Part shown: positions 1 to 64,000 of the stretch, piece after piece
How positions within the stretch are numbered: the first letter of the stretch is position 1
How the letters are laid out: every line of letters begins with the position of its first letter
The notes under the pieces: generated by a model
Told to the model about the DNA's origin: nothing
Databases searched by the model: none
The model's input: the letters and a program-made list of their open reading frames with translations, nothing else
Assembly (NCBI GenBank): GCA_024244705.1
Contig: JAAEOK010000077.1
Location: forward strand, 1-64,000
Length of the DNA: 64,000 nt
Direction: 5' to 3'
Source of the DNA: Alphaproteobacteria bacterium
GTDB lineage: Bacteria > Pseudomonadota > Alphaproteobacteria > JAAEOK01
Position numbers and translations under genes: made by a program

Positions 1-111
1 GAGGAGGATCACGCCCGGCAGCCGGTCAAACCAGCCGCCTGATTGGTGTCCAGCCCCTGGGGGTCACTCCACACATGGGTAACACTTTTCGCCCGTTGGC
101 GGGAGGTGTTG

Positions 112-291
112 ATGCCGTGGAAAGAGAGTTCGGTTATGGAGGAACGGTTACGATTTGTTGCCCGGTTGCTGGAAGGCGAGGGCATGAGCGATGTCTGCCG
201 GTCTTTCGGGATATCCCGAAAGACCGGCTACAAAATCTTCAACCGCTACAAGGAACACGGTCTTGAGGCGTTGTGCGGCCGCTCGCGTTGA
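112..291 (+). pseudogene. IS481-family transposase, N-terminal fragment
   Basis: The 59-residue product starts MPWKESSVMEE and carries the helix-turn-helix of IS481-type transposases (FGISRKTGYKIFNRYKEHG), then stops right after GLEALCGRSR, where family members continue into the DDE catalytic domain. The DDE core is absent, so it cannot transpose. Bases 50-111 resemble the usual leader of such elements, but I could not define a terminal inverted repeat. The break falls where a truncated TIM-barrel gene on the other strand begins, so this is a rearrangement junction. Family membership is recognised from the N-terminal sequence; an intact copy is not in the window. Confidence 0.8.
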
Positions 292-710
292 AACCCCAGG
301 CCCGCCGCGTCGAGTTCCGCTTTTATTTCCTGACCGTACATCCCGACAAAGGGTTCGTTCATCACACCCGCGGCACCCAGCGACTCGACAGCGTCGAGCA
401 GGTTCTCGATTGGCTGGCCCGGATCGTGTGCGCCAAGGCCCAAAATGACCGGACAGACGCCGGCATGTGCGAGAACGTCGGGGGCGACGGCAAAGGTAAG
501 GTCGTTTGCATTGTCATACGGCAGGAAAGACAGCAGGGAAGGCAGGCCGCGGCAGCGATACACCGCCGTGCTGTAGGCGGCCAATAGATCGGCACCGCCT
601 TTGACGGCGCCGCGCGCCGTCAATCCGGAGCCGACCCCGGCCATTATCAGCGGTCGGCCGCTATCGATTGAGCCCTTGAAACGAGCCGAGATCTCCTCAA
701 GCATCGTCAT
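246..710 (-). pseudogene. PEP_hydrolase-family TIM-barrel protein, C-terminally truncated
   Basis: The reading frame begins MTMLEEISARFKGS and shows the N-terminal half of the family: GVGSGLTARGA, the AYSTAVYRCRG segment, PYDNANDL, and AAGVMNEPFVGMYG. Homology ends at GLGFQRE (about residue 142); the last residues are out-of-family read-through into the IS481 fragment on the other strand. Intact paralogues here have about 277 residues, so the second half of the barrel is lost, including the HVGLTTGG, HGGP and SSxER motifs. The start at 710 overlaps the stop of the UPF0261 gene by 14 bp, which suggests translational coupling. Probably non-functional. Confidence 0.8.
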
Positions 711-1956
711 TGTCTCCGCCCGCGCTTTCGTGACCTCTCCAAATCCCGATGAAGGCTTCGGCCACGCGGTCCGCAAATGCCGGGTCGTTGATGTTGAACT
801 CCTCCTCGATGCACGGGATGTCCGATCGCAATGTTCGGCGGATTTCGGCACAAAACGCGTCATCCGCGTCGTCGTCGATATACGGGCCATCCGGCCGCTT
901 CTGATAGCTGTCGAACCCGGAAAGCGGAAGCGCCACCACAGTCGGCCCTTTGGCTTGGTTCAGCTTACCGGTCATGATTCGCGCGAGCTCGATGGCCTCC
1001 TCCTTCTTCGTCCGGACGGCCGAGACATAGGGATTGTGCACGATCAGGCGCCGATCCGGCCCATTGAATTCGGCAGGAACGGTATCGCGTGGGCCAAAAT
1101 TCAACACTTCGATGGCACCCGGCACGACGACTTGAGGAATGCTCTGCCGGCCGGCCGCCGACATCCGATCGGGCCCGGCACTGAAGACACCGCCGAGGAA
1201 TTCGTCCGTAAGCTCGCTGGTCGTGAAATCCACGACGCCGTCGACCAGCCCTTCATCGATCATTTGCTCCATGGCGCGGCCGCCCGAGCCGACGGCGTGG
1301 AATACAATGGTTTCGAATCCCGCGTCATGGAGTCGGTCCTGAAGCCGCAGGACGCCTGGTGTCGTCACCCCGAACATGGTTATGCCCACAAGGGGGCGGC
1401 CGGCGTCTTCACCTTCACCCCGCCACACCGTCATCCCCGCGGCGGCCAAGGCGGCATTACCGAGGATCCGTCTCGAGAACCGGTTGAGGCCCGCAATGTC
1501 GGTCACGGAATGCATCAGCGTGATGTCGCGGGTGCCGATATAGGCGGCGGCGTTCGTCACCATGGTCGTCAGCAGCAGCTTCGGCATGCCAAGCGGCATC
1601 GCCCGCATGACGCCGCTGATGACCGAGGCGCCGCCCGAGCCGGCCGCGCCGAGGACCGCGTCGCAGCGGCCTTCGTCTCGAAGCTTCTTCACGATCGTTG
1701 TCGCACCACGCTCCATGGTCGCGAGCGCCTTGGCGCGAGTATCGCTTCCCTCGCGGGAGAAGCGCAATGTCTCGATCGTCGTCCCCGCCGCGGTCGCCAC
1801 GTCCGCGGCTGAGATGTCGGGCTCGATCGCCGGGTCCTTCAGTACGCCGATATCGACGAGAACGACCTCGACGCCGGCGGTCAGCAGGTGTTCTTGCAAA
1901 TACCGGTATTCGCGGCCCTTGGTATCCAGCGTGCCGATCAGAACGACGGTCGCCAT
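697..1956 (-). CDS. UPF0261 (Tm-1-like ATP-binding domain) protein
   Basis: The 419-residue protein is a stand-alone UPF0261 domain. It opens with VLIGTLDTKGREYRYLQEHL and has the conserved GAAGSGGASVISGVMRAMP, the VTDIAGLNRFSRR segment, the MFGVTTPGV loop, HAVGSGGRAMEQ, and a C-terminal NINDPAFAD. The family corresponds to the N-terminal half of tomato Tm-1, which binds tobamovirus replication proteins; its bacterial role is unknown. It lies between two TIM-barrel genes of the family that forms the other half of Tm-1: 12 bp after the upstream one and overlapping the downstream one by 14 bp. An ATP-binding or enzymatic role is inferred only from the family name. Confidence 0.85.
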   Translation of the reverse strand: MATVVLIGTLDTKGREYRYLQEHLLTAGVEVVLVDIGVLKDPAIEPDISAADVATAAGTTIETLRFSREGSDTRAKALATMERGATTIVKKLRDEGRCDAVLGAAGSGGASVISGVMRAMPLGMPKLLLTTMVTNAAAYIGTRDITLMHSVTDIAGLNRFSRRILGNAALAAAGMTVWRGEGEDAGRPLVGITMFGVTTPGVLRLQDRLHDAGFETIVFHAVGSGGRAMEQMIDEGLVDGVVDFTTSELTDEFLGGVFSAGPDRMSAAGRQSIPQVVVPGAIEVLNFGPRDTVPAEFNGPDRRLIVHNPYVSAVRTKKEEAIELARIMTGKLNQAKGPTVVALPLSGFDSYQKRPDGPYIDDDADDAFCAEIRRTLRSDIPCIEEEFNINDPAFADRVAEAFIGIWRGHESAGGDNDDA

Positions 1957-1968
1957 CCTCTTCTCGCC

Positions 1969-2799
1969 TCAGCTCTTGAAACTCAGGTCTTGATAGGCCC
2001 GCAACACCTCCGTCAGCGCTTTCTCGACCGGAATGCGTTCGATGCTGGAGGCCGCCAGGAAGCCGTCGACGTCGGTGGTCTCGAAACAGCGTTGAACCTC
2101 CTTCGGACTTTCGAACGGGCCACCATGCGCCACGACAAGGATATCGTCGCGGACCTCGCGGGCGGCGGCGCTGAGTTCGGCGGTCTTGCGGCAGGCGGCA
2201 TCGAGATCCAGTGCGTCGCCCGCACCGATCGTTCCGCCGGTGGTCAGGCCGACATGGGCGCCGATCACGTCGGCGCCCGCATCGGCCATCTGCCGCATCT
2301 CGTCCGGCGTGAAGGCATAGGCGATGGTGAAGATATCGCGCTCTCGGCATTTTCGTATCAGCGCGACCTCCTTTGTATAGCCCAGCCCGGTCTGGTCTAT
2401 ATGCCCGCGGAAAGTGCCATCGTAGATGCCGGCGGTCGGAACGTTGGTGATCCCGGAATAGCCGAGTTGCAAATAGGTGGTGAATAGGGCATCGACGTCG
2501 CGATAGGGGTCGGCCGCGCCGATGCCGCCGATCACCGGCGTATTGGGCGATACGGGAACGATTTTCCCGGCAAGGTCGATCGTCATCTGATTGGCGTCGC
2601 CGTAGGCAAGATAGCCGGCGAGCGATCCGTGGCCATCCATCCGGAATGGGCCGGTATTATAGGCCATGATGACGTCGACGCCGTTCCGGTCGAGGATCTT
2701 GGCGACGAGGCCGATGCCGGCCCCGCCCATGATAAGCGGCTTGCCTGCGGCCACTTTGGCGCGAAGTCTTTCAAGTATCTGCACACGGGAAAAGACCAT
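1969..2799 (-). CDS. PEP_hydrolase-family TIM-barrel protein
   Basis: The 276-residue product begins MVFSRVQILERL; this start is chosen because GGAGGAG sits 7 bases upstream. Motifs along the barrel are GGAGIGLVAKI, the YNTGPFRMDGHGSLAG segment with YGDAN, GGIGAADPYRD, GYSGITNVPTAGIYDGTFR, GAHVGLTTGGTIG, AHGGPFESP and SSIERIPVE. The family is named phosphoenolpyruvate hydrolase-like and matches the C-terminal half of plant Tm-1, but a reaction is not established for this group. It is the first gene after a 366-bp spacer and is followed 12 bp later by the UPF0261 gene, so the two halves of a Tm-1-like protein are probably made together. Confidence 0.85.
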   Translation of the reverse strand: MVFSRVQILERLRAKVAAGKPLIMGGAGIGLVAKILDRNGVDVIMAYNTGPFRMDGHGSLAGYLAYGDANQMTIDLAGKIVPVSPNTPVIGGIGAADPYRDVDALFTTYLQLGYSGITNVPTAGIYDGTFRGHIDQTGLGYTKEVALIRKCRERDIFTIAYAFTPDEMRQMADAGADVIGAHVGLTTGGTIGAGDALDLDAACRKTAELSAAAREVRDDILVVAHGGPFESPKEVQRCFETTDVDGFLAASSIERIPVEKALTEVLRAYQDLSFKS

Positions 2800-3165
2800 T
2801 TCAATCTCCTCCAAAAGGGACGTTATCCGAAATCGCTTTCACTTACGTTCGCGGGGCCATGCCGAGCACGTTGCTGCACAATTCCCGACCGCCCATCAAA
2901 ATATCGGCTCATGGATACAGGCGGACCTAACGCCCCAACACACTGAACGCCCCAACACACTGAACCTCCGCTTTCCGCCCGATAGCAGGCATATCCAGCG
3001 GCCTTGCGGAACGTCCGGTCACGACCCTCAAAAGGCATAACTCATGGGAAAACGCCGTTCTCAGGGTGTCACTTCGCCTTGCAATGTCTCACTCGGGACC
3101 GACATGCGCCAAACTCGACGGATCGTGGGCCAACGAGCTCCTTAGCTTCCCCTCGGTCCGCTCAC
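2800..3165. other. Intergenic spacer with candidate regulatory DNA
   Basis: This 366-bp stretch separates the amidohydrolase stop codon from the downstream TIM-barrel gene. I see no convincing coding sequence. It contains a perfect 17-bp tandem duplication (2929-2962) about 130 bp upstream of the 2799 start, and a good ribosome-binding site at the end. It is the only large gap in the minus-strand train, so the 2799-246 genes probably have their own promoter here; I could not pick a clear -35/-10 pair. Confidence 0.5.
2929..2962. repeat. Perfect 17-bp tandem repeat, two copies
   Basis: The unit AACGCCCCAACACACTG occurs at 2929-2945 and again, without mismatch or spacer, at 2946-2962. It lies in the spacer upstream of the second TIM-barrel/UPF0261 block. 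It could be a regulator-binding site or a simple slippage duplication; the sequence cannot tell which. Confidence 0.75.
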
Positions 3166-4503
3166 TTACGCGATCAGCCGCATGCCCGCCGGGTCATGGC
3201 TCGGGACCTTGTGGAACGCGCCGTCCTTCATGATCGCGACAAGGCGATCGTGGTCCTGGAGGACACGAATGTTCGCCAGCGGGTCGCCATCGACGAGCAG
3301 CATGTCGGCGAGATAGCCTTCGCGGATGAGGCCGAGTTCGTTGCCCATGCCCATGATCTCACCGCCGTATTTGGTACCGGCTTGGATCGCCTCCATCGGC
3401 GACATGCCGACCATATCGACGAAATATTCGAGGTCCTTGGCGTTGGTGCCATGGGGCGTCCAGGCGAAGCCGTAATCGCCGCCAATCAGCACTCGGATTC
3501 CGCGCCGGTGCATCGCCTTCATAGTCTCGATCGCATGTTCGAGCTCGCGTTCATAGGCGATGGTGATCGGCGTGCCGGGCACGATCCCGTACTCGGCCGC
3601 ATTGCGCGCCGTGTTGATCAGCCAGGCCAAGCCGGGTGCGACGAAATGCTTGTCCTTGTTGGCCTCCAACATATCGAGCGTCTCGTTGTCGGAGAACGAG
3701 GCATGGTAGATGATCTCGATCCCGAACTTGACGCAGCGCTGGATCGATTCCTTGGACCGCGCATGTGCCGCTAGCCGCCGGCCGCGTCCGCGCGCCTCGC
3801 TGACGGCGACCGCGATCTCCTCGTCGGTGAACTGGTTCTCCTCGGCACCCATGCCAGTGATCTCTTCCCCGGAGAGATTGATCTTGATCGTATCGACGCC
3901 CCATTTCATCAGTTCGCGGACTTTCCGCCGCATCTCCTCGGGCCCGGAGACAACGATGCCGAGATTGAGACCCTCATGGGGAATATGCGGTAGCGAGGCG
4001 TCGCCAAGGCCACCCACGGCGGTCAGTTCCGGCCCTGCGGCGGTATATCGTGGTCCTGGAACCCGCCCGGCATTGATCGCGTCGCGGATCACCACATCAA
4101 GCCGGGGTTTGGCCGCCGCCGCCCCGTAGCCGGCAGTGAATCCGGCATCGAGGACCGTTTTTGCCATATAGGCACAGTTCAGCGCGTGCTCCTCGGGGGG
4201 CATCAACTGTATCGGATCGATTCCCGGTGCGTTGTTCCAACTGAGATGGAGGTGGGCGTCGACCAGACCCGGCATCAGCGTCATCCCGCGGCCGTCGATC
4301 CGTTGGCCGCCGCTGCCGCCGATGCCGAAACCGCCGCCGGAGCGGTTGATCGCCCTGATCCGGTTGCCGGCGACGGTTACGTCGCCGGTGTAAGGCGGCT
4401 CACCGGTACCGTCGATGATGCGCACGTTGCTGAAAACGGTTTCGTGTTCGCCGCCGTTGGAGGAGCGTTTTCCGCCCCAGCCGACGAAAGTAGTGTCGGT
4501 CAT
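3166..4503 (-). CDS. Metal-dependent amidohydrolase (imidazolonepropionase-like)
   Basis: The 445-residue protein has the amidohydrolase layout: a small N-terminal beta-sandwich part (VTVAGNRIRAINR), PGLVDAHLHL with the HxH metal motif, later metal or substrate histidines in LAAHARSKES and IIYHASF, a conserved aspartate in IGGDYGFAWTPHG, and a C-terminal GYLADMLLVDGDPL. Such enzymes hydrolyse amides or cyclic ureides; the substrate here is unknown. AAAGGAG lies about 10 bases before the ATG at 4503. The N-terminal 35 codons overlap the tail of the preceding alpha/beta hydrolase. No signal peptide is seen, so it should be cytoplasmic. Confidence 0.85.
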   Translation of the reverse strand: MTDTTFVGWGGKRSSNGGEHETVFSNVRIIDGTGEPPYTGDVTVAGNRIRAINRSGGGFGIGGSGGQRIDGRGMTLMPGLVDAHLHLSWNNAPGIDPIQLMPPEEHALNCAYMAKTVLDAGFTAGYGAAAAKPRLDVVIRDAINAGRVPGPRYTAAGPELTAVGGLGDASLPHIPHEGLNLGIVVSGPEEMRRKVRELMKWGVDTIKINLSGEEITGMGAEENQFTDEEIAVAVSEARGRGRRLAAHARSKESIQRCVKFGIEIIYHASFSDNETLDMLEANKDKHFVAPGLAWLINTARNAAEYGIVPGTPITIAYERELEHAIETMKAMHRRGIRVLIGGDYGFAWTPHGTNAKDLEYFVDMVGMSPMEAIQAGTKYGGEIMGMGNELGLIREGYLADMLLVDGDPLANIRVLQDHDRLVAIMKDGAFHKVPSHDPAGMRLIA

Positions 4504-5296
4504 GTCCCTGACTCCTTTGCTGTCCGCATTTTAGCGCGGTCTCGTCCAAATGCGCGCGCAGCAGTTCCGCCGAGCGCTGCGGCGCTTCCAGCATCATCCA
4601 GTGGCCGACGCCGGGCACGATCTCGAGCCGCGCCCCGGCGATGGCTTGTTGCAGGTGGCGCGCCATGTCGACTGGCGCGACCGGGTCCTTGTCACCGGCA
4701 ATCAGCAGCGTTGGGCAGCCGATCGCTGCGTGATCGGCGACGTCTGCCACACTCAGCGTCGAACAATGGGCGGCGTAGCCGGCCGGGTCCTGACGCATCA
4801 GGCTTTCGCGCACAAAGGCCGCCGCGGCCGGATGACCATCGGCCACGCTGCCCGCCGCCACGGCATCGGCGATGGCGGCCATGCCCGCCGACCGCGCCAC
4901 CTCGGCCCGTTCCTTGAGCGCCGCGCGCGCGGCGGTGGGCGGCTCTAGGATGGGCCCGAACAGGACCAGGCTGGCCACCGTTTCCGGCCTCTCCGCGGCG
5001 ATATACTGACAGATCAGCGTGCCCATGGAGTGGCCGACGAAGTGAGCCCGCGCGACGCCCGCCGCCCGCATGGTATCGCGCACCGCCGACGCCAGACCCG
5101 CGAGGCCGGGTAACCCCGGCCGGGTGGCCGATCGCCCCGCGCCGGGTAGGTCCGGGCGCAGAACGCGAAAGCCGTCCAGCCCTCCGATCAGCGGCTGGAA
5201 GCTGTTGCTGGTGCCGCCGAGGCCATGGACCATGACCACCGCCGGTCCGTCGCCGGAATCTTCGATGACCATGCTGCCAAGCCGGAGTTCGGTCAT
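4400..5296 (-). CDS. Alpha/beta hydrolase
   Basis: The 298-residue product has an oxyanion-hole motif VMVHGLGG, nucleophile elbow GHSMG, catalytic aspartate in AGDKDPVAP and histidine in PGVGHWMMLEAP. The fold is complete by about residue 264 (LRAHLDE). The remaining 34 residues are basic, low in hydrophobics and read over the first 104 bp of the next gene in another frame, so they are probably an unselected tail left by loss of the original stop. A GGAGGCGATT sequence precedes the ATG at some distance. In this cluster it may cleave an ester, lactone or C-C bond of the transported compound; the substrate is unknown. Confidence 0.82.
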   Translation of the reverse strand: MTELRLGSMVIEDSGDGPAVVMVHGLGGTSNSFQPLIGGLDGFRVLRPDLPGAGRSATRPGLPGLAGLASAVRDTMRAAGVARAHFVGHSMGTLICQYIAAERPETVASLVLFGPILEPPTAARAALKERAEVARSAGMAAIADAVAAGSVADGHPAAAAFVRESLMRQDPAGYAAHCSTLSVADVADHAAIGCPTLLIAGDKDPVAPVDMARHLQQAIAGARLEIVPGVGHWMMLEAPQRSAELLRAHLDETALKCGQQRSQGHDRHYFRRLGRKTLLQRRRTRNRFQQRAHHRRYR

Positions 5297-5337
5297 CGCC
5301 TAAATCGCCTCCACCGGGTTTTCGGGCAGCGCGCGCA

Positions 5338-6834
5338 TCATCCGTGACCCGTCGTCTCGTGCTCGGAGATCAAGACCGTCGATGCGGTCGTCTGTCGGGC
5401 TTCCAGGGCACGATGGGCGGCCGCGGCCTCGGTCAACGGGACCCGGTTGCCGACCTCGATCGAGAGTATCCGCCGGTCGATGGCGTCGAACAGCCGCTCC
5501 GTGAGGACGGCCAACTTCTCGGGCGTGTCCGTGTAATGGCCGTAATTCGGCCGCGAGATCGTCGCCGAGTTGGATGCCAACGCGTCGATGTCCCACGATC
5601 CGATCGGGCCCGAGGCCTGGCCGAAACTGACAAGATGGCCGCAGGTTGCCAGGGCAGCGACTGAATGGGCGAAACTGTCGCGGCCGACCGCGTCGTAGAT
5701 GACGTCCGCGCCGCGTCCTCCGGTCAGGTCTCGGACCTGTTGTTCGAGGCTGGCCGATCCCGGCAGGATGACGTGTTGGGCGCCGACGCCGCGGGCGATA
5801 CGGGCCTTCTCCTCGGTCGACGTCGCGCCGATGACGGTTGCGCCGAGATGGTTCGCCCATTGGCACAGCAGCCGGCCGACGCCGCCGGCGGGCGCGTAGA
5901 CGAGGACCGTCTCGTCGCGGCCGACCGCGTGGACCTGGTGCAACAGAAAGGCAGCGGTAATTCCCTTCAACAAGCCGGCCGCGGCAGTCACGTCGTCGAT
6001 ACTGTCGGGCAGCGGGATGACCAGCGCGGCATCCATCGTCCGCACCGTCGCATAGGCGCCAACCGGCGGGCAGGCATAGGCGGCGCGCTGTCCTGGGGCC
6101 AGATGGCGGACGCCCGGCCCGACATCGACGACGCCGCCGGCCGCCTCCATGCCCAAGGCGCCCGGCGGCGTCAGCAGGTCGAAGTAGCCGGTCCGGCAAT
6201 AGACATCGATGTAGTTGACGCCGATCGCGGTCTGACGCAGGCGCACCTGCCCGGGCCCCGGCGGTGGCGCCGAAACCGGCGCCGGGTGCAGCTCGTCGGC
6301 CCCGCCGTAGCGATCGATGACCATCGCCATGCCGTCGAGGGCCGGCCCCGATGCCGGCGCCGCGCCAGCCGCCAATGAAGATTGCGGCATCGGGGCATGC
6401 GATTCGACCCGCGACCGGATCGCTTCGAAACCGGCCTCGTAGACGCTTTCGGCGACCAACTGTTCGAACTCGCGTTCGCGCCCGCTGGGGGTGTCGAACC
6501 GGGAGCTCCACGTCCAGAAGGTCCGGTCGCCGTCGGTCACCGGCTTCAGTGCGACCTCGGCGACATAGTTCATCAGGGGGATCTCGCTTTCAGCGATCGC
6601 ATAGCGGAAGCTGCGGTCCTTGTCCGACATCGCCAGAAGCTGCTCGCGCAAATGTTCGCCGGTGCCGAGGACGAAATTGCGTACGGCGCCGACCTGATCG
6701 GTCCGCTTGCCGCCTTCGAGTGTGCTGCGGTCGACGGCGGGATGCCACCGGTCGTGGCCGTTGAAGTCGCGCAGCACCTCCCAGACCGCCGCGATCGGGG
6801 CATCGATGATCGTGCTGCGGCGGACGGTGACCAT
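5338..6834 (-). CDS. SRPBCC domain fused to quinone oxidoreductase-like MDR
   Basis: This 498-residue protein joins two families. Residues 1-145 are an SRPBCC/polyketide-cyclase-like lipid-binding fold (IDAPIAAVWEVLRDFNGHDRWHP) very like the neighbouring 145-residue protein. A short Ala/Pro linker (146-168) leads into a medium-chain reductase of the quinone oxidoreductase type (GVNYIDVYCRTGY, APGQRAAYACPPVGAYA, NADPH-binding YAPAGGVGRLLCQWA). The zinc ligands of alcohol dehydrogenases are not evident. It starts 1 bp after the stop of the SRPBCC gene, so the fusion probably followed a local duplication. A role in reducing an enone or quinone held by the SRPBCC domain is inference. Confidence 0.85.
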   Translation of the reverse strand: MVTVRRSTIIDAPIAAVWEVLRDFNGHDRWHPAVDRSTLEGGKRTDQVGAVRNFVLGTGEHLREQLLAMSDKDRSFRYAIAESEIPLMNYVAEVALKPVTDGDRTFWTWSSRFDTPSGREREFEQLVAESVYEAGFEAIRSRVESHAPMPQSSLAAGAAPASGPALDGMAMVIDRYGGADELHPAPVSAPPPGPGQVRLRQTAIGVNYIDVYCRTGYFDLLTPPGALGMEAAGGVVDVGPGVRHLAPGQRAAYACPPVGAYATVRTMDAALVIPLPDSIDDVTAAAGLLKGITAAFLLHQVHAVGRDETVLVYAPAGGVGRLLCQWANHLGATVIGATSTEEKARIARGVGAQHVILPGSASLEQQVRDLTGGRGADVIYDAVGRDSFAHSVAALATCGHLVSFGQASGPIGSWDIDALASNSATISRPNYGHYTDTPEKLAVLTERLFDAIDRRILSIEVGNRVPLTEAAAAHRALEARQTTASTVLISEHETTGHG

Positions 6835-6835
6835 C

Positions 6836-7273
6836 TCAGGCCCCGAACCTGCCCTTCAGCGCATCGAACCCGCCCTGGAAGACGTCGCCGCCGATGCTGG
6901 CGACCAGTTCGGCCTCGCGGTCCGTCGGGCAATCGAATTCGGCTGACCATTCGGCGAAGGTCCGCGCGCCGTCGGTGATCGGCGTCAGCTTGAGTGTGGC
7001 GACATAGTTCTCCACCCCCATCGGACTCTCCAGGATCGAATAGGTGCAGCTGTAGTCGTAGTCCGACAGAGCCAGCAGCCGCTCGCGGATGAAGCCGCCG
7101 TCGGTCAGGCGGAAGGCGCGCACGCAGCCGACCTGGTCGGCCGGCGCGCCGCCTTCGATCCGGCTTTCCGCGATCAACGGATGCCAGTCGGGCAGGCCGT
7201 TGAAATCGCGGACCGTCGCCCAAACACGCTCGGCCGGCGCGGCGATGACCGACGACGCATAGACCTGCGCCAT
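6836..7273 (-). CDS. SRPBCC family protein
   Basis: The 145-residue protein is a single START/Bet v1-like SRPBCC domain: VIAAPAERVWATVRDFNGLPDWHP at the N-terminus, then GGAPADQVGCVRAF and YDYSCTYSILESP. These folds bind hydrophobic ligands and include cyclases and hydrolases; no catalytic residues can be assigned here. It closely resembles the first 145 residues of the downstream fusion protein, which points to tandem duplication. It is 2 bp from the flotillin stop on one side and 1 bp from the fusion start on the other, so co-translation is likely. Confidence 0.85.
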   Translation of the reverse strand: MAQVYASSVIAAPAERVWATVRDFNGLPDWHPLIAESRIEGGAPADQVGCVRAFRLTDGGFIRERLLALSDYDYSCTYSILESPMGVENYVATLKLTPITDGARTFAEWSAEFDCPTDREAELVASIGGDVFQGGFDALKGRFGA

Positions 7274-7275
7274 TC

Positions 7276-9333
7276 CTATTCGTCCTCCTTCTTGCGGCCC
7301 TCGACCTCTCTGGCGATGCTGTGGGCGTCGCGAGCGGAGCGGAAAACGTCACCCATGCGGGCGACATTGGGGTTCTCGACGCCGATCTCCTTCATCATCT
7401 CGTCGATCAGCGGCGCCTGAGCGCGGTAGCGGAGCGCGCTTTCGATGACCTCGTCGGTCGGCGAGCGATGGCCGTCGCCACCGTTGCCGCCGAGGCCGTC
7501 GACATGGAGGATCTTGATCGCCTCGATCCGTTCCATCGGGCGTACGCTCTCGCGGACAATGCCCTCGAGGCGGTCGATCATCTTCGACCGCAGCATCGCC
7601 GCCCGGGCGTCCTGGCTGAGAACGTTCTCGGCCTCGTTGCGCAGGCGCTGGGCTTCGGCGGCGACGGCGGCGGTGATCTTCTCGGTCTCGGCGGCGATGC
7701 GGGCGGTGTCGGCGTCCTTGTCGGCCAACAGCCGGTCGACGGCCGCGATGCGCTCGGCGATCTCGGTTTCGCGGACCGTCGCCACCTTCTCTTCGGCCTC
7801 GACGGTGCGCGCGCGGGCGCCTTCGACCTCGATGCGGGCCTCGGCTTCCTCGAGCTGTTTCTGGAGCACGGTAATCTGGCGCCCGATCTCCGCCAGTTCC
7901 AGCGCCTGCGCCCGCTCGACCTCGAGCCGCTTGAGGTCGCGGTCCTGGACGATCCGCGCCTCCTCGAGGCCGCGGTTGGACGCGATCCGTGCGCGCTCGA
8001 TCTCCTCCTGGGCGGAGATCTCGGCTTCCTCGATGGATTGGCGCTGGGCGACCTGATGCGAGCGCAGCAACCGGTCGCGCTCGATCCGCGCCTTATCGAG
8101 CACCTGTTCCTGGGCGATGCGGGCGGTCTCGACGGCCTTCTGCGACGCGATCCGCGCGGTCTCGATCTCCTGCCCGCGGGCGATGTCGCGACCTTCCGTT
8201 TCCTCCTCGGCGATGATCCGCGCTTCGCGCAATTGCCGATCCGAGACGATGCGCGCCCGTTCCACGTCCTCGTTGGCAGTGATTTCCGCGGTATCGAGCT
8301 CGTGGCGTTGCTCGATCTGCTGCGTCCGGATGTGCTTCTCGCGCTCGATGCGCGATTCCTCAAGCGCACGTTCCTGGGCGATTCGCACCCGCTCGACCTC
8401 TTCCCGGGCCTTGATCTCGGCCTCTTCGACGGTGCGCCGGTGGCCGATCTCGTAGGCGCGCGTCTCCTGTTCGCTGGCAATCCGCGACCGCTCGGCCTCG
8501 GCCTCCTCGGCGACCCGGGTCTGCTGGATCTGGGCCTGCTGGGCGGCGCGCAGGGCCTCGACCTCGCGCTCCTGTTCGAGACGCGAGCGCTCGCTTTCCT
8601 GTTCCAGCTTGAGGGTGTCCTGCTCGACCTCCAGATTGCGGCTGCGGATCGCGACCATGGCCGACTGTTCGATGTCGTTGCGCAGCTTGCGGCGCTCTTC
8701 GATGGTCCCGATCAATTGCGTCAGGCCTTCGGCGTCGAATCGGTTGGCCGGGTTAAAGAATTCGAGGTTGGTCTGATCGAGATCGGTGATCGCCACCGAT
8801 TCCAGTTCAAGGCCGTTGCGCGCCAGCGCGCCCGCCGCCCGTTCCTCGACGACGGCGACATAGTCGCCGCGTTTCTCGTGCATCTCGTCGAGCGACATCT
8901 CGGCCGCGACCGAACGGAGCGCGGCCACGAACTTTCCGAGCAGCAGGTCGGCCAGGCTGTCGGGCTCCATCGTGCGGCGGCCCAGCGTCGAGGCAGCGGC
9001 GGCGACCGCCGCTGGTTCCTGGATGACACGGACGAAGAACTCGGCCTCGATATCGACACGCATGCGGTCGCGCGTGATCACCGCGTCCTCGCGGGTTCGC
9101 GCCACCGGGATGCGTACGACGTTGAGGTTGACCGCGGTCACCTCATGGACGATCGGCAGGACCAGTGCCCCGCCATTGATCACCACCGTTTCGCCGCCGA
9201 ATCCGGTTCGCACGAAGGCGACTTCCTTGCTCGACCGGCGATAGAGCCAGTTAAGCAGGTAGACGACGACCACGATCAGGACGATCGCGACAATGAGCCA
9301 AAGAATGATCGATCCGATCAACGCACCGGTCAT
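7276..9333 (-). CDS. Flotillin-like SPFH protein with long 11-residue repeat domain
   Basis: The 685-residue protein has one N-terminal transmembrane helix (about residues 5-30), an SPFH/Band 7 domain (about 35-200) and a long highly charged helical region. From about residue 284 to 485 the sequence follows an 11-residue period beginning R/E-I-A/E (RIAQERALEES, RIEREKHIRTQ, QIEQRHELDTA, and so on, about 18 units). A larger 88-residue repeat (8 x 11) relates the segment at 317 to that at 405. The C-terminus (about 630-685) resembles flotillins again. Flotillins scaffold membrane microdomains; inside a transporter operon it may organise the permease in the membrane, which is inference. Confidence 0.85.
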   Translation of the reverse strand: MTGALIGSIILWLIVAIVLIVVVVYLLNWLYRRSSKEVAFVRTGFGGETVVINGGALVLPIVHEVTAVNLNVVRIPVARTREDAVITRDRMRVDIEAEFFVRVIQEPAAVAAAASTLGRRTMEPDSLADLLLGKFVAALRSVAAEMSLDEMHEKRGDYVAVVEERAAGALARNGLELESVAITDLDQTNLEFFNPANRFDAEGLTQLIGTIEERRKLRNDIEQSAMVAIRSRNLEVEQDTLKLEQESERSRLEQEREVEALRAAQQAQIQQTRVAEEAEAERSRIASEQETRAYEIGHRRTVEEAEIKAREEVERVRIAQERALEESRIEREKHIRTQQIEQRHELDTAEITANEDVERARIVSDRQLREARIIAEEETEGRDIARGQEIETARIASQKAVETARIAQEQVLDKARIERDRLLRSHQVAQRQSIEEAEISAQEEIERARIASNRGLEEARIVQDRDLKRLEVERAQALELAEIGRQITVLQKQLEEAEARIEVEGARARTVEAEEKVATVRETEIAERIAAVDRLLADKDADTARIAAETEKITAAVAAEAQRLRNEAENVLSQDARAAMLRSKMIDRLEGIVRESVRPMERIEAIKILHVDGLGGNGGDGHRSPTDEVIESALRYRAQAPLIDEMMKEIGVENPNVARMGDVFRSARDAHSIAREVEGRKKEDE

Positions 9334-9348
9334 GATTCCATCCTCCCT

Positions 9349-10182
9349 TTAGCCGCTCGCAATATTCTTGAAGGCCATGGTTTGCTCGGTCAGCGCGCTT
9401 TCCGTCGGCAGCCGTTCCATCGACGAGGCGCCATAGAAGCCATGGCAGGTCTCTGTATTGTCCAGGACATAACGGGCGTCGGCCGGCATCGACACCGGCC
9501 CGCCATGAACCAGAACGATGATGTCCGGGTTGATCTTGAGCGCCGCTTGCGCCCAGGCATCGACCAGCGCCGGGCAGTCCTCGAGGGCCAAGGCGGTCGC
9601 GGCGCCGATCGACCCACCGGTCGTCAGGCCGAGGTGGCAGACGACGAAATCGGCTCCCGCCTCCGCCATTGCCGCCGCATCGTCCTCGTTGAACACATAG
9701 GGCGTGGTCAGCAGGTCCTTCTCGCGGGCGAGGCGGATCAGATCGACCTCCTGGCCATAGGACATGCCGGTTTCTTCGAGATTGGCGCGGAAGCTGCCGT
9801 CGAAGAGGCCGACCGTCGGAAAATTCTGGACGCCGGTAAAGCCGACCGCCTTCAACTCGTCGAGGAAGCGGTCGAAGATGCAGAACGGGTCGGTCCCGTT
9901 GACGCCCGCCAGCACCGGCGTTTGGTGCACCACCGGCAGCACCTCGCGGGCCATTTCCATGACCACGTCGTTGGCGTTGCCATAGGCCATCAGCCCGGCC
10001 AGCGACCCGCGTCCGGCCATCCGGTAGCGCCCTGAATTGTAAATCACGATGAGGTCGATGCCGCCCGCCTCCTCGCATTTGGCGGACAGGCCGGTGCCGG
10101 CGCCGCCGCCGATGATCGCCACGCCCCGGCGTTTCATGTCGTGGAACTTTTCCAGCAGGTCTTTTCGCTCAAAGCGCGGCAT
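9349..10182 (-). CDS. PEP_hydrolase-family TIM-barrel protein
   Basis: The 277-residue protein is a full-length family member: [13 protein letters not shown], the [17 protein letters not shown] segment, [56 protein letters not shown] and SSMERLPTE. Its start overlaps the 3' end of the LivF-UPF0261 fusion gene by 14 bp, so the two Tm-1-type halves are made from adjacent, probably coupled, cistrons, as in the block at 697-2799. The ligand or reaction is unknown. The flotillin gene follows after 15 bp. Confidence 0.87.
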
Positions 10183-12460
10183 GTTGGCGCATCCTCGTTG
10201 TTGGGTGGATTTCTTCCAGGGCCTCGACGACCGCCGTCGCGAAGGCCGGGTCGTTGATGTTGTAGGGCGTGCGAATTAGGCGGCGGGTCGTTGTCTCCTG
10301 GAACCGCGTCGCGATCGCATCGAACAGTGCCTTGTCGGCGGCCGGATCGTGGAACGGCTGGCCCGGCGCATCGAGCGCTGAGACGCCGCCCTCCGGGATC
10401 AGGAAGCGCACCGGGCCGGTCATCTCGTTCAGCCGGCCGGCGATCCAATCGCCCATCCGCGCGTTCTCCTCGGCGGTCGTGCGCATCAAGGTGACCTGGG
10501 GATTGTGCTCGACGAAGGTGCGGCCGCGGTAGCGCTCGGGGACCGTGTCACGGGCGCCGAAATTGACCATGTCGAGCGCCCCGACCGACCCGACATAGGG
10601 AATGCGCGTGCGGATGAACGCGCCGAAGCGGTCCTCGGTCGCGGGAAAGACGCCGCCCATCATCATGTCGCAAACCTCGGTCGTCGTCAGGTCTACCGCC
10701 GCCGCCAGCATGAAGCTGTCGGCCAGCTTTTCCATCGACCGACCGCCGGTGCCGGTGGCATGAAACACCAGGCAGTCGTATCGGTCGTCGAGCAGCGCAG
10801 TGATCTGCTGGACGGCCGTCGTGGTGACGCCGAACATGGTCAGGCCGAGGCCAGGCTTCTCGGGCCCGGCCCGCCGATGTTGCGCCTCCTCGGCGCCGTC
10901 TTGGACCATGCCGGCCAAGGCGTTGGCCGCGTTCGCCAGGACCCGCCTGGAAATCCGGTTGAGCCCCTGCACGTCGGTGACCGAATACATCATCATGATG
11001 TCCGACGGGCCGACATACCGGCCAACATCGCCGGAGGCGACGGTCGAGACCATGACCTTCGGAATGCCAACAGGAAGGCCGCGCATGCCGGGCGTCACCA
11101 GCGAGGTGCCGCCGGAACCGCCGGCGGAGATGATGCCGCCGACGCCGCGCTGGCGCTGGAGCCAGTTCTCGAACGCCTCGGCCATGGCGCCCACCGCCGC
11201 GCCGCGATCGCCGGTAAACATCGCCGCCGCGCCGCTGCGGTGATAGGCGGCCACGACATGGGGCGGGACGTCGGCCGATGACGGCCGGCCCGAGGTCGAC
11301 AGGTCGACAGTGCGCACCGGCAGGCCATGGTCGGCCAGAACATCACGAATGTAGCTGAGCTCCGCCCCCTTGGTATCGAAAGTGCCGACGACATAGACAT
11401 CGTTGCCGGCAAGGGCGTGGAGCGGGGTCGGCGGCTCCTTGAAGATGGGCTCGGGCTTGGCGTCGAAAGGCCGGACCGGCGCGGTGTCGGCGGCCGGTCG
11501 CGGCGGCGCTTCCTGGCCACCTTCGCCCTCGCGCCAGGCGGCGCTCGACCACCGGGTCGGCGCCATATAGACGAGGTTTGTCGCAGCCACTGGTTCAGGC
11601 ACGGATTCGGGCGCAGGTTCGGGCGCGGCCCTCAATTCTTCGGCCGCCGCCGGTTCCACGACCTCGGGCGCGGTTGGTTCGGGCGCGGGCGCTGCGGGCA
11701 CCGCCGGTTCGGGGTCCTGGTGGGAATGGCGGCCGACGCCGAGCAACTGCTCCTGCAGGGTGCGGTCGCCGGCAAGTTCCTGCGCCGGCATCACCCGGCT
11801 GATGCGGCCGTTAACCATGATCGCGACGTCGTCGGCGATCGAGGTGGCGACCGCGATGTTCTGTTCGATCAGCAGGATCGCGACATCGCGTTCGGCGGCA
11901 AGCGTCGCCAGCAGCGACTCGACCTGCTCGACGATGAGCGGCGCCAGGCCCTCGGTCGGCTCGTCCAGAATCAGCAGCCGCGGGTTCTGCAACAGGGCGC
12001 GCGAGATCGCCAGCATCTGCTGCTCGCCGCCCGATAGCTGGCCGGCGCGGTTGCGCCGACGCTCGTCAAGGCGCGGGAAGGTCTCGTAGATGCGGTCGAT
12101 GGTCCACGCGCCGTCACCGCTCTCGGCGAGCCGCAGATGCTCGTCGACGCTGAGCGAGGGCCAGAGCCGCCGTCCCTGCGGCGTGTAACCGACACCCTTG
12201 GCGGCGATCCGGTAGGGCGGCAGGCCGGCGAGCTCGTCGCCCTCGAAGCGGACCGAGCCGCGTCGGACCGGCAACAGGCCGACGATGGCGTTGCACAGGG
12301 TCGTCTTGCCCATGCCGTTGCGTCCGACCACCGCATGGACGCCGTGCTCCAGCGTCAGGTCGACGCCCTGGAGCGCGTGGGATTGGCCGTAATAGACATG
12401 CAGATCCCGAATCTGCAGCGCGGGCGCAGGTTCCCGGCGCTCGCGTTCGCGCCTACGCAT
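10169..12460 (-). CDS. LivF-type ABC ATPase fused to UPF0261 (Tm-1-like) domain
   Basis: The 763-residue protein begins with a LivF-type ATPase: Walker [10 protein letters not shown] at 46-54, Q-loop near Q95, signature LSGGEQQ at 142-148, Walker [11 protein letters not shown] at 162-171, and an EQN switch region as in other LivF proteins. Residues 245-350 form a Pro/Ala/Glu-rich linker. From about 354 a complete UPF0261 domain follows ([67 protein letters not shown] at the end). LivF is normally about 235 residues with no such extension. It overlaps the livG-like gene by 8 bp and the TIM-barrel gene by 14 bp. The fusion physically ties the Tm-1-like domain to the transporter at the inner face of the membrane. 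Confidence 0.9.
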
Positions 12461-13247
12461 GGCCCTGCCCCAGATAGATTTCCTGCACCTCGGGGTCGTT
12501 TTCGATCTCGTCCGGCGTCCCTTCCTTGAAGATCCGCCCGTTGTGCATCATCGTCACGCTCTCCGAGACCCGCAGCGCCACGTCCATGTCGTGCTCGATG
12601 ATGATGTATCCGATGTGATCGGGCAGCGAGCGCAGGATCTCGACCAGTTCCCCCCGTTCGGTCGGCGACAGGCCGGCCGCGGGCTCGTCGAACAACAACA
12701 GCCGGGGCGCCCCGGCCAGCGCCAGGGCGATTTCGAGCTGGCGCTGCTGCCCGTGGCTGAGCGCGGCGACCGCCGTGTCCCGCACATTGTCGAGATGCAC
12801 GGCCTCGAGCAGCGTTTCCGCGGCCTGCATCGCGGTGTCGTCGGGCGGCGGTCGGCGCAGCGCGAACCGCCCGCGGCTGACCCCACGGCAGGCGAGGTAG
12901 ATGTTGTCGATCACGCTGAGGCCGTCGAATAGCAGCGAGATCTGATAGGTCCGGCGCAGGCCGCGCCGAATCCGTTCGTGGACCGGAAAGTCGGTCACAT
13001 CCTCACCAAACAGGCGCACGCGGCCCGTGGTCGGCGGGAAATCGCCGGTGATGGCATTGAACAAGGTCGTCTTGCCGGCACCGTTCGAGCCCAGAACCGC
13101 GCGTCGTTCCCCCGCCTGCACCGTCAGATTGATGTCGGCAAGGGCGACCAGCGCGCCGAAATGGCGGCTGACCGCTTCAAGCTCCAGCGCAAAACGGCCG
13201 GCGCTTTGAAGTCGGGACAGCGCGTCGGTTCCGGGCGTCGACGGCAT
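12453..13247 (-). CDS. ABC transporter ATP-binding protein, LivG type
   Basis: The 264-residue ATPase has Walker [10 protein letters not shown], a Q-loop region RRTYQIS, signature [10 protein letters not shown], Walker [14 protein letters not shown] and the switch histidine in IIEHDMDV. LivG-type proteins pair with LivF and drive a LivH/LivM permease of the HAAT class (branched-chain amino acids, amides, urea and similar). The first 16 residues extend beyond the usual LivG start; an internal start is possible. It lies 5 bp after the binding-protein gene and overlaps the fusion gene by 8 bp, which supports a single operon and ATPase pair. Confidence 0.9.
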
Positions 13248-13252
13248 CGGAC

Positions 13253-14500
13253 TTACATGCAGGACGGGTTTTCGCGGCCGACCTGCCCGTATTTCAGGAA
13301 CTCCTCATAGGAGAGGCCGAAGGTCTGCGTGACCTGTGGGATCACCTCGATCGTCTTGTTGAGCAGGTTCCCATCGGGTCCTTCGATCACTTCGGTCAGG
13401 AACATGTCCGCGATCGCCTGGCGCCGTTCGTCGAGCGACACCTTGCCGGTCGGGGTGTCGAATTCCAACGCGGACAGGGCCGCGCGGAACTTGACGCCAC
13501 CGTCGGAGAGGTCGCCGCCGACCTCGTTGAGCGCCAACAGGGCCGCCTTGGTATTGATGTAATAGCCATGGGCGAACAGCGAGGGCGACGGGAAGCCGTC
13601 CGGGAACTGCTTCTTGTAGGCAGCAACGAACCCGTTCCACGCCGGATTGTCCCAGGTGTCGGAGATTGGTCCCGCCGACGGCGTGCCGATCACGAAATCG
13701 CGGGTCCGGCCCTTCGAGCCGAGCACGGTCTGGTCAACGGTGATCGATCCGCCAATCAACGGCAGCTCGCCGCCGGTCTGCTCGTACTGGGTCAGGAAGT
13801 TGACCGCATCGGCGCCACCGAGCGCGACGTAGATCGCATCGACGTCATCCGGGAGCGCGGCGATGACCGACGAATAGTCCTTGTTGCCGATCGGGACCCA
13901 GAACCGGGCATCGATCGGCGCCTTGCCGCCGAGGCGGCAGAACGGCTCAAGAAAGCCGAAGACCTGGGTATAGGGGAAGGAATAGTCCTCGGCGAGCACG
14001 GCGACCTTGCGGTAGCCCTTCTTGTTGTAGGCATACTCGCCGAGCCCGGCCATCCACTGGGCGCCATCGGTGCTGAAGCGGAAGAAGTTCTCCGCCGGGC
14101 TGCGCAGGGTCGTGTCCTGGGCCGCCGAGGTGCCGTTGAGGAAGGTCACGTTGGGTTGGGTCTTGGCATAATCCTTGACCGCGAGGCCCTCGGAACCCGA
14201 CAGCGGGCCGATCAGGACCTTGACGCCGTCCTGCTCGACGAGCTTCCGCGTCGCGCGGATCGCGCTGTCGGGCGACGCGTCCGACGATCCGGTGATGAGT
14301 TCGATCTTCTTGCCGCCGGCCATGTGGCCGAACTCTTCGAGCGCCATCCGGACGCCCCGGATGCCGTCCTCACCGGGCGCGGCAAACGCGCCCTCCAATG
14401 TTGCCAACGCGCCCAACTTGATTGAATCCTGGGCGACGGCAGGGCTCGCGAATGCCAACACGATGGCCGCCGCAAGTGCTTTCTTGGCTAGTCCGTGCAT
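13253..14500 (-). CDS. ABC transporter periplasmic solute-binding protein, LivJ/amide type
   Basis: The start at 14500 is chosen for GGAGGTGATT just upstream. The 415-residue product has a cleavable signal peptide ending ASPAVAQ, then the type I periplasmic-binding fold: DSIKLGALATLEGAFA, GEDGIRGVRMALEEFG, ATRKLVEQDGVKVLIGP, and GYRKVAVLAEDYSFPY. It captures the ligand for the LivHM permease encoded just downstream in the sequence but upstream in transcription. The specificity cannot be read from the sequence; the neighbours argue against a simple amino-acid transporter. Confidence 0.9.
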   Translation of the reverse strand: MHGLAKKALAAAIVLAFASPAVAQDSIKLGALATLEGAFAAPGEDGIRGVRMALEEFGHMAGGKKIELITGSSDASPDSAIRATRKLVEQDGVKVLIGPLSGSEGLAVKDYAKTQPNVTFLNGTSAAQDTTLRSPAENFFRFSTDGAQWMAGLGEYAYNKKGYRKVAVLAEDYSFPYTQVFGFLEPFCRLGGKAPIDARFWVPIGNKDYSSVIAALPDDVDAIYVALGGADAVNFLTQYEQTGGELPLIGGSITVDQTVLGSKGRTRDFVIGTPSAGPISDTWDNPAWNGFVAAYKKQFPDGFPSPSLFAHGYYINTKAALLALNEVGGDLSDGGVKFRAALSALEFDTPTGKVSLDERRQAIADMFLTEVIEGPDGNLLNKTIEVIPQVTQTFGLSYEEFLKYGQVGRENPSCM

Positions 14501-14515
14501 AATCACCTCCACTGT

Positions 14516-15586
14516 TCAGGTTTGTTCGAGCGACCCGGCAGCGTGCCGGTCGACCCGTTCCACGCGGCCGGACTTGGACCGCGTGCTTCCGCCAATCCGG
14601 AGCCGGGGACGGATCCGGTGCCAAATGCCGATAAGGCCATCCGGCGAAAATAAAACCACCAAAAGAAATGCCACTCCGATCACGGTGTTGAACCGCTCCC
14701 GGTCGATCAGGTCGATCGCGAAATTCTCGAGCAGGACAAAGGCCAGCGCCCCGAGGAACGGCCCGACCGGGTGCCGGATGCCGCCAATCACGGCAATGAC
14801 CAGGATGTCGATGACGATGCCGACGCCGACCGAGCCCGAGGATATGCGGCCGTTGAACCAGACAAATAGGACGCCCGCGGTGGCCGCGATCAGGCCGGAC
14901 AGAAAATAGGCGACGATGCGATGCAGGGTTACGTTGTAGCCGAGCGCGCGCATGCGCCGCGGGTTATCGCGGATGGCCTGGAGCCCGAGCCCGAAGGTCG
15001 AGCGCGAGGCGTAAAGGACGGCGAGGAAGAAGAAGCCCGCCACGGCCAACGATAAATAGTAGAACGGCACTGGATCGCGCCAATAGACCCCAAGCAGCGT
15101 CGGCGGCTCGACCCCGGCGAAGCCCGTCCAGCCGTTGAACAGCACGTAGTTCTGCCGCACCAGGTAGAAGAAGGCGACGGCGATCGCCAGCGTGATCATG
15201 ATCGTATAGATACCCTCGGTCCGGACCGCGACCGCGCCGACGAAGGCGCTGAACAGGGCGGCGCCGAGAATGGCGGTCGGCACGAACAGCCACCACGGCC
15301 AGTCGAGCCCCATCACTTCGACGCTGTTGTCGCCGAGGATCGCGACCAGATAGCCGGCGAGGCCGGCCACCGTCATTTGGGCCAGGCTGACCATGCCGCC
15401 ATAGCCGGCCAGCATCATCAGCGACAGCGCGATCGTCCCGAGGATCAGCGAATAGGCCCCGATCTGGAAGACGAAAAAGTCGGAGGCGAAGGTCGGATAG
15501 GCGATCAGGACGACCACGGTGGCGATTGCCGCTGGATGGATATCGCTGACGGAATGGCGGCCGGAGAATAGGCTGCGCGCGTTCAT
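14516..15586 (-). CDS. ABC transporter permease, LivM type
   Basis: The real gene begins at the ATG at 15586 (MNARSLFSGRHSVSD); the open frame further upstream only shadows livH. The 356-residue protein has roughly nine hydrophobic segments and LivM hallmarks: YSLILGTIALSLMMLAGYGG, VSLAQMTVAGLAGY, the EAA-like loop AIRDNPRRMRALGYNV, and the C-terminal GGIRHPVGPFLGALAFVLLE. It forms the permease dimer with LivH, whose stop codon is only 2 bp before this start. The C-terminus is basic and carries on beyond the last membrane segment. Confidence 0.9.
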   Translation of the reverse strand: MNARSLFSGRHSVSDIHPAAIATVVVLIAYPTFASDFFVFQIGAYSLILGTIALSLMMLAGYGGMVSLAQMTVAGLAGYLVAILGDNSVEVMGLDWPWWLFVPTAILGAALFSAFVGAVAVRTEGIYTIMITLAIAVAFFYLVRQNYVLFNGWTGFAGVEPPTLLGVYWRDPVPFYYLSLAVAGFFFLAVLYASRSTFGLGLQAIRDNPRRMRALGYNVTLHRIVAYFLSGLIAATAGVLFVWFNGRISSGSVGVGIVIDILVIAVIGGIRHPVGPFLGALAFVLLENFAIDLIDRERFNTVIGVAFLLVVLFSPDGLIGIWHRIRPRLRIGGSTRSKSGRVERVDRHAAGSLEQT

Positions 15587-15588
15587 GC

Positions 15589-16599
15589 CTAGCGTTCCCC
15601 CATGATGCCCTGCGGACGCACGGCGAGGACGACGACCATGATCAGGAACGTCAGCACGACGCCGTAAGTCGGGAAGTAGGCGAGGCCGAACTGTTCGGCG
15701 AGCCCGATCAACAGGGCGCCGATCGCCGCGCCGGTGACCGAGCCGAGGCCGCCGACGATGACCACGATCAGGGACGCCAGCAGGTAACGGAGGTCCTCGC
15801 CCGGTGCAATTGACAGCGCCGTCCCGCCGACGACGCCGGCAAACCCGGCCAGCCCGGCGCCGATCGCGAAGACAAGGGCGAAGACGAGCTGCACGTTGAC
15901 CCCGGTTGCCGACAGCATCTCGCGGTCGTTGACGCCGGCGCGGATCATCATCCCGACCCGGGTCCGGTTGAGGAACAGCCAGAGGCCGATCCCGACCGCG
16001 ACCGCGACGAAGAGGACGGACAGGCGATAGACCGGATATTTGATGTAGACCGGGTCGCCCGAGGCCTTGATTACCGATACCACCGGCAGGCTGGCCGCAC
16101 CGAACAGCCATTCCGGCGGCTGGAACTGATAGGTGGTGCCGGTCCACACCGCCAGCATCAGGTCGGCGGCGATGATCGAGATGCCGATCGTGACCAGGGT
16201 CTGGCGCAAATCGTCCCCTTCCATGCGGCGAAAGACGAGGACCTGCAACAGCATCCCGCTGAGCCCGATGGCGACGAAGGCGGCGGCAAGGCCGAGGAAC
16301 CAATTGCCGCTGGCCTCGGCGACCTCGTAGCCGATATAGGCGCCGAGAAGATACATCGAGCCGTGCGCCAAGTTGACGTTGCGCATCAGGCCGAAGACCA
16401 GGGTGAAGCCGCTGGCGACGAGGAAATACAGCCCGCCCAGGGTGATCCCGTTGAGCAGCGTATTGACGAAGGTCTTCTTGCGGCCGAGGGCGTCGATCAG
16501 CCAATCGGGCCAGACCGCGGCGATCAGCCACAGAAAAAGCGCCGCAACAACGGCGATCACGATCGCCCAAAAGGTATGGCGCTCGATGAACTGCCTCAT
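15589..16599 (-). CDS. ABC transporter permease, LivH type
   Basis: The 336-residue membrane protein has the LivH signature NTLLNGITLGGLYFLVASG, GLMRNVNLAHGSMYLLGAYI and the ATPase-contact loop GVNDREMLSATGVNV. It also has an N-terminal membrane helix and a short segment ahead of the core. It is the first gene of the minus-strand train and the likely transcription start lies in the 426-bp upstream gap. A GC-rich hairpin stands directly before its start codon, which may limit ribosome access. Confidence 0.9.
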   Translation of the reverse strand: MRQFIERHTFWAIVIAVVAALFLWLIAAVWPDWLIDALGRKKTFVNTLLNGITLGGLYFLVASGFTLVFGLMRNVNLAHGSMYLLGAYIGYEVAEASGNWFLGLAAAFVAIGLSGMLLQVLVFRRMEGDDLRQTLVTIGISIIAADLMLAVWTGTTYQFQPPEWLFGAASLPVVSVIKASGDPVYIKYPVYRLSVLFVAVAVGIGLWLFLNRTRVGMMIRAGVNDREMLSATGVNVQLVFALVFAIGAGLAGFAGVVGGTALSIAPGEDLRYLLASLIVVIVGGLGSVTGAAIGALLIGLAEQFGLAYFPTYGVVLTFLIMVVVLAVRPQGIMGER

Positions 16600-16607
16600 G
16601 GGGTTTT

Positions 16608-16633
16608 CCGTGCCGGCCTAAGGCCGGACACGG
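16608..16633 (-). promoter_or_regulatory. Leader hairpin directly before livH
   Basis: On the minus strand CCGTGTCCGGCC and GGCCGGCACGG flank a TTA loop, giving a near-perfect 11-bp stem with one mismatch, 8 bases before the livH ATG. No T-run follows, so it is not a standard terminator. It could occlude the ribosome-binding site or stabilise the 5' end of the message. Confidence 0.5.
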
Positions 16634-16827
16634 CGCTCCCGCGTGGCGCCGAAATGCGGCATATCGTTGTCCCTCCCTGCGGCGCCGTCGCCAGCGCGAC
16701 GGACACCCTTCATTTCGCTAGCGCGGGCCCCCGATCGGGCGGCGCCCATACCGCTGCAGCGTTGTTAGTTCCGCTTTGAAAAGCCTGTCTCGCCGGGACC
16801 GCCGCTGCAACCGGCGAAATCAATCGA

Positions 16828-16847
16828 TTGGGTAAATTTGGGTAAAA
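16828..16847. repeat. 10-bp tandem direct repeat in AT-rich control region
   Basis: TTGGGTAAAT at 16828-16837 is followed directly by TTGGGTAAAA at 16838-16847. The 10-bp period puts both copies on the same face of the helix, as expected of a tandem protein-binding site. It sits in the divergent control region of the transporter operon, so the nearby Fis-type regulator is the natural candidate ligand, but that is inference. Confidence 0.6.
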
Positions 16848-17025
16848 TTATTTGATATATTGACTGAATCCATTTTCGGTCGTGAGTCATTCTCAGGCCG
16901 GTCCGACCGAATCGCCATGGCGCGACCCCTTGCCGACCGTGGGACATCGGCCGGCTGCGGCGCGATGCCCGGAAAGGACGGCTTATCGCGGTCGCAATTC
17001 GGCCGGCCGGGGGCTAGGCTGGCCG

Positions 17026-17712
17026 ATGATGGTGAATTGCATGACATGGCGGATCGTCCTGCGGCACGGAGGCCCGGACGCGGCGGCGGACATTCCGGCC
17101 GCGGTCTTGACGATCGGGCCCCGGTTCCGCCAGGAGGGGATGCCGGAGGAGGTCAGCATTCTGCTGCCGACCAACGCGGGTCCGAAGCGACTTATCGACG
17201 CCGTCGCCGAGGGCTCGGCGCCGGTCGACGGCGCGATCCTCGGCCTGTTTCTCGCCAGCCCGTTCCTGAATGTCGAATCGGAGGGGCGGCGCTTGGCCCA
17301 GGCGGGGGTCCGATGGGTGACGAATTTGCCCAGCGTCGCCCAGCAGGACGAGGAATTCGCCCGCCAGCTGTCCGATGTCGACCTCGACCACCGCCGTGAG
17401 CTGCAGTCGTTGGCGGCCGTTCGCGACCAGGGGTTCCGGATCGCCCCCGTCGTCGCCGACGGTGCGGACGCGGTGGCGGCAGTCGACATCGCTCCCGACG
17501 CCTTGATCGTGCTGCCGCGGGTTGCCGATTTCGCCGCCGGTTTCCCGTCCCTGCGGCAGCGCGGCGCCGCCATCCAGGCGGTCGCCAATGCCGTGGCGGC
17601 TGCGGGCTGGCCGGGGCCCGTCTTCGGTCTCGGCAACACGGGGGAGGCCGAACACGAACGGCTGTGGCCGGAGCGCCTCGACGGCATGATCTGCCGCCCG
17701 GTGCCGGTGTGA
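17026..17712 (+). CDS. Divergent, shortened PEP_hydrolase-like TIM-barrel protein
   Basis: The 228-residue product (MMVNCMTWRIVLRHGG) is not obviously a known enzyme. Its middle resembles the other barrels here: GLFLASPFLNVESEGRRLAQ, GVRWVTNLPSVAQQDEEFA, DLDHRRELQSLAAVRDQGFR and DALIVLPRV line up with the corresponding parts of the regulator at 17728. It lacks the N-terminal glycine-rich strand and the HGGP and SSxER motifs, so it is probably not catalytic and may bind ligand only. The start could also be 17041; no strong ribosome-binding site decides it. It converges on the regulator gene with only 15 bp between stops. Confidence 0.6.
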   Translation: MMVNCMTWRIVLRHGGPDAAADIPAAVLTIGPRFRQEGMPEEVSILLPTNAGPKRLIDAVAEGSAPVDGAILGLFLASPFLNVESEGRRLAQAGVRWVTNLPSVAQQDEEFARQLSDVDLDHRRELQSLAAVRDQGFRIAPVVADGADAVAAVDIAPDALIVLPRVADFAAGFPSLRQRGAAIQAVANAVAAAGWPGPVFGLGNTGEAEHERLWPERLDGMICRPVPV

Positions 17713-17727
17713 CGGGGTGGGTCCTGT

Positions 17728-19518
17728 TCAGCCGTCGAGACCATACTTCTTGATCTTGTTGTAGAGGGTCTTGCGAGAAATGCCGAGGGCGGCCGCTGTC
17801 TCCGTCCGGTTGAAGCCGTGTCGCCAGAGGGCATCGACGATGCTGTCCTTCTCGGTGCGGATGACGGGCGCGGCGTCGGCGTCCTGTTCCAGGACCGGGA
17901 GCAGCTCGGACGGTTGAACCGGCTCGTCCCACGACCGGTCGGCAAGCGCGCCGAGGAGGGCGCGCAATTCCGCCTCGTTGCCCGGCCAATGATGAGCGTG
18001 GAGTTGTTTGGCCGCCGCCGCCGAGAAACGCGACCAGTCGACGGCAACGCTCAGGCTGTCTGCGGTCATCGCCTCGATCACGGTCATCAGGTCGTCGATG
18101 CGCTCGCGGAGCGGCGGCAGGCGCAGGGTCCAGCCGGTCATATGGGCGATCAGCTCGGGCTCCAGTCCGGCGCCGGCAAGGGCTTCCTCTTCGTGGCCCT
18201 CGGCAACCGGAAAGTCGCAGACCAGGGCCAGCCGCGGCACGACCGGCAGCGGGCGCCGCGTGCCGACCGCGCGGAAGGCGCCGTCGCGGAGCGCCCGGGC
18301 GAGCCGCCGCTGGGTCGCCGGCGGCAGGCGCTCGGGCGCACGAATGACAAGCAAGCCGATCTCGCTGTCGGCGAGCGCCGGCCGGCGCCGGGTGATCGTG
18401 TCGCGGTGGCCGAATAGGATATTGCGCGCCCGGACGGGTCGGTCCTCGCCGGCGACATCGACAGTGACGATCGCCGACGCGCGGGCCTGACCCTTCGGGG
18501 CGCTCAAAGCCTTCAGCGCCGGCATCGCGCCGATGCCCCGTTCGGCGAGCAGCAGGACCGGCTCGGATGCCGACGCCAGCGCCCGCAAACGGCGCAAAAA
18601 GGCGAGATGAGGCCGCGAGGTGCCGACTAAGCCGAACTGCCGCGCCCAGGCGACGAGGCCGGAATCGTCCGAATCAAGTTCGGCGCCATGCTTGCTGGCG
18701 TGGCGAAAGCGGTCAATCTGATCGGCGACCGACACCTCGAGCGGGATGCGCTCGATCGTCGAGCCGCCGACATAGCCGTCGATCGGCGCGAGGTTAACGA
18801 TTCGCCCCAGGTCCTCCGCGGTGACGATTGGCCCGCCTTCGAGCAAGAAGCGCGTCGCCGGGTTGATACGTTTTATCAGGCGGCCGACCTCGCGGGCCAC
18901 GGTAGCGACCTCCTCGATCGTCGCCCGGCCGCGGTGGCCGAAAACGCCGCCGACGTTCCAACCCAGGTTCAAGCAGATGAGGTCGATCGCCGCATCGGCC
19001 GCCAGCCGTGCCTGGGTCCGCGTCGCGCAGTAGAACATAGAGGTCAGGCCGACATCCTGGGCCGCTCGCAGGAGCTCGACCTCGCGCTCGATCCCACGCC
19101 CGGCACGCGCCAGGAGTTGTTGCATCGGGCGCGAATAGTGCATGCAGCTGGGGAAATTGACCGCCCCGGCGAAGCCGGCGTCGCGGATCGCCTCGGCCTT
19201 GCCCACCGGGTCGAAATCTGGTTCCCAGACGTTCACGCCGAGCAGGACCGGAATCCGGCACTGAACGAGCAGCTCCTCGCGGGCGAAGCGGTCGGTCAGG
19301 TTGTCAGCATCGAAGATCGGTAGCATGCAGGCGATCGAGGGCGCCCCCATGTTGCGCAGCCGGCCGGCGTTGATCGCCAGCAGGATATCGGCCCCGCCGT
19401 GTTCGGCGGCGAGCGCCGTATTGCCCGACCCGATCGCCGCACCGATCAGGAACTTGCGGGGAAACGGCAGCCCGCGGCCATCATCGTCGCCACGGAAGCC
19501 TTTTCCCGACGTAGCCAC
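17728..19518 (-). CDS. Transcriptional regulator: PEP_hydrolase-like sensor, degenerate AAA+, Fis-type HTH
   Basis: The 596-residue protein starts with GTG at 19518, AAAGG about 10 bases upstream. Residues 22-270 form a PEP_hydrolase-type barrel (IGAAIGSGNTALAAEHGGAD, GVNVWEPDFDP, GAVNFPSCMHY, LNLGWNVGGVFG, LEGGP, GGSTIERIP). Residues 294-520 align with NtrC-type AAA+ domains (ILFGH at 367, RLPPLRERIDD at 466, WPGNEAELRAL at 511). The P-loop equivalent, AERGIGAMP near 325, has no lysine; the GAFTGA loop is missing after ILFGH; and the Walker B acidic pair is replaced by LLVIRAPER. The C-terminus (557-594) is a Fis-type HTH (FNRTETAAALGISRKTLYNKI). It probably senses a ligand and controls the transporter operon without sigma-54. 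Confidence 0.88.
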   Translation of the reverse strand: MATSGKGFRGDDDGRGLPFPRKFLIGAAIGSGNTALAAEHGGADILLAINAGRLRNMGAPSIACMLPIFDADNLTDRFAREELLVQCRIPVLLGVNVWEPDFDPVGKAEAIRDAGFAGAVNFPSCMHYSRPMQQLLARAGRGIEREVELLRAAQDVGLTSMFYCATRTQARLAADAAIDLICLNLGWNVGGVFGHRGRATIEEVATVAREVGRLIKRINPATRFLLEGGPIVTAEDLGRIVNLAPIDGYVGGSTIERIPLEVSVADQIDRFRHASKHGAELDSDDSGLVAWARQFGLVGTSRPHLAFLRRLRALASASEPVLLLAERGIGAMPALKALSAPKGQARASAIVTVDVAGEDRPVRARNILFGHRDTITRRRPALADSEIGLLVIRAPERLPPATQRRLARALRDGAFRAVGTRRPLPVVPRLALVCDFPVAEGHEEEALAGAGLEPELIAHMTGWTLRLPPLRERIDDLMTVIEAMTADSLSVAVDWSRFSAAAAKQLHAHHWPGNEAELRALLGALADRSWDEPVQPSELLPVLEQDADAAPVIRTEKDSIVDALWRHGFNRTETAAALGISRKTLYNKIKKYGLDG

Positions 19519-19533
19519 AACCAGAGCCTTTCA

Positions 19534-19552
19534 TTATCCGAAACAGTGATAA
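19534..19552. promoter_or_regulatory. Inverted repeat upstream of the regulator gene
   Basis: TTATC at 19534-19538 and GATAA at 19548-19552 form a dyad with a 9-base spacer, 16 bases above the GTG start at 19518. Its position suits autoregulation. The arms are short, so chance occurrence is possible. Confidence 0.35.
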
Positions 19553-19629
19553 CACTAGTTGGCCACGCTCGAACTGGCCAGACTAGGCAGTCCGCCCAGA
19601 TCGCCGCGGGCTGCCTCCTAGCCGCCTAG

Positions 19630-19777
19630 CAGGCTGCTGAAAAACTATTTCCGGCATGGATTTGAGCAAGAATGATTCCTAAATGACCCGGGGGCGATTC
19701 TTTCTTTTCGCTAGTGGCACCGTGTCGATTCTTTTATTGCGAGCCCTGCCCATCTCACCGACTTTTTCAGCACCCTG
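19630..19777. mobile_element. MITE-like element with IS5-type ends
   Basis: This 148-bp element begins CAGGCTGCTGAAAAAC and ends with GACTTTTTCAGCACCCTG, imperfect terminal inverted repeats that match the ends of the complete IS next to it. CTAG flanks it at 19626-19629 and 19778-19781, matching a 4-bp target duplication. The interior has no coding capacity and no visible similarity to the IS interior. It looks like a non-autonomous element mobilised by the same transposase. Its right-hand CTAG is also the left-hand CTAG of the full IS. Confidence 0.75.
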
Positions 19778-19797
19778 CTAGCAGGTTGCTGAAAAAG

Positions 19798-20124
19798 TCA
19801 CGATTTTCGCGCTTTCAGGATAGCTTCGTCGCCGAGGTGGAAATGGAATTCGATTTCGAGGGTTCCATCATCTTCGAGTTCGGCGGATCCGTCACCGCGC
19901 GCCTCGTCCATTTCATCGAAGCCCTCCCAAGTGAAGAAGATGATCCGACGGGAATATTCGCAATCGAGGCCGCCCTTGACGCAACCGAATGCAAAATCTC
20001 CATGGCCATCACTTTCAAAGGTCATGTGAGCGGGCTCCAGGAGATCGAGAAAGGTACGATCCCAGAGATCGGCTTCGGTGATGCGCCATTTGCCGATCAG
20101 TTCGCAGACAATCTCCCTTGTCAT
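19798..20124 (-). CDS. Conserved hypothetical protein, IS passenger
   Basis: The 108-residue acidic protein (MTREIVCELIGKWRITEADL) belongs to a conserved small-protein type with WDRxFLDL, FESDGHGDFAFG, DCEYSRR and the FFTWEGFDEMDEARG motif; I know no function for it. Its ATG overlaps the transposase stop codon as ATGA, so it is probably translated by reinitiation behind the transposase. Its stop codon TGA lies at the inner edge of the element's left terminal repeat. The gene is therefore wholly inside the IS and moves with it. A regulatory or host-benefit role is open. Confidence 0.8.
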   Translation of the reverse strand: MTREIVCELIGKWRITEADLWDRTFLDLLEPAHMTFESDGHGDFAFGCVKGGLDCEYSRRIIFFTWEGFDEMDEARGDGSAELEDDGTLEIEFHFHLGDEAILKARKS

Positions 20125-21218
20125 GGCGGCGCTTGGGCGAGGAGCCTGGGCAAGCGGATCAGGTTGTAGGCGGCAGCGGCGAAGGTGAAGGACGCCTCGA
20201 CACGAGGTTGCCCACGAAAGCGGGTCTTGGCCTGACCGGCGATAGTCTTGACCCAGCCGAAGACCTCCTCGATCCGTTTGCGATGACGCTGCGAGAGATC
20301 GTAGCCGGGCGGCGTTGGAATGGGGTGGCCACCCCAGCCGACCTCGGCTCGCCGCGCCATATGGGGCACCAAGCCCCGCTCCTTCAGCGCCTGCTTGAAG
20401 CGCCAGACATCATAGGCCTTGTCGGCGCCAAGCGTGGCGCCAGCGCGAGGTGCCTGGCCGTCGACCAAGTCCAAGGCGGCCTCGCGTTCGGCTGTACCGC
20501 TCGTGCGGGTCACCAGGATGCCAACCACCAAGCCGTTGCGGTTCTCCATCAAAGCGTGACCCATGAAACAAAGCTTGCTCTCCTTGCCACGGCCTTTGCG
20601 ATAGAGCCGCGCGTCCGGATCAGTGGTGCTGGCATGGGTCTCATTCTTGCGCCTTTGGCCCCGAAAATCTCGATCCGGATTGCGGTCCTGGCCAGGGCCG
20701 CCATCGTCCTTGCCTGACCCATCAGCCTCTTTGGGGCGGAAAGACTTCATCGACGCCCAGGCCTCGATCAAGGTTCCATCCACCGAAAAGTGATCCTGGC
20801 TCAGAAGGCCCTGCACACGCTCATGCGCGATAATCCCGGACAGAAACTTGCGGGAGATTTCCGCTTCCAGAAGCCGGTCTCGGTTCTTGCAAAACACCGT
20901 CGCGTCCCAGACCGCCTCATCAACGCCGAGACCGACGAACCAGCGGTAAAGCAGATTGAAGTCCAACTGCTCCATCAACTGGCGTTCCGAACGGATTGAA
21001 TAAAAGACCTGCAGCAGCAGAGCCCGAAGCAGCTTCTCGGGTGCGATCGACGGGCGGCCCCTGTGCGAATAGACCACCGCAAAATCCGCCGACAAACCCA
21101 CAAGAACGGCGTTCACAACCTCACGGATCAGCCGCAGCGGATGGCCTTCCGGAACACGCTCCTCAAGATCAACATAGCTGAAAAGCGCGCCGCTCCTTCT
21201 GTCCTCACAACGCATCAA
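20121..21218 (-). CDS. IS5-family transposase
   Basis: The 365-residue transposase opens FSYVDLEERVPEGHPLR and has the N-terminal domain with RALLLQVFYSIRSERQLMEQ, a DDE catalytic core beginning DHFSVDGTLIEAWAS, the insert region rich in Asp/Gly/Arg, GADKAYD for the second acidic residue, and RKRIEEVFGWVKTIAG for the third. No frameshift is seen. Members of this group (annotated IS5 or close relatives) insert at short CTAG or TA-containing targets, which fits the flanks here. It overlaps the passenger gene by 4 bp. Confidence 0.9.
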   Translation of the reverse strand: MMRCEDRRSGALFSYVDLEERVPEGHPLRLIREVVNAVLVGLSADFAVVYSHRGRPSIAPEKLLRALLLQVFYSIRSERQLMEQLDFNLLYRWFVGLGVDEAVWDATVFCKNRDRLLEAEISRKFLSGIIAHERVQGLLSQDHFSVDGTLIEAWASMKSFRPKEADGSGKDDGGPGQDRNPDRDFRGQRRKNETHASTTDPDARLYRKGRGKESKLCFMGHALMENRNGLVVGILVTRTSGTAEREAALDLVDGQAPRAGATLGADKAYDVWRFKQALKERGLVPHMARRAEVGWGGHPIPTPPGYDLSQRHRKRIEEVFGWVKTIAGQAKTRFRGQPRVEASFTFAAAAYNLIRLPRLLAQAPP

Positions 21219-21330
21219 CGCCTCCCTGTTCTCCGCAAACAGGGAATCACTCTCCTAGAAACAACGCGAGGACTTTTTCAGCAGCCTGCTAGTCACCTCG
21301 CCTCCTTGATTGATTCTTACCTGGGCTGAG

Positions 21331-22761
21331 CTAGGCTTCGGTGCCAGGATACTCTGCTTCCGCAACCTCGACCATCTGCGCCATTCCTTCAACGATATAG
21401 CCCCATTCCTGGCGAAGCTGTTCGGCGTTCTCGAGTGCCTTCTTCGTCCATTCTTCTGTGTCCAAATAGATGAAATCCTCGGAACTCCCTTGCACGCCGC
21501 GCGCGTCAAGCGCGATGCCTACAATAAAACGTCTGTCCGGCATAGTCGCCTTACCGGCGATGCAACGGGCGTGCAATTGCTCGGACCTCGCTTTGCGATA
21601 CCTGGCATGGTCCTGACCCCGGTCCCCGGGACCCACGAGAAGCACATAAAGCACGTCTTCTTGAGGCGACGGAAAACAGCTGCCGATATAACCATCTCTT
21701 GCTCGTTCCACGCGTTCAAGAATCCATTTCGCGAGCAATCGCCGCGAGAAACGAGTCTCACCGGCCATTACCCGGACCGCCCGTTCGTAGTCGGTGATCG
21801 CTATCTCGTTGCCCTGCCCAAGATCCTCATTCATGTACAAATTTGTCAAATATCCGATAAGGCCGTCCCAGAGGAAGGAAATCTCGTTCTCCTCGCGTGC
21901 GGCAAGGAACTGTGCGTCAGCCTCAACTTGCTGCCAAAGGTTCGGCTCGAGCCGGAATGGGGTTGAACTGGGAATAGGGAACTCGCGATTGTGCCAAAGG
22001 AAGTAGCCCAAGAGGTCCAGCTCTGACTCCGCAAACGCAAATCGCCCTGAATCGAAAAGCGCCTCCTTCTTTCGCAAGTAGTCGAGGAAGTCGGCAGTCG
22101 TCGAAAGCTCAGATAGAACGATAGGCAGAGTAATCTCGTTGAAGACATGAACGAGCCCCTGGGCGGCATTGATCTTTCCAACTGTGAAGCGCTCACTGTC
22201 GTCCTCGGCGATTGCCGAGATAGTCACGTCTCGTCGGCCGGTTTCAGCCATCGCTCGATCCGATGCTCCAAGGGCAATGCAGACACGATGAACCCGCAGG
22301 TTCGTCCCCGGCGGGAGCACTATTGGCAGTGGCCTGGCGCATTTTGCATCGAGAAAAATGCGTTCGGGTGATTTCTGGACCCAATTTTCGGCCCGATGAA
22401 TCTGGTGTGCGGATCTAGCGATTGAGCGACGATACCATCGGCTCCAATCTAGCGCGGCATCACCGCTGTCCGGATAGGCGCAAGACTTATCGGAAAAGAT
22501 AACAATATCATCGCCAAACACCACCAAGAGGTCGCACAGCTCCTTGGCCACCGCACGATACAGATTCGGATAGCTCCAGAACGAAAGAAAGGAACGATCG
22601 CAAAGGTTGGATAAAACCTTTTCGGATGGAGTCAGACCACTGGCTTTCGTAAACCGCATCCTAGCCTCGGCACAGATATCGTCACGCAATTTGCTCAAGA
22701 TGCTTTTCGGCGTTCTTCTTCTGCCCCGCATCCTCCATAAATCGCCCCTTCGTGCCGTCAT
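21331..22761 (-). CDS. Hypothetical protein with PD-(D/E)XK-like motif
   Basis: I cannot name this 476-residue protein. Near residues 50-92 it reads DRSFLSFWSYPNLYRA, then ELCDLLVVFGDDIVIFSDK, a pattern of a strand with aspartate, a turn, and a strand ending SDK that resembles the D..(D/E)xK core of restriction-like nucleases. The rest is mixed alpha/beta with no other motif I recognise; the C-terminus is acidic. Base composition is visibly lower in GC than the neighbours, and it sits between an IS and the 3' end of tRNA-Ser, so it was probably acquired. Several in-frame start codons exist and none has a well-placed ribosome site. Possible defence or DNA-processing role, low confidence. Confidence 0.65.
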   Translation of the reverse strand: MTARRGDLWRMRGRRRTPKSILSKLRDDICAEARMRFTKASGLTPSEKVLSNLCDRSFLSFWSYPNLYRAVAKELCDLLVVFGDDIVIFSDKSCAYPDSGDAALDWSRWYRRSIARSAHQIHRAENWVQKSPERIFLDAKCARPLPIVLPPGTNLRVHRVCIALGASDRAMAETGRRDVTISAIAEDDSERFTVGKINAAQGLVHVFNEITLPIVLSELSTTADFLDYLRKKEALFDSGRFAFAESELDLLGYFLWHNREFPIPSSTPFRLEPNLWQQVEADAQFLAAREENEISFLWDGLIGYLTNLYMNEDLGQGNEIAITDYERAVRVMAGETRFSRRLLAKWILERVERARDGYIGSCFPSPQEDVLYVLLVGPGDRGQDHARYRKARSEQLHARCIAGKATMPDRRFIVGIALDARGVQGSSEDFIYLDTEEWTKKALENAEQLRQEWGYIVEGMAQMVEVAEAEYPGTEA

Positions 22762-22859
22762 GGTTTGCAGATTGTTTGCAAATCATGAGCGGAGTACGAA
22801 GTTCACACTCGGTTCACTTAAAGGTGTCTTACCCCAAGCGCTTGGCACCGAGGGGAAAT

Positions 22860-22949
22860 TGGCGGAGGGGGTGGGATTCGAACCCACGGTACGCCTAAGC
22901 GTACAACGGTTTTCGAGACCGCCCCGTTCGACCACTCCGGCACCCCTCC
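22860..22949 (-). tRNA. tRNA-Ser (anticodon CGA)
   Basis: Read on the minus strand, GGAGGGG opens the acceptor stem and pairs with the 3' end before GCCA, so the CCA is encoded. The anticodon loop is CTCGAAA, giving anticodon CGA for UCG codons. A long variable arm (ACGCTTAGGCGT) and the T-arm GGTTCGAATCC confirm a class II serine tRNA. Its 3' end faces the probably acquired gene at 21331-22761. Confidence 0.97.
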
Positions 22950-23059
22950 GCGGACTGTGATTGGTCTTGGCCGGCGCGCCTTTCCGGAGCCGGCGCGCAC
23001 CCTAATCGAAAGGCCTTGGCACCGCAATCACATCGTTGTCCGATGCTCGTTGTTGCGGG

Positions 23060-23087
23060 TTGACTCGCGTTGCGCGGCCGCTATAGT
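23060..23087 (+). promoter_or_regulatory. Sigma-70 type promoter of rplU-rpmA
   Basis: TTGACT at 23060-23065 and TATAGT at 23082-23087 are separated by 16 bases. They lie about 75 bp before the rplU start and are the best -35/-10 pair in this gap. Confidence 0.7.
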
Positions 23088-23164
23088 GCCGCCGCTCTGC
23101 AAACAGACTGCTTGCACTCTCAGTCTGTTCGCTATTTATATATATCCCCAAAGGTTGATCGGAC

Positions 23165-23698
23165 ATGTTCGCAGTCATCAAGACAGGCGGGAAGCAATAC
23201 AAGGTCGCGCAGGACCAAGTGATCGTTGTGGAGAAACTCCTCGGCGACGCCGGCGCGGTTGTCGAATTCGACGACATCCTCGCGATCGATAATGGTTCCG
23301 CGCGCACCATCGGCACGCCGGGCATCGAAGGTGCCGGCGTTCGCGGTACCGTGGTCGAGCAGATCAAGGACGAGAAGGTCGTCATCTTCAAGAAGAAGCG
23401 CCGCAAGAACTATCGGCGCAAGAATGGCCATCGCCAGCAGCTGACGACAATTCGCATTACCGAGATCGTTCCCGAGGGTTTCAAGAAGGGCGCTGCCAAG
23501 AAGACGGCGGCGGCCAAGTCCGAGGCCGCGCCCAAGGCGGCGGCTACGCAATCAACCTCCCCGGATTCGGCTGGAAAGGAACCGGCTGTTAAGAAAGCTG
23601 CTGCTAAGACGGCAGCGGCTAAGAAGACCGCGGCCAAAAAGGCGGTGGTCGGAAAGCCTGCGGCAAAATCGACATCTGCACCTAAGGGCACAGAATAG
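23165..23698 (+). CDS. rplU: 50S ribosomal protein L21 with long Lys/Ala C-terminal tail
   Basis: Residues 1-103 are a normal L21 ([43 protein letters not shown]), which binds 23S rRNA in the large subunit. The protein runs on to 177 residues with a tail of repeated AAKKTAA-like segments rich in Lys, Ala and Pro, resembling histone H1-type tails. E. coli L21 stops at about 103 residues; extended L21 proteins are known in alphaproteobacteria, but the tail is poorly conserved and of unknown use. It is followed 9 bp later by a small gene of the same composition and then rpmA. Confidence 0.95.
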
Positions 23699-23707
23699 GA
23701 GGATTTC

Positions 23708-23824
23708 ATGGCAGCGAAAAAGGCGACGAAGAGGACCGCGGCGAAGAAGAAGGTCGCGAAGAAGAAGACCGCGGCCAAGAAGAAGGTCGCGAAGAAAAAG
23801 ACGGCGGCGAAGAAGAAGCGCTAG
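23708..23824 (+). CDS. 38-residue Lys/Ala-repeat basic microprotein
   Basis: AGGAGG lies 7 bases before this ATG. The product MAAKKATKRTAAKKKVAKKK continues with two further copies of a TAAKKKVAKKK-type unit and ends in KKKR; it holds little but Lys, Ala, Thr and Val. It resembles the C-terminal domain of histone H1 and bacterial H1-like proteins and also the tail of L21 just upstream, so it may be a split-off copy of that tail. The strong ribosome site and the tight spacing to both neighbours argue that it is translated. A nucleic-acid-binding role is inference. Confidence 0.75.
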   Translation: MAAKKATKRTAAKKKVAKKKTAAKKKVAKKKTAAKKKR

Positions 23825-23841
23825 CCGAGTAGGAGAAAGAG

Positions 23842-24102
23842 ATGGCTCACAAGAAAGCAGGCGGAAGCTCCCGCAACGGCCGAGATTCGATCGGACGGCG
23901 GTTGGGGGTAAAGAAGTATGGCGGACAGGCCGTCATCGCCGGCAATATCATCATCCGTCAGCGTGGCACCAAATTCCATGCCGGCGAGAATGTGGGCCTG
24001 GGACGGGATCATACTTTGTTTGCTTTGGCCGATGGCGTCGTGAAATTCACGCGCCGGGCAAATGATCGAACATTTGTGTCGGTGGTACCACCGTCGTCAT
24101 AG
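23842..24102 (+). CDS. rpmA: 50S ribosomal protein L27
   Basis: The 86-residue protein begins [16 protein letters not shown], the exact L27 N-terminus that reaches the peptidyl-transferase centre, and continues [25 protein letters not shown] and [21 protein letters not shown] precedes the start. Length is normal. It belongs to the rplU transcription unit and is followed by a strong terminator. Confidence 0.97.
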
Positions 24103-24125
24103 ACGCTCCCGACTTGATGAACATG

Positions 24126-24162
24126 ATCGGGGGAACGGCTTGGCCTTCCCCCGATTTTTTTT
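24126..24162 (+). terminator. Rho-independent terminator after rpmA
   Basis: ATCGGGGGAA pairs with TTCCCCCGAT across a 10-base loop and the second arm runs into eight T residues. It should end most rplU-rpmA transcripts 36 bp ahead of obgE. Confidence 0.9.
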
Positions 24163-24185
24163 GACAGATGGCGCCGGCGGCTTGA

Positions 24186-26356
<2,171 letters not shown>

Positions 26357-26368
26357 AAGGATCGGAAG

Positions 26369-27652
26369 ATGACGGCGGTTCAGGCCGAAACCCGAGACGA
26401 CATACGCGACATCATGCACCGATTGGGCGCTGCCGCCCGCGTCGCGGCACGCGCGTTGTCGAGTGCCGACGCCGCGGCCAAGTCGCAGGCGTTGCGTGCG
26501 GCGGCGACAGCCGTTCGCGGCGATCGCGAGGTCATACTGGCGGCCAATGCCAGGGACGTCTCCGCAGCCGTAGCGCGCGGTACGACCGCCGCCTTTCTCG
26601 ACCGCTTGAAGCTCGACCCGGACCGCATCGGGGCAATGGCGGACGGGCTGGAGGCGGTGGCCGACCTGCCCGACCCGGTCGGCCGGACGCTGGCCGAATG
26701 GCAGCGGCCCAACGGCCTCGTGATCAGTCGGGTCAGTGTGCCGTTGGGTGTCATCGGCATCATTTACGAATCGCGTCCGAACGTAACCGCCGACGCCGGC
26801 AGCCTGTGCCTCAAGTCCGGCAACGCGACCATTCTGCGCGGCGGTTCGGAGAGCTTTCATTCGTCAACCGCGATCGCCGCCTGCCTCCAGCACGGACTAC
26901 GGATAACCGGCCTGCCCGAGACGGCCATTCAAATGGTGCCGACGACCGACCGCGCCGCGGTTGGTGAAATGCTGACCATGCGTGGGGTTATCGACATCAT
27001 CGTGCCGCGCGGCGGTAAATCCCTGATCGAGCGTGTTGCGGCGGAAAGCCGTATTCCGATCATCGGCCATCTCGAAGGGCTGTGTCACGTCTATGTCCAT
27101 GCCGCGGCCGACCCGGAAATGGCCCGCGATATCGTCGTAAACGCCAAAATGCGCCGCACCGGCATCTGTGGCGCCGCCGAGACAATTATGGTCGACCGCG
27201 GTGCGGTGGATCGGCACCTGTCGCCGATCCTTAAAGCATTGTTCGAATCGGGGTGCGCGGTACGTGGCGACAACGAAGTGCAACAATGCGACCCGCGCGT
27301 CAGTCCGGCGTCGGAGGAAGATTGGTCGACCGAGTATCTCGATGCCATCGTCTCGATTCGCGTCGTCGACGACATCGATGGGGCGCTGGCCCATATCGAG
27401 CGCTATGGCTCCCATCACACCGATTCGATCGTCACCGAGGACGCCGATGCCGCGGCGCGCTTCTTGGCCGAGGTCGACAGCGCCATCGTCCTTCACAATG
27501 CCTCCACGCAATTCGCCGATGGCGGCGAGTTCGGCATGGGCGCCGAGATCGGGATCTCCACCGATCGTCTTCATGCGCGCGGCCCGGTTGGCGCCGAGCA
27601 ATTGACCAGCTTCAAATACGTCGTGCGTGGAACCGGCCATATTCGACCCTGA
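26369..27652 (+). CDS. proA: Gamma-glutamyl phosphate reductase
   Basis: This NADPH-dependent enzyme makes glutamate-5-semialdehyde, the second step to proline. The 427-residue protein is full length and carries the aldehyde-dehydrogenase-like features [31 protein letters not shown], the catalytic cysteine in [12 protein letters not shown], and [20 protein letters not shown] near the end. It is paired with proB upstream. The nadD start at 27627 lies inside its last codons. Confidence 0.96.
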
Positions 27653-28298
27653 TTCCGGCGTGGATACGGTCTACGACTTGGCGGCGCGAACCGCGGACAG
27701 GAAGGTCGGGATTCTCGGCGGTTCGTTCAATCCGGCTCATCGCGGCCATCTCCATATCAGCCGCCTCGCATTGCATCGTCTCGATCTCGATCAGATCTGG
27801 TGGATGGTTTCGCCGCAGAATCCGCTGAAACCGCCGGATGCGACCGCGCCCATGGCGGTCCGCATGGCCGAGGCGTGGGCGGTTGCCGGAAGCGATCGAC
27901 GGATCGTCGTCACCGACATCGAAGCGCACCTCGGCACCCGATTCACCGCCGATACCCTAACCGTCATGCGTCTGCGCATGCCACGAATCCGCTTCGTCTG
28001 GCTGATGGGTGCCGACAATTTGATTCAACTGCCGGACTGGCACCATTGGGAAACCGTCATGGCAACCGTCCCGGTTGCGGTTTTGGCGCGCCCCACGTAT
28101 TCTTTGAGGGCGATGGTTGGCAAGGTGGCACAACGGTACGCGGATTATCGGTTGCGACCCGAAGCATCTCATTACTTAGCTGATCGGTTTCCGCCGGCAT
28201 GGACGTTCATTGCCGGGCCGATGCATGCCGCCTCCGCCACCGCAATACGCGCCGCACGGCGCGATGAGGACGATAACCAAAGGAGGAGACAGTCATAG
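27627..28298 (+). CDS. nadD: Nicotinate-nucleotide adenylyltransferase
   Basis: NadD adenylates nicotinate mononucleotide in NAD synthesis. The 223-residue protein shows [18 protein letters not shown] with the HxGH-type nucleotidyl-transfer motif, [29 protein letters not shown], and SATAIRAA as the second nucleotide-binding motif. The start used overlaps proA by 26 bp; a GTG at 27660 is an alternative that removes only poorly conserved residues. The stop codon TAG overlaps the likely rsfS start. Confidence 0.93.
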
Positions 28299-28678
28299 TC
28301 CATATCGACAAGTCCGCGTCGGATGACGATATGCTTCTCGACGTGGTCACAAAGTCGCTCGATGAAGACAAGGCAGAGGACATTGTCGTCATCGACCTCG
28401 AAGGCAAGACCAACTATGCCGATCACATGATCATCGCCAGCGGGCGTTCACGGCGCCATGTCGGCGCAATAGCCGAGCATCTCATCGAGAAATTGAAACA
28501 CGAAGCGCGACGCCTGGTCTCCACCGAGGGCAGGCAACAAGGCGACTGGGTGCTGGTCGATGCTGGGGATGTCGTCGTGCATATCTTCCGGCCCGAGGTG
28601 CGTGCCTTCTACAACCTCGAAAAAATGTGGGGCATGGCCCTACCGGAGCCGGAGCGGGTGACCGAAGCGATGGCCTAG
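28295..28678 (+). CDS. rsfS: Ribosomal silencing factor RsfS, possible AUA start
   Basis: RsfS binds L14 and blocks subunit joining in slow growth. The body is typical: KSLDEDKAEDIVVIDLEGKT, DHMIIASGRSRRHV, GDWVLVDAGDVVVHIF, FYNLEKMWG. The first ATG (28331, 115 residues) has no ribosome site. A strong AGGAGG at 28281-28286 instead stands 8 bases before an in-frame ATA at 28295, which would overlap the nadD stop as ATAG and give 127 residues. No ATG, GTG or TTG lies in frame between. I therefore suggest an AUA start, at moderate confidence; the gene itself is certain. Confidence 0.9.
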   Translation: MVHIDKSASDDDMLLDVVTKSLDEDKAEDIVVIDLEGKTNYADHMIIASGRSRRHVGAIAEHLIEKLKHEARRLVSTEGRQQGDWVLVDAGDVVVHIFRPEVRAFYNLEKMWGMALPEPERVTEAMA

Positions 28679-28712
28679 CACCATTCTTCCGTCGTCCCGA
28701 GGCTAATCCCGA

Positions 28713-29171
28713 ATGCGGATCCTGATCACAGCGGTCGGGCGCTTGCGCTCAGGCCCGGAAAAGACACTCTACGAACACTATATCGGCCGCTTGACCTGGA
28801 CCGTGACTGCGCGCGAGGTCGAGGATCGGCGCGGCGGCACAAGCAAGGCGCGGCGCCAAAGAGAATGCGGCCTCTTGCTTGCCGCGCTGCCCGAGGCGGC
28901 AATTACCGTGGCCCTCGATGAAACCGGCCAGGCTCTGACCAGCAGCGCTTTCGCGCAGCGGATCGGTCAGTGGCGGGATAACGGACAACGCGACATCGCC
29001 TTCGCCGTCGGCGGAGCCGATGGGCTCGACGATCGGATTCGCCGCCGCGCCGATCTCGTGCTGTCCTTCGGCAAGGCGACGTGGCCCCATCTCCTGGTTC
29101 GCGCCCTGCTCGCCGAGCAGCTCTATCGCGCCCAGCAAATCCTCGCCAACCATCCCTATCACCGCGATTGA
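28713..29171 (+). CDS. rlmH: 23S rRNA (pseudouridine1915-N3)-methyltransferase
   Basis: The 152-residue SPOUT-class methyltransferase modifies pseudouridine 1915 in helix 69 of 23S rRNA. It begins MRILITAVGRLRSGPEK and has the knot segments VALDETGQALTSSAFAQRI, DIAFAVGGADGLDD and, at the C-terminus, LVRALLAEQLYRAQQILANHPYHRD, with the conserved YH near the end. It follows rsfS by 34 bp, the usual order. Confidence 0.96.
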   Translation: MRILITAVGRLRSGPEKTLYEHYIGRLTWTVTAREVEDRRGGTSKARRQRECGLLLAALPEAAITVALDETGQALTSSAFAQRIGQWRDNGQRDIAFAVGGADGLDDRIRRRADLVLSFGKATWPHLLVRALLAEQLYRAQQILANHPYHRD

Positions 29172-29249
29172 ATAGGCTTCCGAGGCGCTTGGAAATCGGT
29201 TCCGCATGGGGTACCGCCGGTTGGTAAAACGGCCTATATAACGGGCACG

Positions 29250-30824
29250 ATGAACACTGCCAGTCCACAATGGCCCGCCGTTCTGTGTGTCCTTGACGGT
29301 TGGGGCGAAAGATCGGCGACCGCCGACAACGCGATCGCGCTCGCCCGCACGCCGGTCTGGGACCGGTTTGTGGCGTCTTGCCCCCATTCCCAGCTCGATG
29401 CGTCGGCCGAGCAGGTCGGTTTGCCGACCGGCCAAATGGGCAATTCCGAAGTCGGCCATATGAATCTGGGAGCGGGGCGCGTCGTGCTTCAGGATCTGCC
29501 GAGGATCGACGTCGCCATCGCCGATGGCAGCCTCGCCCGAAATACGGTCCTGGCAACGTTCGCCGAGCGGATGAAGCGATGCGCCGGAACGGTTCACCTG
29601 ATCGGCCTGATGTCGCCGGGCGGCGTTCACTCGCACCAGGGCCATATTACCGAACTGGCGCGGATTCTTTGCGATGCCGAAATCCCGGTCCGCGTCCATG
29701 CGATTCTCGATGGCCGCGATACCCCGCCGCGCAGCGCGGCTGAATTTTTGCGCCGGTTCATCGACGATACTTCGGACCTCGATGGTCTTAGGATCGCCAC
29801 AATTTGTGGCCGTTACTACGCCATGGATCGGGATAGTCGTTGGGACCGAGTGGCACCGGCCTATGAGGCCATCGTTGCGGGCGCCGGCGCCCATGCCGAC
29901 GACCCCATTGCGGCGATCGCGGCGGCCTACGATGCCGGCCGTGGAGATGAATTCGTCGAACCGACGGTGATCGGCGATTACGCCGGGTGCGACGACGGCG
30001 ACGGTATCGTCATGGCGAATTTCAGGGCCGATCGGGTTCGCCAACTCCTGACCGCACTCCTCGATCCGAATTTCGACGCCTTCCCGCGGGCGCAGGTGAC
30101 GGCTTTCTCCAACGCTGTCGGCATGGTCGGATATTCGGAGGCGCTCAACCGGTTCCTCGGTGCGGTGTTCCCCGCCCAGCAACCTGTCGACACGCTGGGG
30201 CAGATCGTCGCCGACAACGGCCGCACCCAGCTGCGCATTGCCGAAACCGAAAAATACGCCCACGTAACCTTCTTCTTCAATGGTGGCCGCGAGACACCGT
30301 TCGACGGCGAGCAGCGCATCCTGGTGCCGTCGCCGAAGGTCGCGACGTACGATCTTCAGCCGGAAATGTCGGCACCGGAAGTCACCGACCGGTTGATCGA
30401 CGCGATCGACAGCGGTCAATTCGATTTTATCGTCGTCAACTACGCCAATACAGATATGGTCGGGCACACCGGCAATCTCGACGCCGCGATCCTTGCGGTG
30501 GAGACGGTCGATGGCTGCCTTGGACGGGTTGACGCGGCAATCGCAAGAGCGGGCGGCGTCCTGCTCATCACGGCTGACCATGGCAACGCGGAAATGATGC
30601 GCGATGACGCCGGCAACCAGCCCCATACCGCCCACTCCCGGAACCCGGTCCCGTGCATCTTGGTCAACGGGCCCGCGGATGTGGTCAATCTCGAATCGGG
30701 CTGTTTGGCCGATGTTGCGCCGACCGTCCTCGCGCTGATGGCGATCGGCCAGCCGGCCGCGATGTCGGGCCGTTCGCTGCTGGTCACCAGCGGCTCCCGC
30801 AATTTGGCCGAAGCCGCCGCCTAA
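29250..30824 (+). CDS. gpmI: 2,3-bisphosphoglycerate-independent phosphoglycerate mutase
   Basis: GpmI interconverts 3- and 2-phosphoglycerate in glycolysis using two Mn ions and a phosphoserine. The 524-residue protein has the metal aspartate in CVLDGWGERS, the nucleophilic serine in QMGNSEVGHMNLGAGR, RDTPPRSA, and the C-terminal metal cluster NTDMVGHTG, ADHGNAEMM and HTAHSRNPVP. Length is slightly above average through a C-terminal extension. The 78-bp gap before it suggests a separate promoter. Confidence 0.96.
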   Translation: MNTASPQWPAVLCVLDGWGERSATADNAIALARTPVWDRFVASCPHSQLDASAEQVGLPTGQMGNSEVGHMNLGAGRVVLQDLPRIDVAIADGSLARNTVLATFAERMKRCAGTVHLIGLMSPGGVHSHQGHITELARILCDAEIPVRVHAILDGRDTPPRSAAEFLRRFIDDTSDLDGLRIATICGRYYAMDRDSRWDRVAPAYEAIVAGAGAHADDPIAAIAAAYDAGRGDEFVEPTVIGDYAGCDDGDGIVMANFRADRVRQLLTALLDPNFDAFPRAQVTAFSNAVGMVGYSEALNRFLGAVFPAQQPVDTLGQIVADNGRTQLRIAETEKYAHVTFFFNGGRETPFDGEQRILVPSPKVATYDLQPEMSAPEVTDRLIDAIDSGQFDFIVVNYANTDMVGHTGNLDAAILAVETVDGCLGRVDAAIARAGGVLLITADHGNAEMMRDDAGNQPHTAHSRNPVPCILVNGPADVVNLESGCLADVAPTVLALMAIGQPAAMSGRSLLVTSGSRNLAEAAA

Positions 30825-30837
30825 TGATCGAATCGCC

Positions 30838-31995
30838 ATGAAACCGCTCCTTGCCGTCCTAATGATCATGTTCGTCGCCGGTGGCGCCGCCGCCGACGAA
30901 CGGTCATCCTTGCGCGAGGTCGAGGGCGACATCGTCGCCGGCCGTGGACAGGCGGCCGAACTGAAGGCGGAGACCGACAAGATCGAGGCCCGGATAACCG
31001 CGCTGCGGGCGCAATCGGTCGCCATGGCGCAACGGGTTCAGGAGGCGGAACAGGCCCTCGATGATATCGAAGCCAGGCAGGCCATATTGATCGACCAGGA
31101 AAGCCAGCTTTCGGAGCGGCTCGCCGCACGCCACGCCCAGGTCAGCGAGGCGCTGATGGCGTTGCAGCGTCTCGGCCTGCATCCTCCCGATTCGCTGGTT
31201 GCCGTTCGCCTGTCGCCGACCGAAACGCTGCGAAGCGGCCTACTGTTGCGGGCGATCGTGCCGGTTCTGCAGACGCAAGCCGGTGAGCTCGCGGCGCAGC
31301 TTGCCGAGCTTAATCTCGTCCGCGCCGAGATCGCCGAAACCCGGGAGAGCCACCGCGATCGGTTGGCCACGCAGGAGGCGGAACGACTGGGAATCGAGCG
31401 GCTGCTGACGGAAATCGGCACGCTTCGCGCCGCCACACTGGGGCGGGCCAGGAAACTCGCCGAGCGCAACGCGGCGCTGGCGAAAAAGGCAAAGGATCTG
31501 AGCGCTTTCCTCCGCGAGCTCGACGCGGCGGCGCCGGAGACCCCTTCGCTCAAGCCGGCCCGTGCTCCGGCGCCCGCTATCCGCAGCTTTGCCGGCGCGC
31601 GCGGCCGCATCGATCTGCCGGTTCACGGCCGGATAATTCAGCACTATGGCGCGGAAATTCCCTATGACAGAACCAGTCGGGGAATCAGGATCGAAACCCG
31701 CGCCGGGGCCCAGGTGGTCGCACCGTTCGATGGCGAAATCGTCTATGCCGGACCGTTTCGCGACTATGGGCTCATCTTGATCATTGAACACAGCGACGGA
31801 TATCATAGTCTTTTGGCAGGATTCGACCGTATCGTCGGCGGAGTCGGACAATGGGTGCTCGCCGGAGAGCCGGTGGGAACCATGGGCCGTTCCGACAATG
31901 AAAAGCCGAATCTTTATGTTGAACTTCGCCGGGACGGGCAACCGATCAACCCCTCGCCCTGGCTAATCGTGCTCAAGCGCAAGGAAAACGGATGA
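30838..31995 (+). CDS. EnvC-like murein hydrolase activator
   Basis: The 385-residue protein has a signal peptide (MKPLLAVLMIMFVAGGAAAD), a long coiled coil (about residues 25-240) and a C-terminal LytM/M23 domain (GRIIQHYGAEIPYDRTSRG, APFDGEIVYAG, LIIEHSDGYHSLLAGFDR). The first zinc motif HxxxD of active M23 peptidases is missing, as in EnvC, so it should activate periplasmic amidases at the division septum instead of cutting peptidoglycan itself. The stop overlaps the ctpA start. This trio with ctpA and rppH is common in alphaproteobacteria. Confidence 0.9.
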   Translation: MKPLLAVLMIMFVAGGAAADERSSLREVEGDIVAGRGQAAELKAETDKIEARITALRAQSVAMAQRVQEAEQALDDIEARQAILIDQESQLSERLAARHAQVSEALMALQRLGLHPPDSLVAVRLSPTETLRSGLLLRAIVPVLQTQAGELAAQLAELNLVRAEIAETRESHRDRLATQEAERLGIERLLTEIGTLRAATLGRARKLAERNAALAKKAKDLSAFLRELDAAAPETPSLKPARAPAPAIRSFAGARGRIDLPVHGRIIQHYGAEIPYDRTSRGIRIETRAGAQVVAPFDGEIVYAGPFRDYGLILIIEHSDGYHSLLAGFDRIVGGVGQWVLAGEPVGTMGRSDNEKPNLYVELRRDGQPINPSPWLIVLKRKENG

Positions 31996-33374
31996 TGCGT
32001 CACAAGTGGATCGCGGCGACAAGCGCCGTATGGATTGCCTTAATCGTCGTATTTCACGTCGCCGCCAGCGACGCCCAGGAAGACGGCGCCGACACCTATC
32101 GCCAGCTCAACCTGTTCGGCGACGTGTTCGAGCGGGTGCGCTCCGACTATGTCGAGGAAGTCACCGACGAGGAGCTGGTGAAGTCGGCCATCAATGGCAT
32201 GCTGCAATCGCTGGACCCTCATTCGAGCTATATGGACGCAAAGAATTTCGAGGAAATGCAAGTCCAGACCAAGGGCGAGTTCGGTGGCCTCGGGATCGAG
32301 GTCACGCTCGACAGTGGATTCGTCAAGGTCGTCTCGCCGCTCGATGACACGCCGGCGGCCCAGGCCGGGGTCCAGCCCGGTGATTTCATAACCCACTTGG
32401 AAGGCGAATCGGTTCTCGGCCTCAGCTTGAGCGAGGCGGTCGAGAAAATGCGCGGCCCGGTCGGAACCGACCTTACGGTCACGATCCGCCGCGAGGGCGA
32501 GGAGCCCTTCGATCTGACGATAACGCGGGCGGTGATCACTATCGAATCGGTGCGCAGCCGCGCCGAGGGCAATGTCGGATATATCCGGATTACCGCCTTC
32601 AACGAGCACGCCGACGACGGCCTCAGCGAGGCGCTGGAAGAATTGGACGAAGAACTCGGCGAGGATATAGCGGGTATCGTTCTGGATCTGCGCAACAACC
32701 CGGGCGGATTGCTCGATCAGGCGATCGAGGTTTCCGACGCTTTTATCGACAAGGGAGAAATCGTCTCGACCCGCGGCCGGCTAAGCGAAGATATTCAGCG
32801 CTACAACGCGGATGAAGGAGATCTGGCGCACGGCCTGCCGATGGTCGTCCTGATCAACGGGGGCTCGGCATCGGCGTCGGAGATCGTGGCCGGCGCCCTC
32901 CAGGACCATGGCCGCGCGATCGTTCTCGGCACGCGTTCCTTCGGCAAGGGCTCGGTTCAGACCATCGTGCCGCTCGGCTCCCACGGTGCCATGCGCCTGA
33001 CCACGGCGCGTTATTACACACCCTCGGGAACGTCGATCCAGGCGACCGGCATCGTCCCCGACATCACCATCGAGCGCGCGCGTATCGAGCGCGTCGATAC
33101 GGCGGCGACGCGGCGCGAGGAGGATTTGCGCGGGCGCCTTGAAAACCCCGGCGCAAATGGCGAAGGCGTGGAACACGATGACGAGGCGGCCAAGGACGAA
33201 ACCGGGGAAACCGGGGACGACGCGGACGCGGGTGCGAGCGAAGACGCCGACGATGGCAGCGACAAAGCGGCCGAGACCGACGACGACGACGCTTTCATCG
33301 AAGACTACCAGCTCTCCCGCGCGATCGACCTGATCAGGGGCCTCCAACTGTTCCGTGCGGCCAATGTTCAGTAG
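31992..33374 (+). CDS. ctpA: Carboxy-terminal processing protease (S41)
   Basis: The 460-residue periplasmic protease has an N-terminal signal/anchor (about residues 1-30), a PDZ domain (FGGLGIEVTLDSGFVKVVSP, AGVQPGDFI) and the S41 core with the catalytic serine in NGGSASASEIVAGAL and lysine in SFGKGSVQT. A 60-residue Asp/Glu-rich stretch (about 375-440) near the C-terminus is outside the usual domain set and looks disordered. ATG pairs at 31992 and 31995 are both possible starts. It overlaps the envC-like gene by 4 bp. Confidence 0.95.
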   Translation: MMRHKWIAATSAVWIALIVVFHVAASDAQEDGADTYRQLNLFGDVFERVRSDYVEEVTDEELVKSAINGMLQSLDPHSSYMDAKNFEEMQVQTKGEFGGLGIEVTLDSGFVKVVSPLDDTPAAQAGVQPGDFITHLEGESVLGLSLSEAVEKMRGPVGTDLTVTIRREGEEPFDLTITRAVITIESVRSRAEGNVGYIRITAFNEHADDGLSEALEELDEELGEDIAGIVLDLRNNPGGLLDQAIEVSDAFIDKGEIVSTRGRLSEDIQRYNADEGDLAHGLPMVVLINGGSASASEIVAGALQDHGRAIVLGTRSFGKGSVQTIVPLGSHGAMRLTTARYYTPSGTSIQATGIVPDITIERARIERVDTAATRREEDLRGRLENPGANGEGVEHDDEAAKDETGETGDDADAGASEDADDGSDKAAETDDDDAFIEDYQLSRAIDLIRGLQLFRAANVQ

Positions 33375-33421
33375 GTGGGCGATCCGAGCCATCGATTGAC
33401 GCCGGCCGCCGCGACCGCGCA

Positions 33422-33925
33422 ATGACGCCGAACAAGGATTCACTACCCTATCGGTCGTGCGTCGGAATCATGCTGGTCAATGATACGGGGCACGTGTTGG
33501 TCGCCCAACGTCGCGACCTGCCGGGCGATTCCTGGCAAATGCCTCAAGGCGGCATCGACGACGGCGAGACGCCGGCGCAGGCGGCGCTTCGCGAGTTGCG
33601 GGAAGAGATTGGAACGGTCAAGGCCGAGATTCTCGCCGAAACCACCGAATGGTACGCCTATGACCTCCCCGATGACTTGATCGGCAAGGCGTGGGGGGGC
33701 CGCTACCGCGGACAGGAGCAGAAGTGGGTCCTGGCGAAATTCAAAGGCTCCGACGCCGACATCCAAATCGAAACCGAGCACCCCGAATTCGTGGCCTGGA
33801 AATGGGCGCCGTTGGAGCAGCTAACGACGCTGATCGTCCCTTTCAAACGTAAGGTCTACCGCCAAGTGGTCGCGGAGTTCCAACCGATCGTCAACGAGTG
33901 CCGCGGTGCCGTAGGCGGGAAATGA
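33422..33925 (+). CDS. rppH: RNA pyrophosphohydrolase RppH
   Basis: RppH removes pyrophosphate from 5' ends of mRNA and starts decay. The 167-residue protein begins with LPYRSCVGIMLVNDTGHVL, has the Nudix box GGIDDGETPAQAALRELREE followed by IG, and ends with the RppH-type FVAWKWAPLEQLTTLIVPFK and YRQVVAEF. Length is normal. It ends the plus-strand housekeeping block; the next gene converges on it. Confidence 0.96.
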   Translation: MTPNKDSLPYRSCVGIMLVNDTGHVLVAQRRDLPGDSWQMPQGGIDDGETPAQAALRELREEIGTVKAEILAETTEWYAYDLPDDLIGKAWGGRYRGQEQKWVLAKFKGSDADIQIETEHPEFVAWKWAPLEQLTTLIVPFKRKVYRQVVAEFQPIVNECRGAVGGK

Positions 33926-33964
33926 ATTGGATCGGCGCCAATTGGCCGCCGGTACGCCAGGCGA

Positions 33965-34783
33965 TCAGGCGTCGGCCCGTTCGAGCCGCGCGACGCGGGC
34001 GCTCACAATGCGATAGCTGAGCCCGGCCAGGGCCTGCGCCACCGGTTCCCGGCGCCGGATGCCGGCGGCCTTGAAGCTCATCGACACCATCCGCTCCAAG
34101 TGCTGCTTGCGATAGACGCGATAGACGCGGCGAGCGTGGGCGCGGGTATAGCGCCGCCGCTCATAGGGCTCGTCGGGGCCGGCGTTGGCGGCGTAGTAGG
34201 CGTAGGCCAGTTCGTCGTCCTCGGATTCGTTGATCCGCCCCAGAACGACCATAAGGCGGCGCAGACGTCCGATACGGTCGCGTTCGAGGTACCGGTTCAT
34301 GTGGGTGTAGAACAGCTTGTAATGACGGAACTCGTCGCCGGCGATGTTCTTGCAGAGCTGGTTCAGCACCGGCTCTTCGGCGGCCTCGGCCAGCGCCGTG
34401 TAGTAGGAGCTGGTGCCGGTCTCGACAATGCAACGAGCGACCAATTCGCCGGCGCGCGTGCCGCGGACCGACGCCGTCGCGTCGAGCGGCAGCCGATAGC
34501 CATCGGTGAATCGCCTGAATCTGGCTTCGAAATCGAAATCCGGATCGGCCAATTCGGCCCAGCGTCCAAGCGCGCGCCCGTGCTGCACCTCTTCCTCGGC
34601 CCAGGCAATGACTGCTTGTTTGAAATCCGCGTCGTCGTGGAAGACGTTGCAGAGGTAGGTTGCGTAATCGCCGCCGTTGTACTCGACCAAGCTCGCGGCC
34701 TTGACGACCTTCAACAGGTCGGAGTCGACCTTAGACGCATCGAACCGCTCCCAATCGATGTCCTCCAAGGTCCAATACTTCAT
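33965..34783 (-). CDS. Ferritin-like diiron protein
   Basis: The 272-residue helical protein shows a full diiron ligand pattern: E34, E65xxH68 (AEEEVQHG), E121 (VETGTSSYY) and E151xxH154 (GDEFRHYKLF). This fits the ferritin-like superfamily, which includes oxygenases, desaturases and rubrerythrins; I cannot assign a reaction. It lacks a signal peptide. The C-terminal 60 residues are Arg-rich. It stands alone between the convergent rppH and the F1-ATPase operon, and is probably expressed from its own promoter. Confidence 0.75.
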   Translation of the reverse strand: MKYWTLEDIDWERFDASKVDSDLLKVVKAASLVEYNGGDYATYLCNVFHDDADFKQAVIAWAEEEVQHGRALGRWAELADPDFDFEARFRRFTDGYRLPLDATASVRGTRAGELVARCIVETGTSSYYTALAEAAEEPVLNQLCKNIAGDEFRHYKLFYTHMNRYLERDRIGRLRRLMVVLGRINESEDDELAYAYYAANAGPDEPYERRRYTRAHARRVYRVYRKQHLERMVSMSFKAAGIRRREPVAQALAGLSYRIVSARVARLERADA

Positions 34784-34928
34784 GCCCTACCTGCCCCTTT
34801 TGCTCGTTTGGCGACCGGCTTAACCCACACTGTCAACAGGACCAGCGCACGCGCCGAAAGGACCCCTACCCTAGGTAACAATTAAAATGCGATTCGCGAG
34901 CTATTTCCACGGCTCTAGGCGCTCACAA

Positions 34929-35336
34929 CTAGCGGCTTTGGGCGGCCGCAATCTTTGCTTCGCCAATGGCGATCCGGCGCTCTACGGCGCGGGTTTCGGC
35001 CTCCTCGGTGGCATCCTTGAGGTCGTCCCGGGCGTGGCTGAGGTCCTCTTCCACCGGCGCAATCTCGATGTCCTCGATCGCCACCGCCTCCTCGGCCAAA
35101 ACCGTGCACCGCTCCGGCGTCACCTCGGCAAAGCCGCCGGCGACGAAAATCCGTTGGACCACGTCGTTGCCCTGATAGACATTGATGATCCCGGGCCGTA
35201 TCGAGGACACCAAGGGGGCATGTTCCGGCAGTACGCCGAAATCGCCTTCGGCGCCGGGAATGACCACCATATCGACCTCCTCCGACATGAGGAGCCGGGC
35301 CGGCGACACGAGTTCGAAGGATACCTTGTCGGCCAC
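34929..35336 (-). CDS. atpC: F1F0 ATP synthase subunit epsilon
   Basis: The 135-residue epsilon subunit starts at a GTG at 35336 (VADKVSFELVSPARLLMSEE), with GGAGG 5 bases upstream; the open frame above it is a shadow of atpD. Conserved parts are VVIPGAEGDFGVLPEHAPLV, IFVAGGFAEVTPERCTVLAEEA and a C-terminal helical hairpin. It forms the central stalk with gamma and inhibits hydrolysis. It lies 11 bp after atpD and ends the operon. Confidence 0.93.
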   Translation of the reverse strand: MADKVSFELVSPARLLMSEEVDMVVIPGAEGDFGVLPEHAPLVSSIRPGIINVYQGNDVVQRIFVAGGFAEVTPERCTVLAEEAVAIEDIEIAPVEEDLSHARDDLKDATEEAETRAVERRIAIGEAKIAAAQSR

Positions 35337-35347
35337 ATTCGCCTCCG

Positions 35348-36781
<1,434 letters not shown>

Positions 36782-36819
36782 CTAACCGGAAATCGGCCTT
36801 CCGTTTCCAAGTGGTTTGT

Positions 36820-37707
36820 CTAGATCGCCTCGGCGCCAGAGATGATCTCGATTAGCTCCTTCGTGATCTGAGCCTGCCGCGTGCGATTGTATTGCAGTGT
36901 CAGCCGGTCGATCATGTCACCGGCGTTGCGCGTCGCATTGTCCATCGCCGTCATGCGGGCGCCTTGCTCGCTGGCGTTGTTCTCGAGCAGGGCGCGGAAG
37001 ATCTGCGTCGAAAGATTGTGCGGCAGCAGTTCAACGAGTATTTCTTCTTCTTCGGGCTCGTATTCATAGATCGCCTGCGGCCCTGCGGCCGCCGCGTCCT
37101 CTTCGGCCTCAGGAGCCGGGAACGGGATCAGCTGTTGGTCGGTCACGAACTGACTGATCGCCGACTTAAAGCGGTTGTAGAAGATGCTGCACACATCGAT
37201 CTCGCCGGCTTCGAACAACGTCTGGATGCGCCCGAAAATATTGAGCGCGTCGTCGAAGGTCAGTCGCGGGCGTCCGATATCGGAGATCGCTTCGACGATC
37301 AGGCCACCGTATTCGCGGCGCAGGATGTCGCGGCCCTTGCGGCCGACGCAGAACAGCTTGACTGTCTTGCCGTCGATCTCGAGCTGCCGGATCTTCTGCC
37401 GCACCCCGCGGACGATGGACGAGTTGAAGCCGCCGCACAGACCGCGGTCGGAGGTCGCAACAATAATCAGGTGAACATCTTCCTTGCCGGTGCCGATCAA
37501 CAGCGGCGGCGCTTCCGGCTTGTCTTTGGCGCTGGCCGCCAACGAGCTCAGAACGGTTTCCATGCGCTCAGCATAGGGCCGCGCCGCCTCGGCGTGCTCC
37601 TGGGCCCGGCGCAGCTTCGCGCCGGCGACCATTTTCATGGCCGACGTGATCTTGCGCGTCGAAGTGACGCTATTGATCCGAATACGGAGGTCTTTGAGGC
37701 TGGCCAT
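36820..37707 (-). CDS. atpG: F1F0 ATP synthase subunit gamma
   Basis: The 295-residue rotor shaft begins [20 protein letters not shown] and ends with the conserved [20 protein letters not shown] and [19 protein letters not shown] helices. [12 protein letters not shown] lies in the Rossmann-like domain. The middle carries an acidic insert ([20 protein letters not shown]) of the type common in alphaproteobacteria. It lies between atpA and atpD. Confidence 0.97.
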
Positions 37708-37743
37708 GGGCGCTGCTACCGGCTTTTCGAAACGATCGCGGGT

Positions 37744-39272
<1,529 letters not shown>

Positions 39273-39273
<1 letters not shown>

Positions 39274-39833
39274 CAGCTAACCCCTTTCATTGTAAGCTGG
39301 AGACGCTGCAATTTGGTCTTGAGAGAATTGTCGATCATGCGCGACCCGACCTTGACGATAAGCCCGCCAATAATGTCGGGGTCGACGCGCGTATTCATCG
39401 CCACCTTGCCGCCGACCGAACGGCGCAGGACATCGTCGATCGAGGCCAATTGCGCCTCCGTCAGCGGCACCGCCGACGTCACCTCGGCGGTGACCTCACC
39501 ACGGCGCTCCGCAAGCAAGGCGCGGTAGGCCGAGATCATCGCCGGCAGGGTGAAAAGACGGCGATTTTCGGCGACCACGGCGACGAATCGCCGCACCAGA
39601 TCCGAAATGCCCGCCAGCTCGAGGACCGCGGCGATTGCCTGAGCCTGCTGGACGCGGGTGAAGACCGGGGACCGGATGAGAAGGCGGAGATCGGCGCTAT
39701 CCGTGATCAGCTGGCCGACACTGTCGAGGTCCGACTTCACCGCATCGAGCAGTTTACGCTCGTCGGCGAGGTCGTAGAGCGCGGTCGCATAGCGTCCCGC
39801 GATCCCAGATACGCCTGTCACGTCGGATGCCAC
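39273..39833 (-). CDS. atpH: F1F0 ATP synthase subunit delta
   Basis: The 186-residue peripheral-stalk subunit has the typical [17 protein letters not shown]-terminus and the C-terminal [21 protein letters not shown]. It is the first gene of atpHAGDC. F0 genes are absent from the window, as expected for alphaproteobacteria, where F1 and F0 operons are separate. Confidence 0.96.
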
Positions 39834-39890
39834 CCTGGCGTTCCCCTTTTTTGGCCTTTGTCGGAAGCCGCTAACTCATTGAATTCAAAG

Positions 39891-39896
39891 AGTATA
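39891..39896 (-). promoter_or_regulatory. Candidate -10 element for atpHAGDC
   Basis: TATACT on the minus strand lies about 57 bp before the atpH start in a 210-bp gap after priA. No good -35 hexamer stands at the right distance; a GC-rich hairpin (39911-39930) lies just upstream and might end priA-derived transcripts. Confidence 0.3.
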
Positions 39897-40043
39897 GCGC
39901 AAACACGAGCGGGGCGGCGCGGGCCGCCCCCAAAACGCGCGTCTAGGTATCATACTCATCTCCCCCATGCAAGCCGAGTCCCCCTTCCGCAACGCGCCGA
40001 AAACCGCCCTTTTCCTGCGGCGAATCGACGCCGCGCGGTGCCG

Positions 40044-42254
40044 TCACAGAAAGCTGTAGGGGCCGATGTCGACATGCAGGCGGACGCCGCCCGGCACCTT
40101 GATCTGACCCAACCAGTGGCGCATCAAGCCCTGAATATCGATATCCAATCTGGTCCGCACCAGCAGGCGGCGCCGGTGACGGCCGCGCAATAACGACAGC
40201 GGCGCCGGCGCCGGCCCCAGGGTCTCGATGCCGTCACCAGATGGCGCCACCCGGCCGAGCCCCGCCGCCACCGCTTCGACCCGGCCGACGTCGCGACCGC
40301 TGACCACAACCGCCGCCAACCGGCCATAGGGCGGCCAGTGGCGCGCCTTGCGGTCAGCCGCCTCGGCCTCGAGAAAGCGATCGCGATCGCCGCTGAGCAA
40401 GCCTTCGATGACCGGGTGGTGGGGCTGGAAGGTCTGCAGCAGCACGCGGCCCGGGCGTTCGGCGCGGCCGGCCCGGCCGGCGACCTGGTAGAGCAGCTGA
40501 AAGGTCCGTTCGGCGGCGCGCAGGTCGCCACCGGACAGGCCGAGATCGGCATCGACGACGCCGACCAGGGTCAGCATCGGAAAATGGTGGCCTTTGGCGA
40601 TGATCTGGGTCCCGATCAACAGGTCGATTTCGTGGTCGACGATGCGGCGGATCACCTCTGCGGCGGCGGCGGGACCACGAACGGTATCGCTCGCGACAAC
40701 AGCGATGCGGGCCTCGGGTAGGAGCGCCGCCGCCTCCTCGGCGATGCGCTCGACGCCGGGGCCACAGGCGGCGAAGCTGTCCGCGGCGCCGCATTCGGGG
40801 CAACTGCCGGGCAGGACCGCGCCATAGCCGCAATGGTGGCATTGCAGCCGCCGCGATAGGCGATGCTCGACGAGCCACGCGGTGCAGCGCGGACAGTGCA
40901 GGCGGTGGCCGCAGTGGCGGCACAGGGTCAGCGGCGCATAGCCGCGGCGGTTCAGGAACAGCATGGCCTGTTCGCCGGCGCCCAGCACCTCGCACAGCGC
41001 TTCCCGCAGCGGCGGCGACAGCCACGCTTGTCGCGGCGGCGGATCGGCACGAAGATCGACGGCTGAGATATCCGGTAGCGATGCTGTGCCGTGACGGTGA
41101 GGCAGGTGAAGGTAGCCGTAGCGCCCGCGCTGGACGTTGGTCATCGTCTCCAGCGACGGCGTCGCCGAGACCAGTACGATCGGGCACTCGCCGAGCTGCG
41201 CGCGCACCACCGCCATATCGCGGGCGTGGTAGACGACGCCTTCCTCCTGCTTGTAGGACGCATCATGCTCTTCGTCGACGACGATCAGTCCGAGATTTTC
41301 GAAGGGCAGGAACAGGGCCGATCGCGCGCCGACGACGAGGCGAATCGTGCCGTCGGCGACCGCGCGCCAGGCGGCGCGTCGGGTCGCCTGGGTGAGGTCC
41401 GAATGCCATTCGGCCGGCCGCGCGCCGAAGCGGTCCTCGAAACGCGCCAGCCATTGCGCGCTGAGCGCGATTTCCGGCAACAGCACGAGCACCTGGCCGC
41501 CGGCCTCGAGAGCGGCGGCGATGGCCTCGAAGTAGACTTCGGTCTTGCCCGATCCGGTGACCCCGTCGAGTACCGAAACGGCGAACCGGGCGGCCCCGAC
41601 GCTGGCGACGAGGCGTGCCGCCGCGCCACCCTGCTCGACCGACAGCTCCGGGCCGGGCCATTTCGGATCGGGAACCGGCCAGCGCGGGCCGAATGTGGCC
41701 TGGCCCACATCCAATAGACCCGCCGCCGCCAGCCCCTTGACCACGGAGGTGCCGACGCCGGCGGCGCGGGCGAGATCGGCGGCACTGCGCGGGGGGCCGT
41801 CGGCCGCCTCCTCGAGGACCCGTTGCCGCGCCGGCGTCATTCTGAATCCGTCGCCCGGCGTTTGGGCGGATCGCGCGAAGACGGTCTTCGGGCGCGGCGG
41901 ATGCAGCGCGTCGGGCACGCTCATCGCCATGCGCAAAACCGCGCCGGGGTTGTACAGGGTGTAATCGGCAACCCAATCGACGAAGGCGCGCATGGCGGCC
42001 GGCATCGGCGGTACGTCGAGAACCGCTTCGATGTCCTTCAGCCTGGTCTCTTCGATATCGTGACCGCCCGGACCCCAGACCACGCCATTCGCCCGGCGGC
42101 TGCCCAGAGGGACCTCGACGAAGCTGCCGGACCCGACCGTCAAGTCGGCCGGCACCCGATAGTCGTAGGGGCCCGCGATCGGCAGCGGCAACATCACCTG
42201 GACCCGCGCCCCGGCGCCGAATGTTTCCGTGTTCCTGGTATCCCGATTCGCCAT
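40044..42254 (-). CDS. priA: Primosomal replication protein N' (PriA helicase)
   Basis: PriA restarts stalled replication forks. The 736-residue helicase has an N-terminal DNA-binding domain ([16 protein letters not shown]), Walker [21 protein letters not shown] box [12 protein letters not shown], the cysteine-rich zinc region ([26 protein letters not shown]), and motif VI in [14 protein letters not shown]. Full length with no lesions. It is divergent from the transaldolase gene with an 80-bp shared control region. Confidence 0.96.
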
Positions 42255-42334
42255 GGGCTATACACTAAAGAAGGATTTCCGCGGCGGCCAACGATGCCGT
42301 AGCGGGCCCTGTCGATGGGGGAAAGGATAGGTTC

Positions 42335-42991
42335 ATGAAGTTTTTTGTCGACACCGCCGATCTTGACGAAATTCGCGACCTCGCCGCGACCGGCTTGCTT
42401 GACGGCGTCACCACCAACCCCTCCCTGGTGGCCAAGACGGGGCGTGATTTTTTCGACGTCCTGAAGGAAATCTGCGAGGTCGTCGATGGACCGGTCAGCG
42501 CCGAAGTAACGGCGACCGATCACGAAACGATGCTGCGGGAAGGCCGCAAACTGGCCGCGCGCGCCGACAACATCGCGGTCAAGGTGCCGCTGACCCCGGA
42601 TGGGCTGAAAACCTGCAAGGCGTTATCGTCGGATGGCATCATGGTCAACGTGACCCTTTGTTTCTCCGCGGCGCAGGCGATTTTGGCCGCCAAGGCCGGC
42701 GCCAGTTTCATTTCGCCATTCGTTGGCCGGCTTGATGACGTGGCGACCGACGGCATGCAACTGATCGCCGATATCGTTCAGATCTATGAGAACTACCCCT
42801 ACTTCCAAACCGAGGTGCTGGTCGCCTCCGTCCGTCATCCGATTCATGTCGTCGAGGCGGCGAAGATGGGCGCGCATGTCGCGACCGTGCCACCCGATGT
42901 CATGCGCAAGCTGTTCAACCATCCCTTGACCGACAAAGGTCTGGCCGCGTTCCTTGCCGACTGGGAGAAATCCGGTCAGTCGATCCTGTGA
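42335..42991 (+). CDS. Fructose-6-phosphate aldolase/transaldolase family protein
   Basis: The 218-residue barrel begins [20 protein letters not shown] and has [14 protein letters not shown], the Schiff-base lysine in [11 protein letters not shown], and [14 protein letters not shown]. This is the short TalC/FsaA-type transaldolase, usually active as transaldolase in alphaproteobacteria. Sequence alone does not settle aldolase versus transaldolase activity. Gene order with priA, DUF484 and xerC is standard. GGGGAAAGGATAG provides a ribosome site. Confidence 0.93.
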
Positions 42992-43012
42992 GCGGGGAGC
43001 GGGGCGAATGAC

Positions 43013-43747
43013 ATGAGCAAGATCGAAACCGACAAGGCCAAACCGGCAGCCCCGGCGGGCGAAAGGAAATTGACGGCGTCGGAAGTTGTCGATTACTTGG
43101 CCGAACATCGCGATTTCCTGTCGCGCCGCCCCGAACTGCTCAGCGAGTTACTGCCGCCGTCTCGTTTCGGGCGCAGCACCGTGGTCGATTTCCAGCAGGC
43201 GATGGTGCAGAACCTGCAAGGCCGGCTGCACGAGCAAGAGGAGCGCCACCAGGACCTGATCGCCACCAGTCGCGCCAATCTCTCGGTTCAAAACCGCGTT
43301 CACGAGGCTGTTCTGACGCTGTTGTCGGCGCGCACGTTCGAACACCTGATCGAGATCGTCACAACGGATCTTGCCATCCAAATGGATGTCGACGTGGTCA
43401 CCGTCTGCGTCGAAGGCGAACGCGACCGGCTGCCGAGCGCTGTCGGATCGGTGGTTCACGTGCTTGCCCCCGGCACCGTCGATCGGCTGCTTGGGCCCGG
43501 ACGGAACGTGTTCCTGCAACGGCGCATGACCGACGAGGCGACCATGTTCGGCCCGGCCGCACGGCTGGTCGCTTCCGCCGCGTTCCTGAGGCTGACCGTG
43601 AGCCCGGCGACACCCCCCGGCCTTCTTTGTCTTGGGTCGCGATTGGAGGACAAATTCCACAACGGACAGGGCACCGAACTGCTTATCTTCCTCGCCCGTG
43701 TCATCGAATATTCGATCAACGCATGGCTCGACCTGCCACCGAAATAG
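43013..43747 (+). CDS. DUF484 family protein
   Basis: The 244-residue protein matches DUF484, a GAF-like domain protein almost always found just upstream of xerC. Hallmarks: VVDYLAEHRDFLSRRPELLS, then STVVDFQQAMVQNLQGRLHE and a C-terminal region ending ARVIEYSINAWLDLP. No biochemical role is known. The last 25 bases overlap the xerC start, so it is co-translated with it. Confidence 0.93.
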   Translation: MSKIETDKAKPAAPAGERKLTASEVVDYLAEHRDFLSRRPELLSELLPPSRFGRSTVVDFQQAMVQNLQGRLHEQEERHQDLIATSRANLSVQNRVHEAVLTLLSARTFEHLIEIVTTDLAIQMDVDVVTVCVEGERDRLPSAVGSVVHVLAPGTVDRLLGPGRNVFLQRRMTDEATMFGPAARLVASAAFLRLTVSPATPPGLLCLGSRLEDKFHNGQGTELLIFLARVIEYSINAWLDLPPK

Positions 43748-44673
43748 ACTACCGCGCGGCGGCCGATGCGCGCGCCGCGATCATCGACTGGCAGCACTGG
43801 CTGACCGCCGAAAAACGCGTATCGCCTCACACCCTGGACGCCTACAGCCGCGACTTGGACGCGTTCTTCGCCTTTTTGACCGACCATTTCGGCGCCCGAC
43901 CCGGCCTCCTGGCCCTCGGCGCCCTGACGACGCGTGACATCCGCGCGTGGCTGGCCCATCGCGCGGCGGCGGGACTCGACAATGCCTCGACCGCGCGGGC
44001 GCTGTCGACGTTACGCAATTTCTTTCGCTTTCTCGACCGCCGCGGCCATGTCCACAACGCGTCAATCGCCCACATTCGTGCGCCGCGCATCCGGCGGTCG
44101 GTGCCGAAACCCCTCTCCGTCGGCGATGCCGAGGATTCGGTGGTCGCCATCGGAGACCTCAGCGACACGCCATGGATCGCCAAGCGCGATGTCGCATTGC
44201 TGACGCTGCTATATGGCTGCGGCTTGCGCCTCGGCGAGGCGTTGAGCCTCAGGCGGCGCGACCTCCCGCGGGAGGAAACCATGATCGTCACCGGCAAAGG
44301 GCGGAAGGATAGGGTCGTACCCGTGCTGCCGGTGGTGCGGGAGGCCATGGCGGCCTATGTGGCGGCCTGCCCTCACACGCTGAGCGCGGACGGTCCATTG
44401 TTTGTCGGCGCCCGCGGTGGCCCGCTCAACCCCTCCGTCGTCCAACGCCAGGTGCGCAAACTGCGGGCCTGGCTGGGCCTGCCCGAGAGCGCGACACCGC
44501 ACGCCCTGCGCCATTCCTTCGCCACCCATTTGCTGGCCGAAGGCGGCGACCTGCGGGCCATTCAGGAACTCCTCGGCCATGCCTCGCTGTCGACGACCCA
44601 ACGCTACACCGCGGTCGATATCGAGCGTCTGGCGAAAGTACACCGGGCCGCCCATCCGCGAGCGCGCAACTGA
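43723..44673 (+). CDS. xerC: Tyrosine recombinase XerC
   Basis: XerC with XerD resolves chromosome dimers at dif. The 316-residue protein (start MARPATEIDYRAAADA, overlapping DUF484) has the core-binding domain (HTLDAYSRDLDAFFAFL) and the catalytic set: Arg in YGCGLRLGEALSL, Lys in GKGRKDRVVPV, His-x-x-Arg in PHALRHSFATHL, His in LGHASLSTTQRY and the nucleophilic Tyr at its end. The downstream housekeeping context argues for XerC and not a phage integrase. Confidence 0.94.
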   Translation: MARPATEIDYRAAADARAAIIDWQHWLTAEKRVSPHTLDAYSRDLDAFFAFLTDHFGARPGLLALGALTTRDIRAWLAHRAAAGLDNASTARALSTLRNFFRFLDRRGHVHNASIAHIRAPRIRRSVPKPLSVGDAEDSVVAIGDLSDTPWIAKRDVALLTLLYGCGLRLGEALSLRRRDLPREETMIVTGKGRKDRVVPVLPVVREAMAAYVAACPHTLSADGPLFVGARGGPLNPSVVQRQVRKLRAWLGLPESATPHALRHSFATHLLAEGGDLRAIQELLGHASLSTTQRYTAVDIERLAKVHRAAHPRARN

Positions 44674-44781
44674 CCCATCCAATCGCGATGGCCGGGGCGT
44701 CAATGGTCGGAGTCGGGTCCCTTTTGTGTTAGAATGGCAGCGCTATTCGATGCTGTATCTCGTGATTGGGGAGGCTCGGCA

Positions 44782-45432
44782 ATGCTAAGCAAGTGGATGG
44801 TCTTGGTTGTAGCAGCAATCACGTTCACGATGACCGGTACATACGCGCCCCCGGTCACCGCCGCCGATGACATGGAGCGGACCTACACGATCAAGCGCAA
44901 CGGCAGCAAGATCGGCACCTTGACCCACAAGGTCACCCGTCGCGGTGATTCCCTGACCTTCGAATCGGACACTAGAATCGCGGTCAAGGAGCTCGATATC
45001 ACCCTTTACCACCGGGACAACAAATTCCGTTCGGTGTGGCATAAGGGCGAACTCGAGTCGTTTTCCAGCGACACCGATATCCAGGGCAAGAACTCGCATA
45101 TCGCCGGCATCAGGCACGGCGACCGACTTGTCATCACCGGGCCCGACGGCACTGCCGACGCGCCCAACAAAAGCATCCCCAACACGTACTGGAACATTGC
45201 CACCGTCGACGCGACCCACCTGATCAATAAGGAAAACGGCGCCATTCAGGAAATCGACATCAGCAAGGTGCAGTCCAAGGACATCATGGCCGGCGGCAAG
45301 AAGGTCGAAGCCCAGCACTTTCTAATGACCGGCGGTCAAAACCAAAGCCTCTACTACGACGACGGCGGGACCTGGCTCGGCACCGTGTTTCGCCACTCCG
45401 GCGGCAACCTGATCGAGATCGTGCTCGAATAG
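44782..45432 (+). CDS. DUF6134 family exported protein
   Basis: The start at 44782 follows GGGGAGG at good spacing. The 216-residue product has a signal peptide (MLSKWMVLVVAAITFTMTGT, cleaved near VTAAD), then a beta-rich domain: YTIKRNGSKIGTLTHKV, LDITLYHRDNKFRSVWHKG and a C-terminal YYDDGGTWLGTVFRH. It resembles DUF6134 proteins of alphaproteobacteria; function is unknown, and a periplasmic location is predicted. Confidence 0.8.
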   Translation: MLSKWMVLVVAAITFTMTGTYAPPVTAADDMERTYTIKRNGSKIGTLTHKVTRRGDSLTFESDTRIAVKELDITLYHRDNKFRSVWHKGELESFSSDTDIQGKNSHIAGIRHGDRLVITGPDGTADAPNKSIPNTYWNIATVDATHLINKENGAIQEIDISKVQSKDIMAGGKKVEAQHFLMTGGQNQSLYYDDGGTWLGTVFRHSGGNLIEIVLE

Positions 45433-45591
45433 CCGGAGCCGACGTCAACGGGAACGCGGCGGGATCGTGGTTCGCGCGCACCGAAGCCGTCCCCCCGGTA
45501 GGCGTAAGCGCCGCTTCGTGCTTCTCATTGCCGTTCGCGCGGCGCACAATGTGACCCTATCCACGCCACTGGGACATGGTGGGAGGTGGTA

Positions 45592-46335
45592 ATGATCATC
45601 TATCCGGATATCGAATTGCGGAAAGGCCGCTGCGTCAATCTCGAACGCGGAAGCATGGACACCCCGGTGGTCTATGAGATCGATCCCGTCGATGCCGCTT
45701 GCGACTTCGCCGCCCAGGGCGCGCAATGGCTTCATGTCGTCGATCTCGACGCGGTCTTCGATGACGGAGACAACGCCGCCATTATCGAAGAGATTATCGA
45801 GAAATCCGGTTGCCCGGTTCAGGTCGGCGGCGCAATCAGGACGATGGACAAGGCGAGGCGGTGGATCGATGGCGGCGCGCAGCGTGTCGTCATCGCGACC
45901 GCCGCGGTAAAATATCCGCACTTCGTGAAGGAAGCGGCCACCGCCTTTCCCGATCAGGTCGTTGTCAGCGTCGACGCCCGCGCCGGCAAGGTAGTCGTCG
46001 AAGGGTGGCGGGAGGCGACGGTGTTTACACCGCTCGAGTTCGCCCGCCAGTTCGAGGATGTGGCGCTAGCGGCGATCATTTATACCGACATCGACCGCGA
46101 CGAGAACGCGCCCGAGAGCAGCATGTCCTATACGACGGACTTGGCGGAAGAGTTGGAAATCCCGGTTATCGCGAGCGGCGTCGTCAAGTCGCTGGACGAT
46201 ATCTCGACGTTGAAATACCTGCCCAACATATCCGGCGCGATCACCAGCCGGGCCCTGTTCGGCGGTGTTTTCAAGCTGTCCGAGGCAATCGAGATTGCGG
46301 CCGCGCCGGCGGGGGCCACGGCGCCGTTCGTTTAG
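45592..46335 (+). CDS. HisA-like isomerase paralogue, catalytic Asp replaced by Glu
   Basis: The 247-residue barrel aligns with HisA along its length: MIIYPDIELRKGRCVNLERG, QWLHVVDLDAVFDDGDN, PVQVGGAIRTMDKARRW phosphate site and VVSVDARAGKVVVEGWRE with the second catalytic aspartate. In HisA the first catalytic aspartate lies in AIDL; here that position (residue 8) is Glu (DIEL). No other his gene is nearby. It may be a HisA paralogue with changed or lost activity. The ATG at 45592 is preceded by GGGAGG at 5 bases. Confidence 0.82.
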   Translation: MIIYPDIELRKGRCVNLERGSMDTPVVYEIDPVDAACDFAAQGAQWLHVVDLDAVFDDGDNAAIIEEIIEKSGCPVQVGGAIRTMDKARRWIDGGAQRVVIATAAVKYPHFVKEAATAFPDQVVVSVDARAGKVVVEGWREATVFTPLEFARQFEDVALAAIIYTDIDRDENAPESSMSYTTDLAEELEIPVIASGVVKSLDDISTLKYLPNISGAITSRALFGGVFKLSEAIEIAAAPAGATAPFV

Positions 46336-46414
46336 GTGCGCGTCACGACGGGATCGAATCGGTTTGCGGGTGCGCGTGGGTGGCGGTCTCCCCACGGCCG
46401 ATACGGGAGGCGAT

Positions 46415-47086
46415 CTACGGCCGGAAGAAGACCCCGTCGACCTGAAGCTGGCGCTTGAGGTGTCGGCTGTAATAGCCGGGAATGAAGAGGTGAGGCGCGA
46501 AACCGCGGCGAGTGAGCGCGGCGAAGAGGATTTCGAACGTCGCCTCGCCCCGGTAAAGCGGGAGCAGTGACATTTCGAGCTGGAATCCGGCGATGCGGTG
46601 GATGACACCCTCGCAACCCGCGACCACTTGCCGCTCATAGCCCTGCGTGTCGACCTTGATCATGACCCGGTCTTGGGCGCGCGCATAATCTTCGAAAACA
46701 TCATCGAGACGGACGATCGGGACCTCTTCTCGTCCGACATAGGCCGAGCTTGGCGAGGATGCGAGGAACTCCGGGTCGAATTCGAGAATCGAGCTCATGT
46801 CCGGCTCGGCGGATCGATTGATGGTCGCCGTGCCGTCGGTATCGCCGATTGCCAAGCGTGGCGCGACGTCCCAATCCGCGTCCTCGCTCGCGGCCGCGAC
46901 GAGCGCGTCCCAGGCGTCGGCCAGGGGCTCGAACGAAACGATTCGGCCGTCATAGCCGGATCGCCGCAGACAGGTGGCGTACTGGCCGACATTGGCGCCA
47001 ACATCGAAGACCAGCGATACGCCCTGGGCGCGCAGGATATCGACCAGCTCGGCCCAATGGAGCGAAAGCTCGGCTCCACCGTTCAT
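46415..47086 (-). CDS. FkbM family methyltransferase
   Basis: The 223-residue SAM-dependent methyltransferase shows LVFDVGANVGQYATCLR (SAM-binding), GRIVSFEPLADAWDAL, VPIVRLDDVFEDY and DRVMIKVDTQGYERQVVAG, the usual FkbM set. Targets are normally sugar or lipid hydroxyls; the one here is unknown. I prefer the ATG at 47086, which overlaps the thioesterase stop as ATGA, over the ATG at 47107. It ends the long minus-strand TCA operon. Confidence 0.88.
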   Translation of the reverse strand: MNGGAELSLHWAELVDILRAQGVSLVFDVGANVGQYATCLRRSGYDGRIVSFEPLADAWDALVAAASEDADWDVAPRLAIGDTDGTATINRSAEPDMSSILEFDPEFLASSPSSAYVGREEVPIVRLDDVFEDYARAQDRVMIKVDTQGYERQVVAGCEGVIHRIAGFQLEMSLLPLYRGEATFEILFAALTRRGFAPHLFIPGYYSRHLKRQLQVDGVFFRP

Positions 47087-47520
47087 CGTCCGGTCGCGTC
47101 GCGCCATGAGGCGACCTTGCGGGCGAGACGCTCGTCGAAACGGTCCCAGTGGACGACGTAGCGTTGATGGCGGCCGCGCCCGATCTCCTCCAATTCGTCG
47201 CGCGCCACCACTTCGAACGTCAGCTTCTGTCCCTCACGGGCGACAAGCTCGGCATCGACGGTGACCGCCATGCCGATCGGCGTCGCGGCGCTGTGGGAGA
47301 CATCGACATGGATGCCGAGACTTCCTTCGCCGGCCTCGAGGTGCGTCGCGATCGCGTCGACGCAGGCCCATTCCATCAATCCGACCATGAATCCGGTCGC
47401 AAAGACGCGAGGCATCGAACGGATGATTTCCGATTCCGGAAAAATTTCCGGCACCGCCTTCGAATCGGACACGGTGAACGTATGGCTGTGGGTCAGTCCC
47501 ACGGCGAGGCTATCTTTCAT
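47083..47520 (-). CDS. FlK-like hotdog thioesterase
   Basis: The 145-residue hotdog protein resembles fluoroacetyl-CoA thioesterase FlK and relatives: PRVFATGFMVGLMEWAC with the catalytic Thr and Glu positions, GSLGIHVDVSHSAATPIGM with the His, and GRGRHQRYVVHWDRF at the end. It probably hydrolyses a short acyl-CoA. The ATG overlaps the stop of the PGPGW gene as ATGA. Its start at 47520 (MKDSLAVGLTHSH) fits the family; the longer frame above it is a shadow. Confidence 0.82.
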   Translation of the reverse strand: MKDSLAVGLTHSHTFTVSDSKAVPEIFPESEIIRSMPRVFATGFMVGLMEWACVDAIATHLEAGEGSLGIHVDVSHSAATPIGMAVTVDAELVAREGQKLTFEVVARDELEEIGRGRHQRYVVHWDRFDERLARKVASWRDATGR

Positions 47521-47858
47521 TCCGTACCCCTTTTCCTTGCTCGTCCGAAGCGTGCCTTGAGCGGCGCCAGCCGTCGCCTGATCCAGTCCATGGCTTGCTT
47601 TTCCAAGGTCTCGAAGCGGGCGAAGCGTTCGGGATAGCGCTGCCGCAGCCAACGCCGGACGCGCTGGCGCACCAGCCGCGCCCGGGCCGAGCCGAGCGAC
47701 AGGAAATAGACGCCAACCAACAGGAACAGGATCCCCTGCAGGATTGGCAGGAACAAACCGGCGATACCGAGTAGGACGAAAATCCATCCCAACGACAGCA
47801 GCGCCGCCCGTTTCCACTTCGATGGCCGGCGGACGGGATCGGTTCCGGAATTCGTCAT
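47517..47858 (-). CDS. PGPGW family small membrane protein
   Basis: The 113-residue protein has two adjacent membrane segments (LSLGWIFVLLGIAGLFLP and ILFLLVGVYFLSLGS) of the PGPGW type and a strongly basic C-terminal half. Such proteins are common in proteobacteria and have no known function. It lies 19 bp after lpdA and overlaps the thioesterase gene. Confidence 0.75.
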   Translation of the reverse strand: MTNSGTDPVRRPSKWKRAALLSLGWIFVLLGIAGLFLPILQGILFLLVGVYFLSLGSARARLVRQRVRRWLRQRYPERFARFETLEKQAMDWIRRRLAPLKARFGRARKRGTE

Positions 47859-47877
47859 CGAAGCCCGGCCGCGGGCG

Positions 47878-49272
47878 CTACATGTGTATGGCGCGCTTGG
47901 CGACGTCGAGAGCCGCTTCCTTGACCGCCTCGTTGTAGGTCGGGTGACCGTGGAAGGAACGCGCGAGGTCCTCCGCCGAGCCGCCGAATTCCATCAACAC
48001 GACGACCTCGTGAATCATGTCGCCGGCCTCGGGACCAATGATATGGGCGCCGAGGACCCGATCGGTCTTGGCATCGGCGAGGATCTTGACCATGCCGTCG
48101 CTCTGCATGTTGCAGCGCGCCCGGCTGTTTGCCATGAAGGGGAACTTGCCGACCTTGTACGCGACCCCCGCTTCCTTGAGCTGTTCCTCGGTTTTGCCGA
48201 CCGCGGCGACCTCGGGCCAGGTATAGACGATGCCCGGCACGGTCTCGTAATTGACGTGTCCGGCGCCGCCGGCCAGCATTTCGCTGACGGCAACGCCCTC
48301 CTCCTCCGCCTTGTGCGCCAGCATCGGCCCGCGCACGACGTCTCCGATGGCGTAGATACCGTCGACATTGGTCTTGAAGTGATCGTCGATGACGACGAAC
48401 CCGCGCTGATCGGTCTCAACGCCGACATCGGCGAGGCCCAATCCTTCGGTATGGGGCCGCCGTCCGATCGACACCAGGACCGCATCGCCGGTGAGTTCCT
48501 CGGCGTCGCCGCCGGCGGCCGGCTCGACGGTGAGCGCGACCCCGGCATCGGTCACCTTGGCCGCCGTGACCTTGGTGCCGAGACGGAAAACGATGCCCTG
48601 GCGCTTGAGAATGCGTTGAAAATTCTTGCCGATCTCGCCGTCCATGCCGGGGACGATGCGGTCGAGAAACTCGACCACGGTGACCTTGGCGCCGAGCCGC
48701 CGCCACACCGAACCCAGCTCGAGCCCGATATACCCGCCGCCGACCACGATCAGGTGGCCGGGAACCGGGGACAGCGACAGGGCCCCGGTCGACGACACCA
48801 CCTTATTCTCATCGATCTCGACTCCCGGCAACGGCATGACGTCGGACCCGGTGGCGATAACGATATTCTTGGTCTTGAGCACCTTGCCGTCGTCGACCGC
48901 GACCTCGCCCGGCGCGGTGATCCGGCCCGCGCCCTTGACGTAGTCGACCTTGTTCTTCTTGAACAGAAACTCGACGCCCTTGGTCAAATCGGCGACCACC
49001 TTGTCCTTGTGCTTGAGCATGCCGTCGAGGTCGAGTTCGACATTGCCGGCCTTGATGCCGAGCGCGGCAAAGGCGTGGTTGGCCTCCTCGAATTTTTCCG
49101 ACGCGTTGAGCAATGCCTTCGACGGAATGCAACCGACGTTGAGGCAGGTGCCGCCGAGGGCGCCCCGCTTTTCGACGCAGGCGGTCTTGAGGCCGAGTTG
49201 CGCGGCGCGAATGGCACAGACATAGCCGCCGGGGCCGCCGCCGACGACAACAAGATCATAGGTATCGCTCAT
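47878..49272 (-). CDS. lpdA: Dihydrolipoyl dehydrogenase (E3)
   Basis: E3 reoxidises lipoamide in the 2-oxoglutarate dehydrogenase complex, passing electrons to NAD. The 464-residue flavoprotein has FAD motif [20 protein letters not shown], the redox disulfide in [19 protein letters not shown]-binding [15 protein letters not shown], and the active-site His-Glu in [14 protein letters not shown]. Its start overlaps the ABM gene stop by 4 bp. It is dedicated to this operon by position. Confidence 0.97.
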
Positions 49273-49616
49273 CGCATATCGCCTTTGCTAGCCGCGGCGG
49301 AACCGGTGCCCAAGAATTCGGGAACCTTGCCACCGTAGACCTCATGAACAGTCGTACGCTGATCGCCGCGGAGAAATCCCGCCGCCAAAATTCCCGCGAC
49401 CGTCTCCTGATACTCCGCCGAGGAAGCGAGGCCCGCGATCGATTCGGCGTCGTCCCACAACGTCATCGTAATCCATTCCTCGCCCTGGCAGGCGAACATC
49501 ACGCCACGATTGCCGGCCTGTCGCCGCAGCACCGGCAGCGATATGTCGTTGGCAAAACTCTGCAACTCACCAAGCCGGTCGCGGTCGAATTGGGTCGTCC
49601 AGATACGCGCGATCAT
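49269..49616 (-). CDS. ABM-like (dimeric alpha-beta barrel) protein
   Basis: The 115-residue protein looks like an antibiotic-biosynthesis-monooxygenase-type ferredoxin-like barrel: [39 protein letters not shown], and a helix after WDDAESI. No cofactor site is apparent. It lies between sucB and lpdA (18 bp after sucB, 4-bp overlap with lpdA), so it is co-translated with the complex; such an insert is unusual. Function unknown. Confidence 0.65.
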
Positions 49617-49634
49617 GCTGCGGCCGCGGGTCGG

Positions 49635-50894
49635 CTACATGTCGAGTAGGATGCGTTCGGGATCCTCGAGACATTCCTTGACCCGAACCAGGAAGGTCAC
49701 CGCTTCGCGGCCGTCGATGACGCGGTGGTCATAGGACAGCGCCAGATACATCATCGGCCGCGGCTCGACCTTGTCGCCGACCACCATCGGCCGCATCATC
49801 GTCTTGTGCATGCCGAGAATGCCGGATTGCGGCGTGTTGAGGATCGGTGTCGACATCAACGAGCCATAGACGCCGCCGTTCGAGATGGTGAAGGTGCCGC
49901 CGCTGAGATCCTCCATGGTCAATTTACCGTCGCGCGCCTTGCGCCCGAGCTCGGCGATCGTGCCCTCGATTTCGGCGAATGACATTTTGTCGGCATCGCG
50001 AACGACAGGAACGACCAAGCCCTGGGGCGTGCCCACGGCGACGCCAAGATCATAGTGGTTCTTGTACACGATCTCGTCGCCGTCGATTGACGCGTTGACC
50101 GCCGGGATCTCCTTGAGCGCGATGATCGACGCCCGGGCGAAGAACGACATGAAACCAAGCCGCACGCCGTGCTTCTTCTCGAAGGCGTCCTTGTGGGTTG
50201 CGCGCAGCGCCATCACCCGCGTCATGTCGACCTCGTTGAACGTGGTCAGCATCGCCGCTGTGTTCTGCGCCTCCTTGAGACGCTCGGCGATGCGCTTGCG
50301 GAGCCGGGTCATGCGCACCCGCTCCTCGCGCGGGTCCGCCGCGGCGGCAGGCGCCGGCGCTGCATCGGCCTTGGCCGGCGCGGCCTCTGCTTTCGCCGGC
50401 TCGGGCATTGCGGCTTTCTTTTCGAGATAGTCGAGTACGTCGCCCTTGGTCAGCCGGCCGTTCTTACCGCTCGCCGGAATGGCCGCCGGATCGAGGTCGT
50501 TTTCGGCGACCAGACGCTGCACCGCGGGTGATAGCGGCGCCTCGCCTTCGTCGGCCGCAGCGGCGGGTTGCGGGTCCTCGGCCGGCGCGGGCTCGGGTGT
50601 GGTCTCCGGCTTTTTCTCGCTCGCTTCCGCCGCGGCCGGTGCGGCCGCTTTACCGTCGGCATCTCCAATCATGCCAAGAACGGCGCCGACCTCGACTTCG
50701 GCGCCTTCTTCCGCCTTGATCTCGACCAGCGCGCCGCCGACCGGCGCCGGCACCTCGACGGTGACCTTGTCGGTTTCCAACTCGACCAGCGGATCGTCGA
50801 CCGAAAACGGTTCACCGACGGCCTTGAACCACTTCGCCACCGTGGCCTCGGAAATGGACTCGCCAAGCGTCGGGACGATGAGTTCGGTGGCCAT
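49635..50894 (-). CDS. sucB: 2-oxoglutarate dehydrogenase E2, dihydrolipoyl succinyltransferase
   Basis: E2 moves succinyl groups to CoA. The 419-residue protein has one lipoyl domain with the lipoylated Lys in [16 protein letters not shown], an Ala/Pro/Glu-rich linker, an E1/E3-binding domain ([20 protein letters not shown]), a second Ala/Pro linker, and the catalytic domain ending in [16 protein letters not shown] with the active His and Asp. The domain count is typical for SucB. It follows sucA after 36 bp. Confidence 0.97.
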
Positions 50895-50930
50895 GATATT
50901 GCGCCCTTGTCTCTGGTTGATTTTGCCGGA

Positions 50931-53816
50931 TTACGACACGGTCAGCGCGTCGTCGACGAATTTCTTCTGCTCGGCCTGGTGCCGCTTGAGGGAGCCGCTC
51001 GCCGGCGACGCCGCGGCCACCCGGCCCGCGTAGCTCGGCCGCTTGTGGCGCGCGCCGACCTCGCCGAGCACCAATTCGATCGACGGCTCGACCGAACTCC
51101 AAGCGCCCATGTTCTTGGGCTCTTCCTGGCACCACACCATCTCGGCTTGGGGGAACCGGGCGAGCTCGTTCGTCAACGCCTCACGGGGGAACGGATAGAG
51201 CTGCTCGAGGCGCAGCAGATAGACGTCCTTCAGCCCCCGGCTCTCGCGTTCCTGGTAGAGATCGTAATAGACCTTGCCGGTGCACATCACGACACGCCGG
51301 ATATCGCCGTCGTCGGCCAGCGTCCCGGCCTGCTGGCCATGGTCCCACAGCACGCGGTGGAAGGTCGTTCCCTCGGTGAACTCCGACAAATTCGAGATCG
51401 CCATCTTATGCCGCAACAGGGATTTCGGCGTCATCAGGATCAGGGGCTTGCGAAACTTGCGATGAATCTGGCGGCGCAGCGCGTGAAAATAGTTGAACGG
51501 CTCGGTGATATTGCAGACCTGCATGTTGTCCTCGGCGCAGAGCTGCAAATAGCGCTCCAGCCGGGCCGAGGAATGTTCCGGCCCCTGCCCCTCGAAGCCG
51601 TGGGGCAGCAGCATGACCAGTCCCGACATGCGCAACCATTTGGATTCCGCGCTGCTGACGAACTGGTCGAGTATGACCTGGGCGCCATTGGCGAAGTCGC
51701 CGAACTGCGCTTCCCAAAGAACCAGCGCATTGGGCTCGGCCAGGGTAAAGCCATATTCGAAACCGAGCACCCCGACCTCGGAAAGCGGGCTGTCGATGAC
51801 CTCGAACGGCGGTTGCGCCGGCTTGACGTGGTTGAGCGGGATGTAGCGGGCCTCGGTCTCCTGGTCGACCCAGACCGCGTGGCGTTGGGAGAACGTGCCG
51901 CGGCCGCTGTCCTGTCCGCTGAGCCGCACCGGGCAACCTTCGACCAGCAACGAACCAAAGGCGAGCGCCTCGGCGGTGGCCCAATCGATGCCCTCGCCGG
52001 TCTCCATCATCTTGCTCTTGGTCTTGAGTTGGCGGACCAGTTTGCGATGAATATTGAAGCCCTCGGGCACGGTCGTCAGCGCGGTGGCGATCGTCTTGAG
52101 GATCCCCTCGGGGACCGCGGTGACACCGCGCCGGGCCTCGCCGGCCGCGGTTTCCATACCGGTCCATGCGCCTTCCAGCCAATCCGCCTTGTTGGGCTTG
52201 TAGGAATTGGCGGCATCGAAATCCGACTGCAGGCGATCGCGAAACTCGCCGAGATAGGCATCGACCTCGTCCTGGGTCGCCACCCCGCCATCGACCAGTC
52301 GCTTGGCATAGATCGCCCGTGCCGTCGGGTGGTCGGCAATTTTCTTGTACATCAACGGTTGGGTGAAGCTGGGCTCATCGCCCTCGTTGTGGCCGAAGCG
52401 GCGATAACAGAACATGTCGACGACGACGTCGCTCTTGAACTGCTGACGGTACTCCATCGCGATTCGCGCGACATGAACCACGGCCTCGGGATCGTCTCCG
52501 TTGACGTGGAAGATCGGCGCCTGGACGATTTTTCCGACATCGGAGCAATAGGGCGAAGATCGTGAAAACCGTGGACTGGTCGTGAAGCCGATCTGATTGT
52601 TGATGATGAAATGGATGGTTCCGCCGGTACGGTAACCCTTGAGCTCGGACAGATCGAGGGTCTCGGCCACCAGGCCTTGGCCGGCGAAAGCCGCGTCGCC
52701 GTGCATCAGCAGGCACATGACCTGGCCACGCTCGGTATCGCCGCGCTGCTGCTGCTTGGCGCGGACCTTGCCCACGGCAACCGTATTGACCGCTTCGAGG
52801 TGAGACGGGTTGGCGGTCAGCGAGAGATGCACGACGCTGTCGTCGAACTCGCGGTCCGAGGACGTGCCGAGGTGGTATTTGACGTCGCCCGAGCCTTGGA
52901 CGTCCTCGGGGTTGGCCGTATTGCCCTGGAATTCGGAGAAGATCGCCTGAAACGGCTTAGCCATGAAATTGGCCAGCACGTTGAGGCGGCCGCGATGGGG
53001 CATACCGATCACCACCTCTTTCAGGCCCAATTGACCACCCCGCTTGACGATCTGCTCGAGCGCCGGAATCGCCGATTCGCCGCCGTCGAGGCCGAATCTC
53101 TTGGTTCCGGTGTATTTCTTGTCGAGGAAGTTCTCGAACTCTTCGGCTTCGACCAAACGCTCGAGGATCGCCCGCTTGCCGCGGTCGGTAAACTGGGTCC
53201 GGTTATGGACCGCCTCGATCCGTTCCTGAATCCAAGCCTTCCGGTCGGGCTCCTGAATGTGCATGTATTCGACACCGATGGTGCCGCAGTAGGTATCCCT
53301 CACCCGCCTTACGATCTCGTGCAGATTGGCGGTCTCGAGACCGAGCACGTTGTCGATGAATATTTCGCGATCCCAATCCCCGTCGGTGAAACCATAGGAG
53401 CTCGGGTCGAGCTCGGGATGGTCTTCGGGCTCATGAATACCGAGCGGGTCGAGGTTCGCCATCAGGTGCCCGCGGACCCGGTGCGAGCGGATGAGCATCA
53501 GTGCGCGGATCGAATCGAGGGTCGCGGCACGAACATCGCCTGGAACGGCGGATGCCGCGGACGGCGCCGTCATGGCCGCCGGTGCGGTCTCGGCGGTCAG
53601 CGAACCGTCGCGGGCCAACTCCTTGAGGTCGGCCGACCAGGTGGCGCCGCGAATTTCGGTCAGCACCGCCTGCTCGTCGTCGCCGAGACTGCTGAAGAAT
53701 TGTCGCCAGCTTTCGTCGACCGAATCGGGGTTTTCGGCGAAACGGCCGAAGAGCTCGGCCACGAAGGCGGCATTGCCGCCGGAGAGGAAGGAATCCTGGT
53801 CGATCTGACTAGCCAT
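50931..53816 (-). CDS. sucA: 2-oxoglutarate dehydrogenase E1
   Basis: The thiamine-diphosphate E1 subunit decarboxylates 2-oxoglutarate. I place the start at MASQIDQDSFLSGGNAAF (53816, 961 residues) because homologues begin this way; an upstream GTG would add 8 residues. Motifs: GMPHRGRLNVLANF, HVNGDDPEAVVHVARIA, FCYRRFGHNEGDEP (TPP region) and RHAVWVDQETEARYIPLNH. Located between sucD and sucB. Confidence 0.96.
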   Translation of the reverse strand: MASQIDQDSFLSGGNAAFVAELFGRFAENPDSVDESWRQFFSSLGDDEQAVLTEIRGATWSADLKELARDGSLTAETAPAAMTAPSAASAVPGDVRAATLDSIRALMLIRSHRVRGHLMANLDPLGIHEPEDHPELDPSSYGFTDGDWDREIFIDNVLGLETANLHEIVRRVRDTYCGTIGVEYMHIQEPDRKAWIQERIEAVHNRTQFTDRGKRAILERLVEAEEFENFLDKKYTGTKRFGLDGGESAIPALEQIVKRGGQLGLKEVVIGMPHRGRLNVLANFMAKPFQAIFSEFQGNTANPEDVQGSGDVKYHLGTSSDREFDDSVVHLSLTANPSHLEAVNTVAVGKVRAKQQQRGDTERGQVMCLLMHGDAAFAGQGLVAETLDLSELKGYRTGGTIHFIINNQIGFTTSPRFSRSSPYCSDVGKIVQAPIFHVNGDDPEAVVHVARIAMEYRQQFKSDVVVDMFCYRRFGHNEGDEPSFTQPLMYKKIADHPTARAIYAKRLVDGGVATQDEVDAYLGEFRDRLQSDFDAANSYKPNKADWLEGAWTGMETAAGEARRGVTAVPEGILKTIATALTTVPEGFNIHRKLVRQLKTKSKMMETGEGIDWATAEALAFGSLLVEGCPVRLSGQDSGRGTFSQRHAVWVDQETEARYIPLNHVKPAQPPFEVIDSPLSEVGVLGFEYGFTLAEPNALVLWEAQFGDFANGAQVILDQFVSSAESKWLRMSGLVMLLPHGFEGQGPEHSSARLERYLQLCAEDNMQVCNITEPFNYFHALRRQIHRKFRKPLILMTPKSLLRHKMAISNLSEFTEGTTFHRVLWDHGQQAGTLADDGDIRRVVMCTGKVYYDLYQERESRGLKDVYLLRLEQLYPFPREALTNELARFPQAEMVWCQEEPKNMGAWSSVEPSIELVLGEVGARHKRPSYAGRVAAASPASGSLKRHQAEQKKFVDDALTVS

Positions 53817-53878
53817 TCTCGTCTCGGTGCCGGTTCGCACCCTCCCTTGCCATCGTCACCGCGGCGACGCCGCGATAT

Positions 53879-54754
53879 CTATCCACCCATCGCCTTGGCC
53901 ATCGCGGTGCCGATATCGGCCGGCGAATCCGCCACCACGATGCCGGCGCTGCGCATCGCCTCGATCTTTTCCTCCGCGCCACCCTTGCCGCCGGAAATGA
54001 TGGCGCCGGCGTGGCCCATGCGGCGCCCCGGCGGCGCGGTCCGGCCGGCGATGAAACCGGCGACCGGCTTCTTGACCTTCGATGCAGTGAGGAAATCGGC
54101 GGCGTCTTCTTCGGCGCTGCCGCCGATCTCGCCGATCATGACGATGCCCTCGGTCTCCGGGTCGCCAAGAAACATGTCGATGCAGTCGATGAAATTGGTG
54201 CCGTTGACCGGATCGCCACCAATGCCGATACAGGTCGTCTGGCCGAGCCCGGTGGCGGTCGTCTGGGCGACCGCCTCGTAGGTCAGGGTGCCGGATCGAG
54301 ACACGATTCCGATCTTGCCGCGGCTGTGGATGTGGCCGGGCATGATCCCAATCTTGCACTCGCCGGGGGTAATGACTCCGGGGCAGTTGGGGCCGACCAG
54401 TCGCGTATCCGATCCACGCAGCGCACGCTTTACCCGCACCATGTCGAGGACCGGGATGCCCTCGGTAATACAGACCACCAAAGCGATGCCGGCATCGATC
54501 GCCTCCAAGATCGCGTCCCCGGCAAACGGCGGCGGCACGTAGATCGCGCTCGCCGTCGCACCGGTCGCGGCGACGGCGTCGGCCACCGTGTCGAAGACCG
54601 GCAAGTCGAGGTGGCTGGTGCCACCCTTGCCCGGGGTCACGCCGCCGACCATCCGTGTGCCGTAGGCGATCGCTTGCTCGGAATGAAAGGTGCCCTGGGC
54701 GCCGGTGAATCCCTGGCAGATGACCTTGGTGTTATTGTCGACCAGGACTGCCAT
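53879..54754 (-). CDS. sucD: Succinyl-CoA synthetase subunit alpha
   Basis: The 291-residue alpha subunit binds CoA and carries the phosphohistidine. [20 protein letters not shown] opens it, [20 protein letters not shown] follows, and the active His is in [15 protein letters not shown]. The start codon shares one base with the sucC stop. With SucC it makes ATP or GTP at the succinate step of the TCA cycle. Confidence 0.97.
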
Positions 54755-55923
54755 CAGGCCGCCTCCTTGACCGCTTTGACGACCTTGTCCGCGGCGTCGT
54801 TGAGGTCGTCCGCGGAAACGATTCGCAGCCCCGAATCGGCTAGAATCTTCTTTCCCAGATCGACGTTTGTGCCTTCGAGCCGGACCACCAGGGGCACGTC
54901 GAGGCTGACTTCCTTGGCCGCCGCCACGACGCCCTCGGCAATGATGTCGCAGCGCATGATGCCGCCGAATATGTTGACCAGAATGCCTTGCACGTTTTGG
55001 TCGGAAAGAATGATCTTGAATGCTTCGGTCACCCGTTCCTTGGTGGCGCCGCCGCCGACATCGAGAAAATTGGCCGGCGCCGCGCCGTAGAGCTTGATGA
55101 TATCCATCGTCGCCATCGCCAGGCCGGCGCCGTTGACCATGCAACCGATGGTGCCGTCGAGCTTGATGTAGTTGAGGTCGAACGCCGCTGCCCGCCGCTC
55201 GGCGGGGTCCTCTTCGGTCTCGTCGCGCATATCGGCGAGGTCGTTGTGCCGGTATAGCGCGTTGTCATCGAAATTCATCTTGGCATCGAGCGCGATGACG
55301 CCGCCGTCGCCGGCAACCACCAGCGGATTGATTTCGACCAGGCTCGCGTCGAGGCTGGTATAGGCGTTGTACATCGCCAACAGGAACTTGACCGCGGCGC
55401 CGACCTGCTTGCCTTCGAGGCCGAGCCCAAAGGCAATCTTGCGGGCATGAAAAGCCTGCATTCCGGTCGCCGGGTCGATGGCCACGCGGAGGATCTTTTC
55501 CGGCGTCTTGGCTGCCACTTCCTCGATGTCCATGCCGCCCTCGGTCGAGGCCATGAGGGTGATACGGCTGGTCTCGCGGTCGAGCAGCACGCCGAGATAG
55601 AGCTCGCGCGCGATATCGCAGCCCTCTTCGACATAGACGCGGTTGACGACCTTGCCGGCGGGCCCAGTCTGATGGGTCACCAGATTCATGCCCAGCATCT
55701 GTTCCGCCGTCTCGCGCACCTCGTCGATCGATTTCACGACCTTGACGCCGCCACCCTTGCCGCGTCCGCCGGCATGGATTTGCGCCTTGACGACCCAGAC
55801 CGGGCCGCCCAGCACCTCCGCCGCCTCAACCGCCTCTTCGACGCTGAAGGCAACCCGACCCTGGGGAACCGCGACGCCGAAGCGGGCCAGCAATTCCTTG
55901 CCCTGATGCTCGTGGATATTCAT
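54754..55923 (-). CDS. sucC: Succinyl-CoA synthetase subunit beta
   Basis: The 389-residue ATP-grasp subunit begins [20 protein letters not shown] and contains [38 protein letters not shown] and the C-terminal CoA-ligase-type region ([35 protein letters not shown]). Length and motifs are normal. It opens the sucCDAB part of the operon after a 172-bp gap below mdh. Confidence 0.97.
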
Positions 55924-56095
55924 TGAATGGCCCGTCCCCGATTGCGAAACCGCCGCTGGGCAATCCCGGCCTCTGCCGATTTTTCCCTAACCCTTAATAA
56001 CACGCCCGGCGGGGAGCGCAAACGCCCGCCCAGAGCTTGACGCGCCAACAACCGTCCGCCCGATGGATGCTGACGGCGCGGGCAATCCGGCCCGC

Positions 56096-57142
<1,047 letters not shown>

Positions 57143-58441
57143 CTACGGCGAATCGTCCTCACGAGCAAGGACATCGCCCGACGATTCCGTTTCGGCATGG
57201 ATTTCCTCCGGCTCGTCGCCGCGCGGGTCGAGTGCGCTCGCCATCGCCGTCGTTGGCGGCGGTGCGGCATAGCCGCCCTGTTGATCGGTCGGCACCGGCG
57301 CCCGCCGGAAAGTGCGATAAAGGGTAAACAGCGCCGTCAGCGCCGATACCGTCGCCATATAGAGAATCAGCCCGCCCTGTGGCAGGTGCTCGACCGCCTG
57401 GCCGGCGATCGCCGGGCCGGTGGCGGCGCCCAGGCTGTAGGCCAAAATCAAGCCGCCACTGGCCGCGACCAGGTCCTTGCGTTCGATGTAGTCGTTCATC
57501 TGGGCGACGCTCAGGGGATAGACCGTGAACGCGAAGGCGAATAGCAGCCCGACCAATATCCACAAAATCTCGGGACCCTTGAAGAGTTCGAGAAGGAAGA
57601 TCCCGACGCATGAGATAAACACCGCGGTCAGACACCCGATAACGATGTAGCGCCGGTCGGTGCGGTCGGACAACCAACCGACCGGCCACTGCATGCAGAG
57701 CCCGAACAGGATCACCACCGTCATCAGGGTGCCGACCTGCGAAACCTCGAGCCCGCCCTGACGTTGGGCGGTGATGGGAAACAGGCCATAGAAGGCTCCC
57801 ATCAGCATGCCCGACGTGAAGCAGCCGATGATCCCCATCGGCGAGATTCGATAGAGCCGGGCGAAGTTCATGAACGATCGCTCGGGCAGCGGCGGCGCCT
57901 TGACGCGAGTCAACGCAACCGGGACCAGCGACACGGCGAACAACAATCCGATCAGGGCGAACGGTTCGACGCCAAGGGGATCGTAGACTCCGAGGAAGAG
58001 CTGGCCGAGGCCCAGCGCCGAATAGGTCGTCACCATGTAGAGCGACATCACGCGGCCGCGCCACTTTGTTTCGGTTTCTCCGTTGAGCCAGCTTTCGATG
58101 ACCATGAAAAGGCCGGCGATGGAAAATCCGACCAGCCCGCGAAAGACGCATAGCGAAATCGGATCGAAGAACAACCCCGACAGGATCGCGCCCGCCGCGC
58201 CAAGACCGGCGAAGGCGGAAAAGGAGCGGATATGTCCGACCGCCCCGATAATTCGCTGGCTGGCGAAGGTGCTCAGGATGAAGCCGAGGAAATAGGCGGA
58301 TTGCACATAGCCGGCGAGGTCGGCACCGAGATCCTCGAGGTCGATTCGGATGCTCAGCAGCGTGCCGAATAAACCGTTCCCGAGGAGGAAGATGAAGGCG
58401 CCGATCAGCAGTGAGGACAGAGATATGATAATGCCGCCCAT
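57143..58441 (-). CDS. MFS transporter
   Basis: The 432-residue protein has about 12 hydrophobic segments in two six-helix halves and the MFS-type loop after helix 2 (ASQRIIGAVGHIRSFSAF) and a second one (WLSDRTDRRYIVIG) between halves. I choose the ATG at 58441 (MGGIIISLSSLL), with GGGAGG upstream, over a TTG at 58468. The C-terminal 60 residues are polar and acidic. Substrate unknown. It lies 26-53 bp after zapE and before mdh. Confidence 0.85.
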   Translation of the reverse strand: MGGIIISLSSLLIGAFIFLLGNGLFGTLLSIRIDLEDLGADLAGYVQSAYFLGFILSTFASQRIIGAVGHIRSFSAFAGLGAAGAILSGLFFDPISLCVFRGLVGFSIAGLFMVIESWLNGETETKWRGRVMSLYMVTTYSALGLGQLFLGVYDPLGVEPFALIGLLFAVSLVPVALTRVKAPPLPERSFMNFARLYRISPMGIIGCFTSGMLMGAFYGLFPITAQRQGGLEVSQVGTLMTVVILFGLCMQWPVGWLSDRTDRRYIVIGCLTAVFISCVGIFLLELFKGPEILWILVGLLFAFAFTVYPLSVAQMNDYIERKDLVAASGGLILAYSLGAATGPAIAGQAVEHLPQGGLILYMATVSALTALFTLYRTFRRAPVPTDQQGGYAAPPPTTAMASALDPRGDEPEEIHAETESSGDVLAREDDSP

Positions 58442-58494
58442 GGGGCCTCCCGCGCTACCTCCGCTCAATGCCAGTGGCGTCGGGCGCGGTCAAG

Positions 58495-59601
58495 TCACTT
58501 GCCGGCGATGTAGCCCTCGGCCTGCATTTCGATGAGGCGTGAGGCGGTGCGCAAGAACTCGTCGGCATGGTGCCCGGCGACATAGAGCTGGTTCGGCGGT
58601 GCGGCGGCGGCACAGATCAGATTGGTACGGTTTTCGTAAAGCGAATCGATGAGTGTGATGAAACGGCGCGCTTCGTTGCGCATGTCGGCATCCATTCGCG
58701 GAATGCGGTCGACGATCAGCGTATGGTAGCGCGCCGCCAGCGCGAGATAGTCGGCGGCTCCCCGCGGCTGCTCGCAAAGGTCCGAGAAATCGAACCGCGC
58801 CACGTCGCGCGCCGCTTTGGGCACGTCGAGCGTGCGTCCCTGCACCTCGAGCGCTTCCGGCGCGCCATCGGCGGCGTCGGTTAGGTCGGCGAAGGCGCGG
58901 TCAAGCGCGGCCGAGGATTCGGCGCCGAGCGGCGTGTAGTAAACCGGCCTCCCCTTGAGGCGCGCGAGGCGATGATCGGTGCCACCGTCGAGCACCAGGA
59001 CATCGAGCCGCGCCTCGAGAACATCGATGAAAGGCAGGAAGCGGTCGCGCTGCAGCCCGTTCTTGTAGAGCTCTCCCGGCGCGGTGTTCGAGGTCGCGAC
59101 CACCACGACCCCCTGGTCGAACAACGCCGTGAACAGCCGGCCGAGGATCATGGCGTCGGCAATGTTGGTGACTTGAAATTCGTCGAAGCAGAGCAGCCAG
59201 TCGGTGGCGAGATCGCGTGCCAGCGGCTCGATCAGGTCGGCACCTCCGCCGCCGGCGGCCCGGCGCGCCTCGTGGAGGCGGCCGTGGACCTCGAGCATGA
59301 ACGCGTTGAAATGGACCCGGCGCTTGCGGTCGGTCGGTGCCGATTCGAAGAACAAATCCATCAACATCGACTTGCCGCGACCCACCGGGCCGAAGATGTA
59401 AAGCCCTTGGGGCGGTGCCTCCTGCCGCCGCGCCAAACCGAACCGCGCCTTCCACCCGGCGGCGCCGGTGTCCGGATTGTAATACCGCAACGCGTTGTGC
59501 AGGCTCTGCAGCTTCTCGGCGCCCAGCGCCTGTGCTGGATCGCCGATCAACGCACCCTGCTCGACCAAGGTCCGGTAGGTTGCGATCGGCACCTCGACCA
59601 T
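58495..59601 (-). CDS. zapE: Cell division protein ZapE (AFG1-like ATPase)
   Basis: ZapE is an AFG1-type ATPase acting at the Z-ring. The 368-residue protein has Walker [16 protein letters not shown], a sensor [10 protein letters not shown], Walker [21 protein letters not shown] and the C-terminal [18 protein letters not shown] with [20 protein letters not shown]. The ATG at 59601 follows GGAG at 5 bases; a GTG 6 bases earlier is possible. It is often found near the mdh-suc genes in alphaproteobacteria. Confidence 0.93.
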
Positions 59602-59706
59602 GCCCACTCCATTCCAACGGCGGCTTCCCTACAGGGAAAGCGGCGCTGTTGTAAAGGGAGCGCGATGGCGGTTCCGCGGTCGGCGCAAAGGTCGGCACGC
59701 GAAAGC

Positions 59707-60456
59707 TCACCGTCCTCCGGCGACGTGGATGTTGGCGGCGGTGACATAGGACGCCGCATCCGAGAGCAGCCACAGGATCGTCTCCGCGGTCTCCTCGGCC
59801 GAACCGGGACGCTGCATCGGTACCAACGGCGCGAGCCGCTCGAGCCGGCCGGGAAGCCCCGCCGAATCGTGAATGTCGGTCTCAATCAGGCCGGGGCTGA
59901 CGGCGTTCACGCGGATACCCTCGGCGGCGACCTCTTTCGCCAGACCGAGAGTGAAGCTGTCGATCGCCCCCTTGGAGGCGGCGTAGTCGACATATTCGTT
60001 GGGGCTACCAAGCCCGGCGGCGCGGGATGACAGGTTGACGATCGCCCCGCCCTCGCCGCCGTGCCGGGTCGACAGCCGGCGGACGGCCTCGCGGGCGCAC
60101 AGAAAGCAGCCGACGACGTTGATGTCGAACATACGGCGTAGCGCGTCGGCCTCGACGTCCTCGACCCGGCCCGCCCGGGTGATGATGCCTGCATTGTTGA
60201 CGAGCGCGTCGAGGCGGCCGAATTCGGTGTCGGTGGCCTCGAACAGGGCCAGGATATCGGCCTCGTGGCCGATGTCGCCGGCGACGGTGATGGCCCGCTG
60301 CCCTGCCGCCCGCACGTCGGCCGCAACCGCCTCGGCGGCATCGCGGCTTTGGCGATAATTGATGCACACATCGTAACCGCGGCGACCGGCGAGACGCGCC
60401 GTCGCGGCGCCGATTCCCCGGCTGGCGTCGGTCACGATGACAACCCTGGACATCAT
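59707..60456 (-). CDS. SDR family oxidoreductase
   Basis: The 249-residue short-chain dehydrogenase has NNAGIITRAG, the catalytic Ser region IVNLSSRAAG, Tyr-Lys in YVDYAASKGAID, and VNAVSPGLIETDIHD. The cofactor motif reads VTDASRGIGAAT: the first glycine of TGxxxGIG is Asp here, which is rare and could weaken NAD(P) binding. NYRQSR after the second strand suggests NADP preference. Substrate unknown. It stands 99 bp above zapE. Confidence 0.88.
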   Translation of the reverse strand: MMSRVVIVTDASRGIGAATARLAGRRGYDVCINYRQSRDAAEAVAADVRAAGQRAITVAGDIGHEADILALFEATDTEFGRLDALVNNAGIITRAGRVEDVEADALRRMFDINVVGCFLCAREAVRRLSTRHGGEGGAIVNLSSRAAGLGSPNEYVDYAASKGAIDSFTLGLAKEVAAEGIRVNAVSPGLIETDIHDSAGLPGRLERLAPLVPMQRPGSAEETAETILWLLSDAASYVTAANIHVAGGR

Positions 60457-60571
60457 TCGAGCTTATACCAGCGCCGGCCCGAATGACCAATGACGGCCGG
60501 ACCGAAAGATCGCAGGCTCAGATGGCTGCTTCCCGGGCATCTCGCGCACCGCCTGCGGCGGCGCGAACGAA

Positions 60572-60599
60572 GGGGCCGCCGGTTGCGGACGGCGGCCCC
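60572..60599 (-). terminator. GC-rich hairpin, possible terminator of the 60669 gene
   Basis: GGGGCCGCC and GGCGGCCCC form a perfect 9-bp stem around a 10-base loop, 70 bp below the stop of the small exported protein gene. The minus strand continues TTCGTTCG, so there is only a weak T-tract; termination is possible, not certain. Confidence 0.45.
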
Positions 60600-60668
60600 A
60601 TGAGGTCGGCTCGCGGACGGGGGGTTGGAGCCCGAGGGCCGACCGTCGCCGGTCGATCGACGGGCGGT

Positions 60669-61115
60669 TTAGTACCGGTATTGACCGTCGGGCGTGAAGG
60701 TGCCCGACCAGCCGACGACCTCACCGTTTCGCTTCAGGTGACGACCTTCGACGAAATAGCTGCCGTCATCGCCCCGCGTCGCACGCCGCTTCGTGCCGGT
60801 CGTGGTGCCGTTTGGCCACACCGTCTTGCGGCCCGACGCGTAGGTGCCAGCCTCGCGGTCCCAGGTCGTCCGACGCTTGTTGGTATAGGTGCGACCGTTG
60901 TGGGATTGGGCCTTCGTGGTCGAGGAGCGGAAACCGGGTTCGCGGGTTACCTTGCGGCCGAACTTGCCGTGACCGCCGTTCGATCCCACCCAATGGCCGC
61001 CGTATTTCTTGGTCTCGGCCTGAGCCGTCGATAATGTCAATCCGAGCGCCGCGACCGCGATGAGGAGTGCGCCGGCCATTTTGATCGGAAGGACGTTGCT
61101 GTACTTCTTGAGCAT
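60669..61115 (-). CDS. Small exported basic protein, function unknown
   Basis: I do not recognise this 148-residue protein. GGAGG stands 5 bases before the start. It has a signal peptide (MLKKYSNVLPIKMAGALLIA to LSTAQA) and a Gly/Thr/Arg-rich mature part with repeated elements such as GGHWVGSNGGHGKF, HNGRTYTNKRRTTWDREAG and SGRKTVWPNGTTTGTKR, which suggest a short beta-repeat. It ends WSGTFTPDGQYRY. It is likely periplasmic or secreted. Confidence 0.7.
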   Translation of the reverse strand: MLKKYSNVLPIKMAGALLIAVAALGLTLSTAQAETKKYGGHWVGSNGGHGKFGRKVTREPGFRSSTTKAQSHNGRTYTNKRRTTWDREAGTYASGRKTVWPNGTTTGTKRRATRGDDGSYFVEGRHLKRNGEVVGWSGTFTPDGQYRY

Positions 61116-61209
61116 CTCAGCCTCCGTGGTTGAACCGTTTCGGGAATGGATGCGGCCGCATTCGATTCCTTAAACGATCAACACGAAGACTCCCTGCGCT
61201 AAAAGTTGG

Positions 61210-61842
61210 TCAATCGGCGGCCGGCTCATGACCGGACATGAGCGCGGCGAGCGCGGCGTCCAAGTCGCGGCCCGAGGCGCCCAACGCCTCGATAACGCCC
61301 CTGCGGTCGGCAGCGGTCTTGTCTTGGCTGAGCTTGGCTTTGCCTTGCCACCGCGCGATCGGCAACTCGAAGGCCACGATTGCGCGCTGCATGCGATCGA
61401 GGAATTCCGGGTCCCGATCGGCGAGCCGCCACGGACGGTCGAATCCGGCCTCATGGGCGATGACCAGGCGATCGAGGACGGCGCGGACCCGTGCCGGCTC
61501 CTCGATCACGCGCGCGACCCCATAAGCATGGACCGCGGCATAGTTCCACGTCGGCACGTAACCGCCCGCCGCGTACCATTGCGGCGAGACGTAGCCATGC
61601 GGTCCCTGAAACACGACCAGCGACTCGCGATCCTCCCGAAAGGCGCGCCAATGGGGGTTCGCTCGGGCCATATGGGCAACCAGCACGCCTTGCCGACCGG
61701 CGTTGGCCTCGAACAGAAATGGCAAATGTGTCGCCTCGGGCACGCCGTCGATGGCGGTCACCAAAACACCGAAAGAATAGCCGTTGATCAGGTCGCTCAG
61801 GAACGGCGGGTCGTCTATGGCGAAACGGCTTGGAACGTACAT
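61210..61842 (-). CDS. PaiB-like FMN-binding protein
   Basis: The 210-residue protein matches the FMN-binding negative transcriptional regulator family (PaiB): MYVPSRFAIDDPPFLSDLIN, THLPFLFEANAGRQGVLVAH, ARANPHWRAF, VVFQGPHGYVSPQWYA and VPTWNYAAVHAYG. The split-barrel fold binds flavin; a direct DNA-binding role is not certain for most members. Length is normal. No partner gene is evident nearby. Confidence 0.88.
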   Translation of the reverse strand: MYVPSRFAIDDPPFLSDLINGYSFGVLVTAIDGVPEATHLPFLFEANAGRQGVLVAHMARANPHWRAFREDRESLVVFQGPHGYVSPQWYAAGGYVPTWNYAAVHAYGVARVIEEPARVRAVLDRLVIAHEAGFDRPWRLADRDPEFLDRMQRAIVAFELPIARWQGKAKLSQDKTAADRRGVIEALGASGRDLDAALAALMSGHEPAAD

Positions 61843-61895
61843 ATTGTTGGCTGACCCCCGTGGTTGATTTCCGCTTCGCGGCGCCGCGGGCGCGC

Positions 61896-63527
61896 CTATC
61901 CGGTGATCGTCTTGGTGACCGGACCGACGGCGCGCAGCGCCAAGGCGGCGATGGTCAGCGTCGGGTTGGCAGCGCCGACGGCGGGAAAAACGCCGCTTCC
62001 CAGCATGAACAGGTTGTTGTGATCGTGGGCGCGAAGATCGCTGTCGACGACCGAGGTTTTGGCGTCGTTTCCCATCAGCGTCGTTCCCATGATATGGCCC
62101 GCGCCCTGGAAGTCGGCGTCATCCTTATGATTGATGTCGCTACAGCCCATGCGCTCGAAGAGCAGCTGATGAACCCGGCGCGATTCCGCCAGGCCCTTCT
62201 TGGTGTAGCCGTCGAGACGGTAGGACAGGCGCGGCCGCGGAATACCGATCGCATCCTTGCGCGTCGGATCGGGGACGATCCGGTTTTCGGGATCGGGCAG
62301 CTGTTCGGTCAATGTTGCCAGGCGCAGCTGACGTTCGCAGCGGTGGCGAAGAAGCTCCGCCAATCGGCGCCCGCGAATGCCTTGACCGACGAGATCTTGG
62401 ACGTCGCTGAGCGGCGCACCGGTCGGCCACGACCACCCCCAATTGCCCAACTCGATACGGTAGGACGGCCGCTCTCGCCGCCAATCTCCGGCGCGGGTGT
62501 TCTCGACGCCTGAGGTGGATCCCGGGCCGCGATAGGGAAAAATCGGATTCGGCGTCAACGCCCAGCTGAGCTGCGTCGGGTGGTCCATCAAGTTGCGGCC
62601 CACCTGATCGGAGGAATTGGCGACACCGTTCGGCGTGCGCTCGCCCTTCGACATGAGCAGGATTTTCGGCCCCTCGATGGCATGGGCGGCGAGGACATAG
62701 ACCTTGCCGACGGCCCGTCCTCCGCTCATGTCGGGGCGCTTGAAGCGGACGCCCGACACCGCGCCATTGCTATCGACCTCGACGAATTCGACGACATGCT
62801 CGGGCATCAGGCGCGCGCCGCTGCGCTCGGCCAGCGCCAAGGCTGCGGTCGCATCGTATTTGGCCTGGATCGGGCAGATCGGGATGCAGCTCGCGTTGCC
62901 GCAGCATCGCGGGCGGCCGCCCCGGGTCACCGAATTTCGTGCCTGCGGCGTCGATTTGAGGTCAAAGGGCGTCCCGTCGAAGGCGTGCTTCCGGACCTGC
63001 CGATCGAGATAGCTCTGCGCGATCATCGGCATCGGATAGTCTCGGGACCGGGGAGACCCCAAATCGTCCGAAGAATCGCCGGCGACGCCGATCTCGTGCT
63101 CGGCCTTCGCGTACCACGGCTCGAGGTCGTCGTAGGACAGCGGCCAATCGCGCCCGCGGCCGAATTTGGTGTTCAGGCGAAAGTCGTCCGGTACCAGGCG
63201 CAGAGCCGTCCCCAGCCAGTGCCATGTGGTTCCGCCGACCAACCGGACATAGGTGCTGGCGAACTTCGCCGGGCCGGCCTGGACGTAATAGGAATCCAAA
63301 TCGTCCGACTTCGGATGGGGCGCATAGGGCGCATCCGGATAGGGAGCCTCAGGGACGCCCTTGAGTGGCGACGCATAGTAGCGCTCCATATTCGCCCCGC
63401 GGTGCGTCATCGGGCCGGCCTCGAGAATCAGGACCGAATGACCCGCCGCCGCCAGTTCCTTCGCCACCAAGGCGCCCGCGATACCGGCGCCGACGATCAC
63501 CGCATCCGCGGTCAGTGTCTCCGCCAT
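61896..63527 (-). CDS. GMC family oxidoreductase
   Basis: The 543-residue flavoenzyme starts MAETLTADAVIVGAGIAGAL with the FAD motif, then VRLVGGTTWHWLGTALRL, GNASCIPICPIQAKYDA with clustered cysteines, and the C-terminal His-rich active-site region (GAGHIMGTTLMG, LFMLGSGVFPAVGAANPTLT). It fits the membrane-associated sugar/alcohol dehydrogenase large subunits. The small subunit gene is 2 bp upstream, so they form one complex that passes electrons to a cytochrome or quinone. Substrate unknown. Confidence 0.9.
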   Translation of the reverse strand: MAETLTADAVIVGAGIAGALVAKELAAAGHSVLILEAGPMTHRGANMERYYASPLKGVPEAPYPDAPYAPHPKSDDLDSYYVQAGPAKFASTYVRLVGGTTWHWLGTALRLVPDDFRLNTKFGRGRDWPLSYDDLEPWYAKAEHEIGVAGDSSDDLGSPRSRDYPMPMIAQSYLDRQVRKHAFDGTPFDLKSTPQARNSVTRGGRPRCCGNASCIPICPIQAKYDATAALALAERSGARLMPEHVVEFVEVDSNGAVSGVRFKRPDMSGGRAVGKVYVLAAHAIEGPKILLMSKGERTPNGVANSSDQVGRNLMDHPTQLSWALTPNPIFPYRGPGSTSGVENTRAGDWRRERPSYRIELGNWGWSWPTGAPLSDVQDLVGQGIRGRRLAELLRHRCERQLRLATLTEQLPDPENRIVPDPTRKDAIGIPRPRLSYRLDGYTKKGLAESRRVHQLLFERMGCSDINHKDDADFQGAGHIMGTTLMGNDAKTSVVDSDLRAHDHNNLFMLGSGVFPAVGAANPTLTIAALALRAVGPVTKTITG

Positions 63528-63529
63528 GC

Positions 63530-64000
63530 TCAATCCTCGCCGCCGGTGGGCGGCGCGTCGGCCCATGAAATCCAATCGCAATGAGCCGGCGGCTTGGTGA
63601 AATCGAGCGCCCGCCAAACCAGCGCGCCGTTCCACAGAATGCTGTGCTGGGTCCCGTCGCGATCGGTCACGATCCCCGTATACCAAGCCTTGACGATGGT
63701 GTTGGCGAGGTCGTCGAGACCGGCATCGGCGATCACCGCGTCGAGGTCCCCGGTCTGGTGGGCTTCGACGAGTTCGGCCAGCCGGCGCAGCTGAGCGGGA
63801 TCGGTCGATGCCTGGATGGCGGCGAAAAACCTGTCGAGTTCGGCCAGGCCCTGATCGGGGATCAGCCCGTTGAGCTTGTTGGAAAAGCTGAGAAACGTGC
63901 CCGGCGTGAGCTCGAACGCGCCGGCGTTCAGCGGCGGCAGCAGCGCCCCGCCGGCGAGGCCGGCGATCAGGGTCAGGAAAGTGCGCCGATCGGGCCCGGT
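63530..64000 (-). CDS. Tat-exported dehydrogenase small subunit (FAD-SLDH/fructose dehydrogenase type), partial
   Basis: The open frame runs off the window edge, so the 5' end is missing. The visible 156 residues start TGPDRRTFLTLIAGLAGGAL, a twin-arginine signal, and continue with FLSFSNKLNGLIPDQGLAEL, RLAELVEAHQTGDLDAVIAD, then IVKAWYTGIVTDRDGT and a C-terminal WRALDFTKPPAHCDW. This matches the small subunit of sorbitol/fructose dehydrogenases that carries its flavoprotein partner across the membrane by Tat. It lies 2 bp before the GMC gene. Confidence 0.82.
   Translation of the reverse strand, partial: TGPDRRTFLTLIAGLAGGALLPPLNAGAFELTPGTFLSFSNKLNGLIPDQGLAELDRFFAAIQASTDPAQLRRLAELVEAHQTGDLDAVIADAGLDDLANTIVKAWYTGIVTDRDGTQHSILWNGALVWRALDFTKPPAHCDWISWADAPPTGGED

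Follow-up and report, generated by a model that had tools for sequence, protein, structure and literature searches.

UPF0261 proteins and their barrel partners are widespread, and their native role has been unclear; plants have made a virus-resistance gene of their fusion, as in Tm-1, the virus-resistance protein of tomato. Plant Tm-1 binds viral proteins, and UPF0261 and the barrel have been found to co-evolve (PMC5028733). A literature search for Tm-1-like ATP-binding/UPF0261 or PEP hydrolase proteins returned no functional study. The nearest non-plant solved UPF0261 structure is that of Saro_1862 from Novosphingobium aromaticivorans, with acetovanillone bound (9MPY, 2025). According to PMC13101465, acetovanillone catabolism in this organism begins with the single-component kinase MarK, and since organism and compound are the same, Saro_1862 and MarK are very probably one protein, an aromatic kinase. 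With regard to the SRPBCC proteins, CoxG, itself one of them, is proposed to bring CO dehydrogenase to the membrane (PMC4240915).

The window analysed here is the whole 64,000-nucleotide stretch of an alphaproteobacterial contig (JAAEOK010000077.1), in which families were assigned by Pfam scans of the proteins within 246-19518 (Table 1). These scans bore out the families named in an earlier sequence-only reading (flotillin, SRPBCC, MDR, hydrolase, amidohydrolase, the Liv genes, UPF0261 and PEP_hydrolase). The region 5338-16599 of the reverse strand is a tightly packed operon, in the order LivH-LivM-LivJ-LivG, LivF-UPF0261 fusion, PEP_hydrolase barrel, flotillin, SRPBCC and SRPBCC-quinone-reductase, after which come the alpha/beta hydrolase and amidohydrolase genes. 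A single operon had been suggested from gene spacing for the entire region; such spacing is confined to the stretch from 16599 down to 3166, where genes overlap by 8 and 14 bp or lie 1-15 bp apart until a 41-bp gap before the alpha/beta hydrolase gene and a 104-bp overlap between the two hydrolase genes, and beyond it the suggestion fails at a 351-bp gap ahead of the 1969-2814 barrel gene. Internal terminators numbered 12, versus 9.6 in shuffled sequences, which speaks neither for nor against the operon.

Table 1. Predicted features of the locus, in descending order of coordinates
Feature	Coordinates	Strand	Remarks
Regulator: N-terminal PEP_hydrolase-like barrel (sensor, predicted pseudo-enzyme), degenerate AAA+ region, C-terminal Fis-type HTH	17728..19518	-	PEP_hydrolase 193 bits
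Half-barrel related to PEP_hydrolase	17026..17712	+	31.5 bits, below Pfam cut-off 33.8; convergent to regulator
LivH-type permease	15589..16599	-	BPD_transp_2
LivM-type permease	14516..15586	-	BPD_transp_2
LivJ-type solute-binding protein	13253..14512	-	Peripla_BP_6
LivG-type ATPase	12453..13247	-	
LivF-UPF0261 fusion, 763 aa	10169..12460	-	ABC ATPase ~aa 1-245; linker ~100 aa; UPF0261 N+C domains aa 354-751
PEP_hydrolase barrel 1, complete, enzyme-type	9349..10182	-	426 bits
Flotillin/SPFH protein	7276..9333	-	
SRPBCC protein	6836..7273	-	Polyketide_cyc2
SRPBCC fused to medium-chain dehydrogenase (MDR), quinone-reductase type	5338..6834	-	
Alpha/beta hydrolase	4400..5296	-	Nearest models 3-oxoadipate enol-lactonase, below cut-off; 3' end uncertain owing to overlap
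Amidohydrolase	3166..4503	-	Nearest Xaa-Pro dipeptidase / arginine carboxypeptidase types, below cut-off
PEP_hydrolase barrel 2, complete; second, separate module	1969..2814	-	319 bits; 41% identical to barrel 1
UPF0261 protein 2, unfused; second module	697..1956	-	UPF0261 N- and C-domains
PEP_hydrolase barrel 3 (fragment at 246), N-terminal half only	282..713	-	130 bits, profile positions 2-138 only

The importer possesses the complement of a HAAT ABC system, namely a solute-binding protein, two permeases and two ATPases in which the Walker A/B and signature motifs are present, and none of its subunits reached the NCBIfam Liv/Urt equivalog cut-offs (branched-chain amino acids, urea). The solved proteins nearest to LivJ (best 1.3e-38) were too distant for a substrate to be assigned from them. 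It is likely that the operon serves catabolic import.

The most unusual part of the cluster is the fusion, in which a LivF ATPase and a complete UPF0261 domain (the N-half of Tm-1) are joined in one 763-aa protein. PF06792 and PF23189 both scored above cut-off in this protein and in the product of 697-1956; the former of these two UPF0261 units, which the sequence-only reading had counted as two domains, is not a gene of its own but part of the LivF fusion. The fusion did not feature in the finding of that reading. At least 75 of the 80 UPF0261 loci nearest to that of the window carry the fusion, whose tree fits one main origin (row L106 is labelled unfused, yet its 752-aa frame is fused). The LivF Walker A, signature and Walker B motifs were found in 87 of 88 fusions, and the polar residues common to Tm-1, Saro_1862 and unfused relatives are retained, at most sites, in 89 of 89 fused UPF0261 domains. 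Overall, Tm-1 is the closer relative of the fused domain, with 307 bits and approximately 41% in the fold match, Saro_1862 scoring 195 bits. The UPF0261 half is, more likely than not, a kinase.

Membership of PEP_hydrolase (PF09370) was defined by a whole-protein score above 33.8 bits, which both complete barrels (1 and 2), the sensor of the regulator and the 246 fragment surpassed, but not the half-barrel, in which the N- and C-terminal motifs are absent. While five barrels had been counted previously, two are complete enzyme-type copies, the others representing a predicted pseudo-enzyme sensor, a half-barrel and a truncated remnant. A fold search aimed at the chemistry of the barrel was not discriminating, as 639 PDB chains matched at E <= 0.001. 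Residues which are near-invariant in 97 enzyme copies are replaced in 16 regulators: K35, Y48, H183 and H226 are kept in none of the 16 sensor barrels, while D43, R54, N120, E145 and S253 are kept in all of them and R257 in 15. Judged by these residues, the barrel of the regulator is a pseudo-enzyme sensor. The window's regulator harbors neither the GAFTGA motif nor an intact Walker A and does not classify as a sigma-54 activator (bEBP). Sigma-54 control was ruled out, since GAFTGA was absent from all four regulators checked and the region upstream of livH gave no match to a -24/-12 element.

All UPF0261 (two) and PEP_hydrolase (five) matches in the 4.5-Mb genome of the window fall within this stretch. 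Among 398 Pseudomonadota genomes, UPF0261 was present in each of the 32 that carry PEP_hydrolase (4.1 expected, the formal P being inflated by shared ancestry), and the two genes were adjacent in all 32, so that the association is more frequent than chance would allow, as the sequence-only reading had supposed. The same gene order, for which it had proposed to search, also occurs elsewhere: the cassette with its HAAT transporter recurs in three proteobacterial classes, 54 of the 55 fused loci of full length keeping the order (alpha-, beta- and gammaproteobacteria), as does the annotated sequence of Variovorax paradoxus (CP063167). Whole-genome counts and conserved order rule out chance clustering of the core cassette, which is almost certainly a widely conserved bacterial operon. 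The link is not specific to HAAT transporters, as other UPF0261-barrel modules adjoin CUT1-type importers. Certain relatives, designated type B, carry genes for a CO-dehydrogenase-like Mo hydroxylase, CoxE, a lactonase and an isochorismatase. As regards the uptake-sense-catabolise unit formerly envisaged, uptake and catabolism are the natural reading; regulator and half-barrel accompany the cassette in only 3 of the 55 full-length fused loci (close relatives and a few others).

The barrel/UPF0261 set at 246-2814, previously included in the system, is a separate, IS-truncated module outside the conserved cassette, and was not found beside the cassette in L050, the one relative covering far enough downstream. 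At the contig end, repeated DNA of IS-like character cuts the fragment at 246. The other side of the locus has an IS5-family transposase (20121-21218) and a tRNA-Ser (22860).

We propose, with a probability of roughly 50%, that the locus specifies an ABC importer with a tethered small-molecule kinase inside a conserved operon for uptake and catabolism. Import of an organic compound would be the task of LivHMJG together with the ABC half of the fusion. The UPF0261 half would be a MarK/Tm-1-type kinase which uses ATP to phosphorylate a small molecule, the arriving substrate or its first product, while the importer holds it at the inner face of the membrane. The PEP_hydrolase barrel is predicted to process the phosphorylated intermediate, and the flotillin and SRPBCC proteins may keep soluble oxidoreductases near the membrane, these being of the quinone-reductase type in the window and a molybdenum hydroxylase in other lineages. 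The downstream hydrolases would then open rings, lactones or amides, and the barrel copy without enzyme residues would act as the ligand sensor of the regulator. That phosphorylation is coupled to import is doubtful; equally tentative is the notion that the fusion importer phosphorylates its cargo on entry, like an ABC equivalent of the phosphotransferase system, so that uptake and the committing step of catabolism share one motor subunit, with a product that the neighbouring barrel processes and the dead barrel copy senses.

C-terminal regulatory domains are known from the ABC ATPases MetN, MalK and ModC, and the UPF0261 half, which occupies this usual position, may similarly bind a substrate-like ligand and ATP and throttle the transporter (trans-inhibition), catalysis being left to other UPF0261 and barrel proteins. 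Such a role would suit eight otherwise complete cassettes, mostly of Mesorhizobium, with no barrel beside the fusion, and lineage L060, in which an intact LivF is fused to a degenerate UPF0261 domain whose residues are lost and because of which transport may not need the kinase; the binding of viral proteins by plant Tm-1 also implies that this fold is able to function with no known catalytic activity (PMC5028733). We nevertheless consider it unlikely, since nearly all fused domains retain every residue conserved among Tm-1, Saro_1862 and unfused relatives, whereas purely ligand-binding copies, such as the regulator barrels, show residue loss, and since in the unfused arrangements, ancestors by their layout, LivF is followed by a UPF0261 gene of its own.

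The fusion might instead merely ensure equal amounts and a common location, with transport and phosphorylation as independent, uncoupled reactions of one pathway. This is compatible with the adjacent but unfused versions in Thermomicrobium roseum, G001 and Tagaea, with two lineages (L068 and L093) in which the fusion looks secondarily lost, and with the loose length of the linker (76-162 aa), but retention of the fusion across many genera suggests a benefit of tethering and renders this explanation distinctly improbable. Assembly by chance or by mobile elements, without joint function, to which the IS-like repeat at the left end, the transposase and the tRNA gene could be taken to point, is possible for the 246-2814 module; for the cluster, the conserved order and the co-occurrence described above make it most implausible.

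If the tethered-kinase proposal is correct, the fusion may physically link import to the first breakdown step, and coupling, if true, would be a new way for bacteria to trap nutrients. UPF0261 and the barrel are here found in a reproducible catabolic operon, one of the two being joined to an importer motor, and this operon, together with the acetovanillone-bound structure of 2025, allows the native function to be put to a direct test: the range of substrates is narrowed by the transporter, the order in which the steps occur is predicted by the operon, and the ligand of the regulator is predicted by the dead-enzyme sensor.

Among known systems, HAAT importers (LivFGHMJ, UrtABCDE) likewise comprise two BPD_transp_2 permeases, a Peripla_BP_6 protein and two ATPases with intact motifs, the window differing in that its LivF carries a complete UPF0261 domain and that the Liv/Urt cut-offs are missed. 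Clusters for CO dehydrogenase (cox) contain SRPBCC genes as in CoxG, and the type-B relatives add CoxE-like and Mo-hydroxylase genes, whereas the window, without a Mo hydroxylase, has an SRPBCC fused to a quinone-reductase-type enzyme instead. Mll9387 (2P10), a Mesorhizobium PEP_hydrolase barrel, shares its family with barrel 1, to which it is 64% identical in the fold match, and is a putative phosphonopyruvate hydrolase, barrel 1 likewise being a predicted enzyme. MarK/Saro_1862 shares the UPF0261 fold and conserved polar residues with the fused domain, to which it is about one-third identical, but it is a single protein, unfused to an ABC ATPase, and operates with a carboxylase pathway which the window lacks, the scan of the proteins of 246-19518 having shown no biotin carboxylase of the acetovanillone (Hpe/Acv/MarK) pathway. 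In plants, Tm-1 and Tm-1-like proteins combine the same UPF0261 and barrel domains as occur in the window; in Tm-1 these form one polypeptide, whereas here they are specified by separate genes (10169-12460 and 9349-10182), UPF0261 being joined to LivF and the barrel encoded by the next gene.

All families named in the sequence-only reading are present within positions 246 to 19518, and the gene content claimed for this region is confirmed, with corrections. On the minus strand, read in the direction of transcription, the genes are LivH, LivM, LivJ, LivG, a 763-aa LivF-UPF0261 fusion, and PEP_hydrolase barrel 1, with, 3′ of the latter, genes encoding flotillin, an SRPBCC protein, a fusion of SRPBCC with a quinone-reductase-type dehydrogenase, an alpha/beta hydrolase, and an amidohydrolase. 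A 351-bp gap separates these genes from barrel 2, another UPF0261 gene, and a third barrel represented by its first half, which stops inside DNA repeated at several other genome sites, at the contig end, and is thus regarded as a remnant. An IS5-family transposase gene and tRNA-Ser(CGA) lie close to the cluster's right edge, and no integrase was seen adjoining the tRNA gene; a 476-aa reading frame matched no Pfam or NCBIfam model at the thresholds applied. The G+C peak (0.71) was rejected as an island, as it encodes the housekeeping primosomal helicase PriA.

Coordinates of the cluster and neighboring features
Feature	Position	Strand	Remark
Third barrel	282-713		ends at ~282
Barrel 2	1969-2814
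Flotillin	7276-9333	minus
Barrel 1	9349-10182	minus
LivF-UPF0261 fusion	10169-12460	minus
Half-barrel gene	17026-17712	plus	upstream of LivH, convergent to regulator
Regulator	17728-19518	minus	upstream of LivH
IS5-family transposase	20121-21218
Reading frame, 476 aa	21331-22761
tRNA-Ser(CGA)	22860-22949
PriA (G+C peak)	40044-42254

The two UPF0261 and five PEP_hydrolase matches in the whole 4.5-Mb genome all fall within this stretch. Among 398 Pseudomonadota genomes, UPF0261 was found in 51 and PEP_hydrolase in 32, all 32 of which possess both, within approximately 2 kb of each other as read from coordinates. The expected overlap is 4.1 (hypergeometric P = 3e-34, a value which is too small owing to shared ancestry), and at the genus level PEP_hydrolase occurs in 13 of 232 sampled genera. 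These counts argue against chance as the origin of the cluster. About a third of UPF0261 genomes (19/51) lack any PEP_hydrolase, and UPF0261 can therefore act alone.

UPF0261 adjoins all but one of the LivH homologues with 54 to 86% identity and does not adjoin other Liv permeases (identity of 44% or less); in the exception (G315), the cassette is present, but its UPF0261 domain is degenerate. LivF fusions account for at least 75 of the 80 UPF0261 loci nearest to that of the window in GTDB species genomes. Gene order is maintained in 54 of 55 full-length fused loci; 54 contain LivH, LivM, flotillin, and both SRPBCC units, 53 contain LivJ, and 46 contain the barrel. Hydrolase, amidohydrolase, and dehydrogenase are linked as a set, 22 loci having all three and 33 having none. 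In the examples read among the latter, which represent a second type, the genes that follow specify a molybdenum hydroxylase resembling CO dehydrogenase, along with MoxR and CoxE partners, Amidohydro_2, a protein of the metallo-beta-lactamase fold, and a fusion of gluconolactonase with isochorismatase. The cassette of Variovorax paradoxus, annotated gene by gene, is of the type seen in the window. The claim of a working uptake-sense-catabolize unit is partly supported: strongly for uptake and catabolism, through conservation, and for sensing through the pseudo-enzyme pattern described below.

Complete, fusion-bearing type-A cassettes (L053, L054, L090, L105, L114, L118, L131, L141, L143, and L145) have no barrel beside the fusion; two genomes with barrel-less cassettes (G107 and G173), searched whole, hold one PEP_hydrolase elsewhere, adjoining another UPF0261 gene. 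The flotillin contains many charged coiled-coil repeats, and its length varies widely among relatives, annotated examples ranging from 562 to 1129 aa.

The LivF-UPF0261 fusion is the new point beyond the sequence-only reading, and no description of it was found in the literature searched. In the UPF0261 domain tree, fused copies fall within one well-supported set of 55 rows, with five labeled unfused, of which one (L106) is mislabeled; one main origin with a few losses is the simplest reading. Walker A, signature, and Walker B motifs are present in 87/88 fused proteins, and residues common to Tm-1 and Saro_1862 of Novosphingobium aromaticivorans are kept in 89/89 fused domains at most positions, so that both halves look active, judging by sequence. 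At one locus (L060:7644-9701), the UPF0261 domain joined to LivF is degenerate, having lost family residues such as T19, K20, K124, H223, and H308; the genome has no PEP_hydrolase match, and flotillin and SRPBCC genes still adjoin the fusion.

Across 97 enzyme-type barrels, residues K35, Y48, H183, T187, and H226 show almost no variation. Among 16 regulator barrels, K35, Y48, H183, and H226 are found in none and T187 in one, while D43, R54, N120, E145, and S253 are kept in all and R257 in 15. H183 and H226 form the ends of two beta-strands in the structure model, and active sites of TIM barrels sit at such ends. This pattern would most simply suggest that the regulator barrel is a dead enzyme which retains ligand binding. 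GAFTGA was absent from all four regulators checked. A half-barrel gene, without enzyme motifs, recurs near the barrel-sensor regulator in L018, L017, L019, L074, and L076 to L078; the two genes converge in Azospirillum and close relatives and lie apart in rhizobia.

Outside Pseudomonadota, Thermomicrobium roseum harbors the unfused order LivHMJGF-UPF0261-barrel; two genes downstream of the pair (L016:14009-21902), one PEP/pyruvate-binding and one PEP-utilizing, possibly specify an HpeHI-type two-component kinase. Further UPF0261-barrel pairs adjoin importers of the CUT1 type, together with genes for Gfo/Idh/MocA and cupin proteins. The pair therefore looks like a processing module that has been adapted to a number of imported compounds and has HAAT as one of its partners.

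Barrel 1 resembles Mesorhizobium Mll9387 (2P10), labeled, without proof, as a putative phosphonopyruvate hydrolase. The UPF0261 structure model (mean pLDDT of 90) matches tomato Tm-1 first and then Saro_1862 with bound acetovanillone. Acetovanillone catabolism in N. aromaticivorans begins with MarK, a single-component kinase, according to PMC13101465 (citing Hall et al. 2025). Given the structural match to Saro_1862, which we infer to be MarK, the best reading of UPF0261 is as a family of small-molecule kinases. The cluster lacks that pathway's carboxylase, so its substrate may be a compound other than acetovanillone.

Follow-up and report, generated by a model that had tools for sequence, protein, structure and literature searches.

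An NtrC-derived regulator with a degenerate AAA+ domain and a pseudoenzyme barrel is probably a sigma-54-independent activator of a liv-UPF0261-PEP_hydrolase operon

What does a transcription factor do that has the build of a sigma-54 activator but none of the motifs that drive one? This question is raised by an alphaproteobacterial gene in a 64,000-nucleotide stretch of DNA (contig JAAEOK010000077.1, positions 1 to 64,000; the whole stretch is called the window here), the product of which, REG, joins an enzyme-like barrel to a degenerate AAA+ domain and a helix-turn-helix (HTH):

17728..19518, minus strand: REG, predicted ATPase-dead regulator, GTG start, open reading frame of 596 aa
18703..19455, minus strand: PEP_hydrolase barrel (PF09370) of REG, aa 22-272, Pfam E 8.5e-57, His/His/Lys changed to Asn/Glu/Leu
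18229..18627, minus strand: core of the degenerate AAA+ domain (aa ~297-470), from profile and motif alignment
aa 471-549 of REG, minus strand: lid, AAA_lid_14, Pfam match below cut-off
17740..17856, minus strand: Fis-type HTH (HTH_8), aa 555-592, Pfam E 1e-12, recognition helix SRKTLYNK

A preliminary description had named a TIM barrel of an enzyme family as the input domain of REG and placed a Fis-type HTH at its C-terminus, and both assignments agree with the profile matches. Membership of the barrel in PF09370, a family that Pfam presumably once described as the N-terminal domain of sigma-54 activators, is backed by a barrel fold like that of PDB 2p10. The Sigma54_activat profile matched aa 298-430 with 21.7 bits, barely above the Pfam cut-off of 20.2. 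AF2 modelling supported the barrel and AAA+ folds, while the arrangement of the domains was predicted without confidence (pTM 0.52). NtrC-type ancestry is nevertheless evident from profile matches, sequence matches in the PDB, the fold, the homologous AAA+, lid and Fis-type HTH, and a graded series of sister regulators (see below). Alignment of REG against 24 NtrC-type proteins of related genomes gave the following motif table:

Walker A: GESGTGKE, in REG AERGIGAM
GAFTGA loop: deleted in REG (FGHRD-----TI)
Walker B: LFLDEI, in REG LVIRAP
Sensor I: RIIAATNRDL, in REG RLALVCDFPV
R-finger: FREDLFYRL, in REG LEPELIAHM
Sensor II: WPGNVREL, in REG WPGNEAEL
Retained in REG: LPPLRERIDD and FGH

The alignment confirms that the stretches noted earlier as ILFGH and RLPPLRERxDD are kept and that the P-loop Lys, GAFTGA and the Walker B acids are gone, and it adds the sensor-I Asn, the R-finger and the sensor-II Arg to the losses. 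Whether homologues share them had been posed as a check. A search of one genome per species, covering 84,980 species, returned 21 full-length relatives, to which genome searches added more; these dead-type relatives (56-73% identity) come from Sneathiella, Pelagibius, Hwanghaeella, Pacificispira and MAGs. Walker A Lys, GAFTGA, both Walker B acids, sensor-I Asn and R-finger were gone in 23 of 23 aligned dead-type sequences, and the sensor-II Arg in 21 of them, L046 and L050 being the exceptions (WPGNEREL and WPGNDREL, with Arg). Hence none of the 23 orthologues has the residues that ATPase activity requires (the Walker A Lys, the Walker B acids, sensor I and the R-finger), and the GAFTGA loop of functional sigma-54 enhancer-binding proteins is missing from all of them as well as from 11 of 11 sister regulators. 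By motif loss, REG is expected to be ATPase-dead and sigma-54-independent, which supports the earlier expectation that it would neither hydrolyse ATP nor contact sigma-54. The source genome itself encodes rpoN and three strong, full-scoring NtrC-type proteins.

The degenerate domain is nonetheless maintained. Mean identity among the regulators was 75% in the barrel, 70% in the HTH and 48% in the AAA core, and dN/dS of the AAA core, where measurable among the ten closest pairs, ranged from 0.05 to 0.37 (below 1), so that the AAA part of REG is under purifying selection. Gene order is strict as far as the contigs reach: REG, a small convergent PF09370 partner, livH, livM, a gene for a substrate-binding protein, livG, livF-UPF0261, PEP_hydrolase and SPFH. 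One record titled Mesoflavibacter (Bacteroidota), L052 (CP051228.1), carries an alphaproteobacterial REG locus, and its label is probably wrong. In the window, a transposase-like open reading frame (20121-21218, minus strand) lies directly upstream of REG, and the gene order seen beyond REG elsewhere stops there. The genes on the other side of REG include the predicted target operon:

17026..17712, plus strand: small partner (228 aa), convergent with REG, a PF09370-like reduced barrel
15589..16599, minus strand: livH, permease gene at the head of the predicted target operon
10169..15592, minus strand: livM, substrate-binding protein, livG and the livF-UPF0261 fusion
10169..12460, minus strand: livF-UPF0261 (Tm-1-like) fusion, LivF ABC ATPase, 763 aa
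9349..10182, minus strand: enzyme-type PEP_hydrolase of the target operon

The livF-UPF0261 fusion is retained in nearly all related loci and is split into two separate genes in G001 (L063). An SPFH/flotillin-like long coiled-coil protein is encoded inside the operon (7276-9333, minus strand), in the same place as in related loci, and a third PEP_hydrolase copy (246-890, minus strand) near the contig end covers profile positions 2-138 only and is truncated or frameshifted. The small partner adjoins REG in all dead-type loci and several sister loci. It was predicted confidently as a reduced PF09370 barrel (pLDDT 92, nearest fold 2p10), no DNA-binding domain was recognised in it, and it is possibly the partner of the REG sensor barrel.

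The barrel of REG was compared with enzyme-type PF09370 proteins. Three residues, which in the 9349-10182 protein are His183, His226 and Lys35, occur without exception in 22 of 22 such enzymes, where they may well be catalytic. In the dead-type regulators (23 of 23), His183 is replaced by Asn, His226 by Glu and Lys35 by Leu, Met, Val or Arg, so that not one orthologue retains any of the three. Many of the glycines and of the polar residues in the pocket are unchanged. Because the invariant His/His/Lys of the enzyme family is replaced, the barrel of REG is most simply read as a non-catalytic sensor, a refinement of the enzyme-like barrel sensor proposed at first.

We then asked where such a regulator would bind. 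The preliminary description had pointed to 16600-17025, between livH and the partner gene. A motif search with shuffled controls covered the partner/livH intergenic regions, both where an extra GntR-type gene lies between the two genes, as in about half of the dead-type loci (L038, L040-L043, L045, L047, L052, L054 and others), and where there is none, as in the window. A single signal stood far above the shuffles, a direct repeat in the same orientation at every locus, so that the proposed region does hold a strongly conserved, REG-linked predicted site:

16829..16845, minus strand: predicted operator TTACCCA-N3-TTACCCA, direct repeat read on the minus strand, from motif search and conservation
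16805..16810, minus strand: predicted livH promoter, -35 box TTGCAG, from promoter scoring
16782..16787, minus strand: predicted -10 box CAGGCT, 17-bp spacer, from promoter scoring
near 16775, minus strand: expected livH transcription start, from spacing

The repeat was present at every dead-type locus examined, and nine of the ten sister loci, despite quite different operons, had its core, TACCCA-N4-TACCCA, with 0-1 mismatches. In the 4.5-Mb genome it has one exact match, 16829-16845, matches with two mismatches being at control level; a search of 16 genomes gave 10 exact matches, nine of them near REG in REG-bearing genomes and one, in G007, unexplained. Loci that carry the same liv transporter operon but no REG had no site with up to two mismatches, bar one match inside a coding region. 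The recognition helix SRKTLYNK is common to nearly all site-bearing regulators, and the G001 regulator, whose locus has no operator site, has STRTLYNK instead. A second conserved, GATTC-like element flanks the repeat on the partner-gene side, and the same motif search upstream of REG itself gave nothing clearly above the shuffles. Taken together, these comparisons make TTACCCA-N3-TTACCCA the likely operator of REG. A palindromic operator was also considered, and an EM search under two-fold constraint kept returning the direct repeat. The idea that the AAA+ part serves as a dimerisation module, put forward in the preliminary description, is doubtful in the usual two-fold sense, since the two half-sites of the predicted operator follow each other in direct orientation at a 10-bp period and form no palindrome; a head-to-tail scaffold would fit better.

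Sigma-70-type promoters were scored at every offset from the repeat in 21 dead-type and 11 sister promoters. In both independent sets the best average offset was 36 bp from the repeat start, and by predicted promoter position the centre of the repeat lies near -63 (-62 in the window); the -10 boxes are weak, and the -35/-10 assignments rest on position averages. At CRP-type promoters, a centre near -61/-63 is the class I activator position, and by predicted geometry the repeat would occupy this position. The Azospirillum sister promoter (TTGGCA-N16-TACACT) leaves just enough space for a short leader ahead of the UPF0261 gene. When sigma-54 promoters (-24/-12, GG-N10-GC) were sought with up to two mismatches allowed, a candidate appeared in one of 23 target regions.

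Comparison across loci thus brings out the loss of AAA+ motifs, the changed barrel residues, a conserved predicted site and its spacing from the predicted promoter. On these grounds we consider it probable, with reservations, that REG, a descendant of an NtrC-type enhancer-binding protein, activates the liv-UPF0261-PEP_hydrolase operon as a class I factor independent of ATP and sigma-54, working through the direct repeat and a ligand-sensing barrel. The barrel, a dead relative of the PEP_hydrolase encoded by the target operon, would bind a pathway metabolite, and the dead AAA+ domain would survive as a static scaffold keeping two HTHs in head-to-tail register. The two HTHs would bind TTACCCA-N3-TTACCCA, the centre of which lies near -62/-63 of the predicted sigma-70-type promoter, and from there REG would stimulate RNA polymerase in class I fashion, the position coming from comparison and the contact being presumed. 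The operon for the liv transporter, UPF0261 and PEP_hydrolase would thereby be turned on. Against this explanation count the weak -10 boxes, the box assignments from position averages, the low-confidence domain arrangement, a direct repeat as the site of a Fis-type HTH, which is unusual, and the co-occurrence of the small partner with REG.

The strongest competitor, although we regard it as unlikely, is that REG on the same repeat is a ligand-released repressor, or a regulator with a dual role at livH and at the partner gene divergent from it. The repeat does sit between two divergent genes, with the GATTC-like element on the partner side, repression needs no contact with polymerase, and Caulobacter NtrC, which is also without GAFTGA, represses genes too (PMC10274813). 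Activators, however, typically bind as this repeat is placed, upstream of the livH -35 box at a fixed distance and in a fixed orientation in two independent promoter sets, and the weak -10 boxes resemble those of activator-dependent promoters. We give much less credence to the repeat being bound by a different protein, be it the GntR-type regulator, the small partner or some unlinked factor, with REG acting elsewhere: REG is not the sole protein linked to the site, being accompanied by the small PF09370 partner, but that partner is without a recognised DNA-binding domain, the GntR-type gene is missing from loci that retain the site, and the site is gone where the operon is without REG. Similarly improbable is gating of REG by a nucleotide or second messenger that its AAA+ domain binds without hydrolysis, in the manner of VpsR with c-di-GMP. 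VpsR is a precedent among GAFTGA-less relatives and is among the closest folds and sequences to REG; it retains GESGTGKE, however, whereas Walker A, Walker B and the sensor residues are all gone in REG, and the more conserved barrel is the better sensor candidate. An ordinary sigma-54 activator that was misread in sequencing or is decaying as a pseudogene would account for the missing motifs and weak Sigma54_activat score, yet chance or local error is ruled out because the losses are common to all aligned orthologues, which already refute this explanation, and full-length open frames, strict synteny and purifying selection leave next to no room for decay.

The wider clade includes eleven sister PF09370-AAA+-Fis regulators, encoded in genomes G001, G360 and G417 or on plasmids of Sinorhizobium, Mesorhizobium, Bradyrhizobium, Azospirillum, Terrarubrum, Qingshengfaniella, Bosea and Shinella. 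The G001 regulator retains P-loop, sensor I, R-finger and sensor II, and the others mostly retain a P-loop or its remnant together with sensor II; Sigma54_activat scores fall from 127 bits (G001) over 76 and 57 to ~22. In the barrel tree every regulator lies on the same side of a 100/100 branch, and in the AAA+ tree a 100/99 branch parts the regulators from canonical proteins, with G001 nearest the canonical group. Subject to long branches and the choice of rooting, the series suggests that GAFTGA was lost first, Walker B and R-finger next and the P-loop last. No PF09370-fused regulator with intact GAFTGA was found in a sampling made up chiefly of Alphaproteobacteria and plasmids. Four exact operator copies surround one sister regulator (L061, G360:C1:7693206-7709641), which suggests a local multi-operon regulon. 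We tentatively extend the model, as a conjecture we would not yet favour outright, to the whole clade now labelled sigma-54-dependent: an AAA+ motor would have become an inert scaffold by which HTHs are positioned at direct repeats for class I activation with sigma-70, metabolites would be sensed by a pseudoenzyme barrel, a second, reduced barrel protein would serve as partner, and living relatives would keep steps of the conversion. The clade would then offer a graded natural series for an AAA+ motor becoming a static transcription factor, and the predicted operator and promoter geometry make the activator idea directly testable and give a handle on the UPF0261/PF09370 pathway.

In the literature searched, we found no paper on bacterial PF09370 regulators and no description of the bacterial function of UPF0261/PF09370 proteins, which correspond to the two halves of Tm-1, a virus-resistance protein of tomato (PMC5028733). 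The barrel of REG resembles Mll9387 (PDB 2p10) and the enzyme-type PEP_hydrolase in fold (TM 0.77 to target) and in sequence match (27-28% identity), but differs from them in its replaced His/His/Lys and in its use as a sensor domain. The rhizobial-plasmid PF09370-AAA+-Fis regulators (NGR234, M. japonicum pMLa) share architecture, recognition helix, operator core and UPF0261/PEP_hydrolase targets with REG; unlike REG, most retain a P-loop or remnant and the sensor-II Arg, and they are linked to other transporters and catabolic genes. They are annotated 'sigma-54-dependent Fis family' or 'phosphoenolpyruvate hydrolase family', and for the regulators of this clade the labels 'sigma-54-dependent' and 'PEP hydrolase' are probably both wrong. 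With PspF, ZraR, NtrC1 and NtrX of the NtrC family, REG has in common the AAA+ and lid fold, LPPLRER and a C-terminal Fis-type HTH, but it is without their nucleotide-cycle motifs and GAFTGA, and its target is without a sigma-54-type promoter. Closer in this respect are Rhodobacter capsulatus NtrC, Caulobacter NtrC and Vibrio VpsR, which are without GAFTGA and reported to act at sigma-70 promoters, the two NtrC proteins retaining ATP binding or hydrolysis (PMC10274813). REG shares the missing loop with these three, its own link to sigma-70 coming from predicted promoter geometry, but it is without any nucleotide-cycle motif, whereas VpsR keeps the Walker A Lys; its input is a pseudoenzyme barrel, where the NtrC/VpsR relatives have a receiver-type domain, and its predicted site is a direct repeat. 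To the GAFTGA-less relatives already known at sigma-70 promoters, the REG clade would add a wider motif loss, sensing by a pseudoenzyme, an operator built as a direct repeat and a graded series.
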